From Grammothele lineata (Eukaryota; Basidiomycota; Agaricomycetes; Polyporales; Polyporaceae): a stretch of DNA of 64,000 nt. The DNA is taken from contig NDFF03000367.1 in assembly GCA_002150815.3 (NCBI GenBank), positions 62,001 through 126,000 on the forward strand, written 5' to 3'. A model generated the notes under the pieces. That model was not told where the DNA came from, ran no database searches, and saw only the letters and a list, made by a program, of their open reading frames with translations. Shown here in pieces: positions 1 through 64,000 of this stretch. Both the position numbers and the translations under genes were made by a program. The first letter of the stretch is position 1; the number at the start of each line of letters is the position of its first letter.

Positions 1-332
1 AGAGAAGTGACATCTGCCTCAGCCATGCGACCGTCGCGAGGCCGTGATATCATGCGTGTTTCAAAGACGTTGAGACCTTCCAAGATGGCGTTAGAGAGGA
101 TCATAGGGGTGGCGTCCGAGTCTAGGCCACTGAGCAAACTTGGCTGTAGGCAATTCATAGTCGGTGGGATGCTTTGGCGGCGTTTACGGATGGGTGAAAG
201 CGGAAGGGCTAGAGACACAGCAGACAGTGCAGCTATGGCGTGATTCAGATGCTGGGGCTCGGAGCGGCTAAAAGCTAACAAGCCTTGGTAGGAAGCCACG
301 CAGCGGCCGGCGCGCGCAGCCACGTGCAGCGG
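1..332 (-). CDS. Possible partial open frame cut by window edge
   Basis: Read on the minus strand, the frame stays open from about position 341 to the edge at 1 (roughly 110 codons). A plausible splice acceptor AG lies at about 333-334. The first residues after it (PLHVAARAG) look like the start of an ankyrin repeat, but what follows (a Ser/Leu/Ala-rich helix, then a basic stretch) does not continue the repeat. I find no upstream exon that joins cleanly. It could be the inner part of a gene whose end lies beyond the window, or a chance open frame in GC-rich DNA. Function unknown. Confidence 0.28.
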
Positions 333-556
333 CTTATCTCTTTAGCGCCAGGCTGTGGCTGTGGTCTTCGAGGTCATACGCACCCTCAAGTTACATAGTG
401 GGTCGTTTCGGCGATCTTAATCGTCCTAAGGAACGCCGGTAGCGCGGTACGTACATCCCAGCTGTCAAGGCATTAGGTCAAATACTGATATTCACAGGTC
501 GCTTTAATGCCAACCTAGTCAAACTCCCTCGGAGCCTGAGCTCTCTGCTGCTACGT

Positions 557-571
557 CCCCGCACACCTACC
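557..571 (+). promoter_or_regulatory. CCCGCAC-type motif upstream of A1
   Basis: The sequence CCCCGCACACCTACC ends 19 bp before the A1 start codon. Nearly the same string occurs upstream of A2 (9310-9321) and, reversed, upstream of A4 (45019-45030). A shared regulatory role is inferred. Confidence 0.4.
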
Positions 572-590
572 ATCCGTGCCCTTGAACACG

Positions 591-1719
591 ATGTGTTATT
601 TCACTATACCGCTGGACAATCGCTGTCCCTTAGTTCTCGATGTACGCGCAAAGAATGTCGCATATGGCCTTCCGCCTGGAGGGCAACATCGTGAACGCAT
701 CGATCAACGTGTCTTCCTGGCCGACAGCATGGTACACTCGCTGGAGACTGAGGACCCGGGGTCCATGTTAACACGTCGAAGGCAGTGGGGGCAAGTGGCG
801 TTCTGTATTGGATCAGCTGCAGAAGCGGTAAGCCCGCCACAACAAAGTTTATCAAGTGACCTGACCGTATGCTATCCTCACTTAGTGGTTGCCAGAGCCT
901 CCGGGATGGCAGATCTGGGTCCTCCTTATACGCTACCTCAGGGCAGTCACTTATCGAACACATTTACGTCATGGAGCAGGTGCAGATGCCATACTTCTCA
1001 TCACATTTGTAACCTCGCTCGCCCGTGCACACCAACACTGCATACCCCCGCCGCTTCTCCCACTCTGGGAACAGTACCTCACCTGCGACCTTTCTCTGCT
1101 GAGTTGCCAGGGAAAGCAGATCTGGAAAGCACTCTGGGAGCACTTTGACTCCCTAGCGAGTCTGGAGTTTCCTATTCCATTCAGACGTATGGCCGCATCC
1201 CCACAAATACCGCCTATATCACCTATTCCTGGTCCATCTCGCCCTGCTATCTCCCAAAATCCAGACTTCCATCTCAATCATCCCATTCCTGTGCCACACC
1301 ATAAATTTTCAGGTCCAAGACGAAAATCTACATTTGCGGAAATTGCGACTGAGTTGCGAGAACGTAGACGGCGCTCTGAGCGGTCAGGGCCCAGGGGAGC
1401 TCACCAACTTGCCACTTCAAGCTCCCTGGACATTCCTCTGCCAGCTGACATCTTCCGCGTTCGGACGTCCATCCGGGAGAAGTACAACAAAATCGTCATC
1501 TTACTACATTTGGCATACGCTCGCCTTGGTCGACTGAACGAAATCATTGACGATGTAACGGCGGATGAGAAAATGGCCATGGAGATCGATGATCGCAAAT
1601 CTTCTAATGAGCGGGCGAAGGACAGTATTGTACACCGTGCTCTTGGGATGACACAGGAGGTTTGGAGGGCGAGGTCGAAGGAGGTTGAGACAGCCATTGA
1701 ACAATTTTTGTATCCATGA
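591..1719 (+). CDS. Type A paralog 1 (A1), unknown function
   Basis: Two exons, 591-827 and 898-1719, joined in phase 0 across a 70-bp intron (GTAAGC donor, CAGAG acceptor), give 352 aa. The ATG at 591 is the first in frame and has a family-like N-terminal part. Conserved family features: a block ending in WGQVAFCIG (about residues 65-73) just before the intron; then GW-x-IWVLLIRYLRAVT, a GAGADA turn, and LWEQYLTCD; then a Pro/Ser-rich linker; and a C-terminal helix containing LHLAYARLGRL. No signal peptide or membrane segment is visible. A1 lacks the second intron found in A2 and A4. I recognise no named domain. The partner B1 lies tail to tail, 2.5 kb downstream. Gene existence is well supported by four paralogs in this window; function is unknown. 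Confidence 0.75.
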
Positions 1720-2315
1720 CTCAGCCTCGTTATGCAATTGCTTTCATCCTCCACCACATATAGCGCACTCATGCAGCGCATGCACTCTCAGCTTCGCCTC
1801 TAACGGTCTCTTCTAGACCATCGCTGACACAGACGCGACAGTCTGGCCTACAAGTGCGCGGTACTTGGTCGCCCGACATGTGTCCACGAGGCGCTTCATA
1901 CACCCGCTTGCGTCACGCTCCGTCTTAGTGCCATGCTCCAGCCTGACGCAGGCGCCCACCTCAATTACACGAGAACTTGAGCACTATTGAATGGCTGTTG
2001 ATTGAAACTGGGGACTATGAGATGAATGGAAAGAGGTGTTTGTATTTGGGAACTTTGGCCCACGATGGCCGATGTACGAGTACATGAGTACTTCGTAACC
2101 GAGCGTTGGTTGGCGTTGAGCAGTGCGTCCGCCAGATTTAGTGGTACACCACCTCGGAGCCGGATGCGGATGAATTATGATTGAATGTGATTGGCGGTCC
2201 TGACGCTGGGAGCCGCGCCCGAGTTGACCGGTGTCACTCGCCGGTACGAGCACACAGTGCTGTCAGGTAATATGCTTATTCGGCGCGTTTGCGAAGGTTG
2301 CAGGCTGGAGACACA

Positions 2316-2486
2316 GGAGTGTTATTAAGCAGGATGCATCCTCCTGAAGACCGCTCGTGCGTTTGCCTTAAAAGGCCGCGCCGATGCATCCCGTCCCGCC
2401 CGGGCACACGGCGGCGAGCGGCTGCCTGCGGCAGCACCCGCAGACCCATCCGCCGCCCCGCGTGCCCCGCGTGCCAGTGGTTCTCG
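2316..2486 (+). repeat. Dispersed repeat, copy 1
   Basis: About 170 bp that match, in inverted orientation, the segment at 3456-3640. The best-matching core is GATGCATC-C-GT-CCGCCC-GGCACACGGC-GCGAGCGGCTGC. No coding frame is shared between copies, so it behaves as a non-coding interspersed repeat rather than an exon. Confidence 0.5.
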
Positions 2487-3455
2487 GCTTTGAGTGTCCA
2501 CCAATCCAACTTGAATCCAACCCATTTAGTTCTAGTTACAGTTATATGTTAGTAGTATCAAAATGGCCGTTCGTACGTATTCGCAGCAACCATTACGAGC
2601 GTGTCGAATAGCCTGAGGTATGATACTGTGTGCAGCTAGCGCCGATGAGCGATACTCAGACACGGCCCCCGACATCCGTCCCACATATCGTGCTCATGAT
2701 TCATACGCGTCCAACCCCAAGATTTGCCCGACGATGGCGCGCGATTAAATCTGACGGACACGCTACTACTCGCACGGTCTCAAGATCGCGCATGATCGAG
2801 GAGAGCACTGCGACTGAGGCCTGCGCCAGGTTCGAGCGTGCCAAGGCCGAGCGTAGCGCGAGCGGGAGTACTAGACGTCTCGCAGACACATGTCGCGTGC
2901 AACCACAGGTGACTGCCGGATCACCTGCGACGTGCTCGTAGGTAGACCGTTGCGTTGGGGCCAGCGGCGGTCCGCGCGAGCCTGTTGAGTGGGCGGCCCT
3001 TGGAGACGCCGAAGTCAATAGCGATTGATGCAGACGCAAAGAAAAACTCGCGCAGATACAAAGGAACATACACGATTACTGAGGATCGAGGTCGCGCGGA
3101 GTCGGTCGATCGCAACAACGGCAGGCCCGAGTGCGACATGTACATCCCATGATGATGCCATTTCGAGGCACGTAGCGCGTGCGCGCGAGGCTCGGCGCCC
3201 CTGAATCCGGTGACTGCTTATACAGGCTCTCGCATGCCGCATGGCGGCACGTCCGGCCTTTCGACGTGGCCGGACACGGATGCATCCAGATCTCCATAGC
3301 GGGTAAGTCTACAAGCGGACTCAGTGAGGATGCACAATCGTTAATGGGGCTGCTCACACGGAGATAGTATGTACGAACGGTCACGTTGATAAACTACTCA
3401 TGTAAAATTGTTATCACAGCCAGTACTAGTAAACGGGTTGGGATCGTGGGCACTG

Positions 3456-3640
3456 GGAGAGGGAAACCGCACGAGGTGCGTGGGGCGCATGGGTCCACGG
3501 GTGCTACCCGCAACAGCACTGCAGCCGCTCGCAGCCGTGTGCCTGGGCGGAACGAGATGCATCAGCGCTCTCTTTCGAGGCAGGCTTACGAGCGACCTCG
3601 AGGAAAATGTATCCCGTTCAAGAATACTGTTGAACTTGGG
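3456..3640 (-). repeat. Dispersed repeat, copy 2 (inverted)
   Basis: Reverse-orientation relative of the repeat at 2316-2486, about 70-75% alike by eye. A third, weaker relative in this same orientation lies around 31087-31155. Ends are not sharp and no flanking target duplication was seen. Confidence 0.45.
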
Positions 3641-4062
3641 TTGTAACTCCTGCCTGGATACTGCCGGGCAGGAGGTAGGCCGTACCCGGCCATGGCCTGC
3701 GACTGGCAATGGTCCACAGTAACAGGGTCAAGAGGTCGAGGAAAAAACCTAATCTTAACGACATTCTCGCGCACAAGTTAAACATTGAATCGGAGCCTTT
3801 CACACAAGCCGCTTTTCTCAAAACGGTACTTCTCAAAACGCGGGGGTCTGGGCCATCGGCACATCGTAGCAACGTTTTACAGGCGTAAGCAGTAATAGTC
3901 TAAGATGATGGGTGGTATCTTCCTCCAAGAACCAAGAAAAACACTGATTGCGCAGAGGCGTGCAGTGACGGGTATGCGCAGGATGTACACTAACCGATGG
4001 GGGACCGACAATTAATCAAGCCATTTTTCACGGAACGCCTTTGGCTACTGTGCCTCAGCTCA

Positions 4063-4126
4063 CATGACACATTCGAGAACTCAAATACAGCTACCATGAC
4101 ACATTCGAGAACTCAAATACAGCTAC
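4063..4126 (+). repeat. Perfect 32-bp tandem duplication
   Basis: Two identical, directly adjacent 32-bp units (4063-4094 and 4095-4126), each beginning CATGACACATTCGAGAAC. They lie about 110 bp beyond the stop codon of B1. Perfect identity suggests a recent slip or duplication. Confidence 0.9.
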
Positions 4127-4237
4127 ATACAAGCTATAGATACGACAACACAGCGCAGGGACCTCAGTATGTGATAGCGTTTGACAGAAGTTGAGAATTT
4201 GATGTCGGAAAATGAATGCATGAGACCTGTCACAACT

Positions 4238-6126
4238 CTACGCACTGCGCGACTGCTTTTCCGAGAGGTTGGCGACTGACAACTCCTCCACCCTTTGAAC
4301 CGTTTCCTCCAAGCTGCCTATCCAAGTCATTCCACGGGGATTGGCGGCACTTTCCAACGTCAACCCCTTTGCGCGAACTGCCATGAGCTCCTGCTCTTGC
4401 GAAGACAGGGCCTTGAACCTCTCGATTAGTGCATCAATTCTGACGTAGCCGTCCTGTAGCTCGGAATGCCCTGCCACCAAGACTCGCATATCGTCTTGAG
4501 TTGGATGAAGCGTCGAAGAAGGTGGATAGTCGCGCGATGGTGTCTGCATTACATGGATATAAGTACCAGCTCCATAGGCATCGAGAAGAACTACGAGATC
4601 TCTGACCGTGACATTGGAGGCACCGGATGTTATGTGAGAACGCTGGAAATAAATGGATGGCTGGATGGCATGAAGCCCCCTGTCCATCGCGTGCTCCCCG
4701 TCGTCTTGCCGCGAAAGCGTTCCCTGATCGGACCTCCCTTGCACAAACGGCTCGAGCGGCGGATCGACAAGGTCAAGGTCGCGACAGGAATGTTCGGAAG
4801 CCACTGACAGTGTGGGGGTAGAGACGTCATGAGGAATACCGATGTCATCGCTATGCGTTCCTGCCCCGTCTCCTCTCAGAGTGATGGGGTAGTGGCGCGG
4901 AGGTAGAGTCTCCTCGACGTCTAGGCTGTCAAAGTGTGTACGCCACATTGCAGGGATGAAGTCAGAGGATTTGAATTCTCGCGGGAAGGAAGCGTGGAAG
5001 ATGCAGGATGGGGTCATGTCAGCAACATACCGGTTACAAGCTGATCCACTCTCGTTAGCAGGGGAGGGAAGTGGTTTCTGCTTGATGTCGGGATTGTGAC
5101 GCAACCTTGGCGTCTCAGGAGAGATTCCAATGTTCTGCTGACTGGCTTCCGACGCAATAACCTCGGTAGTACGGGATGCAGGAACAACCGGGGATTCACC
5201 ACGCCTGCTCTCATGCACGTAGGGCACGGAAGGCACTACCACCGACGGCTGTGAACGATGCTGGCCTACCCATATCGGCTCGGGCTCGGAGGACTGACGG
5301 AAGCTACCCTCAGCTTCTTCAATAGTCCATAGCTGCTGGCCACCAAAGAGCACTCGTCCGGTGTCCATGGGAGTAGATGGCGATGCTACCACTTGATGTG
5401 CTTCGTCCGGGCGCTCTCGCAACTCGGATGAAGGGGGAGGTACAGATCCTTTCATGGCGTTGGAGAATGAAGAGTTGTGGGTCAGTACATGAGTGCATAT
5501 GATGATAAGCATCAACAAGTGCCTCACCTTCAACAAACGGAGTACTATGCTCTGTCTGACGCATTGCACCCATAGGCGGCCCAAAATCAGAGAGAGTTAA
5601 GCCCACCTCCTCGAGCACGATAGCACTGTCCTCTCCAAATGTGTGCGCTAGATCGACCATACGCTCCATGTACCAGCCAATTCGTGGTCCCTTCAGAAAC
5701 GCCATCCACGCGTCTTGCTCTTGAGAACTCATTCGTTTCCCTGCAGACCCCAGTGACCACACTCGCCGCGGGAACGCCGCCAGTGACTTTCGCTCTAGGG
5801 TTGCTAGGTTGCACCCGTGGATCAAAGCTGTGTTGAGAGACTTCATTAAGGGCTCAAATTGACTGTCTTGAATCCGCTTGCGGATGTTTGGTCCCTTAAG
5901 CTGTCCGTGTTTATTAAGCTAAAGAAATCCTTTCATAACAATCGATAGGCCGTACGTGATGCCACCCAAACATTCCGACAGCCAAAGCTATGTCCTGGAG
6001 AACCTGAATACGCTGAATCTCGTCCACTTGCAGCGCCTGGCTACGACTCAGTTCGTTCAGTTGCGCAGTGGCGTAAGAATGCAGGGCAGAGGGTGTCATG
6101 GAGGTGAGATCGAGTGTGCTGGCCAT
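4238..6126 (-). CDS. Type B gene 1 (B1), helical and low-complexity protein
   Basis: Three exons on the minus strand, 6126-5956, 5900-5528 and 5448-4238, join in phase across introns of 55 and 79 bp and give 584 aa. Residues 1-57 form a short helical leader. Residues 58-180 form a helical domain with the pattern SSQEQDAWMAFL-x8-WY-x2-R and GLTLSDF, clearly matching B6. The middle (about 180-480) is Ser/Pro/Asp-rich and probably disordered. The C-terminus is helical and coiled-coil-like (ALIERFKALSSQEQEL, then LEETVQRVEELS). Unlike B6 there is no six-cysteine cluster, only two isolated cysteines near residue 310. A GTATGT near 5025 might mark a further intron. B1 faces A1 tail to tail. Function unknown. 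Confidence 0.65.
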
Positions 6127-6149
6127 TGTGTGATAAGAACTCAAGTTTC

Positions 6150-7197
6150 TACGGAGGCTGCAGTGAGTACGTCTTAAGAAGGAAGCGGAAGTTCAGCAAA
6201 ATGACTTTTGACAGGCAGGGGTAGCACTAGACGCACTGTAATCGACGGCTGGAGAGGTAAGTGCCGTCCAGCCTTCGAATATCAGAGTCCTGATCCAGCC
6301 CCTCATGCCAGATAGCGTCAGTTCATGCACGTGCCCTGTACTTTGACGCTCTAGCACCGTGACTGTAAATAGTAGCCTAGTAGGTGTGGTTGCCCCGCGT
6401 GAAACCTGAGGTTGGTAGAATCGGACTCAAGTTCCAGCCTCGAATTTACGGGTATGGCTATAAAGGACTATATATCTTATCTGGTGGATCGTGGCTGATG
6501 CTCGATCTCCAGATACTCAAACGCTTTCGAATGGCTGGCCCCAACCCCTCAAGCCTTAAGCGCCTAACCCTAGGACAGAGATTCTCACGCAATGCGGAAG
6601 AAAATCGCAGAAGAGGCATGACGATCTTGTTTGTATTGCTGGGCTTTCATAATCAAAAAAACTCTTGAGCGAGAATTTGGCAAAACATGAGCCCTAACAA
6701 GCCCTAGATCCTGTGCAATCAGTAGTTACAGTCACTGCAGTGCCCGGGCCTTGGAATTTCAAGCCACGAGGTAGGATGAAACCTTCTATTCTCATGAATC
6801 AGCTTCGAAATCAGCTGAAACGCTGGCCGGCGGGAGCATTAGCAAGAGCCTCCACCTTCTCCCCGTCCCCGTCATCCCGTTCCCAGCTGCCAGCGAACCA
6901 CTGGCACTTTTGCGTTATCAACTATATTCACTGCCGCAGGACATACAAGTGAGCGGTTATCGATCATGACGCTTAGGTCTTCCTAGTGACCGATTCTCCC
7001 TGCCAGAATGAGCGGAGAAGAAATGCGAGAACGTACGGCCTATCTGAGTGCGCCCGGTTACTCTGTGAATCCCCCGGAAAGGTTTGGCTAGGGCCAATTC
7101 TACGAGGAGCCGGCCCTGACTATGATCTGATAGCAACGAGGAGTTTTGGACGGCAGCCGAGGTCACGGTCACGGAGAGGGAGGGAGACCATGCGACC
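6150..7197. other. Intergenic region upstream of F1
   Basis: About 1 kb between the divergent B1 and F1 genes. A 94-codon plus-strand frame at 6384-6668 lacks paralogs or recognisable motifs and includes a TATA-like stretch (CTATAAAGGACTATATATC around 6460), so I treat it as promoter-side DNA. Nothing else was recognised. Confidence 0.4.
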
Positions 7198-9033
7198 ATG
7201 TCTAAACGCCGCCGAAGACACGTCGAAGACGGCGCACCTGTAAACAAGAAGCTTTCTCCGGAGATTCTATGTGAAGTGTTCTTGCTAGCCACAGAGTACG
7301 CCAGAACGGCAGGCCCGTCATTTTTGCGGAGCGACAAGCATTCACACATCAATTCACACGTTGACGTCACCACCCTCCTTGCATTGACCCATGTATGCAC
7401 GCGCTGGCGGGCACTCGCCATCGACTACCCTATCCTTTGGACACGCTTTGACCTGAGGAACGACGAGCTCTATAATTTGTTCGTAGAGCGGTCAAAACAT
7501 GCCCGCCTCTCCGTCTCTGTCGGGAATCAACAAAAATATCTGTGCTACCTTAACAGCAACAGGGTACACCGCCAGCTCGAGCTCTTGGCCCCAAGATTGA
7601 TTCGTCTTGACATCGTTCATAGGGCGCTGGCGCCGACCGATCCAGGGGAGATTGATCCCGCATTCAGGTTGGATATGCCCGAGCTACGTTGCCTCAAAGT
7701 CATCTTCGTGAAATACACGGATTGGATGCTGGCAGAAACCCCAATTTACTGGCTCACTCTGCACCAAAGGCCAGAATCGCCGCTCAGGGCACTCTCACTC
7801 TCCGGCGTTCTAGACTGGTTGCCGCAAAATACCTTCCCTCATCTCACCCATCTGCACCTCTCATTTGCCCATTTCAGAATCGATCAGGTGGTGGTGAAAC
7901 TCCACGACATCCTCATCCTTTTGGGCCAAGCTCCAGCCCTTCGTATGCTACAACTCGAAGAGATCGGGGACGCGCAGTTCAACATTCCACCATCCGTGCC
8001 ACTCCTTCGCCTTCCATGCCTAGCTTCAATTTCACTCACCGGGTGCGACGCTGGCATTCTTGACCTCTTTCGCTATATCGAATTTCCCGACCTATTTTTG
8101 TTCACCACGAGGGACTCGAGAGGACTTGGGCAACGTAGCCGTCCCGGCCATGATAAACCTGTCTCAATCACCTTCCCGCTTTGGTTAATGCAAGACAACA
8201 CCTATCAACTCGACGTCCGCTGTTCACTGTGGTCCCCCGAGTACGTCCTCGCATTTCACGGGAGAACACGTCGTTTCTTGCTCCAGAGCACACGCTCTGA
8301 TGCCACCCCCGCGTCCGATCCGTCAGAGGACGCATCCGAAGAACTTTCTGACACTCCATCTGAGGAGGCGTGGCTGAGCAACGATACTCATCACTCATTC
8401 CACGAGGCACTCCTCTGCGTCCAGACCCTCTTGGCAGGCATCAAAGCACAACCGAGCCTTGTCGCTCACGTCACCTGCTTCACATTCGACGTCGTCCCCT
8501 TAGATCCAATACCTCTCGTCAAAGCGGTCACACAGATGCCTGTGCTGGACAGGTTTGCAGTTCACTTATCAGCATTAGTTGGGAATGAGAGGGAGGAGCT
8601 GGGTGGTGAAATTCCAGTGCCACAGGCAATGGCCTTTTCCCCGGCGGTGGTCGTACGCGTCTTTTGTAGGGAGCTTGAGAACGCAGCAACTCGCAAACCG
8701 CGAATTCCTCTACGCGAAATCACGCTTCAGCTCTCCACGCTTGACCCAGGCCCCACTCTGGCCGGCTACCTGCGCCATGTAAAAGCGGCCGCCGCGCGAT
8801 GGGGGCGAGAAGGAGGGCGGCTTCGGATAATGAATTTGACGGCGAACGCAGAGTCGGACTCGGAAACCAATGGAAGCAGGAAGCGAGTCAACGACATGGA
8901 GGAGATGCAGGAGCTGAGGAATGTGGTCGACGTTGTTGAGGTGAAGCGTTGGGATGAGACGGAATTAGGAAGAAGATTGGTCGAGGAGAGCCCAGCTTGG
9001 GAATCAAGGGAACAAAGAGCCTATTGGGACTGA
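7198..9033 (+). CDS. F-box protein with leucine-rich tail (F1)
   Basis: Single exon of 611 aa. An F-box-like motif spans about residues 15-85: it begins KLSPEILCEVFLLA, has a variable insert, then ALTHVCTRWRALAIDYPILWTRFDL, the usual Agaricomycete form. Such proteins bind Skp1 in an SCF ubiquitin ligase and choose substrates through the rest of the chain. The remainder has irregular leucine-rich segments (LRALSLSGVLDWLPQ, FPHLTHLHLS), an acidic Ser/Asp/Glu stretch near residues 365-400 and a charged C-terminus. The ATG at 7198 is preferred because an upstream ATG at 7189 is out of frame. Substrate unknown. Mushroom genomes carry many such genes. Confidence 0.85.
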   Translation: MSKRRRRHVEDGAPVNKKLSPEILCEVFLLATEYARTAGPSFLRSDKHSHINSHVDVTTLLALTHVCTRWRALAIDYPILWTRFDLRNDELYNLFVERSKHARLSVSVGNQQKYLCYLNSNRVHRQLELLAPRLIRLDIVHRALAPTDPGEIDPAFRLDMPELRCLKVIFVKYTDWMLAETPIYWLTLHQRPESPLRALSLSGVLDWLPQNTFPHLTHLHLSFAHFRIDQVVVKLHDILILLGQAPALRMLQLEEIGDAQFNIPPSVPLLRLPCLASISLTGCDAGILDLFRYIEFPDLFLFTTRDSRGLGQRSRPGHDKPVSITFPLWLMQDNTYQLDVRCSLWSPEYVLAFHGRTRRFLLQSTRSDATPASDPSEDASEELSDTPSEEAWLSNDTHHSFHEALLCVQTLLAGIKAQPSLVAHVTCFTFDVVPLDPIPLVKAVTQMPVLDRFAVHLSALVGNEREELGGEIPVPQAMAFSPAVVVRVFCRELENAATRKPRIPLREITLQLSTLDPGPTLAGYLRHVKAAAARWGREGGRLRIMNLTANAESDSETNGSRKRVNDMEEMQELRNVVDVVEVKRWDETELGRRLVEESPAWESREQRAYWD

Positions 9034-9471
9034 CTGGTGGTAGTGCGAGTAGTGAATATTTCAGACTGCTTACAACGTACGTTATGAGGCATATGCTTGG
9101 GTCAGAGTCATGGCCCGACTTCTATATGTACTTGTAAATTAATGACTCGGAATTACCGTTTATTCCTATGCCGCTTTCCAAGGCGGCAGTGTAAGACCTG
9201 CCTATAATTTACTGCCAAAATATGCTGAGTGCTGCACGTAATGATCATCGGTGACGGACAAACATTTGTGTTGGAGTTGGAAATTAAAAGCTCAGCGAGG
9301 TAGGTAGTGCCCGCACCTACCGCCCCGCCCCCCGCATAGCTGCGCCCGCACCACGGCGTCTGGCTTTGGCGCAACGGCCCGGCGCCTACCCCAGTGCCCG
9401 CACCAGTCCAGTAAGCCCAGCATCACCCCACACTGCCGTCTTCGCACGATCGTTGCACCTGCTCAACATCT
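9034..9471. promoter_or_regulatory. A2 upstream region with repeated CCCGCACC motif
   Basis: Between F1 and A2. Three copies of a GCCCGCACC-like motif lie at 9310-9321 (CCCGCACCTACC), 9344-9352 and 9396-9404, in otherwise C-rich DNA ending 68 bp before the A2 ATG. Similar strings are found upstream of A1, A3, A4, B2, B3 and B6. Regulatory meaning is inferred from this repetition only. Confidence 0.45.
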
Positions 9472-10546
9472 ATGATGGAGAGCTACAAGTCTCACATCCA
9501 TCCCGTACGCATCGCTAAATTCAGCCCAAGTGCTTTGGGGATCTCTGGACCGCGCTCCTCGGGCTCAGGTGATCGCGGGCCCACGGCGGTGGACCGCGCA
9601 GTCAAAACGGCTTCAGACGCGGTAGCAGCCCTACATCCTCCCCTCAACATGGATCGAACTAAGTGGGGAAGGGTTGCGTTTAACATTGGCTGTGTTGCTC
9701 TTGCGGTTAGTAGACTCTCCTCATTCTGCCCATGTTCCTAAAACTTAGTGTATTCTGAGCAGCGGCTTCCCTATCCACCAGCGTGCTGGGAGATCTCCGT
9801 TTTGCTCGGTCGGTACATTCTACGGGTTACCCCACACACCAGTTTAGAGCTAGGCGCGGTGGCAGATCTTATGCTGATGTTGGAGCACGCCGCACGCCTT
9901 TCCGAGTTCCCCTCCATGCCCATATCCATTAGCGAGGTGTCTCGCTTGTGGGAGCAGTATCTCACCTGCGACGTCGATCATCTTCCTTCAGTGGGAAAGA
10001 ACGCGCTTCAGCAACTGATGAACTCCTGCAATGCCGGGTGGTCAACACTTCCAGTGTCATTCCATCGGGAAGCAATAGGCTCGACCACGACCCCCAAAAC
10101 TATTCCCAATCCCACTCGCCTTCCCGTACCATTCACCGTGACATCCACAGGTGTAGCTGGGACCTCCGGGTACGTCGTACTATATGCTCTTTCCATGTTT
10201 CCTTACAAAAGAAACCGACTGCGATAACAGAGCCATCCCTGGTTCAATTTCACCTGCGGATGCGGGCGACGACCGTACGATGCCCAAAGTGGAGGAGATT
10301 CGCAATGAAATGCTCAAGACGTATAGCGAGCTACTGCGGGAAGTGCACCTTGCCTACGCGCGTTCTAGAGGGTTCAGGGAAGCTCTGAATGAGCATTGCA
10401 TGAGAGATCGGGATGTGACGATTGTTGAAGATCCCAAGCTGGAGAGTGAGACGCCAGACGACCTGCAGAGAGTGTTATTAGGCTACTCATGGGAGGAAAG
10501 ACAGACCGAAAAGGATGCGGCGATGCGACGTTTTTTGGGATTGTAG
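9472..10546 (+). CDS. Type A paralog 2 (A2), unknown function
   Basis: Three exons, 9472-9705, 9763-10169 and 10231-10546, join in phase (introns 57 and 61 bp) to give 318 aa. The first intron follows codon 78, as in A3, directly after the WGRVAFNIG block. Exon 2 carries CWEISVLLGRYILRVTPHTSLELGAVADLMLML and LWEQYLTCDV-x4-SVGKNAL. Exon 3 carries the helix LLREVHLAYARSRGFREAL. Pro/Thr-rich linker between. No signal peptide, membrane segment or catalytic motif recognised. Gene B2 lies tail to tail, 231 bp away. The conserved exon pattern across paralogs makes the gene call firm; the function is unknown. Confidence 0.78.
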
Positions 10547-10777
10547 ACACGACAGACTCAGACCTATCGCATCACGGATTCCACATTGAGTTGTCGCTAC
10601 GATATTACACACGGGGAATGTCTGAGCGGCACAGTAATCTGGTATCAAGTATCGAAATCGCAGTTGAGCGCATCGCAATAAGACGCAGCAATGGAACCTA
10701 TCGAAGCGGCCATTGAGCCAAATGTCTGGTGGTAGCTACATCGGATAGAACGAGCGTAAAGTAAATAGGAGGGAAGA

Positions 10778-13443
10778 TTATTGTGAAGACGTCGCCGATG
10801 GGTTATGTAACGGAGAAGCAGGGCGGTTGCCTGTAAGGAGAAGGGTGTCAAGCTGTTGCGAAAGGCGGCGAATGGTTTCGTCGCTCTCTGTAACCCTGGC
10901 TTCTAGCAGCCTCAGAACGCAATCTCTCTTGCGCCCCTCCTCTTCTAATACAAGAACTCTGGCGTTAAGGCGATCGACGGCTCTCTCGCGGCTTGTGGAA
11001 GACATCGTCGCCTGCAGCGTTACAACTTGACCCTGCAACATCTCGATGCGGTCCCTTAGTGCGGAATTTTCACGTTCGTCTGAGCGGCCGGTGGGAGAGG
11101 GCTCTGAGGCAGACATCGGGGAAGAAACCACGTGACAGGCATTCTTTTCTGGCTCGTCCATGCCATTGTGAGTCGGCGGCCGGGGGGAGAGAGCAGGGAT
11201 GCCTTCTACATCGTCTACAGCGGAGCCTGAGTGCCCAAGAAAAGCGGCGCGCTTCAGGTTCTCGACTCTTGTTCCCAACAATGATACGTCTTGAATTATG
11301 CGCGCGGCCTCGTCTCGCTCACGTGACTGGGTTGGTCCAGAGGCCTGCAGCGGATTTGAAACAACGTCACGGAGAAGGTCGCTGAGGTCGCGGAGATGCC
11401 GCATGGACGCCGCATCTGCTCCACGTTCGCTCGATTGGGTGGGAAGATCGACGGGAGCTAGAGCCTCAGCAAGAGTTGTAAGGATTCTCTTCCACTCCGC
11501 AGCGACTACGGTGATCTCGTGCCGGAACTCCTGACGAAGTCTTGCGATGTCGCGGTGGAAATCTTCAGCCTCCATTGAACGGACGGCTTGAAGGTCATAG
11601 ATATCAACCTCCGCATTGCTGAGCCGCGCTTCATGCCGCTCGACCGTGCGCCAGATGTGCCAGTTGGATGACGTGATAGAACTCACGACGTCCTCAACGT
11701 GCGTCAAGTCACGTATGATGGAGCGGCGGAACTCTTGGATGGAGCGGGAGAAGGACGCATTATTCTGGTGGAAGAGATAGTAGTGGTTGAGAACGCCCGT
11801 GATGTTCGTAACTGCGCGCTCCATCCTAGCAAACATGAACGCATGATCCTCGTACGATTCACGCTTCGCCGTGACGATCAACTCCCGCAGAATCTCAAGG
11901 TGAAAATGCACCCGTTCGAGGCTGTTGGAGCCGAAAGCAAGACCTTTGTCATGCTTGTGCCCAACGGGAGGTGGACGAGGACCCATGGGCAGTGTCCCAG
12001 ATATTAAGAGGGGCTTCAAAGAGTCGATGGCGGTGTATTGCTCCGATGTTAAGACGTCGGTCGAAGAAGCGTGGGGCGGTGCGGCATTGTGAGAGGAGGA
12101 GGCTGTATGAGAGCGCAAAAGCAAACAAGTGTTACAGTCAGGGACTTTCTTTCTACATGGTAAAGGAAGCAAGCCTACCTTCGGCTTGCGAAACTGCTCC
12201 AGACCGCCAAGCAGGGTGCGTCTGCTTTACGAGCAAACCGGCATGATAGCGCTCTGAAAAGACATGAGGTACATTAGTGGAGAGAATGTTCAGTAGGGCC
12301 GGTCTGGGACTGATTGGGGCTTCTTGTTGCACATCCTGAGCGGGCGCCCCACTCTCGGGATCATTCGGCAGCGAGGGACCTCGGCCTCTATTCTCGCCCC
12401 TATCTTGGATCGAGCCTGGATCTCCGCCGTAGCTAGATACGTCGTCTTTGCTGTCTGCGTACTCGCCAGTGGTGGACATAGCCTGAACAGAGGTCAAGTC
12501 GCACAGCAAGCGGGCAGAGGCGGCTGAATTGACAGGGGTACTCGCGTCGATGTCCATCGATGGTGCAGCATTTGCCGACGTTCTCCACGAAAGCCCTAGC
12601 ATAACGACCGGCGGGCTAAGTTGGGAACCATGAGTGTGTAGACAACGTGCGATACACACTTTCGTTGATACCACCGGCTGATGAAGGAGAATATTGTATG
12701 CGATCTACTGGATGGTCCTCGAGATCGCTGCCTGCATAGTTTTCACTGACCCTGTCGTTTTTGTGGTCTCCATGTGCTGCACGAGATGATGCCTCATTGA
12801 TCTACTTAAGCGATTAATCTCTTACAGCTGCAGAAGCGATAGAAAGATGCACCTTTGATTGCGCTGTCAGCATGCCCGCCTTCTGGTTCAGGTTGACGGC
12901 AGTAGAAGGAACAATGGCTTCTTGTCTCTCAACAGCTGGTGGCGAGAGTGGCCCTTGAGGCAGATGGGCGATTCCAGACGGGGGCGGAGTCGCAGACGGA
13001 CGTGAATTGTATCCCAATTGTTCACCGCGCCTCATATTGCGTCTCCTTGGCAGTGGAGGTGCTAAATATTGTCTGCGTGAGTACGTATTTGATGAGGCAA
13101 CACCATGGGGCTCGGGGGCTTACTGGAGGTTCCCCCGCGTCCAGCTGGAGCAAAGCGATAGCGATCGTCCTCGCTTCTTGCACGACTATCCATACCTCCA
13201 GGAGTTCTCGAGCTGCTCTCTATAGAAACTGTTAGATCACACGTAACAGGGCGCCGATTACGTGGCCTCACGATGGAGCGTAGACGTATCGCGCGTACTC
13301 GGAGGAACTTGAGGGTCTTCGAAAGCCTCAGAGAGATCAGAAGTTACGCGTGGGATGTTGTTTATGGAGGTTTGCTGTGGGTCGAGACAGAATGCTTCAG
13401 CAAAGTGTGACCGAAGCAGGCCAGCTCTACGAGAAGACGCCAT
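10778..13443 (-). CDS. Type B gene 2 (B2), coiled-coil protein
   Basis: The strongest part is the last exon, 12102-10778, opened by a TCATACAG acceptor. It codes a long helical region (EQYTAIDSLKPLL, then HLEILRELIVTAKRES), a Ser/Pro linker, and a C-terminal heptad-rich coiled coil (RLNARVLVLEEEGRKRD, LRLLEARVTESDETI). Upstream, Ser/Pro-rich exon-like frames lie at about 12670-12240, 13035-12835 and 13220-13070, and a start is likely at 13443 (MASSRRAGLLRSHF). One junction (about 13060 to 13035) does not resolve in phase, so the 5' half is approximate. No zinc cluster or B1/B6-type helical domain is evident, so the type B label rests on layout and position. It faces A2 tail to tail. Function unknown. 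Confidence 0.5.
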
Positions 13444-15792
13444 CAGAGCAAAAACGTCACGTGATTACGCATCCGCACCATAAGGCCCCCCGCACCACTT
13501 ACAGCGGGGATTCCAAGTTTTTCTGGTGAAGAAAAATGGCTGAAAAACCGAGGGTCGTGGCATCCTTTCCTAAACATGGTTACTTTGGGGAGAGAAATAG
13601 AAGAAAAGACAATGAAATGGTTTCGTTTTCATGCATTCTGCATCAATTTCAGGGAAATTGTAGAACAGGTTGTCACGAGCAATGGTTTTTCAGCGGTTTT
13701 TTAGCATCAGAAAAATGGAGAATTCTCGCCGTGAGTCCTAGAACACTTTGCACAACCGAACACCTACAGTGCACACCAGGAGTACGTGTCCGTGAGACGC
13801 GGGGTTACATGTGAGACCATATTTTAGAGAAGTGAGGTGATTAGCCATGCGATGACAATGTAACCACTACAAAAATTGTGATCTCTGTTAGAGTAAGACG
13901 CCGATATAATCACCAATGATGTGATGCTAACTCCGGGGTAGGGTTAACGATGTGCGAAGGGGAGGAAGAGAAGCAGGAAGAAAGGAGGGAGATGAGACTC
14001 GAAGCCGAGATTGGAGATAGAAAGGGCGCGCGTGTCGCGCAGGTAGTCGCAATGCCGTAGAAGTTGAATAAACACTGTCGTTGTCGAGAGCGAAGGCGAA
14101 GTCGAGCGCCGCGAGACCAACGGTCGAGGTGCGCGAGCCGAGACGAAGGCACGCGAGATAGGTGAGGCGAGAGAGATGTGGACCAAAAAGCTGACATTCG
14201 GGAGCTCGGGAAACAGAGTTGAATCAAGTGTCCTCAGCGGTAATGCATTATCTACGAGCCGGCTCGTATACCCGCCTTTGCAAACAGGAGAAATGCATTA
14301 AGTCCTTACCGCCCAGGCACACTCGCCTCCGACTCCCACCGTGTGGCTGCGTCGCGCGCGCACGCCCCCTGCTGTCCTCTCCAGCCCTCAACGTTCAACG
14401 ATTGAACGGCTTACATCAGCAAAAATGCAGGAGCCGCGGCCTTATGTGGGTTTAGCGCGCAACAACTTTGCGCGCCCTCGTCTAGTGCCTCAGGCGGAGC
14501 TTGCCTTACCTCGCGCTATGTTGCCGTAACTCCATCCTGCGTCAAAATATAAGCAGATGTCTTCCCCATGCCGACCCCGTGCAGTCGCATCCCATTGTCG
14601 CGTGGTTGGAACGTGCCGCGACAGCCGCTGTCGCGCCTTCCGGGCCTCCCGCGTGCGGCCGCCCCGGCTCTCGCGCTCTGTCGCCGCGTCAAGCCCTATC
14701 GTGGCGCACAGTCACTCACGTGCCGTTCGATCTTACTTTCTACACGGTTCAGCGTATGACAGACTCATGGATCTACTGTCGACGCGTTTGCTCCGAAGCG
14801 TTGGTGTCGCTATGATCTCCACCCGGACCGGCACGTCGGGAGTGGGCCGATGGCCATGAAATATCGTGGCGCAAGATCCATCCATATGTGCGTACCTGCG
14901 TGGTAGCACTGAACAGACATAGCCCATCGGTGTTCGGAAATATCGTCTGTTTGAGGAAGGGTCGGATTGGGCACGGTCTGACGACCTATGATCACGTCGT
15001 CCAACGACTGGGGCACAAGGGGAAGGATATCGATGTTCAGATGTCACTACGGTCTCAACGATGACATCGCTTAACATCTAGACAGTCGTTTGAACCCAAT
15101 GCAAAGGCGGTGATACTTGCACCTACCATGTCTGTGAGGTTAGAGTTCTTTTTTGATTGGCTGACGGTGACGCTACAATCGAGGAGGGGAGCCAGGAAGC
15201 TTATGCTGGCTTGGCCTGAGCGGCCAGCGTGCTCGACATCGATGTGCCTGAGGCCATCAGCAATAAATTCCGCGCTCTTTGCCTGCCTTAGACTGTGTGA
15301 GTGGTCTTATTGCATCTTAAATCATCGTTTTATACATTTTCGCTCACTTTCAGGTCCAAAATAAGGCTGAATCAGACGGTTTCAGACCATGTAATGTGAG
15401 CTTACAGACGATTTAGTGGATTAAGACCGGCTAAGGCAGATATAAGGCAACACAATTTATTCCTGATGCTCACGTATACCTCACGCACACCACGCACGAG
15501 AGGCTGCAGAAGCGAGTTCAGATTACGTTCATAATGATGCTGACTAGAGCGGACTGGGGAAGGATCCACGTGTGACACGTGTATCTAGCGCGGAAACACC
15601 TCCTTCTATGAGGACGGGCACGGTGGCAGATGATGCGCGCACACGAGAGGACGTAGCGCATGTATTATGACACGTACGACAACGGGCTGAGAGGTCGGCG
15701 CCCGCGCGCACAAAGGGAGTATGAAGTCTATGCGTTCGACGGAGGCAAAAAGACTCGATGTAGTACATGAGGTCTTGCCCAACAAATATTGC
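13444..15792. other. Gene-poor region between B2 and F2
   Basis: No frame with supporting structure was recognised. At 13486-13496 lies a CCCCCCGCACC motif about 45 bp upstream of the proposed B2 start. At 13508-13560 a GATTCC-AGTTTTT-TG-GAAGAAAAA-GGCT segment resembles one arm of the MITE at 48757-48960. A perfect 14-bp palindrome, ACGAGCCGGCTCGT, lies near 14249. The rest reads as unique non-coding DNA. Confidence 0.4.
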
Positions 15793-17739
15793 CTACTCGT
15801 CAGCCTCCTTATCAGGCTCCATGTCATCCGCCTCGTCCGCGGGCTCCACTGGCATATCCTCGGCTTCGTCTTCAGACTCCGTGCAAAGCTGGCACAGAGA
15901 CCAGCCATTGGACATAAGTGCACCATGCCTCTGGTGACAGTGGACAACGTCTGTCCATTCGGACTCCAGTCTTTTCATGATAGCGTTATGAGGTTGCAGC
16001 ATGTCGAAGGCGCTCTGGTGATCGCTGATAGTCTCGAGCGTGACGAAAGGAAATAGCTGGCGAATAACGGCGAGGAGGCGGTAGCAGTGGGGATACTCCC
16101 GAGGTGGCGTGCAGTGAGGGTCAAGCGTCCTTTCATGACGCCACCAAGTGAGGCGAAGGGAGCTCAGGTGGTGGGGAGAGAGCGGGGCGGGAGGGAGAAT
16201 GCAAAAGTCGACGTGCGGAAGGACGAGCTCCTCCAATCTGGGAAATTTCGTAGCGATGTTGTACAAGCTCATAAACGTCGGGCAGGTCCAGACGTCGAGC
16301 TCACTACGATTGAAGTTGGTGGCACGCATCGGGCCAATGTACTGGAGGCCGATCCAGTGGAGGCGGAGAATACGGAGGTTGGGGAGACCAGCGAGAATGA
16401 GAAACACGCCGGTGTCGTCCAAACCCGACGGCGCGTCAGCCACAAAGGCGTCCAGAGAGACCAGCCGATCGCCAAAACTGTCGATGATGACAGGGAAGAG
16501 GCCATCGTACTGATAGTGAGGGAATGTAGGGACGTGGTCACGGCGATCCGACATTGAGTTGATATCGAAGTAAACAAACTTGAACTCCTCGACCTTGGGT
16601 AGTGAGGCAATTTCTTTGACGGCGTCAGGAAAGCACTGCAGGAACTGGGGGACAGGATACGCAAAAGGGAAGTGGAACTCTACGGAGCGGAGGTGGGGAG
16701 CGCCCCGTTGCGCGCGGAGGAACGGACAGTATTCCTCAACGGCAGCGAAGATAGTAAGACGCCGGAGGGAGGGGAGGAGAGGCCACGGCACGACAGACGG
16801 CTCTTGATCGCACTGCAGAAAGAGAGGTACCGTCACGTCGTGCCGGGAGGGATGGGAAGCAAGAGAGACGTGAGCGTTTTCGACGGCCATCAGCGTTTCC
16901 ACCACATTACCTGTGGACGGCAGCGAATGAGTATGATATTACTGCAAAAGCGTTCATCGACTCGAGGGCACATACCGTGAGACGTCATACGCTGTGCAGT
17001 AAAGCACATAGGGTAGTGAAAATGAGTCCATACGAAGGTGCGCAATCTAAACGGTTGCTCAAGGAGCATGGCCAATGCGGCGCACTCGGCTTGAATAGTT
17101 GAAGAGTCATCAAAATCAACATCCTCAATATGGATCTTGAGCTCTGACAGGCTTGCGGGGGCAAACGAGAGGAGCGGCTGTAGATCTTCACCACCGACAC
17201 CGTCGAGGTGGAGAGCAAGCAGATTGGGGAAAATACCTCGCCGCTCCGATCCACCTAGCAGAACGAGCAAGCGCTGCCAGCGATCACGGTCCAGAGGTGC
17301 CATTGACAAATGCAGGTGACGCACAAAGGGCGCGTGGTCATTGAATCGCTGCATGAGGGGACCGTATAGGGGGGAGTGAGGCAAAGGGAGGTAGAACTCG
17401 TCTAGCTGGTGTTTGGCGCATCCCTCTGGCCATAGGTTCTTCGGGGGGGACGAGAGCATGCGAAAAAGCGGCTGGAAAGGATGCCTGTGAGGGAGGTGAA
17501 TACAACAGTGTTACTGAACGCACCTGCGGCCAAAAGCTTGCGAACAGTGCGAATATCGGTTTGTGGCCCGGAAGCGCACGCCACAAGATCGGAAGCGCGA
17601 CCTCATGCCAATCCTTGGAGACGAGGGCGCATCGGGCCAAATCTTTCCTCCCCGCGCCGCCTGGTGTCCGATTGAGCTCTTCGAAAACGATGCGTAGCAG
17701 CTCGGTAACCGTGCTCAAGGCATCTGTGGAGGCCGGCAT
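15793..17739 (-). CDS. F-box protein (F2), three exons
   Basis: Exons 17739-17524, 17471-16976 and 16910-15793 join in phase (introns 52 and 65 bp) to give 609 aa, nearly the length of F1. The N-terminus has a divergent F-box-like motif at about residues 10-60 (LLRIVFEELNRTPGG, then RCALVSKDWHEVALPILWRAL). The middle has leucine-rich segments typical of F-box/LRR-like fungal proteins (FPNLLALHLDG, LPNLRILRLHWIG, FPRLEELVLPHVDF). The C-terminus is very acidic (repeated E/D after residue 585). A substrate adaptor for an SCF ubiquitin ligase is the expected role from family knowledge; the substrate is unknown. A MITE-like element begins 49 bp upstream of the ATG. Confidence 0.82.
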
Positions 17740-17787
17740 GTTGTCGAGAGTTTTCTGCAGCGACAGCCTATCAGTAAACCCGGAAAT

Positions 17788-18153
17788 GTCTTAACGCGTC
17801 TTAACGCGTCTTAGCGGGAGTTTATGGCGCTTATGACTGTCACCGGGGGCATTGAGTGTGCGACTTGAGTGAAACGTGAATCACGTGAATCACGCTAGTA
17901 TCATCACGCTCTAAACGGGTATAATTCAAAGCTCACGCAAAAAGTCACGCTGCGTAATGCGCTCCGTGATTCTGAGCGACGCATGTACGTTCCACCCGAG
18001 GTGTGATTCAACCTGCGTGTTACCAGCGCGTTTCACGTTAGCATCATTGCCAGTGCTGCCCGTGTGCAATACACGTGACTGCGCGAATCACTTATCAATG
18101 CCCCCGGTGTGTTATGACGGCATTAAGACGCGCTATGACAGGTCAGTTAAGAC
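17788..18153. mobile_element. MITE-like inverted-repeat element upstream of F2
   Basis: The two ends are imperfect inverted repeats of about 65 bp. The left end begins GTCTTAACGCGTCTTAACGC and contains ACCGGGGGCATTGA at 17842-17855; the right end carries the reverse complement at 18095-18108 and ends TTAAGAC. Between them lie repeated (A)CGTGA/TCACG words. There is no coding capacity. Target duplication not resolved. Confidence 0.55.
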
Positions 18154-18660
18154 CATCGAAAATTCCGTTAAGGCGAGCCATGGAGCCGCTGAAATCCTCT
18201 TGTAAAGACGGTAAGTCCTGTAAGATGGCCGGCAGACCAGCCTCGGGCCTCGGCTGACGCGCAAAGCGATGGCGGGGGTCCACGTTAGCCACGGACCAGG
18301 GAGACAGTCGGCCTAAAATATCGTGGTGATACTACACTACTACAAGTGTACTACGTGCGAGCGAAGCCGTCGAGAGTAATTGCAGCTTGCGCGCCGTGTG
18401 TGAAAGCTTGCCCCTAACTATTAACGAGTCCCATCAGAAGTTCTCGGAAATACTTACCGGCACTTACTCACCACGTAAGGGGTGTCAGCGCGGTAAGTAC
18501 AGTCGCGTAAGTACGGAAGTACCAGTAAGGACTATAAGGCGGGTAAGGGCAGTAAGGCCTACGATGCAGGGCAGCAGCACAACATATGGGTGGAGAGGCA
18601 GCGCAGTATATATTTGTTAGATAGGAACTAATATATGTTATTCAAGAGCATAGGACGGAC

Positions 18661-19017
18661 GTGGCGGAGTCCGGATCCATCACAAGCACGCGGCCTCGCG
18701 GCGTTTGCGGCGTGTCGTCTTCGTCATCCTCTACGGGTTTCACCTCCATCGCGCGCTCGAGGATTGTACGATGCGGTGCGGCTTGTGTTCGACAAATTGT
18801 TGAACGGTATGTCCGTCATCTGGCCACCGAGTTTCTTGCCGAAAGGGCCCTTGAGGGGCAGGAGCGTGCCAGAAGTATCTCCCGAAGCGAGCTCCAGCTG
18901 CTCAATCGTATCAGTGTATCATTTATTGCACGTACCGAGCGCATGCGAGTAGGAGGGCGGATATCGGGTGGCCCCGGTCGAGACAGGAGCCGTCGATGGC
19001 GAGATGGTAGCGCATGA
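18661..19017 (+). CDS. Possible small third frame inside the transposon
   Basis: A 118-codon open frame without an ATG at its 5' end, between the left terminal repeat and the accessory gene. A stretch like VRQIVERYVRHLATEFLAERALEGQERARSI is amphipathic and reads like real protein, while the N-terminal part is Ser-rich. It might be an exon of a small transposon protein or a chance frame. No function can be proposed. Confidence 0.25.
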   Translation: MAESGSITSTRPRGVCGVSSSSSSTGFTSIARSRIVRCGAACVRQIVERYVRHLATEFLAERALEGQERARSISRSELQLLNRISVSFIARTERMRVGGRISGGPGRDRSRRWRDGSA

Positions 19018-19103
19018 GCTCTAACATTGGCAGCGACATCAGCGCACCACGGCCCTCGGGTTTCTGTCGAGCTGATTAGTCTCGATAGAAAGTAAGAGTA
19101 AAG

Positions 19104-21099
19104 CTAATACCGCTTCCGTCGCGGGCAGTGCGCCATGCCGTAGTTGCCCGTCGCTGCCGTCGCCCATTTCTTGATGTCATCTCTCGAGGCTTTCGGGTGT
19201 GTTTCCTTGTACTTGTCGTAGGCCTTGCGTGCGATGGCGTCGGCGCGCGACACGAATCGGCGTCGCCAGTTGTGTACGACTTGGCGACCCTACGAAAATA
19301 AGTCAGTATTTTATAATACCGGATACGACCCGGCACATACCGCCTGGTAAACCTGATCTTCGACTTTCTCGATTGCAGTGTACGTTCCCGGACCATCTGG
19401 TCCATTCGAGCAGTTGTCGTTAATGATGTCAGTGAGAATCTTACTGAACCTATCCCTGGTCGAGCGAGGGCCAGGGTCAGTCTCCCAAGGGTCGAGCGCT
19501 GCGCCGTAGTGATGGCGTATGCTTGGGGCAACGATGGTGTTGAACTCATCATTGATCCAGTCGGGGAGCTGGTCGACGCCCCGGGACTTCTTCGGGTCGA
19601 CATCGGCCTTCTTCGTGCGCTGACGGCGTTGCTTTTCAACAACAACACAGACGTCGTCTTCGTCGTCCGTGACAGAGACATTCTGGAAGTGACAAGCTGT
19701 GCGTTAGATAAGCTTTGATACGGAAGCCGCGAAGCACTACCGTCGGGTTGCGGCCAGCACCGCGCTTCCTCGAGATGGCGGTCCGTGGCACTGGAAACGC
19801 GACATCGTAGTCGTCTAGGCCACCTATGGCCTCTTCCTCTAGGCCTGCAGTGCCCGGCCCCGTCGTTTTGCTCGTAGACGTGTGCCCTGGGCCCGCGATC
19901 GCCTTGAACTGCACCGCGAGCGGCTTCTTCCATGGTGCTACCGGTGGGGGCCCGGGGATAGCACGAGTGCGAGCACCGGGAGCGGATGATGAGGCGCGGG
20001 AGGGTGCAGGCGTGGAAGAGGGTGTGCGCGAAGTGGGCCGGGGCTGCGTACCATTTGTGCGTGATAAAGATGCAGTGGGGACGCTGGATCCAGAACGAGA
20101 TGGCCCCGGTGTAGCTAGACGAGAGAGGGGGTGATCGTGGACACTTTGTGTGCCATCCTTCCAGGCCTGGCTGAGGCCGCTATTCGACTTTGCACGTTTT
20201 GGACCATGGGCATTGGGACTGGTGCCGTCGGGGATTGGCTTGGCGCAATGTGCAAGTTGATATGGGACGTACCTCTGGTCCATAAACTCTGCCTGATCCC
20301 TACGTTTCCCTTTGTTCTCTGAGCCACGCTGCTTGCCGGTGAGCCTATCCGCTTCAGATTCGATCTGTCCGAGGATCCGCTTCTGTTTCAGCTTCTTCTT
20401 TTGCGCCTCAGTCAGCCTGAGCTTGCCCGTTGCCTTGCCCTTCCGATTTGTCAGTATACTTGTGCAGATGTAGTATCAGCGAACTTACCTTTGCTGCTTT
20501 CTCTACCATCTCCGCCTCCGCCTCTTCATCTTCCTCATCTTCTTCGTCGTCCTCATATAGAGCGTGCTCGTCTGCGCAGGCGTTCGCGTGGGAGCCATGG
20601 GGCTCCGGGGAGTAGTACCCGTGATAGCGAGGGTCAGGGTGGAGGTTGCAGTCGATATCGAGGCCGGGACTGGGAACAAAGTCGATGTCGCGAGAAGGCG
20701 AAGGGGATGGAGAAAGGCCGCGGTCCGAGAACGAGTGATTACCGCCCGCCTGGGAGTCGACTTCCATTGCCAGGGGGTCGCTGGCGCGTTCTCATGCTCG
20801 TCTTCACGCGCTCGATAGCCGAGTGCAACGGTTCGCCTCATGTATCGCTCTTCTTCTTCATCTTCCTCCTCTCGCTCGACTTCTAGAGCCGCCAGCATCT
20901 GCGCTCCCTCAGCCTCGCGCTTCGCCTGCAGGGCTTTCCGCTCAGCCCTCAGCTCGACGTCCTTGGCCACCTTTGCTCGAGCCTCCTTCTTCTTCACCTT
21001 CTCAACCCGTTCTTGCTCCCAGTTCAGGCCAATGTCGAGTCCAGGACGGCGATCCCGGTTGCGCGGACGTGTGTCGTACTGATGACGTGGCCCCTGCAT
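19104..21099 (-). CDS. Accessory protein of the Plavaka element
   Basis: Multi-exon minus-strand gene, divergent from the transposase and within the same terminal repeats. The N-terminal exon (from 21099) codes a Lys/Glu/Arg-rich helix. A Ser/Pro and acidic Asp/Glu region follows, with an apparent frame change near 20770 (unseen intron or frameshift). Then comes a long disordered Pro/Ser exon (about 20320-19740). The end is well defined: an exon with LPDWINDEFNTIVAPSIRHHYG, a 51-bp intron, and a last exon with GRQVVHNWRRRFVSRADAIA ending in a basic tail (stop 19106-19104). Proteins of this shape are familiar to me as abundant Agaricomycete 'hypotheticals'. A role in transposition (DNA binding or targeting) is inferred only from position. 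Confidence 0.6.
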
Positions 21100-21600
21100 T
21101 CACCACGCAACACATGGTGAGTACTCGTCTTTGAGCAGAGTATTGTGCTAGGCATACCTCATCAGATATAGTCTTGTCGTTTGCAGCTTTGGTGAGTTGA
21201 TGCGAGAGCGGCAGATCTTCTTCTGAAGAGATCTCCTAACTGTTGCAGGCGTCTCGACGATCTTCTACGATACGTGAGACTCCAGTGTTTTTCGAGGCCG
21301 CAGAGGCACCACGCTTGGCTGACTGCGCTCGTGTAGGTGCACGTCTTGGACGCATGCCGTTACCCCACCATACAGGGAGGCTTATCAGTGGGAGACGGGT
21401 ATGGCAGCTAGTGGATGGACGTTGCTAAGAGAGCGACGGACTTAGGGGATTTTGGGTAATTTGCCGCCCGTGTCGAGCTCACCCCCGGCGCGTTTTCTTC
21501 CGATCTCTCCCCTATTTCTTCCTTGCATGTACTCGCCATCCTCCTCACTTGTGCCCCACTCCTGTCTCTTGCCTCCAATCCACCTACTTCACACCGCACT

Positions 21601-24600
21601 ATGGCCCGTTATTGCACCCTCTGCCGACGCTCGTTCGTCACCAGCCGCGGTCTCATACGACATAATCGACTCTATCATCGCCGTCCCAAGCCGCCCCCAG
21701 TGAATCCCCCAACGTTCAGGTACCATCCACATCTGACAGGCGAGTCATATCGAACTACCTGTACATGATCTTCGAACTAACATATTAATCTAGCCCAGCC
21801 TTGTGACGAAGATGGAAACGACCTGGATGATGAAGACATGGCGGCTGCCCCCGAAGATCACGACGACGCCAGCTGGGATCCTTTCAAGGATCGTCCGACA
21901 TTCGAGTGGGCCTAGCTCGTTTTCGAGAAGATGCAAATCTCGGCCGAGGAGATCAACATGCTCCTCGAGGTCGAGCGAGCGAAGCGGGTTCTCGAGGACC
22001 TCGAAGGCAACGGGGGCGATGGCACCGATGGCGCTTTTTTTGCTAGCGCAGCTGATATGTATGCTCATATCGACGCAATACCATACGGGCCCGGGTCATG
22101 GCGTGCGTTTTCGGTGCGGTGGAACGGGCCCATGGCACCCGACTCGGATGCCCCGTGGAAGCACGACACATACACCGTCTATACCCGCGATCCCCTGTAC
22201 GTCCTGGAGCACATGGCACGCAATCCCGAGTTCGATGGCAAGTGGGACTATGTCCCCTTCGAGAAGTACGTAGGTCCAAACAACCGTGAATTCTCCAATC
22301 TCTTCTCGGGTCGCTTTGCATATCAAAAGGCGGTAAGCTCTCTAAAGATGTTCTACGATTCCCCAATGTCCTCCTTACTACGTTTCATATCTAGGACGAA
22401 ATATACGAAGAGAATCCTCAGCAGAACGACGGCTCCATGTTGTATGTCGTTGGGCTGGGGGCGGACAAAACGACGGTATCTGTCGCAACCGGCAATCAAG
22501 AATTTCACCCTCTGTACATCACCCCGGGCAACATCCACAACGAGATGCGGCGCGCACATGGTGAAGCAGTCACGCCGCTAGCGTTTCTAGCGATCCCGAA
22601 GAGTACGTGTTTCGTTGGAGACGAAGCAGTTTCGTGTGAGCTTCATGCTAACGAGTCCTCGGGTCTAGCCGCTAAGGAGCATAAGGATACACTCGAATTT
22701 CGCCTGTTTCAAAAGCAGGTCTATCATGCTTCCCTCGCACGAATTCTTGCCCCGCTGAAGCCATGGATGAAGACGCCAAGGACGATTCGCTGCCCAGATG
22801 GTCGATACCGCCGCGCTATCTTCCAGCTCGGCCCATTCATAGCCGACTACCCGGAGCAGGTATACCTCTCCGGTATCGTGTATGGATGGTGCCCGAAGTA
22901 GGTTGTCTGCATTGAGGTTCCATGTACACGTCACTGATTGTGGTTCTAAGGTGTCGCGCGCTGCCTGACGAGCTCGAAAACATCGGAAAGGCTCGGTTCA
23001 AGGCACATACAAACCTCGTCATCGAAACGTATACCGCGGCGACGCAGTGGGATGTTTTTGGTATACACGGAGACGTAACGGTACGTTGCGACGGTTGCTC
23101 ATACTAGTGTCTTCATCGGCTGATCGAGTCGTGTAGCCGTTTACAGAGAGCTTCCCACGTGCCGACATCCACGAACTTATCACGCCTGATTTGCTCCACC
23201 AGCTGATCAAAGGCACGTTCAAAGATCATCTGGTGGCCTGGATCGAGGAGTATGTTCGCCTGACAGCCCCGAGCGAGCGCGAAGCCAGCAAGATCATCGA
23301 CGAGATAGACCGGAGGTATGATATCTCGTTGCTTAGCGCGAGTTCATGTTTTGAACCCCTTCACATCAGACTTGCGGCCGCGCCTTCTTTCCCTGGCCTT
23401 CGACGTTTTCCGGACGGTCGGGACTTCAAGCAATGGACTGGAAACGATTCAAAAGCATTGATGAAGGTGTGTTATATCGTATCTGATGTTCACATATCCC
23501 ACGAATATACTGGGTAACATGCGAATCTTAGGTCATTCTGCCCGCGATCCAAGGACTCGTCCCCAATCAGATTGTCCAGTGTGTCTCCGCGCTCCTGGAC
23601 TTCTGCTATCTCGCACGCCGCTCAGCACACGACATGCCGACCCTCGCAAAGATGAACCAAGCCCAAGCGCGCTTTCACGAACTCCGCGCGGTCTTCATCG
23701 AAGCTGGTGTACGCGCGGATGGATTCTCGCTTCCTCGGCAACACGCGCTCGTCCACTATGTGAAGTCGATCAAACTGTTCGGCTCACCTAATGGCGTATG
23801 CTCATCAATCACCGAGTCGATGCACATTCGGGCGGTGAAGGAGCTATGGCGTCGGTCTAACCGCTCGGAGCCTCTCGAACAGATCCTGCGCACCAACACG
23901 CGCTTGGCGAAGCTCGCGGCAGCTCGCGCGGAGTTTGGACGACGTGGGATGCTGTACGAGTCTGTCCTCACTGCTGTTCTTCATCAGCTTGGAATGGAAG
24001 ACGAGAGCCGCCGTCCCACGCAAGCTGCACTAGATGCCCGTTTCCTCGACGAGCGAGATGCTGCAGCAGCTGATGGCGATCCCGCGATGTCGTGTGTGGC
24101 GCTGTCCGCGCGGCCAGGTAAGCTCATTCCCACTATGTCCTACGTGCATCTCTTCTTACTTCGTCATATGCTTTCCGACCACCAGCGCGTTCGTTGTCGC
24201 TCGACCACCTTTCCGAAGCCATTGAGAAGCCAGATCTTCGTGAGAAGATCTGTCGCTTTCTCTGGGATCAATACTACCCGGATGGGGTCATAGGCGAAGA
24301 CGTTCCACTCGAGCAGTGCCCGCAGTTCTATCACCGCGACCCCGTTGGCATCTATTTCAAGGCCGATTCGATGTTTTATGCACCCAGCGAGATATCCGGG
24401 CCATGTGGGATGCATACCGAGGTCATACGGTGCAATCCGGCATGGTATGGTAAGTATCCTCGCTATGATACCGTTCTCGTCAATCTGGATCCAGAGGCGC
24501 CAGGAATGGCGGGTATGCTTGTTGCTCGCATTGCCATGTTTCTTTCGTTCGAGTTCGAAGGGTCTCTCTATTCGTGCGCTCTCGTGGAGTGGTTTGAGAC

Positions 24601-24844
24601 AGTTGGGGAGAAGCCGGACCCGGTGACGGGCATGTGGATGGTGCGCCCGGAGCTCGTGAATAACGAACGCGCTACGAGCTTGATTCATGTCGGCAGTATT
24701 GTTCGTGCATGCCATCTTCTCCCAGTTTGTGATCCCGACGCAGATATACCTCTCGACTTTCACTTTTCGGACACACTAGATGCATTTGATACGTACTATG
24801 TAAACCGCTTCATTGACTACCATACACACGAGACTGTCTTTTGA
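21601..24844 (+). pseudogene. Plavaka transposase with one premature stop
   Basis: About nine exons with canonical short introns give a transposase of the Plavaka family, which moves DNA by cut and paste. Residues 1-26 hold a C2H2 zinc finger (CTLC-x12-H-x4-H). Later family hallmarks are a block with GADKTTVSVATG, PLYITPGNIHNEMRRAH and FLAIPK; then FPGLRRFPDGRDFKQWTGNDSKALMK; LPRQHALVHYV; LFGSPNGVCSSITESMHI; and a C-terminal ending in FIDYHTHETVF at 24844. The one defect seen is TAG at 21913-21915 in the run FEWA-stop-LVFEKMQ, where CAG (Gln) would fit; this implies a C-to-T change. Other junctions I checked stay in frame, so the copy died recently or is read through. A stretch C-terminal to the stop remains fully open. 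Confidence 0.85.
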
Positions 24845-24946
24845 ATACCAACACGTACTTACCGCGCCAGAACACTTACCGTACTTACGCTCTTCAAGCG
24901 CCTAAATAAGTGCCGTAAGTAGCAGTAAGTACGGTAAGGATTTTCC

Positions 24947-25161
24947 TGGACTGCTGATGGGCCGTTTCCCTCCATATGTGCGGGATTCAGGTGCGGGGAA
25001 TGTTCGACGACCCCCTGTTGCGCTCGTTCTCACCCACGCTAAGCACCGAGAAACGCAAGTATGACTTGGACTCCCAGCCTCCCGTTGCTGTCGGATGCGG
25101 TGTCGGGCCTGCCGCCGCCACGGCCGCCGCCGAATCGCCGCCGAGCGGAGTTGCCAAATTG
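24947..25161. other. Short spacer between two transposons
   Basis: Separates the Plavaka right end from the hAT-like left end. A short frame contains an Ala/Gly-rich run near 25100. No gene was recognised. Confidence 0.4.
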
Positions 25162-26148
25162 TAGGCTTTAAGGGACCGGTCCTAGGACCGGTCGAGGACC
25201 GGTTCTAGGACCAGAACTGGACTGGTGTAGGACCGGACCACCTAATGGTCTTGGGCGGTCCAGTCCTGGCCACCGGTCCCGCCGGTCCTCGAGATTGGGA
25301 GGACCGTCAAGACCGGTTTGCCAGGACCGACTAGGACCGCCCAGGACCGGTCTTGCTGTTGGAACCACCCAGCGAATGCTGTACTCTTATACAATCAGTA
25401 CATGTATACATACATAGTTAGTTCTGCAGAAGTAGAGAGGGTAGAATGAAGTTGGCGAAGTTTCAAACAAGTCGCATACTATGTCTGACACCTGTTGATG
25501 ACATCATCACACGGACCAGTAGGTACAGTGCGCGCGAGACCGTGCACGCACATAAGCACTATCGCGAACCTATCGCTGCGTACTATGAACGCGCGCACGC
25601 ACCTAGCACGCACTTTATGGAACGCAAAGGGTGCGCAGTGACGACTCAAAGGCCAGGCGCATGCGCCGAGTGAGGGACCAGTGGACTCTAGTGTACGGGA
25701 AGGTGCACCCGCGTTGTACCCGCGAGCGCGGCGACGTGTCCGCAGCCGGCTAGTCGTGGCTGCAAATAGTAGCGCAATAGACGGCAGTGCCGGTGTCCTA
25801 ACAAAGGTCTCGCGGGGCAGAAAATGTTCAACTAGCTCGTTCTGGCTGGACACGTCGCTGGGCCGGGCCGGGTGCTCGCCCGGGGCAAGGCCGCAGTTAG
25901 TTGCGAGCGCGTTACTTGTCCATCTCAGCAAGGAAAGACGAGGATCAATTGCTGGACAGCGCGGAAGTGGATGTGGACTCCAGCGTCGAAGGCCGGCGCA
26001 CCCAAGGCGCACCTCAGATATTTGGCAATCGACGCGGGTACGCCGCGTTTTCGGAAGGCCGCGAGCATGAGTCGCTTCGCCGAGGACAGAGCGCACCTAA
26101 TGCGTGCTATTCCTCAAGTTGTGTTTGGTGCCGACGACTCGGGGTTGG

Positions 26149-26215
26149 AGGGTGCGCGAGAGGGTGCGCGAGAGGGTGCGCGAGAGGGTGCGCGAGAGGG
26201 TGCGCGAGAGGGTGC
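26149..26215 (+). repeat. 12-bp tandem repeat (GTGCGCGAGAGG)
   Basis: About five and a half copies of GTGCGCGAGAGG in direct order. The period is a multiple of three, so a Gly-Cys-Ala-Arg repeat appears in one frame, but there is no sign of a real gene around it. It lies in the interior of hAT-like copy 1. Confidence 0.9.
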
Positions 26216-26238
26216 AGTAAGCATAGACGACCGCGCCG

Positions 26239-26369
26239 ACTTGACGTTAATCTCCCACCTCGTTTGTTCGGCTTTCAAACTCCGCTGTGGCTGAGCCACC
26301 TTATCTTATCAGAGGGACTTGGGCTTTGCTCGACGCGCGTCTGGCGCTTGTTCGAGGCCTCGCTCGGTC
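26239..26369 (+). repeat. Left arm of a perfect 131-bp inverted repeat
   Basis: This segment and 27032-27162 are reverse complements over 131 bp with no mismatch seen by eye. The arms are about 660 bp apart, inside hAT-like copy 1. A partial third relative (AAACTCCGC-G-GGCT) appears around 27773-27793. Confidence 0.9.
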
Positions 26370-27031
26370 TCTCTTCCCCTTCTCATCGGCGTCCTCAGCC
26401 ACCCTTGGACGCGTCTGCAAATAGCCCCAAGATTCGCATTAACGAATGCAAGGACAATAAACGCTCCTCACGCGCGGGTTCATCCTCACGCAGCCCGAGC
26501 AAATATGTCCCCTATCTCGCTGCCGAGGTAGCCAGACGAGGCAGGGTGCGCGCATGCACCGACATTCCGCGCGCGCGTGCACAAAGATCCGATGAAACAA
26601 CGAAACTACGTGAGTGTTCTTCGGCCCCTATTCCGTGCCCGCGCCGGAGCAGAGTAAGCGTGCGGGCCCATAGTTGCCGCGCACACCTTAGGCTGCACCT
26701 CCAAGGAGGGCGGTACTGACGAGACGTCCGTGAAGGTTGGGGCGTCGAAGACGAGGTGTAGGATTACGTGGACAGCGATGACGAGTTCGTCGAGGAGTGC
26801 GAGAGAGGAGGCAGGCACACTGTCAGCGGCCTTACCACAGAGTAGATACTTTTGTTTTACTACTACACCCGTTGCTGCCTAGGGCATGCTCTACGTATCT
26901 ATACGCACCGAAGCTACACAAACATATGCACATAAATAGATTACCTATGTCTCAACATACAGACATTGTCCTACATAAAATGTTCTTCGTTGACCTTAGG
27001 CTGAGGAGCCTCCCAGCTATATGCCCGAGTC

Positions 27032-27162
27032 GACCGAGCGAGGCCTCGAACAAGCGCCAGACGCGCGTCGAGCAAAGCCCAAGTCCCTCTGATAAGATAA
27101 GGTGGCTCAGCCACAGCGGAGTTTGAAAGCCGAACAAACGAGGTGGGAGATTAACGTCAAGT
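27032..27162 (-). repeat. Right arm of the perfect 131-bp inverted repeat
   Basis: Reverse complement of 26239-26369. Such identity inside otherwise decayed non-coding DNA points to a very recent duplication, gene conversion, or a small fold-back insertion. Confidence 0.9.
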
Positions 27163-27705
27163 ACCGCGCCGCCGTCGATGGCAATAGAGGTGAGCCTCAG
27201 CACAGGCACATCCAGCGGAAGGGCGATGCTGACTTGGGCGGGTTCGGGACTCGGCCGGTGCAATCGAAGATATGTGCGCGCGCGGACTTGAGTTTGAAGC
27301 CAAGTCTTCGCAACCCTTGCGATCACCTTCATCTAGCCGTTTAGGAGGCTCTTGTAATTTGCCTTACGATCGCCCTCGAGATGGCCATCCCAATACCAAC
27401 TTCAAGCAACAGTGAGTGACAGAGCCAACTATCAACTATTACTGAATCCAGAGCATGTCCGCAATCGCTCACGACTAGTACGTGGACCGGTGAAGGACTG
27501 GTCCTGCGCTGGTTCAGACTGGTCACAACTGGACCACTACAGGACCGGTCCTGACCCTCGACCTGACCGCGGTCCTGAGCAGTCCTGGTCCTGTAGCGGA
27601 CCCGGTCTCGGTCCTGCTACATGGGATCGGTCCTGTCCGGGTCCTCGGTCCCGGTCCTCGAATTTTGGCCTCAGGACCGGACCAAGATCGGACCCTTAAA
27701 GTCTA

Positions 27706-29699
27706 CCAGTGCTTCAGTCACACTTTGCTGAAGCAAATTGGGCTGGGGATGACCGTATTTTGCTGCTCGTTCAAACTCCGCAGCGGCTTTGAATTCCAGA
27801 GGATAAGATGATGCGCTCTCGACTTTGTCTCTTCCACCAGCTCTTGCTCCCTCGTCTCCTCGCTCTCTGCAGCTGCAGGTACTACATAAGTGACTCTTCT
27901 ATCCTTTGGGCCGCGTTGCGCGCAGGATATTGTACACTATTAAGTTAGTCCAAAGAGGTGGATCGACCATTACGCCGAGACAGCCGCGAGTATAGCAGCT
28001 AACACCGCTCAACAGGTGTTGGTGGCGCCAGCTGGTTGAGGGGGTTCTCTTGTTGATACTCCGCAAACGAGTCGAGCCTACACCGCTCGCCCGCGGGGAT
28101 CTGACCGGCAGTTGATTGCGATTAAGCCGCTGCCCCTCCGCGGTCGGCTGTCGGCAGTGCCCGTGTAAGCTGACTGGCAGGGTGAATACGAAGATTATAT
28201 CAGCCTGCCCCCAGGGGGGGGCTGACCGTCAGCTGCTGGGCAGGCCTGACGGTAGCCTGACGAGCCAGAGCCTGCAAATATGGTCGGCTACCCCTCGGCC
28301 AACAATGTTCGTAATTGGTGCTCCGAATGCATAGCGGCGTGGCAGCTTCCTGTATCGCTCGCGTTCTGTTCCAGCATTATTTGAATCTCGGCTTTAGAAG
28401 AGGTTTAAAACATATGTATTGATTGATCGTACTACGATTAGAACGAATGATCAAGCTAAACTACTTCATACGGTATATAAGTAATACAAGTACGGCAACA
28501 CCTCACGAGCTGTCGGGCACACTGTGCTCTGTAGCTGGTACATGAGTATGAACAAACCAGCATGGACCGAGTGGGACTCAAGCAAACCGGATATCAACGC
28601 CAGAGAATTCACACTGTTGCAACAGACGTCTCATGAGGACTCAGGGACAACTTCACTCCACGAGGGGGATCGTATGACGGAGGCAGGTGTCGGACACCAG
28701 TAGTGTAGCACTCACTCAACCCGGGGTAGTCCATTCAAGGTTTGACCTCTCGCGTTGACTCAGATGTACACCAATGTTGAGGGGTGTGTAGACATTAGCA
28801 ACGTACCAATACCATCTCACTTGCCAAGAGTGCACATACGGAAGAACGGATAGCAGAGCCAAGCAGGGATAACTCGCAAGAGACGTGGAGGGTCGAGGGA
28901 GAAGATGTGGAAGAGTCGTGACGAGCCTCGACGTCTCATTTCCTTCCGAGTTGAAGGTCCGCCTGATGGACCAAATATCTTGCAACTCCGGCAGCCTCGG
29001 CACAACGACCCGGTGGCTGAACATTTTGTTTTGCACTGAATCAGACGCCCAACTGGACGCCTGAGAGACACGTTGGACGTCACGCGGAGAGGCTCTTACA
29101 AGCCTCAGACGTTCAGCAGGTCCGTCAGCTTACGGGGACCTGACGGGTTCGCCATACGGTCGTCTGTTGGCAACCAAGAGGGCATCTGCCTAACCAGCCA
29201 ATCATTACGCTACGCACTCGGCCTGCCGTCGCCTCTGGGGTGTTTTGCAGTGTATAAGGGGGGCGGGTTGGCGTTGAGTAGTGCGTCGGCCAAATCTAGC
29301 AATGCGCTGATGGAGATCCCAATCGGGCGGACTTCGAGCCGGACACACGAATCATGGTGACGATCCCCTGCTCGGACGTTGGGGCGCTGCACACTGTGGA
29401 CTAACGTGTATCGGATGTAGGCGTCTGCACGCGTCACCCTATTCGATGCGCTCATGAATGTCGCTCAGCGTCAGGGGTGAAAGCTGTGCTCGAGGGTGCT
29501 CGAGAGGCTCGAGAGCAGCGCAAGCCCGCGGGCTTGGTACCCCGATCTCGGCACCCCCCGCCACCGCTCGCGGCTGTTCGAACCACTAAATGGCCCCGAC
29601 TGTCCTTTGATTCCCCTTTCAGGCTCACAGAACACACAAACCAAGTTGTCTCGATGCAATATACTGAGGGCTATCTATCGTACACGTACAGTACATGGT
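27706..29699. other. Gene-poor repeat-like region
   Basis: No gene was recognised. Around 28090-28265 and again at 29100-29160 there are many short CTGAC-GGCAG / CCTGACG words in both orientations, suggesting the decayed end of another transposon. A minus-strand frame at 28716-29083 has cysteines but no intron logic and is not called. Confidence 0.35.
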
Positions 29700-29710
29700 G
29701 TTCTGGCAGG

Positions 29711-30440
29711 CTACAAAGAGCACCGCAATGTCTTGCGCGCAAGGCCCTTCCCACTCCCGCCCACTCCATCGAAAGCCGCGATCGCATGCGCTCCCTGCGT
29801 CGTCTGCGTGTGCGTATGGCGATCAGGTAGCTCCGTGTTCGTTTGCTGCAGCGGCTTGAACCACGTCCGTGCCACCGCGGACTCGCGAAATCCGCGCGCT
29901 GTGTATGGCGCTGACGCCGCCCCGCAGGCACATGCGGTCGAAGATGCGCGCGCGGAGGGCACAGTCTGGTTATGCAGACGCATCGCGGTGTTGTACTCGC
30001 AGTCGCTGACGGTCTCGATGCCAGCGTATACGTCTGGCGATGGCTGCGGGCCTGAGGAGGCGGGCGGGGCACGGGAACGGCATGTCTGGGGATGGGCAGG
30101 GCTGAGAGGGGCTTGAGATGGAATGCTGCCGGGGCTATGCGGTACGTACCAGTCGGCGTGCTCGATCTCGCCAGAGACTTTCCGGCCCCGATGTACGCTA
30201 TCCCACCCTCTCTCCCACTCTGCCTTAGGGTGTCACACCGTATGCTGCAGCCAGTGGTACAGACCTGTGGGATAAGGTTAAGAGGATATGTGATAACGTG
30301 TCGCAGACTGACATACCGAGTGACAGACGCCATGTGTCTTGAGGGGTGCTGTACGGCGGGAGGAGGTAAGTCGTGCACTATGGGGACGGGGCTGGCGGCG
30401 GCAACCCTGAATAGTGCTCGTCGTAGCCACTGCCTTACAA
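29711..30440 (-). pseudogene. Probable decayed multi-exon gene
   Basis: Several intron-like units with good splice signals occur on the minus strand: GTAAGG...TTCAG near 30425, GTATGT...CACAG near 30290, GTACGT...CTCAG near 30140. One frame between them reads HPKAEWERGWDSVHRGRKVSGEIEHAD but has a TGA just before it. A later frame reads SDCEYNTAMRLHNQTVPSARASS, ending at 29711. The longest single frame (262 codons) has no ATG and runs through the introns, so I do not take it as the protein. Best explained as a damaged gene of unknown type; a real gene with unseen exons is possible. Confidence 0.3.
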
Positions 30441-31086
30441 AAGAGGTAGAGATAGACAATTAATAAATCATGAGCGGGAGCACATTGGAGGGCGAAAAGG
30501 GCGTCGAGTGGCGTACCAACAGTGAGGCTTCGCAGTGAGAGGCCTGAATTAGAACGGCAGCATCATACAAAACGAAACGTAGCGGCGAGACCCTCGAGAC
30601 ATCGGACTAATGAGGCGTGGTGAAGGGGAGTCTGAACTGACGATGCGGGCAGTTGCCAGCGAGACGACGAGGTTCGGCGCCCAGTTGAGGCCCGCAGGCC
30701 ACGCGCGGTTCAGGGCAGGTTGCGCGAGACTTGCGATTTACCTGTTGACACTGGCGCTTCGCGAGTGCCCGTGCCCTGCAAGCCGAAACGGATGGGTCTG
30801 CGGTTCTCTAGATTACAGGGAGGTACGATGATGACGTGGAAAGGGATAGTACCCAACATGAACATCCCATATTGAGCAGCCTCCGCTCAGCATGCTCTAG
30901 ACTACCGTGGCTCACGCGTGCTCGAGAGCGGAGTTGGCGTCTCGGGTGTCTCTGGAGCCCCTGCGTGCGACTCTTGAGCAAATGTATTTCTTGATGGACG
31001 ACGGCAATGAGTGTTCGTCTCGTACTACACTAGTATTACAGCTAAACGATCATGTCGATTCGCATACCAACGGAAAGCAGACGAGC

Positions 31087-31155
31087 CCGCGAGTGCTGCC
31101 ACAGGCAACGCAGCCTCCGCTCACAGCTGCGTGCCTAAGCGGGACGGGTACGTCG
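31087..31155 (-). repeat. Dispersed repeat, weak copy 3
   Basis: Resembles the core of the repeat at 3456-3640 (GGGTGCTACCCGCAACAGCA and its continuation) in the same orientation, about 70% by eye. It lies just past the stop of the six-exon gene at 31189-32637. Confidence 0.35.
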
Positions 31156-31188
31156 GAAGAGGCCGTGTCCTGCATGACGCTACCCGTC

Positions 31189-32637
31189 TCATCGCGCTTG
31201 CGGGTGCTCGATGTTCGCGTTCGTGTGCGCGCAGGACGTGAGGACCCCCACGATCCAGTGGAGGCAGTCGATACTCTATGCACAGTCAGCTACGTTAGCG
31301 TTAGCGATGGAACATGTTGCGTACCTTCCCGACGCGCAGGATGCGCTCGAGGATGAGCTCCGCGCCGACGCCGCATTCAATCAGAATGCTAACCGGGACG
31401 CTCTTGCCGTTTGTCTGGTCCACGATCTCCTGGGGGATTCGAGCTGCCATCAGGCGCTCCTGGGGATATATACGTTACCTCTACCCATCAGCTGTTAGGG
31501 GCAATGGAAGAACGAACCTCTTTGACGAGGGCGAGCAGAGCATTTTGTTTCTCCACTTCGGCCTTCGTGGCGGAAGATATGTCGAACAAGCGCGTGAAAC
31601 CAGGCTCGATCGCAGACCACTCGACGCTCGGATCGGTCGCGACCAAGCCTGTGAGCTGGCTGCATATATTCCTAGCATGTACGCGGCGGTTGGCATGTTC
31701 CACGTATGCCTCCCTGTAGTCGTTGACCGCGCGGTCCAGCGCGCTGGTTCGCAGATCGTACGTGACGGGTTTCTTTAGGATGTCGAAGTGTTCGTCAAAC
31801 CGTGTCTGTGTAGATGTGAGGGCGTGAGATTACGGTTGGATGATTGCAAGTAGATACATACCGCGGGGCGGCTCAATAAATCAATGGCGTCCCCGTACTT
31901 GGCGAGGTCCGCCTTGATTTCGCGGACTGTCTGAGAGTGCGCCCTCAGTTTGTCCTCGACCACGATTGCCTCCTCCAGTATTGCGCCCCTCCCCAGCATG
32001 CTGATATCCGGGGTGCGAGAGTCACGGACCGTCCGCAGCTGCGAAACGTGTCAGCGGATCGGTTGCGCGCTCGGTAGTGTGACGATGGGAAGACTTACCC
32101 CGATCATCGACGTCTCTACCGCGTCCAGCTTTTCACGAAGCCAACGAAGACGCCCTTTCAACAGCTCCATGTCGAGCCCGCGGCGCTGCAACATGCGGCG
32201 GCAATGGGCAATCTTGTAATAAGAATCAAACCGGTAGTCTTCGTTCAAATACATCATGGAGCGTGGGACGTCGTCGCACCACGCCAGGGGGTCTGCATAG
32301 AGCTGGAAAGCTCGGGGGTTCCTGTGTCGTGGACGGACATTATGATATAGTCAGCATGTCAGACGTGGATGAGAACGGGGGGTACTTACGATGGCCAGTC
32401 CTGCTCGATGGCGTCGGCGTCCTGAGCAATTCCAGCTACGCCAAGGTGGAGGGTCGAAATAGTGGTTTGTCGCCAGGTAGTGCGGTCCATAGCGCTGATC
32501 GAGCCTGGGGTCGTCGTGGTTAGTTGCTCACTCGCCGCGACGATCAATATACCGCCGTTCGCTCCCTTGCGCACCTGAAGAGCGTGCTTGCGCTCCACTG
32601 ATTGCTGACGTCGCGGTGGGTCGTGATCCGAAGGCAT
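31189..32637 (-). CDS. Six-exon gene, helical protein of unknown function
   Basis: Exons 32637-32390, 32321-32099, 32038-31862, 31805-31518, 31459-31325 and 31275-31189 join in phase at all five introns (49-69 bp, all GT-AG), giving 385 aa. The agreement of five splice pairs is strong evidence that the gene is real. The ATG at 32637 is the first in frame; upstream codons are open only with a GTG. The product is mostly helical and charged: a Thr-rich patch near residue 40, helices such as LKGRLRWLREKLDAVETSM, ILEEAIVVEDKLRAH and KAEVEKQNALLALVKEE, and a short hydrophobic segment LHWIVGVL near the C-terminus. I recognise no family. Neighbours are repeats, so a mobile-element accessory gene is possible. 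Confidence 0.72.
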
Positions 32638-32650
32638 GACTCTACTTGCT

Positions 32651-32935
32651 GCGGTATCGTATACGCGATGCCGTACCGACACGAGCTTCTTGAGGACGGG
32701 CGATAGATCGGCTGGAGGTGTGATCGGCGGAACCCACGTCTATAGCGCATCGCGGAGGGCTGTTGTCCAAGCGCATGACGGTGTCCGCTGAGGTACCGTG
32801 TACGCGATGCCGCACGGGTACGAGCTTCTTGTGGACGTGCGATGGAAGCGGTCGGGGGCCTGGTCGGTAGATCCCATCCCGATGCTTCTTGCGGACGGGC
32901 GGTGGGGATGGCTATGCGCCTAGTCAATAGATGCT
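32651..32935. repeat. Degenerate tandem repeat upstream of the six-exon gene
   Basis: Three related units begin near 32656, 32797 and 32875. They share TACGCGATGCCG-AC and GAGCTTCTTG-GGACG-GCGAT, spaced about 140 bp then 80 bp. The block sits just 5' of the 31189-32637 gene, where its promoter should be. Confidence 0.5.
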
Positions 32936-32939
32936 GCCT

Positions 32940-34340
32940 CCGTGTCACTAGAAGTATCCGTCAGTACGTACGTATTTGCGCGAGGCGTGCAACAGACCGG
33001 AGCGCGCTCGGAGCGTGATGGAATGGAGCGAGATGGGGAGTGACGACTGAACGGCGACCGACAGGGTCGCGGAGTGAAGGAATGGCTTGTGAGGGTTGAC
33101 CCTAGAGTGTCAGCAATACGCCGCCTCCTACCGAAAAAATCCGCTTACTTGTGACTCTTTGCTGTGAACCTTCCAATCAGTAGATGTTGAGCCTATGCCG
33201 CGGTACGCGCGGTGGCGCCCTGATTGTATACAGACTGCGGGGCCCCGCGTCCTGCGTTTAGCTTCCCGCGTGGTACGCGTGACTTCGCCCCACTGGATGC
33301 GATATGCGACACACCTGAAGCTGTTGGGGTGTATGTACACTCGTGGGCCTCTAGTCGTTTCGTGGAGGTTGTGCGTCCGCTGCCTACGCGTTGCCCAGCG
33401 CCAACCCAGCGCAGAGTCCGGTCATCAGGCGCCAAGCGGCTCGTCGAATGCCGGCCTGAGAGACTCCATGAGTCTGTATGACTCGACGGCCCGGTCCGGT
33501 CGGCATACCCGTGGGGGGTAAGGTTTCCGTTCCAGCGCTATCTTATCTTGTCGTTTTATCAGATGTATTTGTTACCGCTACAGCTCAGGTAATGTGTTTG
33601 AAGTGTCCAGGTCTGCCCGGAGGGCCATAATATTGTATATTCGTTTCAGTCCGTGTCTGTGTGAGGAGGCCCCAGTCCAGGGTCGCTGCAGTATGTAATT
33701 GCCTGCCCCGTATCTTGCGCGCGCTCGAGCGTGCAGGCCCCGCGCACCTTGCAGACCCATCTCGCCCCACTCATTAAGCTTAAGCGGACGCAGGTGCGCG
33801 AAATCAGACTGCGCGCGCTAAAATCGAGTCCAGCGTAGCTTCCAAGGTACGACTGTGCCGGATCGCGTTTCGCGGGGTGCGCGAGGTTCCGCATATTGCA
33901 GCGTGCACATGGAAGATGCGGGCGAGCCAACCAGTTGCATTCGAGCGCGCGCGCGTACTCGCGTCATGTCACACACAAGACACGTTCAAGTTAAAGCTAA
34001 TCATAAGGCCGTACTTACTACCACTAAGTACTATAACTTCGAGCTTTGACGCGCCCTCAGTCCTATATCCGTAGCTACGCGGGTTTCATAGACTGGATTG
34101 CCCCTCACTGAGCTACAGCCTGAGCGGAGACAGCGAGCTGACCAGATGCTTCATTTCTATAAGATCCGTCCACCCTGAGAAAGCGAGCGCGAGCCCTCGC
34201 TGACGTCACGTTCACGGTCAGGTGACTGCGCGTGATGAGCAAGAGCAAGGGCTCGCGACATTCAAGTGCTCTTCTCGCGCCCTCGTCTCCCAGATCTCTG
34301 CCCTGCTTTCAAAATCTCTGGTGCGTATTCTCTATGTCCG
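32940..34340. other. Gene-poor region
   Basis: Only short overlapping frames, without splice or motif support. Arg-rich translations reflect the CG-rich composition. Nothing recognised. Confidence 0.35.
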
Positions 34341-34347
34341 CTCCAGA

Positions 34348-34355
34348 TATATAAA
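34348..34355 (+). promoter_or_regulatory. TATA box
   Basis: TATATAAA followed by a C/T-rich stretch and an ATG at 34417, a typical fungal core promoter layout for the broken gene that follows. Confidence 0.5.
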
Positions 34356-34416
34356 CCCACACCTCAAGCTTCTGAGTCCTTCCCTCGCTCACCTTTTCAA
34401 GTTTCCACTCTCCTCC

Positions 34417-34939
34417 ATGTTCGACCCTTATCCTCTCGGCCATATGAGGCTTTCAACATGCAGTCGGATGTGTAGCGTCGAATGGACATCTCAGGTAAGC
34501 CATGTGTTTTAGCTCTCAACTCTCAACATACTTACATCGTTGATGCTTTCCCACCTATCCGCGAGTGCGACTGCATCCGCCTGCTGGTGAGTCACCTCAG
34601 CCTCCTTGCACACCGCGCCGCCCATGCAGCCGTATATCAGCTCCGGTACGTTCATTTTACACTTGTTTCGCTTATAAAAGGCCGATGATGGTGTTCATGC
34701 TGAGCTACTCAACCCGATTCAAGGCCGGGTGGCACGTGAGGCGGTGCCCATGTCTGCACCGACGGTCGAATCTGCGTTCGAGTAGCTCTTTGAAGCCAGA
34801 CCAAAAGAAGTCACGCTGGACCGCGTCGATCAGAGTCGAACTGGTTCGTCTGTGTCAGTCTCACGAGATTCGGGTGGTGTTTTGGCAGGGCGGTCGCATT
34901 TTGTACAATATCCGACTTTTTGTAGTAGTCACTCCTAAA
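34417..34939 (+). pseudogene. Small broken gene with internal stop
   Basis: The ATG at 34417 lies about 60 bp after a TATA box. The first exon codes MFDPYPLGHMRLSTCSRMCS and ends at a GTAAGC donor near 34494. Further intron-like signals (GTGAGTC near 34587) follow. From about 34683 one frame reads ADDGVHAELLNPIQGRVARE, meets a TAG after VESAFE at about 34785, continues as LFEARPKEVTLDRVDQSRTG and ends at TAA about 34937. CAG would fit at the TAG. I recognise no family. It looks like a once-functional gene with at least one nonsense change; linking all parts into one gene is tentative. Confidence 0.35.
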
Positions 34940-34944
34940 TGAGA

Positions 34945-36720
34945 TGTCGCGATCTGTGCATCCTCTGTCTATCGCGAGCTTGCTACAAAGCTACTTATCC
35001 TAAGTATGAAATTTCTAATAGCGCGTGAAATGGCCTTACGCCCGCGCCGCCCACGCCCGATTGTCCCGCACGCTCGATCACCCGTGCAAGATGGCCCTGC
35101 GCGTGCGATCGCCGCCCGCCGCCTGGTCGTGCTTAGTCCGCGTTCGCCCGCGTAGCCAGGTCGCGCGCGATGCCCAAGAATTCGTCGGGCGCGGTAGCTT
35201 TTTCTTGGGGCGCTTGAGCTTGCCCTCGCGCACGCGGGCTTATGTGGGGATTCTGCTGATGGTACTTAAGTTAGAGACGTCGCGGGGGAAGAGCCGTGTG
35301 GGGGTGGCTGTGCTGGTGCGGGGGTCGCGAGTACGAGTCGCAGCTCGGGCATCTGTGATACACTATAGTACAGAGATAGTAAGTAGCACAGAAAGAGAAA
35401 AAACTATGAAATATCCTTAGCACAGAACGGGACTGAGCATGCGTGAGCGAAGAAGGTGTGGTCGCGAGGCCCTCTACGAGGAGTCCGACTCGCGGAGACT
35501 CGATGTGGCCCGGGCCAGCGCCGGCCGGGGGGTATGTCCGAGGACCGGGAGTGCCGGATAGCTGGAGTGCCGAATGATTGAACGCGGCATGTGAGCCGCG
35601 TCTATGACGCGTATACAGATGTCGTTAGAGTCGCAGGTGTGAGATCGCGGACTGTGCGGGTGTGCGGCCTAGGTCGCGGGTCGCAGGTCGCGGGGGTATC
35701 GAGGTCACGTGTCGGCAGAGGATCGTCACGTCGTGGGGTAACTCCGCCCAAAGGACCAAACGGGACCCTAATGTAGGGGTTAGAGACCTTTTGGAAGTCA
35801 CATGACTGCAGAAAGGTCGCCCGCGCAAAGTGGCCATCTGCCTCGCACATTGTACTAAGACCCTAAAGAAAATATGAAGCCTTCGTAAAATGTACTGTAC
35901 TACTCACTATAGCATGCAAGGCTATTGGAGCATCAAAATATAGGTCGCATGTGTTGAACGAGCATGAACGAGGCTGCCGCCAGAAGTGGCAGATTCTGCC
36001 CAGGAGAAGGCAGGACTCTCGATGCTGGATGCAAAACATTGAAGATGACGTTCAAAAACTCTGATGCGCAATTACCATGTGTTTTACAACCCAATCGGGG
36101 TATCCCAGCGAGAAGCGGGGGATTCATTGAACAGATACTACTTCTGAGATGGAGGTCTATCATCAAGCCCAAATCATCGGAACGGGCAAACAAACGAAGA
36201 GAAAAACTATCGCGATCGTAAGAAAAACTACTCTCTGGTGCGTAAATCAAATTTTGAGGCTCGTCCATAAGGTACGGGCTCAAACGAGAGCGAGAATGTT
36301 GCCATTCGAGCCGAGGTCCAGCTTGACAAGATCGTCGCGGCGGCCCGCCGCCGCGAAGCAAAAATTATGGTGTACGTACTTTATCGGCTTATTACATTTC
36401 TCTATAACGCCTTTGTAAGGCCGCGCGGGCGATTGGAAGCAGAGTGCCCCCGCGCGACGCCGCGCGAGGGCGAGAGGAGGGATGAGAGCGCGCCTTCAGC
36501 GCGCACCCAAGTTGGCGACCCTGGGGGCCGCTGGCGCGGCCTGCGCCACCCCGGCCGTTCCCTTGTAATGACCAATTTGCCACGTCGTAGGTGTCGCGGT
36601 CATGCGTCGCACTCGCGTACATGTTCTGGCCGCGTGCCATGCACATCACCGAAACCAAGGAGTCCCACGGCTCCCACCTGCAGGCGCCTGCGGTGTCCTA
36701 ACTGCTTGCTTGCTTCAGAG
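34945..36720. other. Gene-poor region upstream of A3
   Basis: No supported gene. The frames here are short or Arg/Pro-rich by composition. A CACGTG box at 36722-36727 directly precedes the tandem array that leads to A3. Confidence 0.35.
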
Positions 36721-36733
36721 TCACGTGATGGTG

Positions 36734-36851
36734 CCCCCGCACTTATGCAAGCCCCCGCACTCGTGCAAGCCCCCGCACTCGTGCAAGCCCCCGCACTCGT
36801 GCAAGCCCCCGCACTTGTGCAAGCCCCCGCACTTGTGCAAGTCCCCGCACT
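36734..36851 (+). repeat. 18-bp tandem array carrying CCCGCAC
   Basis: Six full units and one partial unit of CCCCCGCACTCGTGCAAG; units differ only at one or two positions (TTATG, TCGTG, TTGTG). It ends about 140 bp before the A3 ATG. Each unit carries the CCCGCAC word seen upstream of other A and B genes and also the half-palindrome GCAC-x4-GTGC, so it could be a cluster of binding sites. Confidence 0.95.
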
Positions 36852-36993
36852 GCAGCACTCACTTGCACGCCACCCTCGAAGTCCGCCACTCCCCCGTTAG
36901 TGCTTCTATCTCGATACGGCGCCGTATACAGATCTACGCACAGCGCGCTCTCTCTCCACTCCCCGGGCATCTCATCCCCCTCTCTTCGTCACC

Positions 36994-38051
36994 ATGGCTC
37001 AGCCCATCGACCAGTGGAACCTCACTGGGCTGCCTTTCCACAACATTTACGACATGTGCAACGTTTTTCCCGACGACTTTGAAAGAAATCAGGCACTTAG
37101 GTATCGCCTAGGCGTTGCAGACAAATTCCTTCGAGATTTGGAGGAGGCAGGGATCGGCGGAGCTAGGGTAGAGCGGCGGTCACTGTGGGGGGCCGCTGCC
37201 TACCATATATGTTATGCGGCAGAACTGGTACGCCATTACCGTTACATCCCAAAGAGTTACCTCACATCGTATTTCAGTGGCTTCCTAACGGCCCAGGTCA
37301 GCCGGTAGGGGGCTTCCTGGCGAGATACGTCCGGGCAGTGACTCGCCACACCGACCTGCGCTACGCTGCGGTCGCGGACGTGATGCTGATGCTGGGTTAT
37401 GTCTCCAAGCTTGGGGAGAAACAACACTCGACGCTCCCAAGAAACGCAGCCTTCCTCTGGGAGATTTATCTCACTTGCACCGTGGAGGACCTGGAAACAA
37501 CAGGGAGGCAGGTTTTGGATGCCATTCGCAACTGCACACCGTTCTGGTTTGAGTTCCCCGTGCCCTTCGTGCGTCCTCCCTCTGCAGTCCGCATCACAGC
37601 AATATTACGTCCCCCCATGTCCCCCCCCCCGGTATCGGCGCAGATGCTCTCCATGCAGTCGACGACGGTTTACGACGTTAACGACGCTGGCCTGCGTCGA
37701 AGCGTTCGCCAACCAAAAGTGTCAACTAGACTTCAAGACGCCCTCTCCTCCACGGAACCGGACGTTGCAGCTCGCATCCTGGCAATCCGCGAAGAGATGC
37801 GACTGAAGTACAACGAGTTGGTGTTGCGCCTCCATATAGGCTACGCCAGGTCACGAAGGTTGGTGGAGTTGCTCGACGAGTACACTGAGCAGAAGGGCGG
37901 TGGTGGGAAGGAGGGTAAAAAGCGAGCGAAGGGCAAAGAGCGGGCCGGAGATGTCGTCGAACGTGGCACCGGATTCTCTCTGGTCGCTCTGAAGGCATGT
38001 ACGTTGGTGAGGGAGGGAGCGATAGAGCGATTCCTGTGCAAAGACCTGTGA
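36994..38051 (+). CDS. Type A paralog 3 (A3), unknown function
   Basis: Two exons, 36994-37227 and 37302-38051, join in phase 0 across a 74-bp intron placed after codon 78, exactly as in A2, giving 327 aa. The start sits in a good context (ACCATGG). Family features: LWGAAAYHICYAAEL before the intron; FLARYVRAVTRHTDLRYAAVADVMLMLGYVSKLGE after it; LWEIYLTCTV; FPVPFVR; then a Pro/Ser-rich linker and the helix EMRLKYNELVLRLHIGYARSRRLVELLDEY. The tail is Lys/Gly-rich. No second intron, as in A1. B3 lies tail to tail, 294 bp away. Function unknown. Confidence 0.78.
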
Positions 38052-38345
38052 ACGTTGCAGTTGCGGTTGCGTTGTACACCATGATCGCTAGTTTCCTCTG
38101 CCGACTTGGAATCCATACGATGTCTTCTGGAACTTAATACGATGCTGTCTTAGAACTCGCCCCTTAGTGATGATTTTGAGCGTGTACGACACAGGCATTT
38201 CAACTTATTCCGCAGTTCCATTATCAAAACAAACTCGACGAAATTAAAACAGCGTTCAAAATCGCAGGTAAAAATCACAGCTAGCTCTTTGTCGATAGTA
38301 CATGTTCCCAGGCTATATGGTACATCCACAGGCAGGTCCAACGTC

Positions 38346-39349
38346 TCATCGTTTCCCGCTACCCGTGGCACGCGCAACGTCTTCAGCCTCCTCCTCCACA
38401 AAGACTGACGCATTCAGCTCTTTGAGCCTCGCCATCGCATCAGCCATGTCGTCAACCTCCGCCAACTCCGGAAGCCGCTCTTGGATAATGCCACGCATAT
38501 CCCTACGAGGAAGCCGGGATATCAGGCGTGCTTGCTGAATATCCAACGATGCTAACTCTCTCGTGAGAGTTCTAGCTCTCGAGAAGTCGGCCGTCATTTC
38601 GTCATAAATGTGAATGATGCTTCTTGCCGTGATAGCGGAAGGATCATCTGGCGCAGGGTGCGAGAAACGAGGCAGGTCGCGGATGTGAAGCGCATCTACG
38701 CTTCGCAGCAGTTCGGCCTCAATAGAGCACGCCAAAGCGGGGACGTTCGATGAAGATCCACTAGGGCGAATTGCTGAGTTATGTGAATCTCTACCACGTG
38801 TCGAGGTTTCCAGGTCGTTGTCGATATCCATCACACTATCCACAGGGGCCGAAGCGGGCGGCGAGGGGGACAAGGTGGCGACCGAAGTCTGACCCCGCGC
38901 GGGGGCAGTAGCGGGTGGCCTGATACGTATAGTGAGAGAGGATTGGGGAGCTGCAGAACGTGTGGCGCTGCGCAGGTCTCCTCGAGGAGGGAGTCGGATC
39001 TTCAGCGCGGCGGGGCCAGCAGCGTTGGTGCTCGCCGGCATAGTAGCATCCATCTGTTTACTATCGGCGGGATCGAGGGCAGGAGAAGCCTTCTGGCATT
39101 GTTCGGGTTCTTCCGGGAGGTCAGCGGAAGTTGAATCGTGCAAATTTTCCTCACAAGAACCCATGCGCCTCTAGCAAAGGCGTATTTAGCCACCTTACCC
39201 CTCTTATCCCGTTGGACGCTGTCACTCACCTCGCTAGGCGGATTGCTGGCAGCGTCTTCGCCCGATTGAAACAACGGCTGAGGGTCTTCGTCAAGGAGGA
39301 AGACTGGAATCACAGAGCAATGAGGTCGCAAAGAATGATCAGCGGACAT
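38346..39349 (-). CDS. Type B gene 3 (B3), Ser/Pro-rich protein with helical tail
   Basis: Exons 39349-39230 and 39170-38346 join in phase 0 across a 59-bp intron (GTGAGT donor, GCTAG acceptor), giving 314 aa. Residues 1-40 are a short leader; about 41-175 are Ser/Pro/Ala/Arg-rich and likely disordered, with a VDSVMDIDNDLE patch. The C-terminal 130 residues are helical (IIHIYDEMTADFSRARTLTRE, DMADAMARLKELNASVFVEE) and probably coiled coil. The architecture matches the type B slot but it lacks the zinc cluster of B6 and the N-terminal helical domain of B1, so homology to them is not proven. Two GTGCGGGC motifs lie 230-260 bp upstream. It faces A3 tail to tail. Confidence 0.62.
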
Positions 39350-39578
39350 TGCTTGGACCGTGGGGCGATGGAGCAGGTTGCGCAAAGACGTTCGCCCGGG
39401 AAGTGCACAGGAGAGAGGGTTGGTGCGGGCGACCTGAGGGCCCATCAGACTCCAGATACTCAGTGAGTGATGGATAGCGGACAAGACCTACTCAGTGGAG
39501 GACCAAAGAAAGGTGTGGACACTCAGTGCAATGGCGTTCAAAGGGCGGCAGCCTCAAAGAACGGCGCCCAAAGGTGGT

Positions 39579-39611
39579 GTGCGGGCAGTGTTCACTGAGT
39601 GGTGCGGGCGG
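39579..39611 (-). promoter_or_regulatory. Two CCCGCAC motifs upstream of B3
   Basis: GTGCGGGC at 39579-39586 and GGTGCGGGCGG at 39601-39611, that is CCCGCACC on the B3 coding strand, flanking an imperfect TTCACTGAGTGG palindrome. The same word precedes other A and B genes. Confidence 0.4.
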
Positions 39612-41862
39612 TGAGGCAGGCATCTAGCCCCTGCAAAGTTTGGTTCTATTTGTGCACCAGGCTGCCCAAATATGGCTGCCAAAGAACCGGTGAAAATACA
39701 CCATACTTATGTGACCTCTGAGGAGGCCCCATACATGTAGTAATGAACATACCATACGATGTGAATTTATAGCGAATTTGTTGCTGGACCTGCTGTTGAA
39801 CATGGGAGTCCATCAGGAAACGCGGTTTCATCCATCGGCTCTGTATGGTAATACACGGAGCCATGGAGCGCTGGAGCCGACCCCTGTCTTACTGAAGCCG
39901 GCTGATCCGGGCACGCCGGCATGGATCGGCTGCCTCCGTGTGGATACGTACGCGTGCCTCCATCCGCCTCCATCTGGAGACTGTGCCTCCATCCTCACGC
40001 GGCTCCCAAGAGAGTCGGCTGTTACCCTTCATATTCCTGAGTCCCGCTTCCTCCTAGCACACCAGCACCTCGTCGAGTGAAGCTCAAGCCACTCTGGGAT
40101 GAGGTCGTATTATCAAGTAAAGTAAGGCACATGCGAGTAGAGTGCATGAAAAGAAAATGTATATGTAGCGAGGACGAAGAGAAGCGGGCGGGCGAGCGGG
40201 GGCACGGCCCACGGCGTGAGCTCGGTGAACGAGGAGGCGGCGCGGAAGTGGGCAGAGGAGGCGGCACGGGAGGAGGCAGAACGTGCGCGCGATGAGCGGG
40301 ACGGGTGCGACGGAGCACTAAGGGGAAAGGACGCGAGCAGAGTGCAGATCGAGAATAGCTCTCACGAGCGAACGCCTCGCAGGACCTTCCCCTTGCCACG
40401 CGAGAGGCCCCTGCTTGTGTCGTCGCTGCGCAAGCCGGAAAGCGCAGGCAGCCCTTCCTCGGACTCTACGGTATGCTTTCGCCTGTCAGCCCACGACTCC
40501 GCACGGGAGCGGAGACAAAGGACGAGACAGTCCTGCAGCTCGTCCGCACGCTCCGCCTCGAGATCTCGGAGGTCGCGTCGAGCGCGACGAACGCATTCGC
40601 GGTCTCGTCTTCTCCAGACCCTCGTGGCGTGGCGTGTGCCGGGGTGCATGTTAGAAATCGCACTGCGTAGGCTTAGGTACGAGACGGCTGCGCGCGCGGT
40701 CACGCGAGGTGTGGAGGGTGGGTCGCTAATCCTTATGGGCGCGTTTTGGATGTTTGCTATCGTGTTCGAGGTCCGACGGGACCGCGGAGGGATGATACTA
40801 GTGGTGGATTGTCTCGCGGTTGGATCGAGAGTTGAGCGCGATGACTGCGCGCGACCTCAGCAGCTGACCTCAGTGCTGTCGACGACTTTTGGGCGACCCT
40901 CAACTCTCTCGCGCTGCCGCCAGGTGAGCGATTTCGTCCCGCGCGCGTTGCGGTCTCGTACCCAGCCGCGCTACTCGCACTCCACCACCGCAAGCGTTTT
41001 CTACGGTGGCGGAGTGCGAGTCAACAATGCTGGGGGTACGACACCAGCGCGATACTCCCTCACGGACGAACTCTCTTGCGCTGCTGCCAGGCACTCATCG
41101 TCTCGTTTTCGGGGAACACTTCACGTACGGGGAGCCGAGCACAGAAAAGTCATTCAGTTTCCCGCACTTACCATCAGCGCGCGAGAGTACCTAGGCCGAG
41201 CGCAGGCTGCCGCCGTTTCTCCCATCCTCGCATGGCTCGTTATGTTGAATACTAGGCCGCGATACTACCTGTAGCCCGCGTTGCTGTTTGGCCAGTGCAA
41301 TCTCTGTCAAATCGTGCACAAGTGTATCTCAGCGTTACTTACTTCGGTTTTGCGTCTCAATTGTCGCCCGCGACCGTGAGTAGAACATTGACGGAAACCA
41401 GCGAGTGGGATGGAGGCACATAGGCGAGATGGAGGCTCGTGCCTCCAGGCGGAGTCGAGCTCTCCATGTGGCGCTGCATGGAGCGGCAATCTCCGGCCGG
41501 ACGGCCCTGGAGCGCCGGATAACTTGACTCCGTATGGAGCAGATCGCATTTCCTGATGACTCAGCCGTGAGTGCTAAGAAGGGCAGCGTTACAACTTGAC
41601 CCACCTGTGGGCAGTGGCTGCACGGCGGATGTGTCCGCCGGCAGTGCGATCGCGGGGGTTTTGGGAGCAACTAGTGCTGTCAAACTATCAGCTTTAGAGG
41701 CAATGCAGGAGTGTGCTGAATGCGTCTGAAAACAATGCCTATCGAGTATGCAAGCCGTTGAACAGGCTGGCGCGGGGCCATCACGATATAATCATCTACG
41801 TGCAAGGTGACAATTTTATCCATCCAATCGTCACATACAAGCCGGCAGTGATATATTGGTTA
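39612..41862. other. Region with low-confidence frames only
   Basis: The longest plus-strand frame (40216-41274) starts with an Ala/Glu/Arg helix (EEAARKWAEEAAREEAERA) but soon becomes Arg/Ser-rich, and the antisense frame is equally open, so it may be compositional. The region also holds an imperfect 37-bp direct repeat (40908-40945 and 41068-41104, core CTCTCGCGCTGC-GCCAGG) and a hairpin at 40974-41020. No gene is called with confidence. Confidence 0.35.
40974..41020. repeat. Strong hairpin
   Basis: A 17-bp stem (CTCGCACTCCACCACCG pairing with CGGTGGCGGAGTGCGAG, one mismatch) around a 13-bp loop. It lies between two direct repeats and may belong to a small transposon footprint. Confidence 0.7.
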
Positions 41863-42588
41863 CTAGTCCTCTTCTGTATCCAGCTCGCTTCTATTCTCTG
41901 TCTCATCTAAGTCGCTGCCAATGTCACTGACTGAGCCCCTGCATTCAGCATCCGTGACGGGATCATGAAGCGTTGCCGCCAAAGCGCGACCCAAGCAAGA
42001 CGAACGGCCCCGTGCTACTGTCAAAGAACGCACCCAACTCTCCCTTTCCTCGATCTCGTGGCCGTTCAGCTGCGCATCATCGACCTGGCCTAAGAGAACC
42101 CGCCGAATCTGGTTGATCTCGGGCGAAGCAAGTTCGATGAACTCTTCAGTTTGACGCTGAAGGTCACGCACTGCAGCCATCATATGTACCCATCGTAAGT
42201 TGAGATGCTTCATGCGAGAGTAGATCGCCATTGATTCTGAGGTGCCAGCGTCTTCGGACGTGAGGGGCGACGGACGAGTGGCCTGGGAGGCGAGTTCGAC
42301 GCGGGAAGATTCTCCCTCAGACTCCAACCCATTATCGCTGTCGTCTAACCCCTCCCCTTTAAAGAGGTCGTCCATGCAGTGGTAAATGATGTCGGAGGGA
42401 TGACGCCTCCCTGACGGCTCCACTGCGTCGAAATCCTCAGGCGAGAGGACGCGTGCTCGAACAGATTTGCCGTATCGAAGGCGACCCTCAGAGTTGTCAT
42501 CGTCGAACTCAGAGGGAGCCGTACGCTTTGAGACCATGGCTTTGCCGGATCTTGGTTTCGGTTGATTATCAGGAAAGCCCGCTGCCAT
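41863..42588 (-). CDS. Type B gene 4 (B4), acidic protein
   Basis: Single exon of 241 aa from the ATG at 42588. The N-terminal third is Lys/Arg/Ser-rich, the middle very acidic (DDLFKGEGLDDSDNGLESEG), then a helical segment (AIYSRMKHLNLRWVHMMAAV, RDLQRQTEEFIELASPEI), and a Ser/Asp/Glu tail. Immediately upstream the same frame stays open for about 30 codons and contains GCKNIEGVDLHDC, reminiscent of the cysteine cluster region of B6, so B4 may be a shortened relative or may have an unseen upstream exon. A TATA-like ATATAAG lies at 42794-42800. It is in tandem with A4, not facing it. Function unknown. Confidence 0.55.
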   Translation of the reverse strand: MAAGFPDNQPKPRSGKAMVSKRTAPSEFDDDNSEGRLRYGKSVRARVLSPEDFDAVEPSGRRHPSDIIYHCMDDLFKGEGLDDSDNGLESEGESSRVELASQATRPSPLTSEDAGTSESMAIYSRMKHLNLRWVHMMAAVRDLQRQTEEFIELASPEINQIRRVLLGQVDDAQLNGHEIEERESWVRSLTVARGRSSCLGRALAATLHDPVTDAECRGSVSDIGSDLDETENRSELDTEED

Positions 42589-42793
42589 TTTTATTGTGAG
42601 CCGACAGTCATGAAGATCGACGCCCTCGATGTTTTTGCAACCTACCTGGACGTTCTTCGCAGGATGTCCTGAGAGGCAATATCAGCCAACATTCATGGAT
42701 GGCGTACTAGAGACATACAGTGGAAATGACGAACTTGAATGTGCCAATAACACAGCTGGTGGGCAGGAGACAGTGGGGGAGGGGATGACAGTC

Positions 42794-42800
42794 CTTATAT
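42794..42800 (-). promoter_or_regulatory. TATA-like box upstream of B4
   Basis: ATATAAG on the minus strand, followed by a pyrimidine-rich run (CATCCCCTCCCCCACTG), about 205 bp before the B4 ATG. Confidence 0.4.
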
Positions 42801-43755
42801 GCACGCCCCAATGAGGAAGGTCGGCTGAAGGTGGCGGCCGTCTGAGACTAAATACGCTTCGATCGTGAAAGCCATTCCTGATGGCGTGCTACAAGGGGAA
42901 AGGAAGGGTGGAAAAAAGCTCTTCCGGGCCTCACAAGAGGACAAGGGAGATTTCCGTATGATTAATGGTCCCACGCTCGGAGTCCGAGTCATTTTTTACA
43001 CAAATCGTATGTAGAGCACACGATTCACCGATGTCAAGCCATCAGAAAGGGGTCGGCAGTGTGATTCAGATCTATCTCAAGCACTGTCCAACACAGTGGG
43101 AGCAATCTACTCCCAAGTTTCTCCTACAAATATGTCATTTTCGGTGGCGAGCACTACTGCTATCTCCTACAGTCACAGTGAAAATTAATCGTTGCGCACT
43201 TGACGCGAGTGACCGTTCCCTGCAGCTAAGGCCATCTAATGTGCAGTCTGATGATGTACGAAACTGAAGCAAGAAGCGAAGAGATGTATACAAGTTTGTA
43301 CAGCGACTGTATATGTGTTACTTTAAGCACACGTCCGGAGATCATTCTTGACAGCAGCGGGGGGTGCAATAAACGTTGACTGCATCAAGTGTACTCTTGT
43401 GTGAAGCTACTATATTGGCCCTGTTTCAATGTCAAATCAACTTTGAAACACTTGCGCACACGCGAACGTCGCTGCGTCTGCGGCGACTATGTAAGGACTG
43501 AACTGGCGACTTCGACGTTACAGTAGATATGCGTGCACACACGCAAGAATGTAGTAGTCATGTGTGGGATGTTTGAAAGCTGAACGAAAACTGGAATGCA
43601 CGCATACGTACACAATCTCGAGCCTGAGGTGGAACATGAGAATAAACCTGGGGCATAACAATTGAATTCCCCTCGCTGGTGGAGTCGATTCATCATCAAT
43701 TTCTATCATGAGCAAATAATGTCCAAGTAATGCCATTGAGCGATAAGTGGACGAG
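42801..43755. other. Spacer between A4 and B4
   Basis: No supported gene or clear repeat was seen. Short frames only. Confidence 0.4.
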
Positions 43756-44880
43756 CTATTGACTGAGGGACAGAAACGATTCTAACGCGTCCTCCTCCCT
43801 GTCTGCACGAGATAACGATTCCGAGGGCATGAAACCGTACTCAGTAGCAGCCGCCAAGACTCCCTCTTGACCCAAAATCTCACGGATGGCGTATGTGTTG
43901 GCGAGATATAGATGAAGAGTGGAAATCAACTGCTGATGTACTGCATGATACTCCGTGCGAATGTGCTCCACCTTCTCTAATTCTTCAGGTGTGAGGCCCC
44001 CGAGGCCAGTTGGGACGATCGGCCTTTGCCCAGAGGTCGAAGGGGAGGCCCGTGCCTCTACTCCTGATAGACATGAGTATCGACCGTTTGTAGGAGTAGA
44101 CTAGATGCCAGAGGACAAAAATCGCGGTTAAGCGGCGGCTGCTAGAGGTAGGAAATGACTGCATCACCTGAGAGGAGGCATGCGGTTGCGGGTGGCTGAT
44201 AGTGGACGGCACACGCGCTGAAGCAGTACCTCTATCGGGTACCATTTCCCGTTGAAATGACACAGGAATCAGCCAACGGCGGCTGTAAGAACCGAGCCCT
44301 GCTCGAGGGCGATAGGTGGTGAAGATCGTGGCGAGCGCGCGCTGTCCTATGGATGGAAGTTCTTCCAGGCCGCATGAGAGGTATGTTGACCACAGACGAA
44401 GGTCCTCGCGTTCAATAGCTTGAACTCCAGTGGCGCTGAGAGACTGGACGTGATCTAGCATGAGAATGGCATCTGCAGCGGCTCCATGGTGTAGGAGAGT
44501 GCGCTTGGCCGCCATGTCAAGAAACATTTGGAGCAGCCGATCGACTGGCCATCCGGGCCTACCAGGTAGCCACTAGTTTGCAGTAATGAGATTGTGTTAC
44601 ACGGCTCAAAAGGTCATTCACATACCGTGGTAGCCAAAGACCCTAGGAGAAACGCGATGCGTCCCCACTGTGGCCGGTCCATAATGATGCCGTCTTGAGG
44701 AAGGGTGTTCAATAAAGCGCATATTAGCCATATCTGTGAACGTGCATTCTCTACATCGGTTCCACGGAAAGGCAAACTGTCTAGTAGCGTGGCGTCGATG
44801 TAAAGTGGCGGAGCGACGTGAGGAAGTGGCTGTGAAGGTTGGCCACTCCTCACTGCGTTGTTGGCGGGCGCAGGAAGCAT
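43756..44880 (-). CDS. Type A paralog 4 (A4), unknown function
   Basis: Exons 44880-44626, 44572-44168 and 44055-43756 join in phase (introns 53 and 112 bp) to give 319 aa, close to A2. The ATG at 44880 is the first true one. Family features: WGRIAFLLGSLATT before intron 1; then WLPGRPGWPVDRLLQMFLDMAAKRTLLHHGAAADAILMLDHVQSLS; LWSTYLSCGLEELPSIGQRAL; IPVSFQRE; and a C-terminal helix LHLYLANTYAIREIL. The second acceptor is the least certain splice site. Unlike A1-A3 it is not tail to tail with a B gene: B6 is upstream and B4 downstream on the same strand. Confidence 0.75.
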
Positions 44881-45001
44881 TTTCAAGTGAACCAGTAAGA
44901 CGAAAGCAAGGACGAAACGAGGACCTGAGCAGACTCAAAATAAGTGAAACTCCTGGGGACGGTAATGGGGAAAGCTGACTGTAGGTGCGAGTATAACGTG
45001 A

Positions 45002-45030
45002 GTGCGGGCTTAGCAAATGTAGGTGCGGGG
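45002..45030 (-). promoter_or_regulatory. CCCGCAC motifs upstream of A4
   Basis: On the A4 coding strand these read CCCCGCACCTAC (45030-45019) and GCCCGCAC (45009-45002), about 125-150 bp before the ATG. The first matches the A2 motif over eleven bases. Confidence 0.45.
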
Positions 45031-45281
45031 ATTTAGGTGGTGCGCGCGGAAGCCACGTGGCTTATATGCCGTAAGCACGGGATGGGCAAACGTGGGGCAC
45101 GTCTCAAAATGTAAGTATCAGCCTCCGAGTCTGTAGATGACGATGAAACTTAAAGACAACAATCGCGCGCACACAAGAACATTGATTCAACGCAAAAGCA
45201 GTTACAGGAAGTTTTGTGCATGTTAGACTGGTACATGCTCTTCAAGAGCGACAGAGAGAAGTGCGGTGCCACTGACCGGCA

Positions 45282-48200
45282 CTACGGCGGGGCTTGTGAT
45301 TGCCCCAGAGCGGCCGCCAAGTCCTCCAATGCTCGCAAGCTGCGCCGTAGCGAAAGTGGGCTAGACGTGGCCGACGCGTGCTCACCGCCTTCATCAACAG
45401 GAACACCCATATCCTGCCCTGTGATACCAGTTTCCTCATCGGCAAGCTGCAAGAGACGGGAGGCTAGGGCCTCTGCTTGGGCGAAAAGGTAGTCGCGGTG
45501 CTCCTGGGCGGTGTTAAGGCGTTGAACCCATTCGGGCTGGGACAAATCCGGGATAGGAGGAGGGGAACGTGTCCCAGACAAAGGTTTTAGGGTCCACGGA
45601 GGCAGGAACTCTGGGGAGGACGAGGCGCGTGGAGCAGAGTCGACCATGACCTCCTCGCGAGCAGACATCGCGTCATTGTTCTCTGACGTTCTATCCACAC
45701 GTACCACGGCACGTTGTGCAATGTAGAAGGTGGGTGGCGCTGACGGAACGTGCTCAAGTCGATCTAACGGCGTAAAGATCGAACGACGGCTGGGTTTCTG
45801 GCCGCGTGACGCGTTCTGCGATTTGGACGGAAGCGAGGCCTCCTCTCTGAGCTCTTCAACCAACGCATGGCGCGCTTCAGCGAGGGGAAACTTGAAGTGC
45901 GTCTCTTCTGGATTCCGCCCCGGAGGAAGAGCCTCGGCTTTGAGGAATGGCGGAACGAGGATGGTATCGTCGGGGGACAGGTAGACTGGTTCCCCATCGG
46001 CCATACATTGTAGTTGAAAACTTGCTAGTGCCTCGAAGCGCGCGCGATCTGAGCCCGAAAGACCTTCTCGAAAGAGAACCACGCTGCCGTTGTATTGGGC
46101 TTGTACGTCTCGTGTGGCTCCCTTGGCTGAGCGCGCGGTCAACACAACTGTGATGACGAAGAATAAAAGACGAACCTTTGAACGTGCCATCCAGGCTCAT
46201 GTTGTTCGTGACACATCTTTGAGACGCCTTGTGACACGCTTCACAAGTAAGAAGCTGGACGCCCTGAGTATTTTCACCACGGTTGCACCGTCCGGATACG
46301 CCTCCCCCGTAGCGACAGCGATCACACTTGACTCACGGTCAGAGACTAGACAAGGACGAAGGTAAATTGTCACATACCGGTATGTCAGTTCTGAAGGGAG
46401 CGCGTTTGCTGTCAATCCACGATGGGCCACGCTTTGTGGAAGGCTGTACTTGGCGACTCCTCGTTGGTCGATTGCGACTGCGGTTTGGACTGTTACTCTG
46501 CGTGGGCAAACTGATGCTGGGGCGAACTTGGTTTTCCTGAGCCTTTCTCTTCCTGCCCCTTGTTTGACGAGGTTGAATGTCGTCCAGACTGTTGCTTGGT
46601 GTGGGTCCTGTGGGGGCTTTGACGGGTGAGAGAGAGGCTGGGGCAGTGTCAGCGTCCTCCCCTTGGTGAGCCGCGGCATCCATCATGTCCAAATCGCCGT
46701 CGATAGGACGGAATTGTTCACTAGGGCCGCAGATATCATCAGAATTGAGAACGCCTGCACCATCAACAACACGAGGGTGGCCGGAAACTTGCGAACCACT
46801 TGGATCGCCGGCAATAGAGGGGCTGACCGCAACGGAGGAACGAACATTAAAGACGCCAAAGTGTAACTGAATCCGACCGGTCACAGGCGCACTGTTGGAA
46901 GAAGTCCCATTGTCAGTGGACAACTTCGCCTTTCTGACTCTCCTTATGACAATATCGTCCTCGCCCTCGTCGCCTTCATCTTTTTTCTTGTCATCCGGCT
47001 CCTCAGGGTCCGCAGACATCCTGTCGCCCGAAGACTCACGTTCGTAGTAGGAGTCGCTGTGGTGAAGGGACGGCCTGTAGAGACGACAAGGGCCTTCTCC
47101 TGAGCTGGCCTTGTCGCCGGAGTGCGATGACTTATCAGAGGATGGGGAGCCATGGGATGAGGAGTGCGAGCCGGAGGAGGAAGTGTCGCTGGAAGACGAA
47201 TAGGGAGATGGAGAGAATTCGCTATCCGAGTCGCTGGGGTGCATTTCTAAGACAGACCGGGAAGATAAAGGGGAACGCAACGGACTCGGCGTCATCATCG
47301 CCAGCTTGCGACGCTTAGGGGGGGTGGGAACACTGGGTGTAGTCTTCACTGGGGCCTGTACAGGCTGGTTTCTTCGATGCTCGTCTACAAACCCTACGTG
47401 TTTTGGAGGCTCAGCCTTTGTACGAGATTTGAAGGAGGCTGTTGTTTTAGGTGCAAAGGAAGGGGCTGGGACAGAGAGACTCGCGGATGTGGCATATGTC
47501 GCAGACACCGCAGGTTCTGCGGTGGTGGCGGGAGCGGGAGCAGCGGGGGAAGTAGGGCCAAAACTTTGGATGGCGTTATCCGGTGCAGGACCGTCAATAG
47601 TATCATCAACATCCATTGTGTCCTCGCTGCCAGGTGGGAAGGTAAAATGTGAGTGAGGGATGGCTGGGGCCTTGCCCTTGTCTGCGGCTGGTTTGGGGGA
47701 GTATGGGTTCTGAACGTCGTCACCATTGTTGCTGTTCTGGCAAGTAAACATAAGGTGAGTATACATAACAGTCATTGAACATTAAGACGGTATCACTCAC
47801 TTGTACGGGAGCGGGCAGCGAGAGCATGAGCTGCGTAGGCCCGGATGCGGGCATCGGAGGCGTAGGTGCGGGGGGCTGAAGCCCAAGCGCTAAATGGGGC
47901 ACCACTGGTGCGGGCTCCGAAGGCGCCAGTGCGGGCATTGCAATGTCCGGTGCGGGGTCGGAAGAAATTGCTATAGCAATGGAAGGAGGTGGCGATGGGG
48001 AGAAACTTGAGCGTGGAGATACGACCGGTCCGAAAGAAGAGATAAGATTGACGGCGGACTCGTATTCCAACGTAGCAGAAGCGAAAGAAACTAGACTCTC
48101 CGGGATACCGCTCTCGATGAGTAAGTTCCAGCCAAGGGCAGTAAGAAGTTTTGGGAGCCGGTTGTGATACCATTTGTAGTCGCATGGTCGCGCGTAAAAC

Positions 48201-48567
48201 TCAGCCCAAGCCTGCGCCTCCTTTTCTGTCACGGGTGCTTCGGGCTCGTTTGATGCTGCCACCACTCGCGTGAGATATGCAAGAAGGCAGTGCCTCTCGT
48301 CTACATCATCAGGCACAAGCTGGGCCAGATTTTGAGATAGATGATTCCGACAGCTCAAAATTTCCGACTTGTCATTCGGGTCAAGAGGGTTTTGCCACTG
48401 CCACTTCGTGGTTAAACACCGTCGTAAATATTGCCATAATTTTCACTCACCGTTCTGCTCCGTTCGCCAATCCCGGCGCATATTTTGAGAAGCTTGCGGT
48501 CAAGATCAGGTTGCATGACGTCCAAGCGGTTGAGTCGCTTGAGGAGCCATTCGTGAGGTTGTGACAT
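45282..48567 (-). CDS. Type B gene 6 (B6), large protein with six-cysteine cluster
   Basis: Five exons, 48567-48451, 48403-47801, 47736-46378, 46326-46176 and 46126-45282, join in phase at every intron (47-65 bp), giving 1,024 aa. Residues 1-39: helical leader. Residues 40-150: helical domain matching B1 (TEKEAQAWAEFYARP-x5-WYHNRLPKLL, IPESLVSF). Residues 160-690: Ser/Pro-rich disordered region with a GKRKA-type basic patch. Residues about 694-731: six cysteines, C-x2-C-x9-C-x13-C-x2-C-x6-C, close to the fungal Zn2Cys6 pattern but placed far from the N-terminus. The tail ends in a leucine-rich coiled coil (LRRSLRALEDLAAALG). A DNA- or nucleic-acid-binding regulator is possible, but the spacing is unusual and no target is known. 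The apparent signal peptide at 46190 is an artefact of reading through intron 4. Confidence 0.75.
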
Positions 48568-48632
48568 TGTAAACAGATTGATGCAGAGTGAGTATTGAGA
48601 AAAGCCGAACAGGTCTACGCATGCAGTGCGTC

Positions 48633-48641
48633 GGTGCGGGC
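48633..48641 (-). promoter_or_regulatory. CCCGCACC motif upstream of B6
   Basis: GCCCGCACC on the B6 strand, 66 bp before its ATG. Confidence 0.35.
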
Positions 48642-48756
48642 ACGCGTGTACATCACGTGATGTCTGGCAAGACACCAAAGCGCCCAAATGGTTGGCATTG
48701 ACTCGAGACTCGGCCTCCTCCGAGTCAAGTCGCGGAAGACCGAACACGGCAGGGAT

Positions 48757-48960
48757 TCCCGATTTTTGGGACGAAGAAAAACGGCTCAGCAACCGCGGCT
48801 CGAGGCAACATTTTCGGCGATATCCCTAAAACAAAGGAAATATCGCGGAAAACGAAACCCTTCAGTCGCCCTTTCATCGATTTTTCTGGTACACGTGACT
48901 TGTTGACGAAAAGGCTTCCTCGAGCCACCATTGTCCAGCGATTTTTCTTTGTCCGAAGGT
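48757..48960. mobile_element. Small MITE-like element
   Basis: About 40-bp imperfect inverted ends: one arm at 48765-48805 (TTGGGACGAAGAAAAACGGC...) and the other at 48911-48957 in reverse. A segment near 13508-13560 resembles one arm. No coding capacity; target duplication not defined. Confidence 0.5.
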
Positions 48961-49077
48961 GGCATAGTTGCGAGCATGAACTGGAGGTGTAAATGCGACG
49001 ACGCCCTAATGGCCTCACAGATGCCGGCTGCTACCGGGGCTTTTGCTACGGCGGACAGCATTGCAGCGGCGCCAGCA

Positions 49078-50485
49078 TTTCTTGGCCTGCAGCACTTTCC
49101 CAATGGCCGTAACTTCTCACAATGGACCGGTAATGATTCAAAGGCGTTAATGAAGGTGTGCTATGAGTTCTAGTACCAGTCGGAAACCGCTTTCTGACGC
49201 ATTTTGTAGGTCTTTCTGCCCGCCGCCGTGGGGTACGTGCCCAGTGAGATGGTGCAGTGCATTTCGGCCCTGTTAGACTTCTGCTATCTGGCACGATGCT
49301 CCGCGCACAACATTGCCAAACCGACATCATGCAACGCACACTGAAACGCTATTGCCAGCTTCAGACCGTATTCATCGATTTCGGAATTCGCCCGAACGGC
49401 TTCTTTCTTCCACGACAACACGCACCCACTCACTACATGTGCAGTATCCAGCTGTTCGGGTCTCCCAACGGTCTGTGTTCTTCCATCACACAGTCTAAGC
49501 ACATTATCATCGTTGTCAAGCGTCCGTGGCGTCGTTCCAGCCGACAGGAACCCCTCGGTCAGATGATCCGTACCATCGCCCGGCTTGCAAAGCTCACCGC
49601 CGCTCGTACCGAGTTTACTTGACGTCGAATGCTGCGGGGTGCCGTTATGGACCACGCGCTGCGTCAAGCTGCGCTTCAAGTGGGGCATGACCGGCAGGGC
49701 CTTGGAGAGGAGCAATTCCGCCACGAGACCGAGGCTGCTGCAGCCGAAGATCCCCAGCCGTCCGTGATGACTATTCGCCTTGGAAGTCGTCCCGTTACGT
49801 CTTCCATGCTCGCACATTCATATCTACTAATCCCATGCCCTACAGAGCACATCAGGTGACTAGATACACTCATGGAAGAACGCCAGACACCTTTTCAAAG
49901 GATGATTTGCGTCGTTTCATCCATGATCAACTCTATTCCGAAGACGACCTCGCGGCGGACATATCACTTCGCGAGTGTCCAGAAGTGCCTTCCCCGCTGC
50001 GCATCGATGTTTTCCATACCACCACAGCCACTTTTCACGCGCCGAGCGATGCTTGCGGACCCGGGGGCATGCATTGCAGATATATCTGCTGCCAGTCCGC
50101 ATTGGTTCCGTTAACGGCCGCGCTACGACACAGTTTACATACGAACGAATGAGACAGCTGTTGGTATGTGTTAGGGATGGCAGCGACTCGTGTACGTATC
50201 TTTACTTAGTTCGCCTTCGGACACGTACGTTACGACTGTGCTGTTGTAGAGTGGTTCGAGTTGAACGCTCGGAGATCGGCCTGTCGGACCTAGTGACAGG
50301 TGTGTGGGTTGTTAAACCCGGGATGCCTGATGGACACTATTGTCCGCGCCTGTCATCTAATGCCAGTTGATAACAAGACTGGTATTCCTATAAGGTTTCA
50401 TTACGGTGATTCATTACATGCTTTTCGTTGTTACTACATTAATTGGTTTATAGATTCAAATTACCCTCACAAAACTGTAGTATAG
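49078..50485 (+). pseudogene. 5'-truncated, frameshifted Plavaka transposase relic
   Basis: Fragments match the C-terminal half of the transposase at 21601-24844 in order: FLGLQHFPNGRNFSQWTGND (from 49078), a 50-bp intron, ISALLDFCYLAR, then FFLPRQHAPTHYM and LFGSPNGLCSSITQSKHI (49270-49622). A TGA ends that frame after ARTEFT. Later parts appear in other frames (FHAPSDACGPGGMHC near 50030; FHYGDSLHAF...YINWFID up to 50485). Several frameshifts and stops make it inactive. Sequence identity is moderate, so it is an older insertion of a related element, not a copy of the one at 18-25 kb. Confidence 0.8.
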
Positions 50486-50489
50486 CTGA

Positions 50490-51149
50490 ATGCTCAGTAT
50501 CGAGAGTTAGAGATCGCGCAAAGGACAATACTGCAACTACTGTCACTACTGTGGGAATTCCACCAGTACTCTCAGTACGGCAGCATCCCGCGGGTTTCCT
50601 GATCAGTGGCATATCTATTGTAGCGCCACATGACGTCTCTCTACGACCACCTGTCGAACGCCGCACACCCGAGGGGCTCTGCGTGTGCGCCCGACGAATG
50701 ACAACACAGCCCGGTATGATAATCCCGCCCTGCGTTTTGGACGACGAGGGAACATCATTGTTAAAAAACATATCGCCAACTCAACTGCCACACAACGTCT
50801 TCCCGAGGCCCTATGCAACAGCAGCAACGGCGATCTCCCAGCTACATGCAGTTCTTGGATACATATCCTTGATTGCGTCGCGTTCAAGCTGTCGAGACAA
50901 GGGCGCTACGCCGTCTAGATGCAGTCGCTCTATAATGACTTAGGTCCTTTCTTACACCATGGACGGCAGTTGAAGCGATGACACTCGCCCATACCCAAGT
51001 TATATGCACCTGCGATACGTTCACCAACTAGGGGACAGAGTTAGTCATCTCTTCAGTTGTTCTACCTGATGTAGGAACTCATGTTGGAGCTAGGGAGTAA
51101 AAAACAGATGTGCTCGGGAGTCTCCGGTGAGCTACGCGAAGCACGAGCC
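50490..51149. other. Spacer after the Plavaka relic
   Basis: Overlapping frames on both strands without support; no gene called. It may include the remaining 3' end of the relic. Confidence 0.35.
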
Positions 51150-51157
51150 TATATAAA
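51150..51157 (+). promoter_or_regulatory. TATA box before the PHD-like gene
   Basis: TATATAAA followed at once by a C/T-rich run (GTCCCTCCCCCTCTCC), a typical fungal core promoter. A short exon starting at the ATG at 51270 (MPIIIKGKAYEEVDIG) would follow. Confidence 0.55.
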
Positions 51158-51269
51158 GTCCCTCCCCCTCTCCGCGTTCTCGAAGCTACTTTCCCGTCAA
51201 TCTTACCTCAGAGCTCGTCAGCGTCAGACTAAAACTTAGCCAGTGTTAGCATAAGACTCTTGATCTCGA

Positions 51270-52737
51270 TGCCTATCATCATTAAAGGAAAAGCGTACGA
51301 GGAAGTCGACATAGGCATAGGTGTGTAGAAGACCTCCTGTTGCGACCTCTGCGGGGTGATCAAACTGAAGAAATTGTAGTGGCACAGCAGGGTCCGCTTT
51401 CTCACCTCCATTATCACGTCGTCAAGCCTGGTCTTCTGTAAGCGTTTTATTGCGAGTTCCAACACGACGGCCTTTACATTATGAACTTAATTTGAACATG
51501 CTGACAGGGTGGGAATTAGAATCAGGGTGGATGGGTGGCCAGACATAGAGTTCGCTCGCGTCGAGGCCATTTTAAAATCAAAGGATGATACTGTGCGGGC
51601 ACAATCTTTCCTCCCTCAACTCCTTTTTGATTGACCACTGTAAACCTCGGATGTCAACATTCTCAGATCTTGCGGCTGAAGCCATATGCCTTCGACGAAC
51701 TCGAGAGATACACCATCTGCCCCGAGCCTCCCGATGAAAATACAACATGGCTGAACGCTGCCAGATATACAACGGGCAGGAACGAGGTCATCCCCTGGAA
51801 CCTGATGAAGGGGCCTATATATGAGCCCATCGAAAAGATTTATTCAGTTATGGACGTGATTGATGTCGACCTTGGGAAGGGCCCAGGGGATATGCCGGCA
51901 ATGATTAAAGGGATGATGTACACTCGCGTGGGGCTCGAGTGCCAGATATACCACGACGAGTCGGGCGACCCAGCAGTGAGTAGTGCTCATGAAACCTTGC
52001 ATTTAAGTCCCCGGAAGGCGATTTTGACTCGACGTACGTAGACGACGTCCAAGAATCGGATAGTGATTTATCGCCCCTCATTGGTGGGCTCATTTGATTC
52101 AAGTTGACTTATCAGGCGTTACCTGGCAATCTGATACCTTTTTTCGCAGGATCCTCTGCGTAACCTCAAAATATGCGATGGCGCAGTGTGGACTAACCAC
52201 GCTTGCAAGACAGAGAACCACTGGAGGCCTGCCATGGACAACCTCCGGTGGTGTGGAGAATGCGAAATGTGGTGGCACCTGCCTTGCATCCGCGAATACT
52301 ATATCTGGAACCCAAGCAAAGACACTCGCAGCGACGATGACAAAGTTATGTGGCAGACGCTCTGGTATGCCCGCAAGAAACGAGATCTCATGCCGAGTGA
52401 AGAGGAGGCATTGTGGCAGATGATACTGACGACCCCGATTCAGCGTGGATACTATTGGACGCGTTACTACAAACGATCTAGAAAGGGCGAGGTGGACCAG
52501 AAGGTCCTCGAACTGACGTATCCACTCACATTCGAAATTCTCATCCAAAGAGCACACGAATGGAACACGACCCAAGGGACCCGACCCACGGATGTTTATA
52601 GGTTCCTCGTGGAGAACATAGACCCTAACGGGCTGTTGGAGAACTTCAAGGATATCTTGGTTAAGACATTCCTTATTGTAGCGAATGCAACCTCTGGGGC
52701 GTTTTGGCCGTGTCCTGAATGCGGGTTAGCAGTGTAG
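51270..52737 (+). CDS. PHD-like zinc-finger protein, possibly BAH-like
   Basis: The two best exons are 51667-51975 and 52150-52737 (stop). Upstream exon pieces are likely from 51270 (MPIIIKGKAYEEV), through about 51346-51430 and 51508-51620 (IRIRVDGWPDIEFARVEAIL), but their exact junctions are unresolved. The N-terminal half, with an IEFARVEAIL strand pattern, recalls BAH domains, which read chromatin proteins; this is a tentative reading. The second half has a clear C-x2-C-x4-H-x2-C motif (WCGECEMWWHLPC) preceded by two more cysteines, like a degenerate PHD finger, and ends with a C-x2-C (PCPEC). It sits between transposon relics and may itself be mobile or domesticated. A chromatin-reader role is inferred only from motif shape. 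Confidence 0.5.
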
Positions 52738-53133
52738 GGCCCGGGCTTTTATTTCCGCACACGCGACCATAGCCTCTCATGCGAGTCGTGTAGAGCAGAC
52801 AGCAGCATGACGGCGCAACTTGGCAATTTGCAATAACATGATTACTTATACGCTTATGAGTATTGAAGGTCGCTATATTCACATACAACTTCTTCATATG
52901 ACGTCGGTCCAGGCAGAGACATCTCAGCAGACGCCTCGCGGTGTGTAACTACTTATCCGATTCCTTGACTCCACGCATCATCTCCCCCAAAATCGAACGA
53001 TTGATACCGTACGGTAAATAGAATGAACAACCCCACAGGGTCAATTCACCGGCGTTGGCACGCACATGCGATGGCCACCGCCTCTGCGAACACTACGAGC
53101 GGCGCTAATGCAAATACATTGGAGCGGAAGCTA
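52738..53133. other. Spacer before hAT-like copy 2
   Basis: Nothing recognised beyond short chance frames. Confidence 0.4.
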
Positions 53134-53141
53134 TCCATGCT
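53134..53141 (+). repeat. Left target-site duplication (TCCATGCT)
   Basis: Exact 8-bp match to 54585-54592, directly abutting the element's terminal TAGGC. Eight-base duplications are the hAT superfamily hallmark. Confidence 0.85.
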
Positions 53142-54584
53142 TAGGCTTTAAGGGTCCAGTCCTAGGACCGGTCGAGGACCGGTTCTAGGACTGGGACTGG
53201 ACTGGTATGAGACCGGACCATCTCATGGTCTTGGACGGTCCAGTCCTGGCCATCGGTCCCGGTCCTCGAGAGTGGGAGGACCGGGACCGGTTTGTCAGGA
53301 CCGATCAGGACCGCCCGGGACTGGTCTTGCAGAGGTCGTCCAGTGTATGCTATCATCTCACATAATGAGTACGTGGATATGCGATTAGTTATTTCCGTGA
53401 CAGTGGAGAGGGCAGGATGAAGTTGGCGGATTGTGTCGCTGGCTGGAAGTTCGAAGTCGGAGCCGCGCAGTGTGTCCGACACCGTGCACGGACATAAGCA
53501 CTACTACAAACTGATAGCCACGTATGGGAAGGGCGCAAACGCGTTGCACCCGCGAGCACAACGTACCCGCGAAGCAAGTCGCGGCCGGTGCGGAAGGTCA
53601 CAGCGTGAGCGCAAGCGCGCTGCCGAAACTCGAAAGTCTCGCTGAGGAAAAGCACTATGGCTTGAACGTGTCGCTGGGCTGGGCGTGGCGCTCGCAGACG
53701 AGGCCGAAACGGTTGAGGCAGCTAATGAGCACGGGCGCATTAGCTATCTCTGCCGAGGATGAGAAAAATATATTACTTCTTAGACCGTCGCATGAAAATG
53801 GGTGTAGACACGGACTCGGAGGGGCCCGTCGAAGGCGCCTCAGAGATCGAGTCGATAATCGACGTGCCAGTGCGCCGCATCTAAAAGTCGTAAGCGCGAG
53901 TAGCTTTATGACAGAGTGTGCGGGCACCTAGAGCCAGCGCGCGCTCTTCCTGTGTTTGGTGCCAAGGGCGGAGACGGCGTGTTGGAGGATGGAGGGGTGC
54001 GCAGGAGGACACGGTAACTTGAAGCATAGACGACGGCACCGTCGAGCTGCGGCGCGCGTATAGCCTATGAGAGCCTGGGCGACGTCGACTTTGGTCGCGT
54101 GGAGGAGGATGGCGCATCGCGATGTCCGAGATGGACTAGGGACGGGGTCAGCTTGTACGTTGAGGGGACGTTCAAGTTGGTGTGATTGATGATATGTGCA
54201 CCGTGCGTTGACTTAACTTCGACTCATCCAACTTGAATTTTTCGCAACCTTTGCAATTTCGACTCAGCTGGGCAAATCCAAAACCGCCCCACACCTTGCC
54301 AGTGTGTATCTGTGAGGCTACAATACCAGGTCCGCCTGTGTTTCCTCGCGTGATGCTCCGTGGACCGGTGAAAGACCGGTCCTGCGCTGGTTCAGACCGG
54401 TCACAACTGGACCGTGAGCAAGACCGGTCCTGACCCTGGACCGGACCGCGGTCCTAAGCGGTCCTGGTCCTGTAGCAGTCCCGGTCCCGGTCCTGCCACA
54501 ATGGATCGGTCCTGTCCTCGGTCCCGGTCCCAGTCCTCGGATTTTGGGCTCAGGACCGGACCAGGACCGGACCCTTAAAGCCTA
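53142..54584. mobile_element. hAT-like non-autonomous element, copy 2
   Basis: A 1,443-bp unit with perfect 13-bp terminal repeats TAGGCTTTAAGGG / CCCTTAAAGCCTA and an exact 8-bp flanking duplication TCCATGCT. About 200 bp at each end consist of GGACCGGTCC-type palindromic words, strongly like copy 1 at 25162-27705. The interior shares sequence with copy 1 but has no transposase frame, so it would depend on an enzyme encoded elsewhere. Clean ends suggest it is younger or less rearranged than copy 1. Confidence 0.85.
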
Positions 54585-54592
54585 TCCATGCT
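54585..54592 (+). repeat. Right target-site duplication (TCCATGCT)
   Basis: Second copy of the 8-bp duplication, directly after the terminal CCTA of the hAT-like element. Confidence 0.85.
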
Positions 54593-54726
54593 CACCAATC
54601 TGCGTAGCAGCTATGGAAAGCGGCCTATCTATCAAAGTAATACTTGGAGGGTGGGATAGCAGGCATCGTGCCTAAAGAAAGTGAATGAAAGAATAGAATA
54701 TAACGTGTAGGATACAGAATGTACTA

Positions 54727-57700
54727 CTACGCCTTCATACGCTTCTGTGGCGGACCAATGACAACCAGATCGTCTTCATCTAAGTCTTCATTTACCAGGG
54801 TTCGTTGAGACGAGTCTGTCGAAGACCCCACTTGGAAGAGATTAGTGAGGTTCATGCGGCCTGCGTTGACACCGACAGATGAAGACGACTTTGGCCCGTA
54901 GCGCAGATGTCCCTTCTCCACCAGATGCTGTGCACCCAGAGGAGTGAATAGCTTTGACGCAAGATCGTATGGCCCTGAAGAACCGAGGAGCGTCCGCTTG
55001 TATTGCGCTAGAAGGGCTACATGCTCTTCTTCGGAGCGGATCTGAAACGTAGATCCGTACTTTCCTGACGCAAAAATGGCGCTGCCTTTTCCGGTGGCAA
55101 TTCCAAGTCGGACTAAGTTAGCCATTGTCATGCCCTTCTGTCCTAGATAGAGGTAAAGGGAGAGTAAGTAAATCGTTTCGACTCGGAGACGCGGTGAAGA
55201 CTCACTGTGCTTCTCACGCCATTGGCTGGGCACTCCAGAGCCATTCGTGCCAGCATCTGCAGCTCGACGGATTGGTGAAGCGGGATCCATCCAGCAAAGA
55301 ATAAACACTGCGAATTGAGCGGTGATGATGGGGAAGGTGAAGCCCTTCTTGCCTGGCGGAGGGTCAATCAAAGGCACGCGGCGAACGACGTTAATGGATG
55401 TGAGTCGGCCTTGTGGAGTATCCCTGAGCTTGGTGAGTGCGAGCGAAACGTCGTTCGACAGGTTTCGTGATAAGGGATTCATCAGGCGAGGTGATAAGTG
55501 GCCCATGAACAGCGCCAGCAGGAGTGCTAGCTGACAGCTTTCCGACCCCTTGTCTGTGTCCAGCTTGTCATAAGCCCACTGGTAAGCTTCGACTGTGGAA
55601 TCGTCAGAGTTAGCTGTGACCTCCTCCATGGGGGGCCAATCGTCTGGGAGACGAGGGCGGTCGACAAGCATACGCCATTTGGTGAGGTCCAGGTCGTCAA
55701 GCACATAGGCGGCGTTAGGATGCGCGAGGCGTGCCTCCTGGGCATAATTAGGAGCGGGTAAAGGTGCTGGGTGGTTATTCCGGGCTCCAGGGATACGGCG
55801 CTTCTTTGCGGTGGGTTTTTCGACAACGTCCAACCGAGTCCATGTGTAGGGCGAAGGTGAGCTACCGAATTTGGGCGCATCTGGGAAAAAGTTGATGTGG
55901 AGATGTGTGATCGCGTAGGCAAGTGCCTCTTCTAATGCACTCTGTTGCTCACTTGGGGTCGCGGTGCTTGGCATGCATTTAATGGCTTCAGCGTGGACCA
56001 TCTTGAGAGCAGAAGGAAATGTCCCACGTGACCAGGCTGGGGCCTTCATTGAACGCACAGTATCGGCTGAGGCACACACCCATAACCTATGGGCGAACTG
56101 TTGAACGGAGTTGCTTTTTTCCGGTGACGCGGGAAGGCCGCGGTTGAGGTCGGCGGCGGCGGCCATGCTACGGGAAAGAATCTTGCTGAGTCTCTCAATA
56201 GAGTCGACCCCGATCCCTGCTTCAAAGCCTAATACACGCGAGTGTTTCTTCCAGAGGACGAATTGAGCACGTCGAGCGGCGCGCCACTGATCATCAATAT
56301 CAAGTGCACCGCTGCGGGCATCCGCCTCTTCGGTGGTCAGCATGACGTCCACCATGTTGACGACGTCTGTGATGAACGCCTTCATAGCAATGACGGTGAG
56401 GGTCCGGAGAATCTGGCCGAGCGGATCGGAAAGAGAGGCCACGGTGTCGGAAGTGCTTGAGGACATAGATTCGAGCGCCAGTTTAATTTCAAAGTGGGCG
56501 ATGTATGTCTGGCGTTGAACAGCTTATGTTGGCAACAAAGATATTTGAGAACGAGCGGTCGGCAGAGACTCACCTGCCAATGAACGGCGCCGAAGGTTAG
56601 CTCCTGTGCACGACGGGAGGCTACACAGGGTGAACCCGTTCTTGCGTTTCGAGGCCACTGCCGCATCTGGATGTAGGGCGCGGCGTCGTGAGTTGTAGGG
56701 AGAATAAGCTCATCGCTGAATAAGGGCATCAATCCGTCAACCAGGCTGAGGCCCACGAAGAGCGGATCCATGAGCGAGGTGGCGATGACGCGACCGGAAC
56801 CAGTGAATGCAAAATTGAGGACGCGCTCAAGAACACTGATGAGTTCAACGTCTTGGGGCAAAGGCGTGGGCTTTGAGGTTCGAAGGGCGCCGGCAGTTCC
56901 CTTCGCAGCAACGCAGGTCTTGACCAGTGGCTCGCAACGCTTGTGATAGATGCGCTCGAGAGCTACCTGGGTGGGATAGGTGGCCCACAAGTAGAGGTCT
57001 GGCCATATCTGGAGCCATACGTCTGTCAGCGTGTGTCCAGCAGATAAATTTAGAAGATTTGTAGAGTGATAGACCTACACGAGGAACTGTAATAAAAGAC
57101 ACGCTGCGAATAGCGTCTACAACGGACGGGTGGAGGATGGCGCTCATGAGCGGGCGGATGATCGTTTCTTCAAACCCGTCTTGTGCGATCTTCATTTGGT
57201 CGACGTTGTAGAGTTCAATCGATATCAAGTTCTCAAACCGAAGTCTGGTCTTCACCGCCCTTTGCGCTTGTGCGTAAACCCGCTTGGAGGGCATGCACTC
57301 GACCAAATCCTTGTAGAGCTTTTTAGCCGTTCGGAAGCCGTTCTTTCCTGAAGCAAACGCCCCTGCCACAGCGCCGCTCACTATGCCATTGGCGGCAACG
57401 TGTTCGCGCTTGCTGGCTCGGGACATATGAACCCAAGTGGTATACGCCTGAGACTTGATGGGGATGAAACAAGGGCCATTACCGGGGGAAGAACGAATGG
57501 CAAGCGTGAGCATCCAAAGGAGGGGCAGAAGCTCTCTCATAACACCATCAGCTTGCCACTGCCCAATGTCGTTAAGAAAGGCTTGTGGATAGCCAGAAAA
57601 CCGCGGGGACGTTCCAGGACCGTCCGGCGAAGGAGGCGGGAAATCGTTTTCATCAGAGTCTTCTTCGTCGCGCTGTAGATCAGCACCTTCGAAAGCATAC

Positions 57701-59815
57701 ATCGAGTCATCGAGAAAGGCAGAGTCGTAGCCGACGAAGTGGGTGCTTGCTTCCGCCAGGTGTTGCAAAACCCCGCAATAGAGGAATGTGTGTCCGTCCG
57801 GAGCGGGTATCGGCCTCTGTCGTTCGACTCGTTGTCCATCTTCAGTGTAGAGGTGTTCTTCAAGGGGGTATTCGGACACGTCTTCCACAATTTGCCGCTC
57901 TTGCACAATATAGGAGTCGTACAGGGGCCCCCGTTCTGCAACTTCGTCGTCTGGTATAGGAGCCCAGGCTTGCACAGGCGATACACTGAAGGGATATGTA
58001 AACGAGACATTATGAGAGCAGCGTGCCAATTGTTCTCACATGTACTCAGCTGCCAATGCAACTGCCGCACGGTGGACGTAGCGGTAGTTGATATCGTCAT
58101 CCCAGTGCAGAGCACCTTGCTCATCGTCGGCGTTGCCCCATACCAGCCGATTTTGCCCGTATGCAAGGCGAATGCCTACAGGTGATGAGTCCTTGAGAAC
58201 ACCTGCCTTGTAGGTCTCCGGAGCGTTTTGAAGCCAAGTGGCCCAGTTTGCTCTGGCAATCTGGTTGAGATCATCAAATTGCCGGACGGAAAGAGTAGCT
58301 TGACCACGGGCACTGTAGGCGTGATCGTCAGCATCCGCTAAAAAGCATAGAGATGTAAGAATGTGCGCATGCGCGATGCTCGCCGGGTGTGCGTCCACAG
58401 AAAGAAGATGTGAACGGTGAGCGAAAAAATACGACGGTGCGCACAGCCGAAATCACCGGGTATGCGCACTGTAGCTCGGGGGTGCATCGATGCGATTAAC
58501 AAAAGAACAGATGGGGGAGTCACTCACACGAGCGGGGTAGCCGATTTCAGTTTTGCCTCATCGGAGATGTCTGGATAGATTTTGGTCATGGCAAAATCCC
58601 GTTGACCTAGTTTGTGAAGGCAGTAGGCAAGAAAGGCGATCACAGCCCGAGCATCTTCCGCGCGCATCACTGTATTAGTCTTGGGTCGGGCATTCAACTT
58701 CCCATCCGCAGGGAGGCCGATAAGATGGTTAGGAACCATGGCTAGCCACATCGCATCTTTAACGTGATTTTCCCCAATGTAAAGCAATCGACGGGTTGGA
58801 TCAAAAGTGAGGAGCCTTCGGTCGCCACGGAAGTCCCAGTGACGTTTATGGACTTGCAAGGTCATAATAGGGCCTGCATCGTGCAAAACCATTGCATTGC
58901 GCACGTTGGGCAAGAGAACGTCGAACCCAAGACGCGTGGGCTCAAGATAGAGGTAGTCTAAGAACATCTGCCCAGAGATGACGTCAGCGCAACGAATTCC
59001 CAACCAAGCAACCTAGCCTTCGTCCCCTGTCCACAAGCAGGCTGATCGACTTACTGCTTCGGTACGAAACAAAACCTCTTCGCTATCGGGGTCCAGGATG
59101 AACCGCTCGTCGACCACGAGTTTGCGCTTGTCACGGAGCAAACTGAGGGCACGAGTCTCTTGCTTCCCTTCATACATGTCGCGCAACCTAGAAAGGTTAA
59201 AGTCACGCTGCCTCATGCCCATGTATCGCGCCCGCCGTTCTTCTGAGACGATTTTGCTGCTGATGACCCGTTGTGTAATACACTGCTGCGGAACTGCGTC
59301 CTCTGCCTGAAGTGTTGGAGCTACAGCAAAGCTATTATAGTCGTATGGATGAGGCGCCACTGTGTCGTCCTGTGTTGAGAAAGCGTCGGCCCCTTGAGCG
59401 TCTTCGTCATCAGCGACAAAAGGATTGCTGAAGAAGATATTACGTGCGTCGAATATAGCGTATATCAGAATAGAATGAGCAAAGATTCATCGTTGCAAGG
59501 CAGGGGAGTCACTCACTCCTCATTTCCGAATAACGTATCAGACCGAGCAGCTGGACGCGTGATGTCAGGCCCCTCTTCTTCTTCTGAAAAGCCATTATCT
59601 TCAGCTTCACTGTCGCCATTATGATGATGATCTTCGGAGCTAGAGCCAGGGTTAGCTTGAAGTTCTCGTTCATCTTGCTGGAAACCGTCTTCCTCTTCGG
59701 TAGAGGAGTCGACTCGGGCTCGAAATCGTGGGGACTGCCAAGAAACGCGGTGACGGTGATGACGATTGTAATGACCTTCATCATCAGTACTGCCTGAAGG
59801 AGAGGTAGGTGGCAT
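54727..59815 (-). CDS. Large multi-exon gene C2, Agaricomycete protein of unknown function
   Basis: About seven exons: 59815-59517, 59427-59055, 59012-about 58528, about 58339-58038, about 57985-57078, about 57016-56575 and about 56555-54727 (stop 54727). The product is about 1,400 aa. The N-terminus is acidic and His/Ser-rich. Then come a stretch with ERRARYMGMRQRDFNLSRLRD, a conserved-looking block HKRHWDFRGDRRLLTFDPTRRLLYIGENH, a disordered Asp/Glu/Pro part, and a long helical C-terminal half starting YIAHFEIKLALES. I remember similar long hypotheticals in many mushroom genomes but no named domain. The third intron (58528 to 58339) does not resolve in phase, so a tiny exon or an indel may be present. 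The C-terminus ends in an acidic-then-basic tail (DEDDLVVIGPPQKRMKA) that could hold a nuclear signal. Confidence 0.68.
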
Positions 59816-59819
59816 TATA

Positions 59820-60395
59820 GAGAAGGTTGAGGGGAAGGCAAAAGGATGGCAAGGTCAAACTGGACGCTGAGTAGTAGGGCTAACCTGTCCCCCACATGAG
59901 GTTCGTCTTAGGGTTAGGCGTGCAAGCTCGACGATATCCGATTGTATTATTTTTCAAAGATTGGCAATTACAACTGATAAGGCGGAACAGTAGTCGTTAG
60001 GATACAAGCTGAGATCAAAAGTAAGGTTAGTCGAACCGCCTTTCTTTCGGCGGCAAGACCGAGAATGGCGGGTTCATTGATGGCAATTTCCGTCTCCAGA
60101 AAGTAGAACTCCGTGCAGTCGGCCAACGTGCGCTCGCCCAGAATCAGGGGAGGGGCACTCGGGGGCCCGTAGCGGATGCATCGACACCGCCGCCACCACT
60201 CTTGAAATGATCGCAACGGTTTCGCGCTCTCCCCTGGGTGTGCTCTCAACCAGCACGTACAATGCAGAGGGCTATGGAATGATGCAGCTCAAGACGATCA
60301 CTCTATGAAGATAACAAAAGTGCATCTAGTCAAGGGACTCGGGGCCCGAGACCCGGAGCGGCTGGGGTAGTGGAGCGCTACGTTGAGGCTCACAA
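59820..60395. other. Spacer between C2 and the MITE
   Basis: A minus-strand frame at 59968-60249 (93 codons, no ATG) reads like protein in part (FYFLETEIAINEPAILGLAAERKAV, then a hydrophobic end) and may be an exon or relic. No intron partners were found. Otherwise nothing recognised. Confidence 0.3.
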
Positions 60396-60793
60396 TACTG
60401 TAGACTTTCGACCGATGCGGCGCGGGGTGTGACGCATGACGCCCTCAGATGCCCAAAGCGGCGCGTCGCGGCGGGGTGTGACACATGACAGGTCGCCCTG
60501 TGCGGCGCGGCGCAGGGTCGGCGACCCCACACCGCGCCGCAAAAGCGATCTTGAGAGGGTCTGGTATACGCCAAAAGCTTACATTCGTATGCGAAGCGCG
60601 ATTGATTCCGCCGCAGGCGGAACGATTTCGGATTTTTTGGGACATTTTTCGCGATTTCTTACTCTTTTTGGCTCTTGTGACACGTTTGTCGCGAGCGGCG
60701 GGGGCCGCTGTGATGCATGACAGGTGTCCTCAAAGCGGGCGGATGGCCACCTTGTGATGCATGACGCGCCGCATCGGTCGAAACTCTACAGTA
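60396..60793. mobile_element. Mariner-like MITE with TA target sites
   Basis: 27-bp terminal inverted repeats (CTGTAGACTTTCGACCGATG... at 60398-60424 and its reverse at 60765-60791, one mismatch) flanked by TA on both sides, so the element itself is 394 bp. The interior has subterminal repeats of GTG(T)GA-GCATGAC at both ends and no coding frame. TA duplication plus inverted ends fits Tc1/mariner-derived MITEs. Confidence 0.8.
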
Positions 60794-60945
60794 ATGGCCA
60801 TGGCACACACGTTGAAAATCCGAGCGAGTCATACAATATGCTTCGAGGACTACTCAAACGGCATTCGACTATGGTACTATACAGCATGGGCGCATCGCGT
60901 CAACCGGGGCCTGTGGCCGACGGCCATCCCCACTGGTACATCGGC

Positions 60946-63900
60946 CTAGAGAGCACGAGCTTTACCCTTGTCAACTTTAGCCTTCTTCGCACGATGGAGG
61001 CCTTCTGAATCACTCGTGTCCTTGTCAGATCCAGGGCTCTTCATGGGTGGGCCGGCCTGTTGAAGCCGTTGCAACTTGCGCTTCGTGCGGGCTTCGCTCT
61101 TATCACGTGCCTTCATGCTAGAGGCGTCCTTTGCAGTACTGCGGCCTACACCCTTGGTGAGAAAGGCTGCGTGCAGGGCGTGCATATCAAGCACTTAGAA
61201 CTCGGTCGCGTACCTCGTGGATCATCTGAGCCTGAGCCCGTCTTTCGGCGGTCACACCCATTCGTCCTTTTAACCGCCGGGGGCTTACTGCCGCCGCTCT
61301 TCAGGGCTTTTGAGCCGGCGTGTTCAGAGGACGTTGAGGTACCAGAGCTGCGTTGTATGTCCAGGTTTTGCAAAGCTTTACTTTTCTCTCTCGAGCGCGA
61401 AGAGCCCGCTATTGCAGAGGACGGTTGAGAAGGAGAAACGGCCTGGGGCACCCTGGACTCGTAATACGCAAGCTGATGCTCCTGAGAGAGATAGAAGGAG
61501 GGACCTGGCTGTGTGACATCGGGGTCGTCGATGCCAAATCTTTCATGCTCAAACGGTGGAGGGGGATGTGGTGTCTGCGTGACGGTGGGCATCGTGGAGT
61601 TCTGCGGGCCGTCAGGTGCGGGCGATGGAGGATTAGCGCCCAGGTGCGGGGCTTTCATGCCGAGGTGCGGGGACAGTTCATGTGGGCTCGACGTCATTCT
61701 GTAGTATCAAATGCGTTCATCAGATGTTTCTTGTATATCACAGAGAAATATAATGCAGTTCCTACTCACGACGATTTCTCTGACTGAGATGATTCCAAGT
61801 TGGAAGAAGGCAGGGCAGACCCTTGACCTTCCGACAACGCGTCGATCAGGAAGTATGCTTCAAGCGGTGGCACCGTCTCCTCATCGCCGTTACCCTCTAA
61901 TTCCTTCCCCTGAGACGTGCTACGTTATATAGATTGTGTTAGCCCCTATGCATGCACGCAATGCTGATGAAAAGTCCCGCTGACCCTAGAGGCGGCGTAG
62001 TCAGTTTGCGCCGCTTTGAATCCATCTGCTCTTGCTGGGTGGAAAGGGATGATGACCGAGGGCGTTTGTATGCTATGCAGGAAAGCAAGGCGGAGACTGA
62101 CTCGGCACTAACTTCTTCTGAGGCCAAACACTCAGACGATGGCCCAGATGGCGACGGCGTCAGCTGTGTGGCAGTCGTCGGGGACAGTGGCCGTTGGAGC
62201 GAAAGAGGCTTCGTAGGAGCCGTTGACAATCGGTGCACGTGCATTAGGGCAGTAGAGGGTGTATCTGTCGATGGCTGCGGTACTTGGGTTTGTGAAGCCT
62301 TTCCCGGAGAAGATACGTCTGATGGCTGTTGGGAAGTAGACGGAATTCCTGTAGACGGTGTGGGGGTCACCAAACGGCCTGGGGCTGAGGGATGTGGCGA
62401 TCGGGCCGGCAGTGATGCGTTCAATGGGGGCTGAGGTGTTCGCGAGGGTCCGGCAGAGGAAGAGGAAGTTGCGAGCTGGCCCAAAGCTGGGCGATGTGAC
62501 GATCTGTCTGGCAGCAATACATCCGATGGCGGTGGAGGAATGGCCGGGAGTGCAGAAAGGAAGGTCTTTGAGGTCGACAACGACAACGACTTGACGGAGG
62601 CAGTAGCATTTGACGTTTCTCCTCCTGCTGGTGAATTCTAAGATGTTTTTGTTAGCGAAAGGGCGGACGGGCATGCTAGAGAACAAACGGTGTGCATTCC
62701 TTACCTGAACGTTAGGGCCCTCTCCAGATGCGATTGGCAGTGTCGATGTGCTCGAAGTACAGGACTTTGAGAGACTCGTAACAGCATGCTCCATAGCAAA
62801 CCACTGCTTCGGTGTGAAATCTTGGGGCAAACGGCCCGTTTTCGATCCGTCTTGCTTTGTGAGCGATCGCCATGTGTCCCACGACTCCCTTACGTCTCTG
62901 TCGCCTTTGGCCTCCTCTTTGAACTCAGAGAGGGTCAGGAACGACATATCCTGAATACACTCTTCTGTGTTGAACGGAAATGGGGGAATGCGGGGGTCCT
63001 CTGCCGGGGCGACGTAGGGTAAGGTCCTGTGGTAGCCCAACTCGCGAGCCTGCTGCCGCAGAAGATTTTGGAAGAGTCGCTGCAGAGCTATGAGCAACTC
63101 CTTGGTGAAAATCTTTGCTGACACTTACCGCATGCAGCTCTTCCAGCGGCTTAGCGATCCATGGGTGAATCGAACTTGACTTTCCCCGCTCCTTGAGGCC
63201 TGTGCCCAACTGACTAGCGGCATCTAATTTGGCTATGCCTTTGAGAGCGCGTAGAATCTCCTGGCTAGCCTTAGAAAATGCCTGCGCAGCTTCTTGCTGA
63301 CGAATAGGATCCACTGATGATGGAACGTGCGGAGTAGAGAGGCCCTCGGCCGCCTCTTTTCCTGCATTCTTCAACACTGAAACCAGCAAAGCATCCCAAG
63401 GTTGCCATGCGACGGCTATGCCAGCACCGTCTTCCTCCTCGGGATTGAATGAAAGCTGCGGAAGCTGAGGGGACGTGATAGAGCTAAGGAAGGAGTAGAA
63501 GTCTTTCTGGATAGCACAAGCGTCGGGAAGGTTGAGGAGAGCGCCGTGGGTTGTACATAAGACGGACCAGCATACTCGCAGATACTGCGCGACGATGAAG
63601 GGAATCCTCGCTCCACCGCACTTGGCATCACGGAGGAATGTCAGCCAATCATATTCCGTACGAGTGAGAAGGAAAAGCTCAGGAGCCGAAGAGAAGAACT
63701 CTGACAGCCTCCGGACGGTGTTCGGTAATTCAAGTTTGCGTGCGGACTCAGATTTGCTTCCCACAGGATGCGTTTCGGAGATGAAGTTGCCAATGGTAAT
63801 CGCAAGTTTGGAAACCGACTGGGTGTCCTCCATAGTCCAAAATGGCCAATGAAGAGCGGCTGCCTCGGTGTACTTCTCTGCGTCGGGGATGAGGGAGCCG

Positions 63901-64000
63901 CTGTCATCGCCATCATCTTCCTGAGCTCGAGAAGGCAGACGTCTACTTTTGCGGCGAGACGAGGAGTCAGCGGTGGATGAGGATGCGTCCTTCTTCTTTC
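60946..64000 (-). CDS. Large gene C1, 5' end outside the window
   Basis: The frame is open to the right edge (KKKDASSSTADSSSRRKSRR reading in), so the start is missing. Exons: 64000-about 63136 (helical domain, with RTEYDWLTFLRDAKCGG and IPFIVAQYLRVCWSVL); about 63117-62708; about 62637-61991 (very Ser/Pro/Thr-rich); about 61921-61770; 61698-61215; and about 61167-60946 (Lys/Arg-rich tail, stop 60946). Introns are short with GT-AG ends, and the junctions at 61770/61698 and 61215/61167 fit in phase. About 900 aa are visible. The basic tail AKKAKVDKGKARAL suggests nuclear location. The layout (helical N-terminus, long disordered middle) resembles the type B genes, but I cannot show homology. 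Function unknown. An internal ATG at 63833 is not taken as the start because coding-like sequence continues upstream. Confidence 0.62.

Follow-up and report, generated by a model that had tools for sequence, protein, structure and literature searches.

Two diverged gene families interleaved in a 56 kb array of the Grammothele lineata genome

A stretch of the Grammothele lineata genome (contig NDFF03000367.1, positions 62,001 to 126,000; 64,000 nucleotides, referred to here as the window) carries strongly diverged copies of one gene, family A, with genes of a second, Ser/Pro-rich type, family B, in their neighbourhood. The first-pass annotation of the window described these genes as a recurrent module in which an A and a B gene often face each other with their 3' ends and may be duplicated together. 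Is the convergent pair really the unit of this locus, and what might two families multiplied side by side be doing there? Positions below are those of the window unless they carry the prefix C219, which denotes the whole contig.

Members of the two families

The four A genes proposed within the window are all real, as judged by profile recovery and open spliced models. They are A1 (591..1719, + strand; exons 591-827 and 886-1719; 356 aa), A2 (9472..10546, + strand; exons 9472-9705, 9763-10169 and 10231-10546; 318 aa), A3 (36994..38051, + strand; exons 36994-37227 and 37278-38051; 335 aa) and A4 (43756..44880, - strand; exons 44626-44880, 44168-44572 and 43756-44055, the last splice being uncertain; 319 aa). 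A fifth paralog, A0 (C219:58728-59786), lies just outside the window, about 2.2 kb left of its edge, and was hence invisible to the first-pass annotation. Each of the five is recovered by a profile of the other four, with E values from 2e-66 (A1) to 5e-42 (A2) and with A3 and A4 at 5e-48 and 1e-43, respectively. Pairwise identity among A0-A4 is 26-34%. The claim that the A genes share motifs and an intron position in spite of strong divergence holds: motifs are common to the family and the models of A1-A4, which are open across predicted splice sites, have a phase-0 first intron at one position, directly before [W/R]LP. At 318-356 aa, the A proteins appear to be largely helical: a variable linker joins their conserved N-terminal domain to a helical C-terminal part. 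An all-helical structure is predicted for exon 2 of A3; like the other structure model obtained, it is of low confidence.

Family B has four well-supported members (B0, B0a, B1 and B6), which share an N-terminal domain unlike that of A. The middle of these proteins is Ser/Pro-rich, and three of the four also carry a module resembling Zn2Cys6. B1 (4238..6126, - strand) and B6 (45282..48567, - strand; exact exons uncertain) were among the five B genes originally listed, and their N-terminal domains are recovered in leave-one-out searches with E values of 3e-10 and 2e-7, respectively. B0a (C219:60014-62158, - strand) extends past the window's left edge; its start codon is at window position 158, positions 1..158 hold most of exon 1 and the remainder of the gene was read in the flank. 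Its N-terminal domain is recovered at a leave-one-out E of 1.5e-11. B0 (C219:54569-57789) is a paralog of B6 that lies beyond the window and came to light in a genome search with B6 (E 4e-7). The segments used in the leave-one-out searches were trimmed by eye; whole-ORF searches are weaker and mostly in agreement.

The other three listed B genes fared less well. B3 (38346..39349, - strand) may be a B gene that lacks the N-terminal domain; it matches the C-terminal part of B0a weakly (E 0.0016 with a segment trimmed by eye, E 0.046 with the whole ORF); the C-terminal profile built from B0a, B1 and B3 is itself weak, as B1 is missed when it is left out. Membership of B5 (41863..42588, - strand) is unsupported, with no match below E 0.3 in a whole-ORF search. 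B2 (10778..13443, - strand) belongs to another coiled-coil family; it has no match to the B ORFs and has a relative on contig C230 (E 4e-6; BLASTP E 5e-11). A gene at C219:50.6-53.3 kb was considered as a further relative of B2 and is unsupported (E 0.84). Mutual unrelatedness of the B genes had been named at the outset as an observation that would speak against the module, and it turns out to apply in part: B2 is unrelated and the kinship of B5 is not demonstrable. Nor are A and B remote kin of each other (hhalign probability 1%), a relationship considered because in both families the first intron is in phase 0 and follows a helix of similar appearance.

The A queries of the genome searches were A2 and A4; each recovered the other four A genes and gave no significant match off the contig. 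Within 186 kb, 12 ORFs matched A at E values of up to 10, all of them exons of the five known genes; no further copies were seen nearby. Matches to B were likewise found solely at the array. B1 retrieved no other B gene and B6 and B0a each retrieved B0 only; since each query missed known members, B genes elsewhere could be missed and the confinement of B is less certain. In a protein database, neither the A alignment (7,997 candidates scored) nor the B0a protein (7,996 candidates scored) gave a match at E 1 or better. This search relies on shared five-residue words, scores a limited number of candidates and may miss distant relatives; as a control, a Plavaka transposase piece from the window gave 266 matches, with Mycena sanguinolenta among the matches listed, which places fungal proteins within the scope of the database. 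A profile search of the PDB with A gave a best E of 0.99, and no account of such a locus was found in the titles and abstract openings of open-licence papers. Both families are apparently undescribed; the searches conducted matched neither of them to a Pfam or PDB entry.

Arrangement of the array

The five A genes and the four well-supported B genes are interleaved over 56 kb. With B3 counted, the gene order is B< A> B< A> B< A> A> B< A< B<, in which neighbours stand head-to-head, tail-to-tail and in tandem. The convergent distances described in the first-pass annotation are correct (231 bp for A2/B2, 294 bp for A3/B3 and 2,518 bp for A1/B1), whereas the partners are not all B genes: A2 faces the non-B gene B2 and A3 faces the weakly supported B3, which leaves A1/B1 as the one convergent case within the window whose B gene is well supported. 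A0 and B0a, across the left edge, also converge, 227 bp apart. Head-to-head neighbours are B0/A0 (938 bp), B0a/A1 (432 bp) and B1/A2, the last with an F-box-like gene in between (7126..9033, + strand; Pfam F-box-like E 1.9e-6) that is neither A nor B; B6 and A4 are arranged in tandem. The tail-to-tail pair is thus not evident as a unit. What stands of the proposed co-duplicating module is the recurrent adjacency of the two families and their local duplication; the convergent pair as its unit lacks support in the form proposed.

The signal for coordinated descent of particular A and B genes is ambiguous. For one pairing (A0:B0, A1:B0a, A2:B1, A4:B6) the distance correlation is r = 0.38, rank 30 of 120 possible assignments. 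The two families alternate slightly more than chance predicts only with the doubtful B3 included (p 0.04); without it p is 0.21. Since the two families lie side by side at one place, with A seen nowhere else, the array is best read as the product of local duplication and long divergence of two gene families.

Such a history could also leave an ordinary local cluster, in which two lineage-restricted families expanded through tandem or segmental duplication, in a region that rearranges and bears transposons, while A and B stayed functionally unlinked. Several features are in line with this: the orientations of the array genes vary, the pairing test and the alternation without B3 do not exceed chance, and unrelated genes are interspersed, namely B2, B5, the F-box-like gene and pieces of a Plavaka transposase between A2/B2 and A3/B3 (21916..23514, + strand; PF18759 in three ORFs, best E 9.5e-51). 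We regard an ordinary cluster as a serious possibility, at somewhat under even odds. It does not readily account for the multiplication of two unrelated families within one 56 kb, one of them seen nowhere else, or for the promoter motif described below.

Cysteine module and promoter motif

A motif scan found a six-cysteine, Zn2Cys6-like module in B0, B0a and B6 and none in B1. In B6 it spans 46213..46326 (- strand), with the spacing C-x2-C-x9-C-x13-C-x2-C-x6-C and a leave-one-out E of 2e-6, and by itself it matches no Pfam family. As in the Zn2Cys6 (Zn_clus) transcription regulators of fungi, the cysteines of the three B proteins are ordered CxxC...C...CxxCx6C. The usual Zn2Cys6 pattern has a middle loop that is shorter than the 13-14 residues of the B modules. 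Unlike those regulators, the B modules score below the Pfam cut-off (B0a, 17.4 bits against Zn_clus, PF00172, with a curated cut-off of 21) or have no Pfam match to Zn_clus (B0 and B6). Basic clusters are present in B0 and B6. The cysteine module in three B proteins and the basic clusters in two lend some support to a nuclear regulatory role. A crude scan found no strongly hydrophobic stretch in the A proteins or the B N-termini.

The heptamer CCCGCAC occurs in sense orientation within 300 bp upstream of all five A genes and of two of five B genes; it was not found in the corresponding regions of B0, B0a and B1. On the other strand it reads GTGCGGG, which contains a CGG triplet. Upstream of A3 it is repeated in each unit of an 18-bp tandem array (36733..36851, + strand; 6.6 copies), and a 26-base pattern taken from this array occurs, with up to three mismatches, at a single place in the genome. 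The 74 kb that adjoin the array on its right contain the heptamer frequently as well. Its presence upstream of all five A genes and two B genes argues against a purely ordinary cluster.

A linked two-gene make-up, local multiplication and fast divergence would also fit selfish elements, either killer or meiotic-drive genes, in which one family supplies a poison and the other its antidote. This reading carries very little probability, as the DNA-binding-like modules and basic clusters of B suit regulation better.

Possible roles and comparison with known loci

A recognition, regulatory or selfish role of the array can be put forward as a hypothesis, as was done in the first-pass annotation. Our own preferred reading, to which we assign a probability of roughly 0.38, is that the array arose by local duplication and encodes partner proteins, some of them nuclear, that would work like HD1/HD2 without being them. 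A and B would be intracellular partners that pair via their helical regions; the module-bearing B proteins would be nuclear and would target DNA, with A tuning or gating them. Many diverged versions at one locus could provide combinations, perhaps differing between strains, as in HD1/HD2 arrays, and the scheme may extend to control via the CCCGCAC sites that precede the A genes. In favour of this reading are the interleaving of the two families, the absence of significant A matches off the contig, the cysteine modules, the basic clusters, the lack of strongly hydrophobic stretches in the crude scan, the helical prediction for A3 and the CCCGCAC sites. Against it speak the sub-threshold Zn_clus score of B0a and its absence for B0 and B6, the missing module in B1, the pairing test, the alternation without B3, the absence of the heptamer upstream of three B genes and its frequency beyond the array, and the low confidence of the structure models. 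On this sequence evidence the array is possibly a new kind of locus, with a regulatory or a self/non-self function.

All 25 STE3 matches in the genome fall on contigs C233 and C156, and its one Mating_N match is on C38, where a Homeobox_KN match lies 0.8 kb away; the array is therefore neither of the known mating-type loci. Its head-to-head neighbours recall HD1/HD2 arrays, and yet a canonical mating-type locus, whether homeodomain or pheromone/receptor, is strongly disfavoured by these positions and keeps next to no probability. In addition, no homeodomain or Mating_N match was found in A1-A3, in the scanned parts of B or in 68 of the 150 listed window ORFs.

The array could instead serve non-self recognition, somatic or nuclear, by a comparison of A and B alleles and paralogs between mycelia. 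Strongly diverged, linked paralogs of two families resemble multiallelic loci, the array lies apart from both mating-type loci, and PMC8229728 describes the mechanisms of somatic non-self recognition and incompatibility in basidiomycetes as 'completely unknown'. Section 5.1 of the same source, however, holds direct protein-protein incompatibility to be incompatible with a heterokaryotic life cycle, and we consider a non-self recognition locus unlikely. The more specific proposal of a third recognition locus of mushroom-forming fungi, on another contig than either mating-type locus, is speculative and distinctly improbable; in it, diverged A and zinc-module B proteins would distinguish own from foreign nuclei or mycelia and would switch genes via CCCGCAC sites, including those in their own promoters. 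A parallel would be the non-allelic incompatibility (het) gene pairs of ascomycetes, which PMC8229728 describes as tightly linked, non-homologous and fast-diverging, as are A and B. The array, seen here in one genome, differs from them in that no HET or related domain was found in the scanned parts of A and B.

As a compact, diverged array of two families outside the mating-type loci, the locus is a concrete candidate for recognition or combinatorial gene control; even in neither role it would record how two families that these searches could not match to Pfam or the PDB multiply. HD1/HD2 arrays combine two partner families, several diverged copies, head-to-head gene order, Ser/Pro-rich stretches and basic clusters. 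These features are described in part in PMC8970355. The present array differs from the Agaricomycete HD1/HD2 arrays (MAT-A) in its additional tail-to-tail and tandem neighbours and in having no homeodomain or Mating_N match in the scanned parts, such a pair being located on C38. It resembles them in its two unrelated-looking partner families with several diverged copies at one locus, in part, through B0/A0 and B0a/A1, in head-to-head order, and in the Ser/Pro-rich stretches and basic clusters of some of its members.

The type A family

The flanks C219:1-62000 and C219:126001-186000 were joined to the window and the resulting 186 kb of contig C219 (852,856 bp) were analysed as one, within a genome of 41.8 Mb in 252 contigs whose STE3, Mating_N and Plavaka genes suggest a mushroom-type basidiomycete. 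The four type A genes of the first-pass annotation are real: the spliced models of A1-A4 are open and have in common a phase-0 first intron at an identical position, directly 5' of a [W/R]LP motif. The predicted proteins are 356 (A1), 318 (A2), 335 (A3) and 319 (A4) residues long. A fifth copy with the same intron, A0 (330 residues), lies to the left at C219:58728-59786. Pairwise identity within A0-A4 is 26-34%, and a profile built from any four members retrieves the fifth (E values of 2e-66 to 5e-42). An HMM of A1-A4 matched 12 of the 2,834 ORFs in the 186 kb, every one an exon of A0-A4. As genome queries, A2 and A4 each recovered all four other A genes, A0 included; the best match off C219 (E 0.015, on contig C38) has a stop inside, and matches on C54 are weaker. 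We place high confidence both in the existence of the family and in its confinement to this locus.

The A proteins are predicted to be helical, and the AlphaFold model of A3 exon 2 is all-helical at low confidence (pLDDT 57, pTM 0.34). A Pfam scan of A1, A2 and A3 gave no match to A1 or A2 and one chance-level match to A3 (E 0.09), and the best hit of a PDB search with A had an E value of 0.99. Searches of a protein database with A and with the type B protein B0a found no relatives within the limits of the search; a control search with a piece of Plavaka transposase indicated that fungal proteins are represented.

The type B family

Five type B genes had been proposed in the window, of which B1 and B6 are well supported. 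A genome query with B6 found one paralog (C219:54674-55516), and reading of the left flank revealed B0 at C219:54569-57789 as well as B0a at C219:60014-62158, the start codon of B0a falling at window position 158. An N-terminal domain preceded by a phase-0 intron is common to B0, B0a, B1 and B6 (motif ER.CLL.FL.RV...E..AW..FL.G...WY..R). Leave-one-out searches of the 2,834 ORFs, with segments trimmed by eye, recovered B0 (2e-12), B0a (1.5e-11), B1 (3e-10) and B6 (2e-7) and no further ORF below E 0.29; the complete N-terminal profile found no fifth copy in the 186 kb. Our confidence that this four-member family exists is high. Genome queries with B1 and with B0a gave no match outside C219. However, the B queries overlooked known members (B1 the other three, B6 both B0a and B1, and B0a both B1 and B6), so we have moderate confidence that family B is confined here, less than for family A.

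A six-cysteine module is present in B0, B0a and B6, the three occurrences in the 186 kb (leave-one-out E values of 1e-8, 5e-4 and 2e-6, respectively), and is absent from B1. The stretch C-terminal of it is common to B6 and B0 (E about 1e-10). Pfam Zn_clus scored 17.4 bits against B0a, under the cut-off of 21, and did not match B0 or B6. In window 52135-52734 there is a cysteine/histidine-rich ORF that looks, by eye only, like a PHD-like finger and like an ORF at C219:170803-171501; it had no Pfam match at E 0.01, and one of 45 flank ORFs scanned had a PHD match.

The other three proposed genes fare less well. B3 (38346-39349) shows a weak match to B0a at its C-terminus and no significant paralog in a genome search (best other match E 0.56), and B5 (41863-42588) is unsupported, nothing matching it below E 0.3. 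B2 (10778-13443) belongs instead to a separate coiled-coil family with a copy on C230, a 556-residue ORF (L056; C230:118501-121500) that aligns with it by BLASTP at 24% over 372 residues (E 5e-11).

Layout and upstream motif

Over 56 kb the order, with > and < for plus- and minus-strand genes, is B0<, A0>, B0a<, A1>, B1<, (F-box-like>), A2>, (B2<), Plavaka pieces, A3>, B3<, (B5<), A4<, B6<. Neighbours are head-to-head in B0/A0 (gap 938 bp) and B0a/A1 (432 bp), tail-to-tail in A0/B0a (227 bp), A1/B1 (2,518 bp) and A3/B3 (294 bp), and in tandem in A4/B6 (401 bp). A and B genes come close to alternating, and no one orientation emerges as the repeating unit. If B3 is counted (five A, five B), a number of runs as high as this occurs in 10 of 252 possible orders (p 0.04); if it is left out, in 27 of 126 (p 0.21). 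Identities within A and within B, for the four pairs A0:B0, A1:B0a, A2:B1 and A4:B6, correlate with r 0.38 (rank 30/120), a result on four pairs that is compatible both with duplication as a unit and with its absence. A plain local cluster, in which A and B are functionally unlinked, is about as likely as the partner-protein reading discussed below. By bit score, the top paralog of A4 is A0 and that of B6 is B0, which suggests that A4/B6 and A0/B0 may stem from one duplicated pair; by overall identity, however, A0 is nearest to A1 (34.4%, versus 32.7% for A4) and B0a to B1. The Plavaka transposase pieces (window 21916-23514) lie between A2/B2 and A3/B3, and the protein database includes a 154-residue piece, from a 667-base contig, with 99% identity. 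A 32-bp unit is repeated 2.2 times directly past the B1 3' end (window 4056-4126).

The word CCCGCAC was first spotted by eye, and all 7-mers were afterwards tested. It occurs in the sense orientation within 300 bp upstream of all five A genes and tops the ranking of oriented 7-mers (uncorrected binomial p 1.6e-6, with about 16,000 words tested). Inclusion of B0, B0a, B1, B3 and B6 brings the count to seven of ten genes, B3 and B6 being positive. In a prior test on both strands over 500 bp, for ten genes with B2 and B5 and without B0 and B0a, it ranked third (p 1.4e-4). The array and its surroundings (62 kb) contain 41 copies and the 74 kb to their right 40, compared with 10 in 50 kb leftward and 9 in 40 kb (four control stretches). 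Since it is also dense to the right, the motif marks a region wider than the array. At A3 it takes the form of an 18-bp tandem array of 6.6 copies (window 36733-36851), 150-260 bp upstream of the gene, and a pattern search of the genome (up to three mismatches) found this only there. Five CCCGCAC sites 18 bp apart also lie on the minus strand at C219:128733-128805 (66733-66805 in window numbering), past the right edge of the window and among unrelated ORFs. By eye, TCACGTGAT-like words stand 10-30 bases 5' of some CCCGCAC sites (around window 36724, 48650, 61100 and 13460). Zn2Cys6 proteins often bind CGG triplets.

Possible function and mating-type loci

In a crude scan neither the A proteins nor the N-termini of the B proteins showed a strongly hydrophobic stretch, so both look intracellular. 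Basic clusters are present in B0 and B6, and the cysteine module of B0, B6 and B0a is DNA-binding-like. The simplest functional reading, held with moderate to low confidence, is regulation by partner proteins: A and B would form a set of partners kept as several diverged versions, and some B proteins would act on DNA. Recognition between strains is a possible role, of low confidence, that would be of high interest if true; against it, PMC8229728 argues that direct incompatibility between proteins does not fit the heterokaryotic life cycle of basidiomycetes.

We also considered whether the array is a known mating-type locus. All 25 STE3 matches lie on C233 and C156, the receptor genes falling in two groups (262-310 kb and 15-29 kb, respectively). 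The single Mating_N match of the genome is on C38, with a Homeobox_KN match 0.8 kb away; the genome's other two Homeobox_KN matches fall on C11 and C50. With STE3 and Mating_N on other contigs, the array is neither of the known mating-type loci. HD1/HD2 loci are built as several diverged versions of partner proteins. On the partner-protein reading the array would resemble them in build, without being a member, and may work like one.
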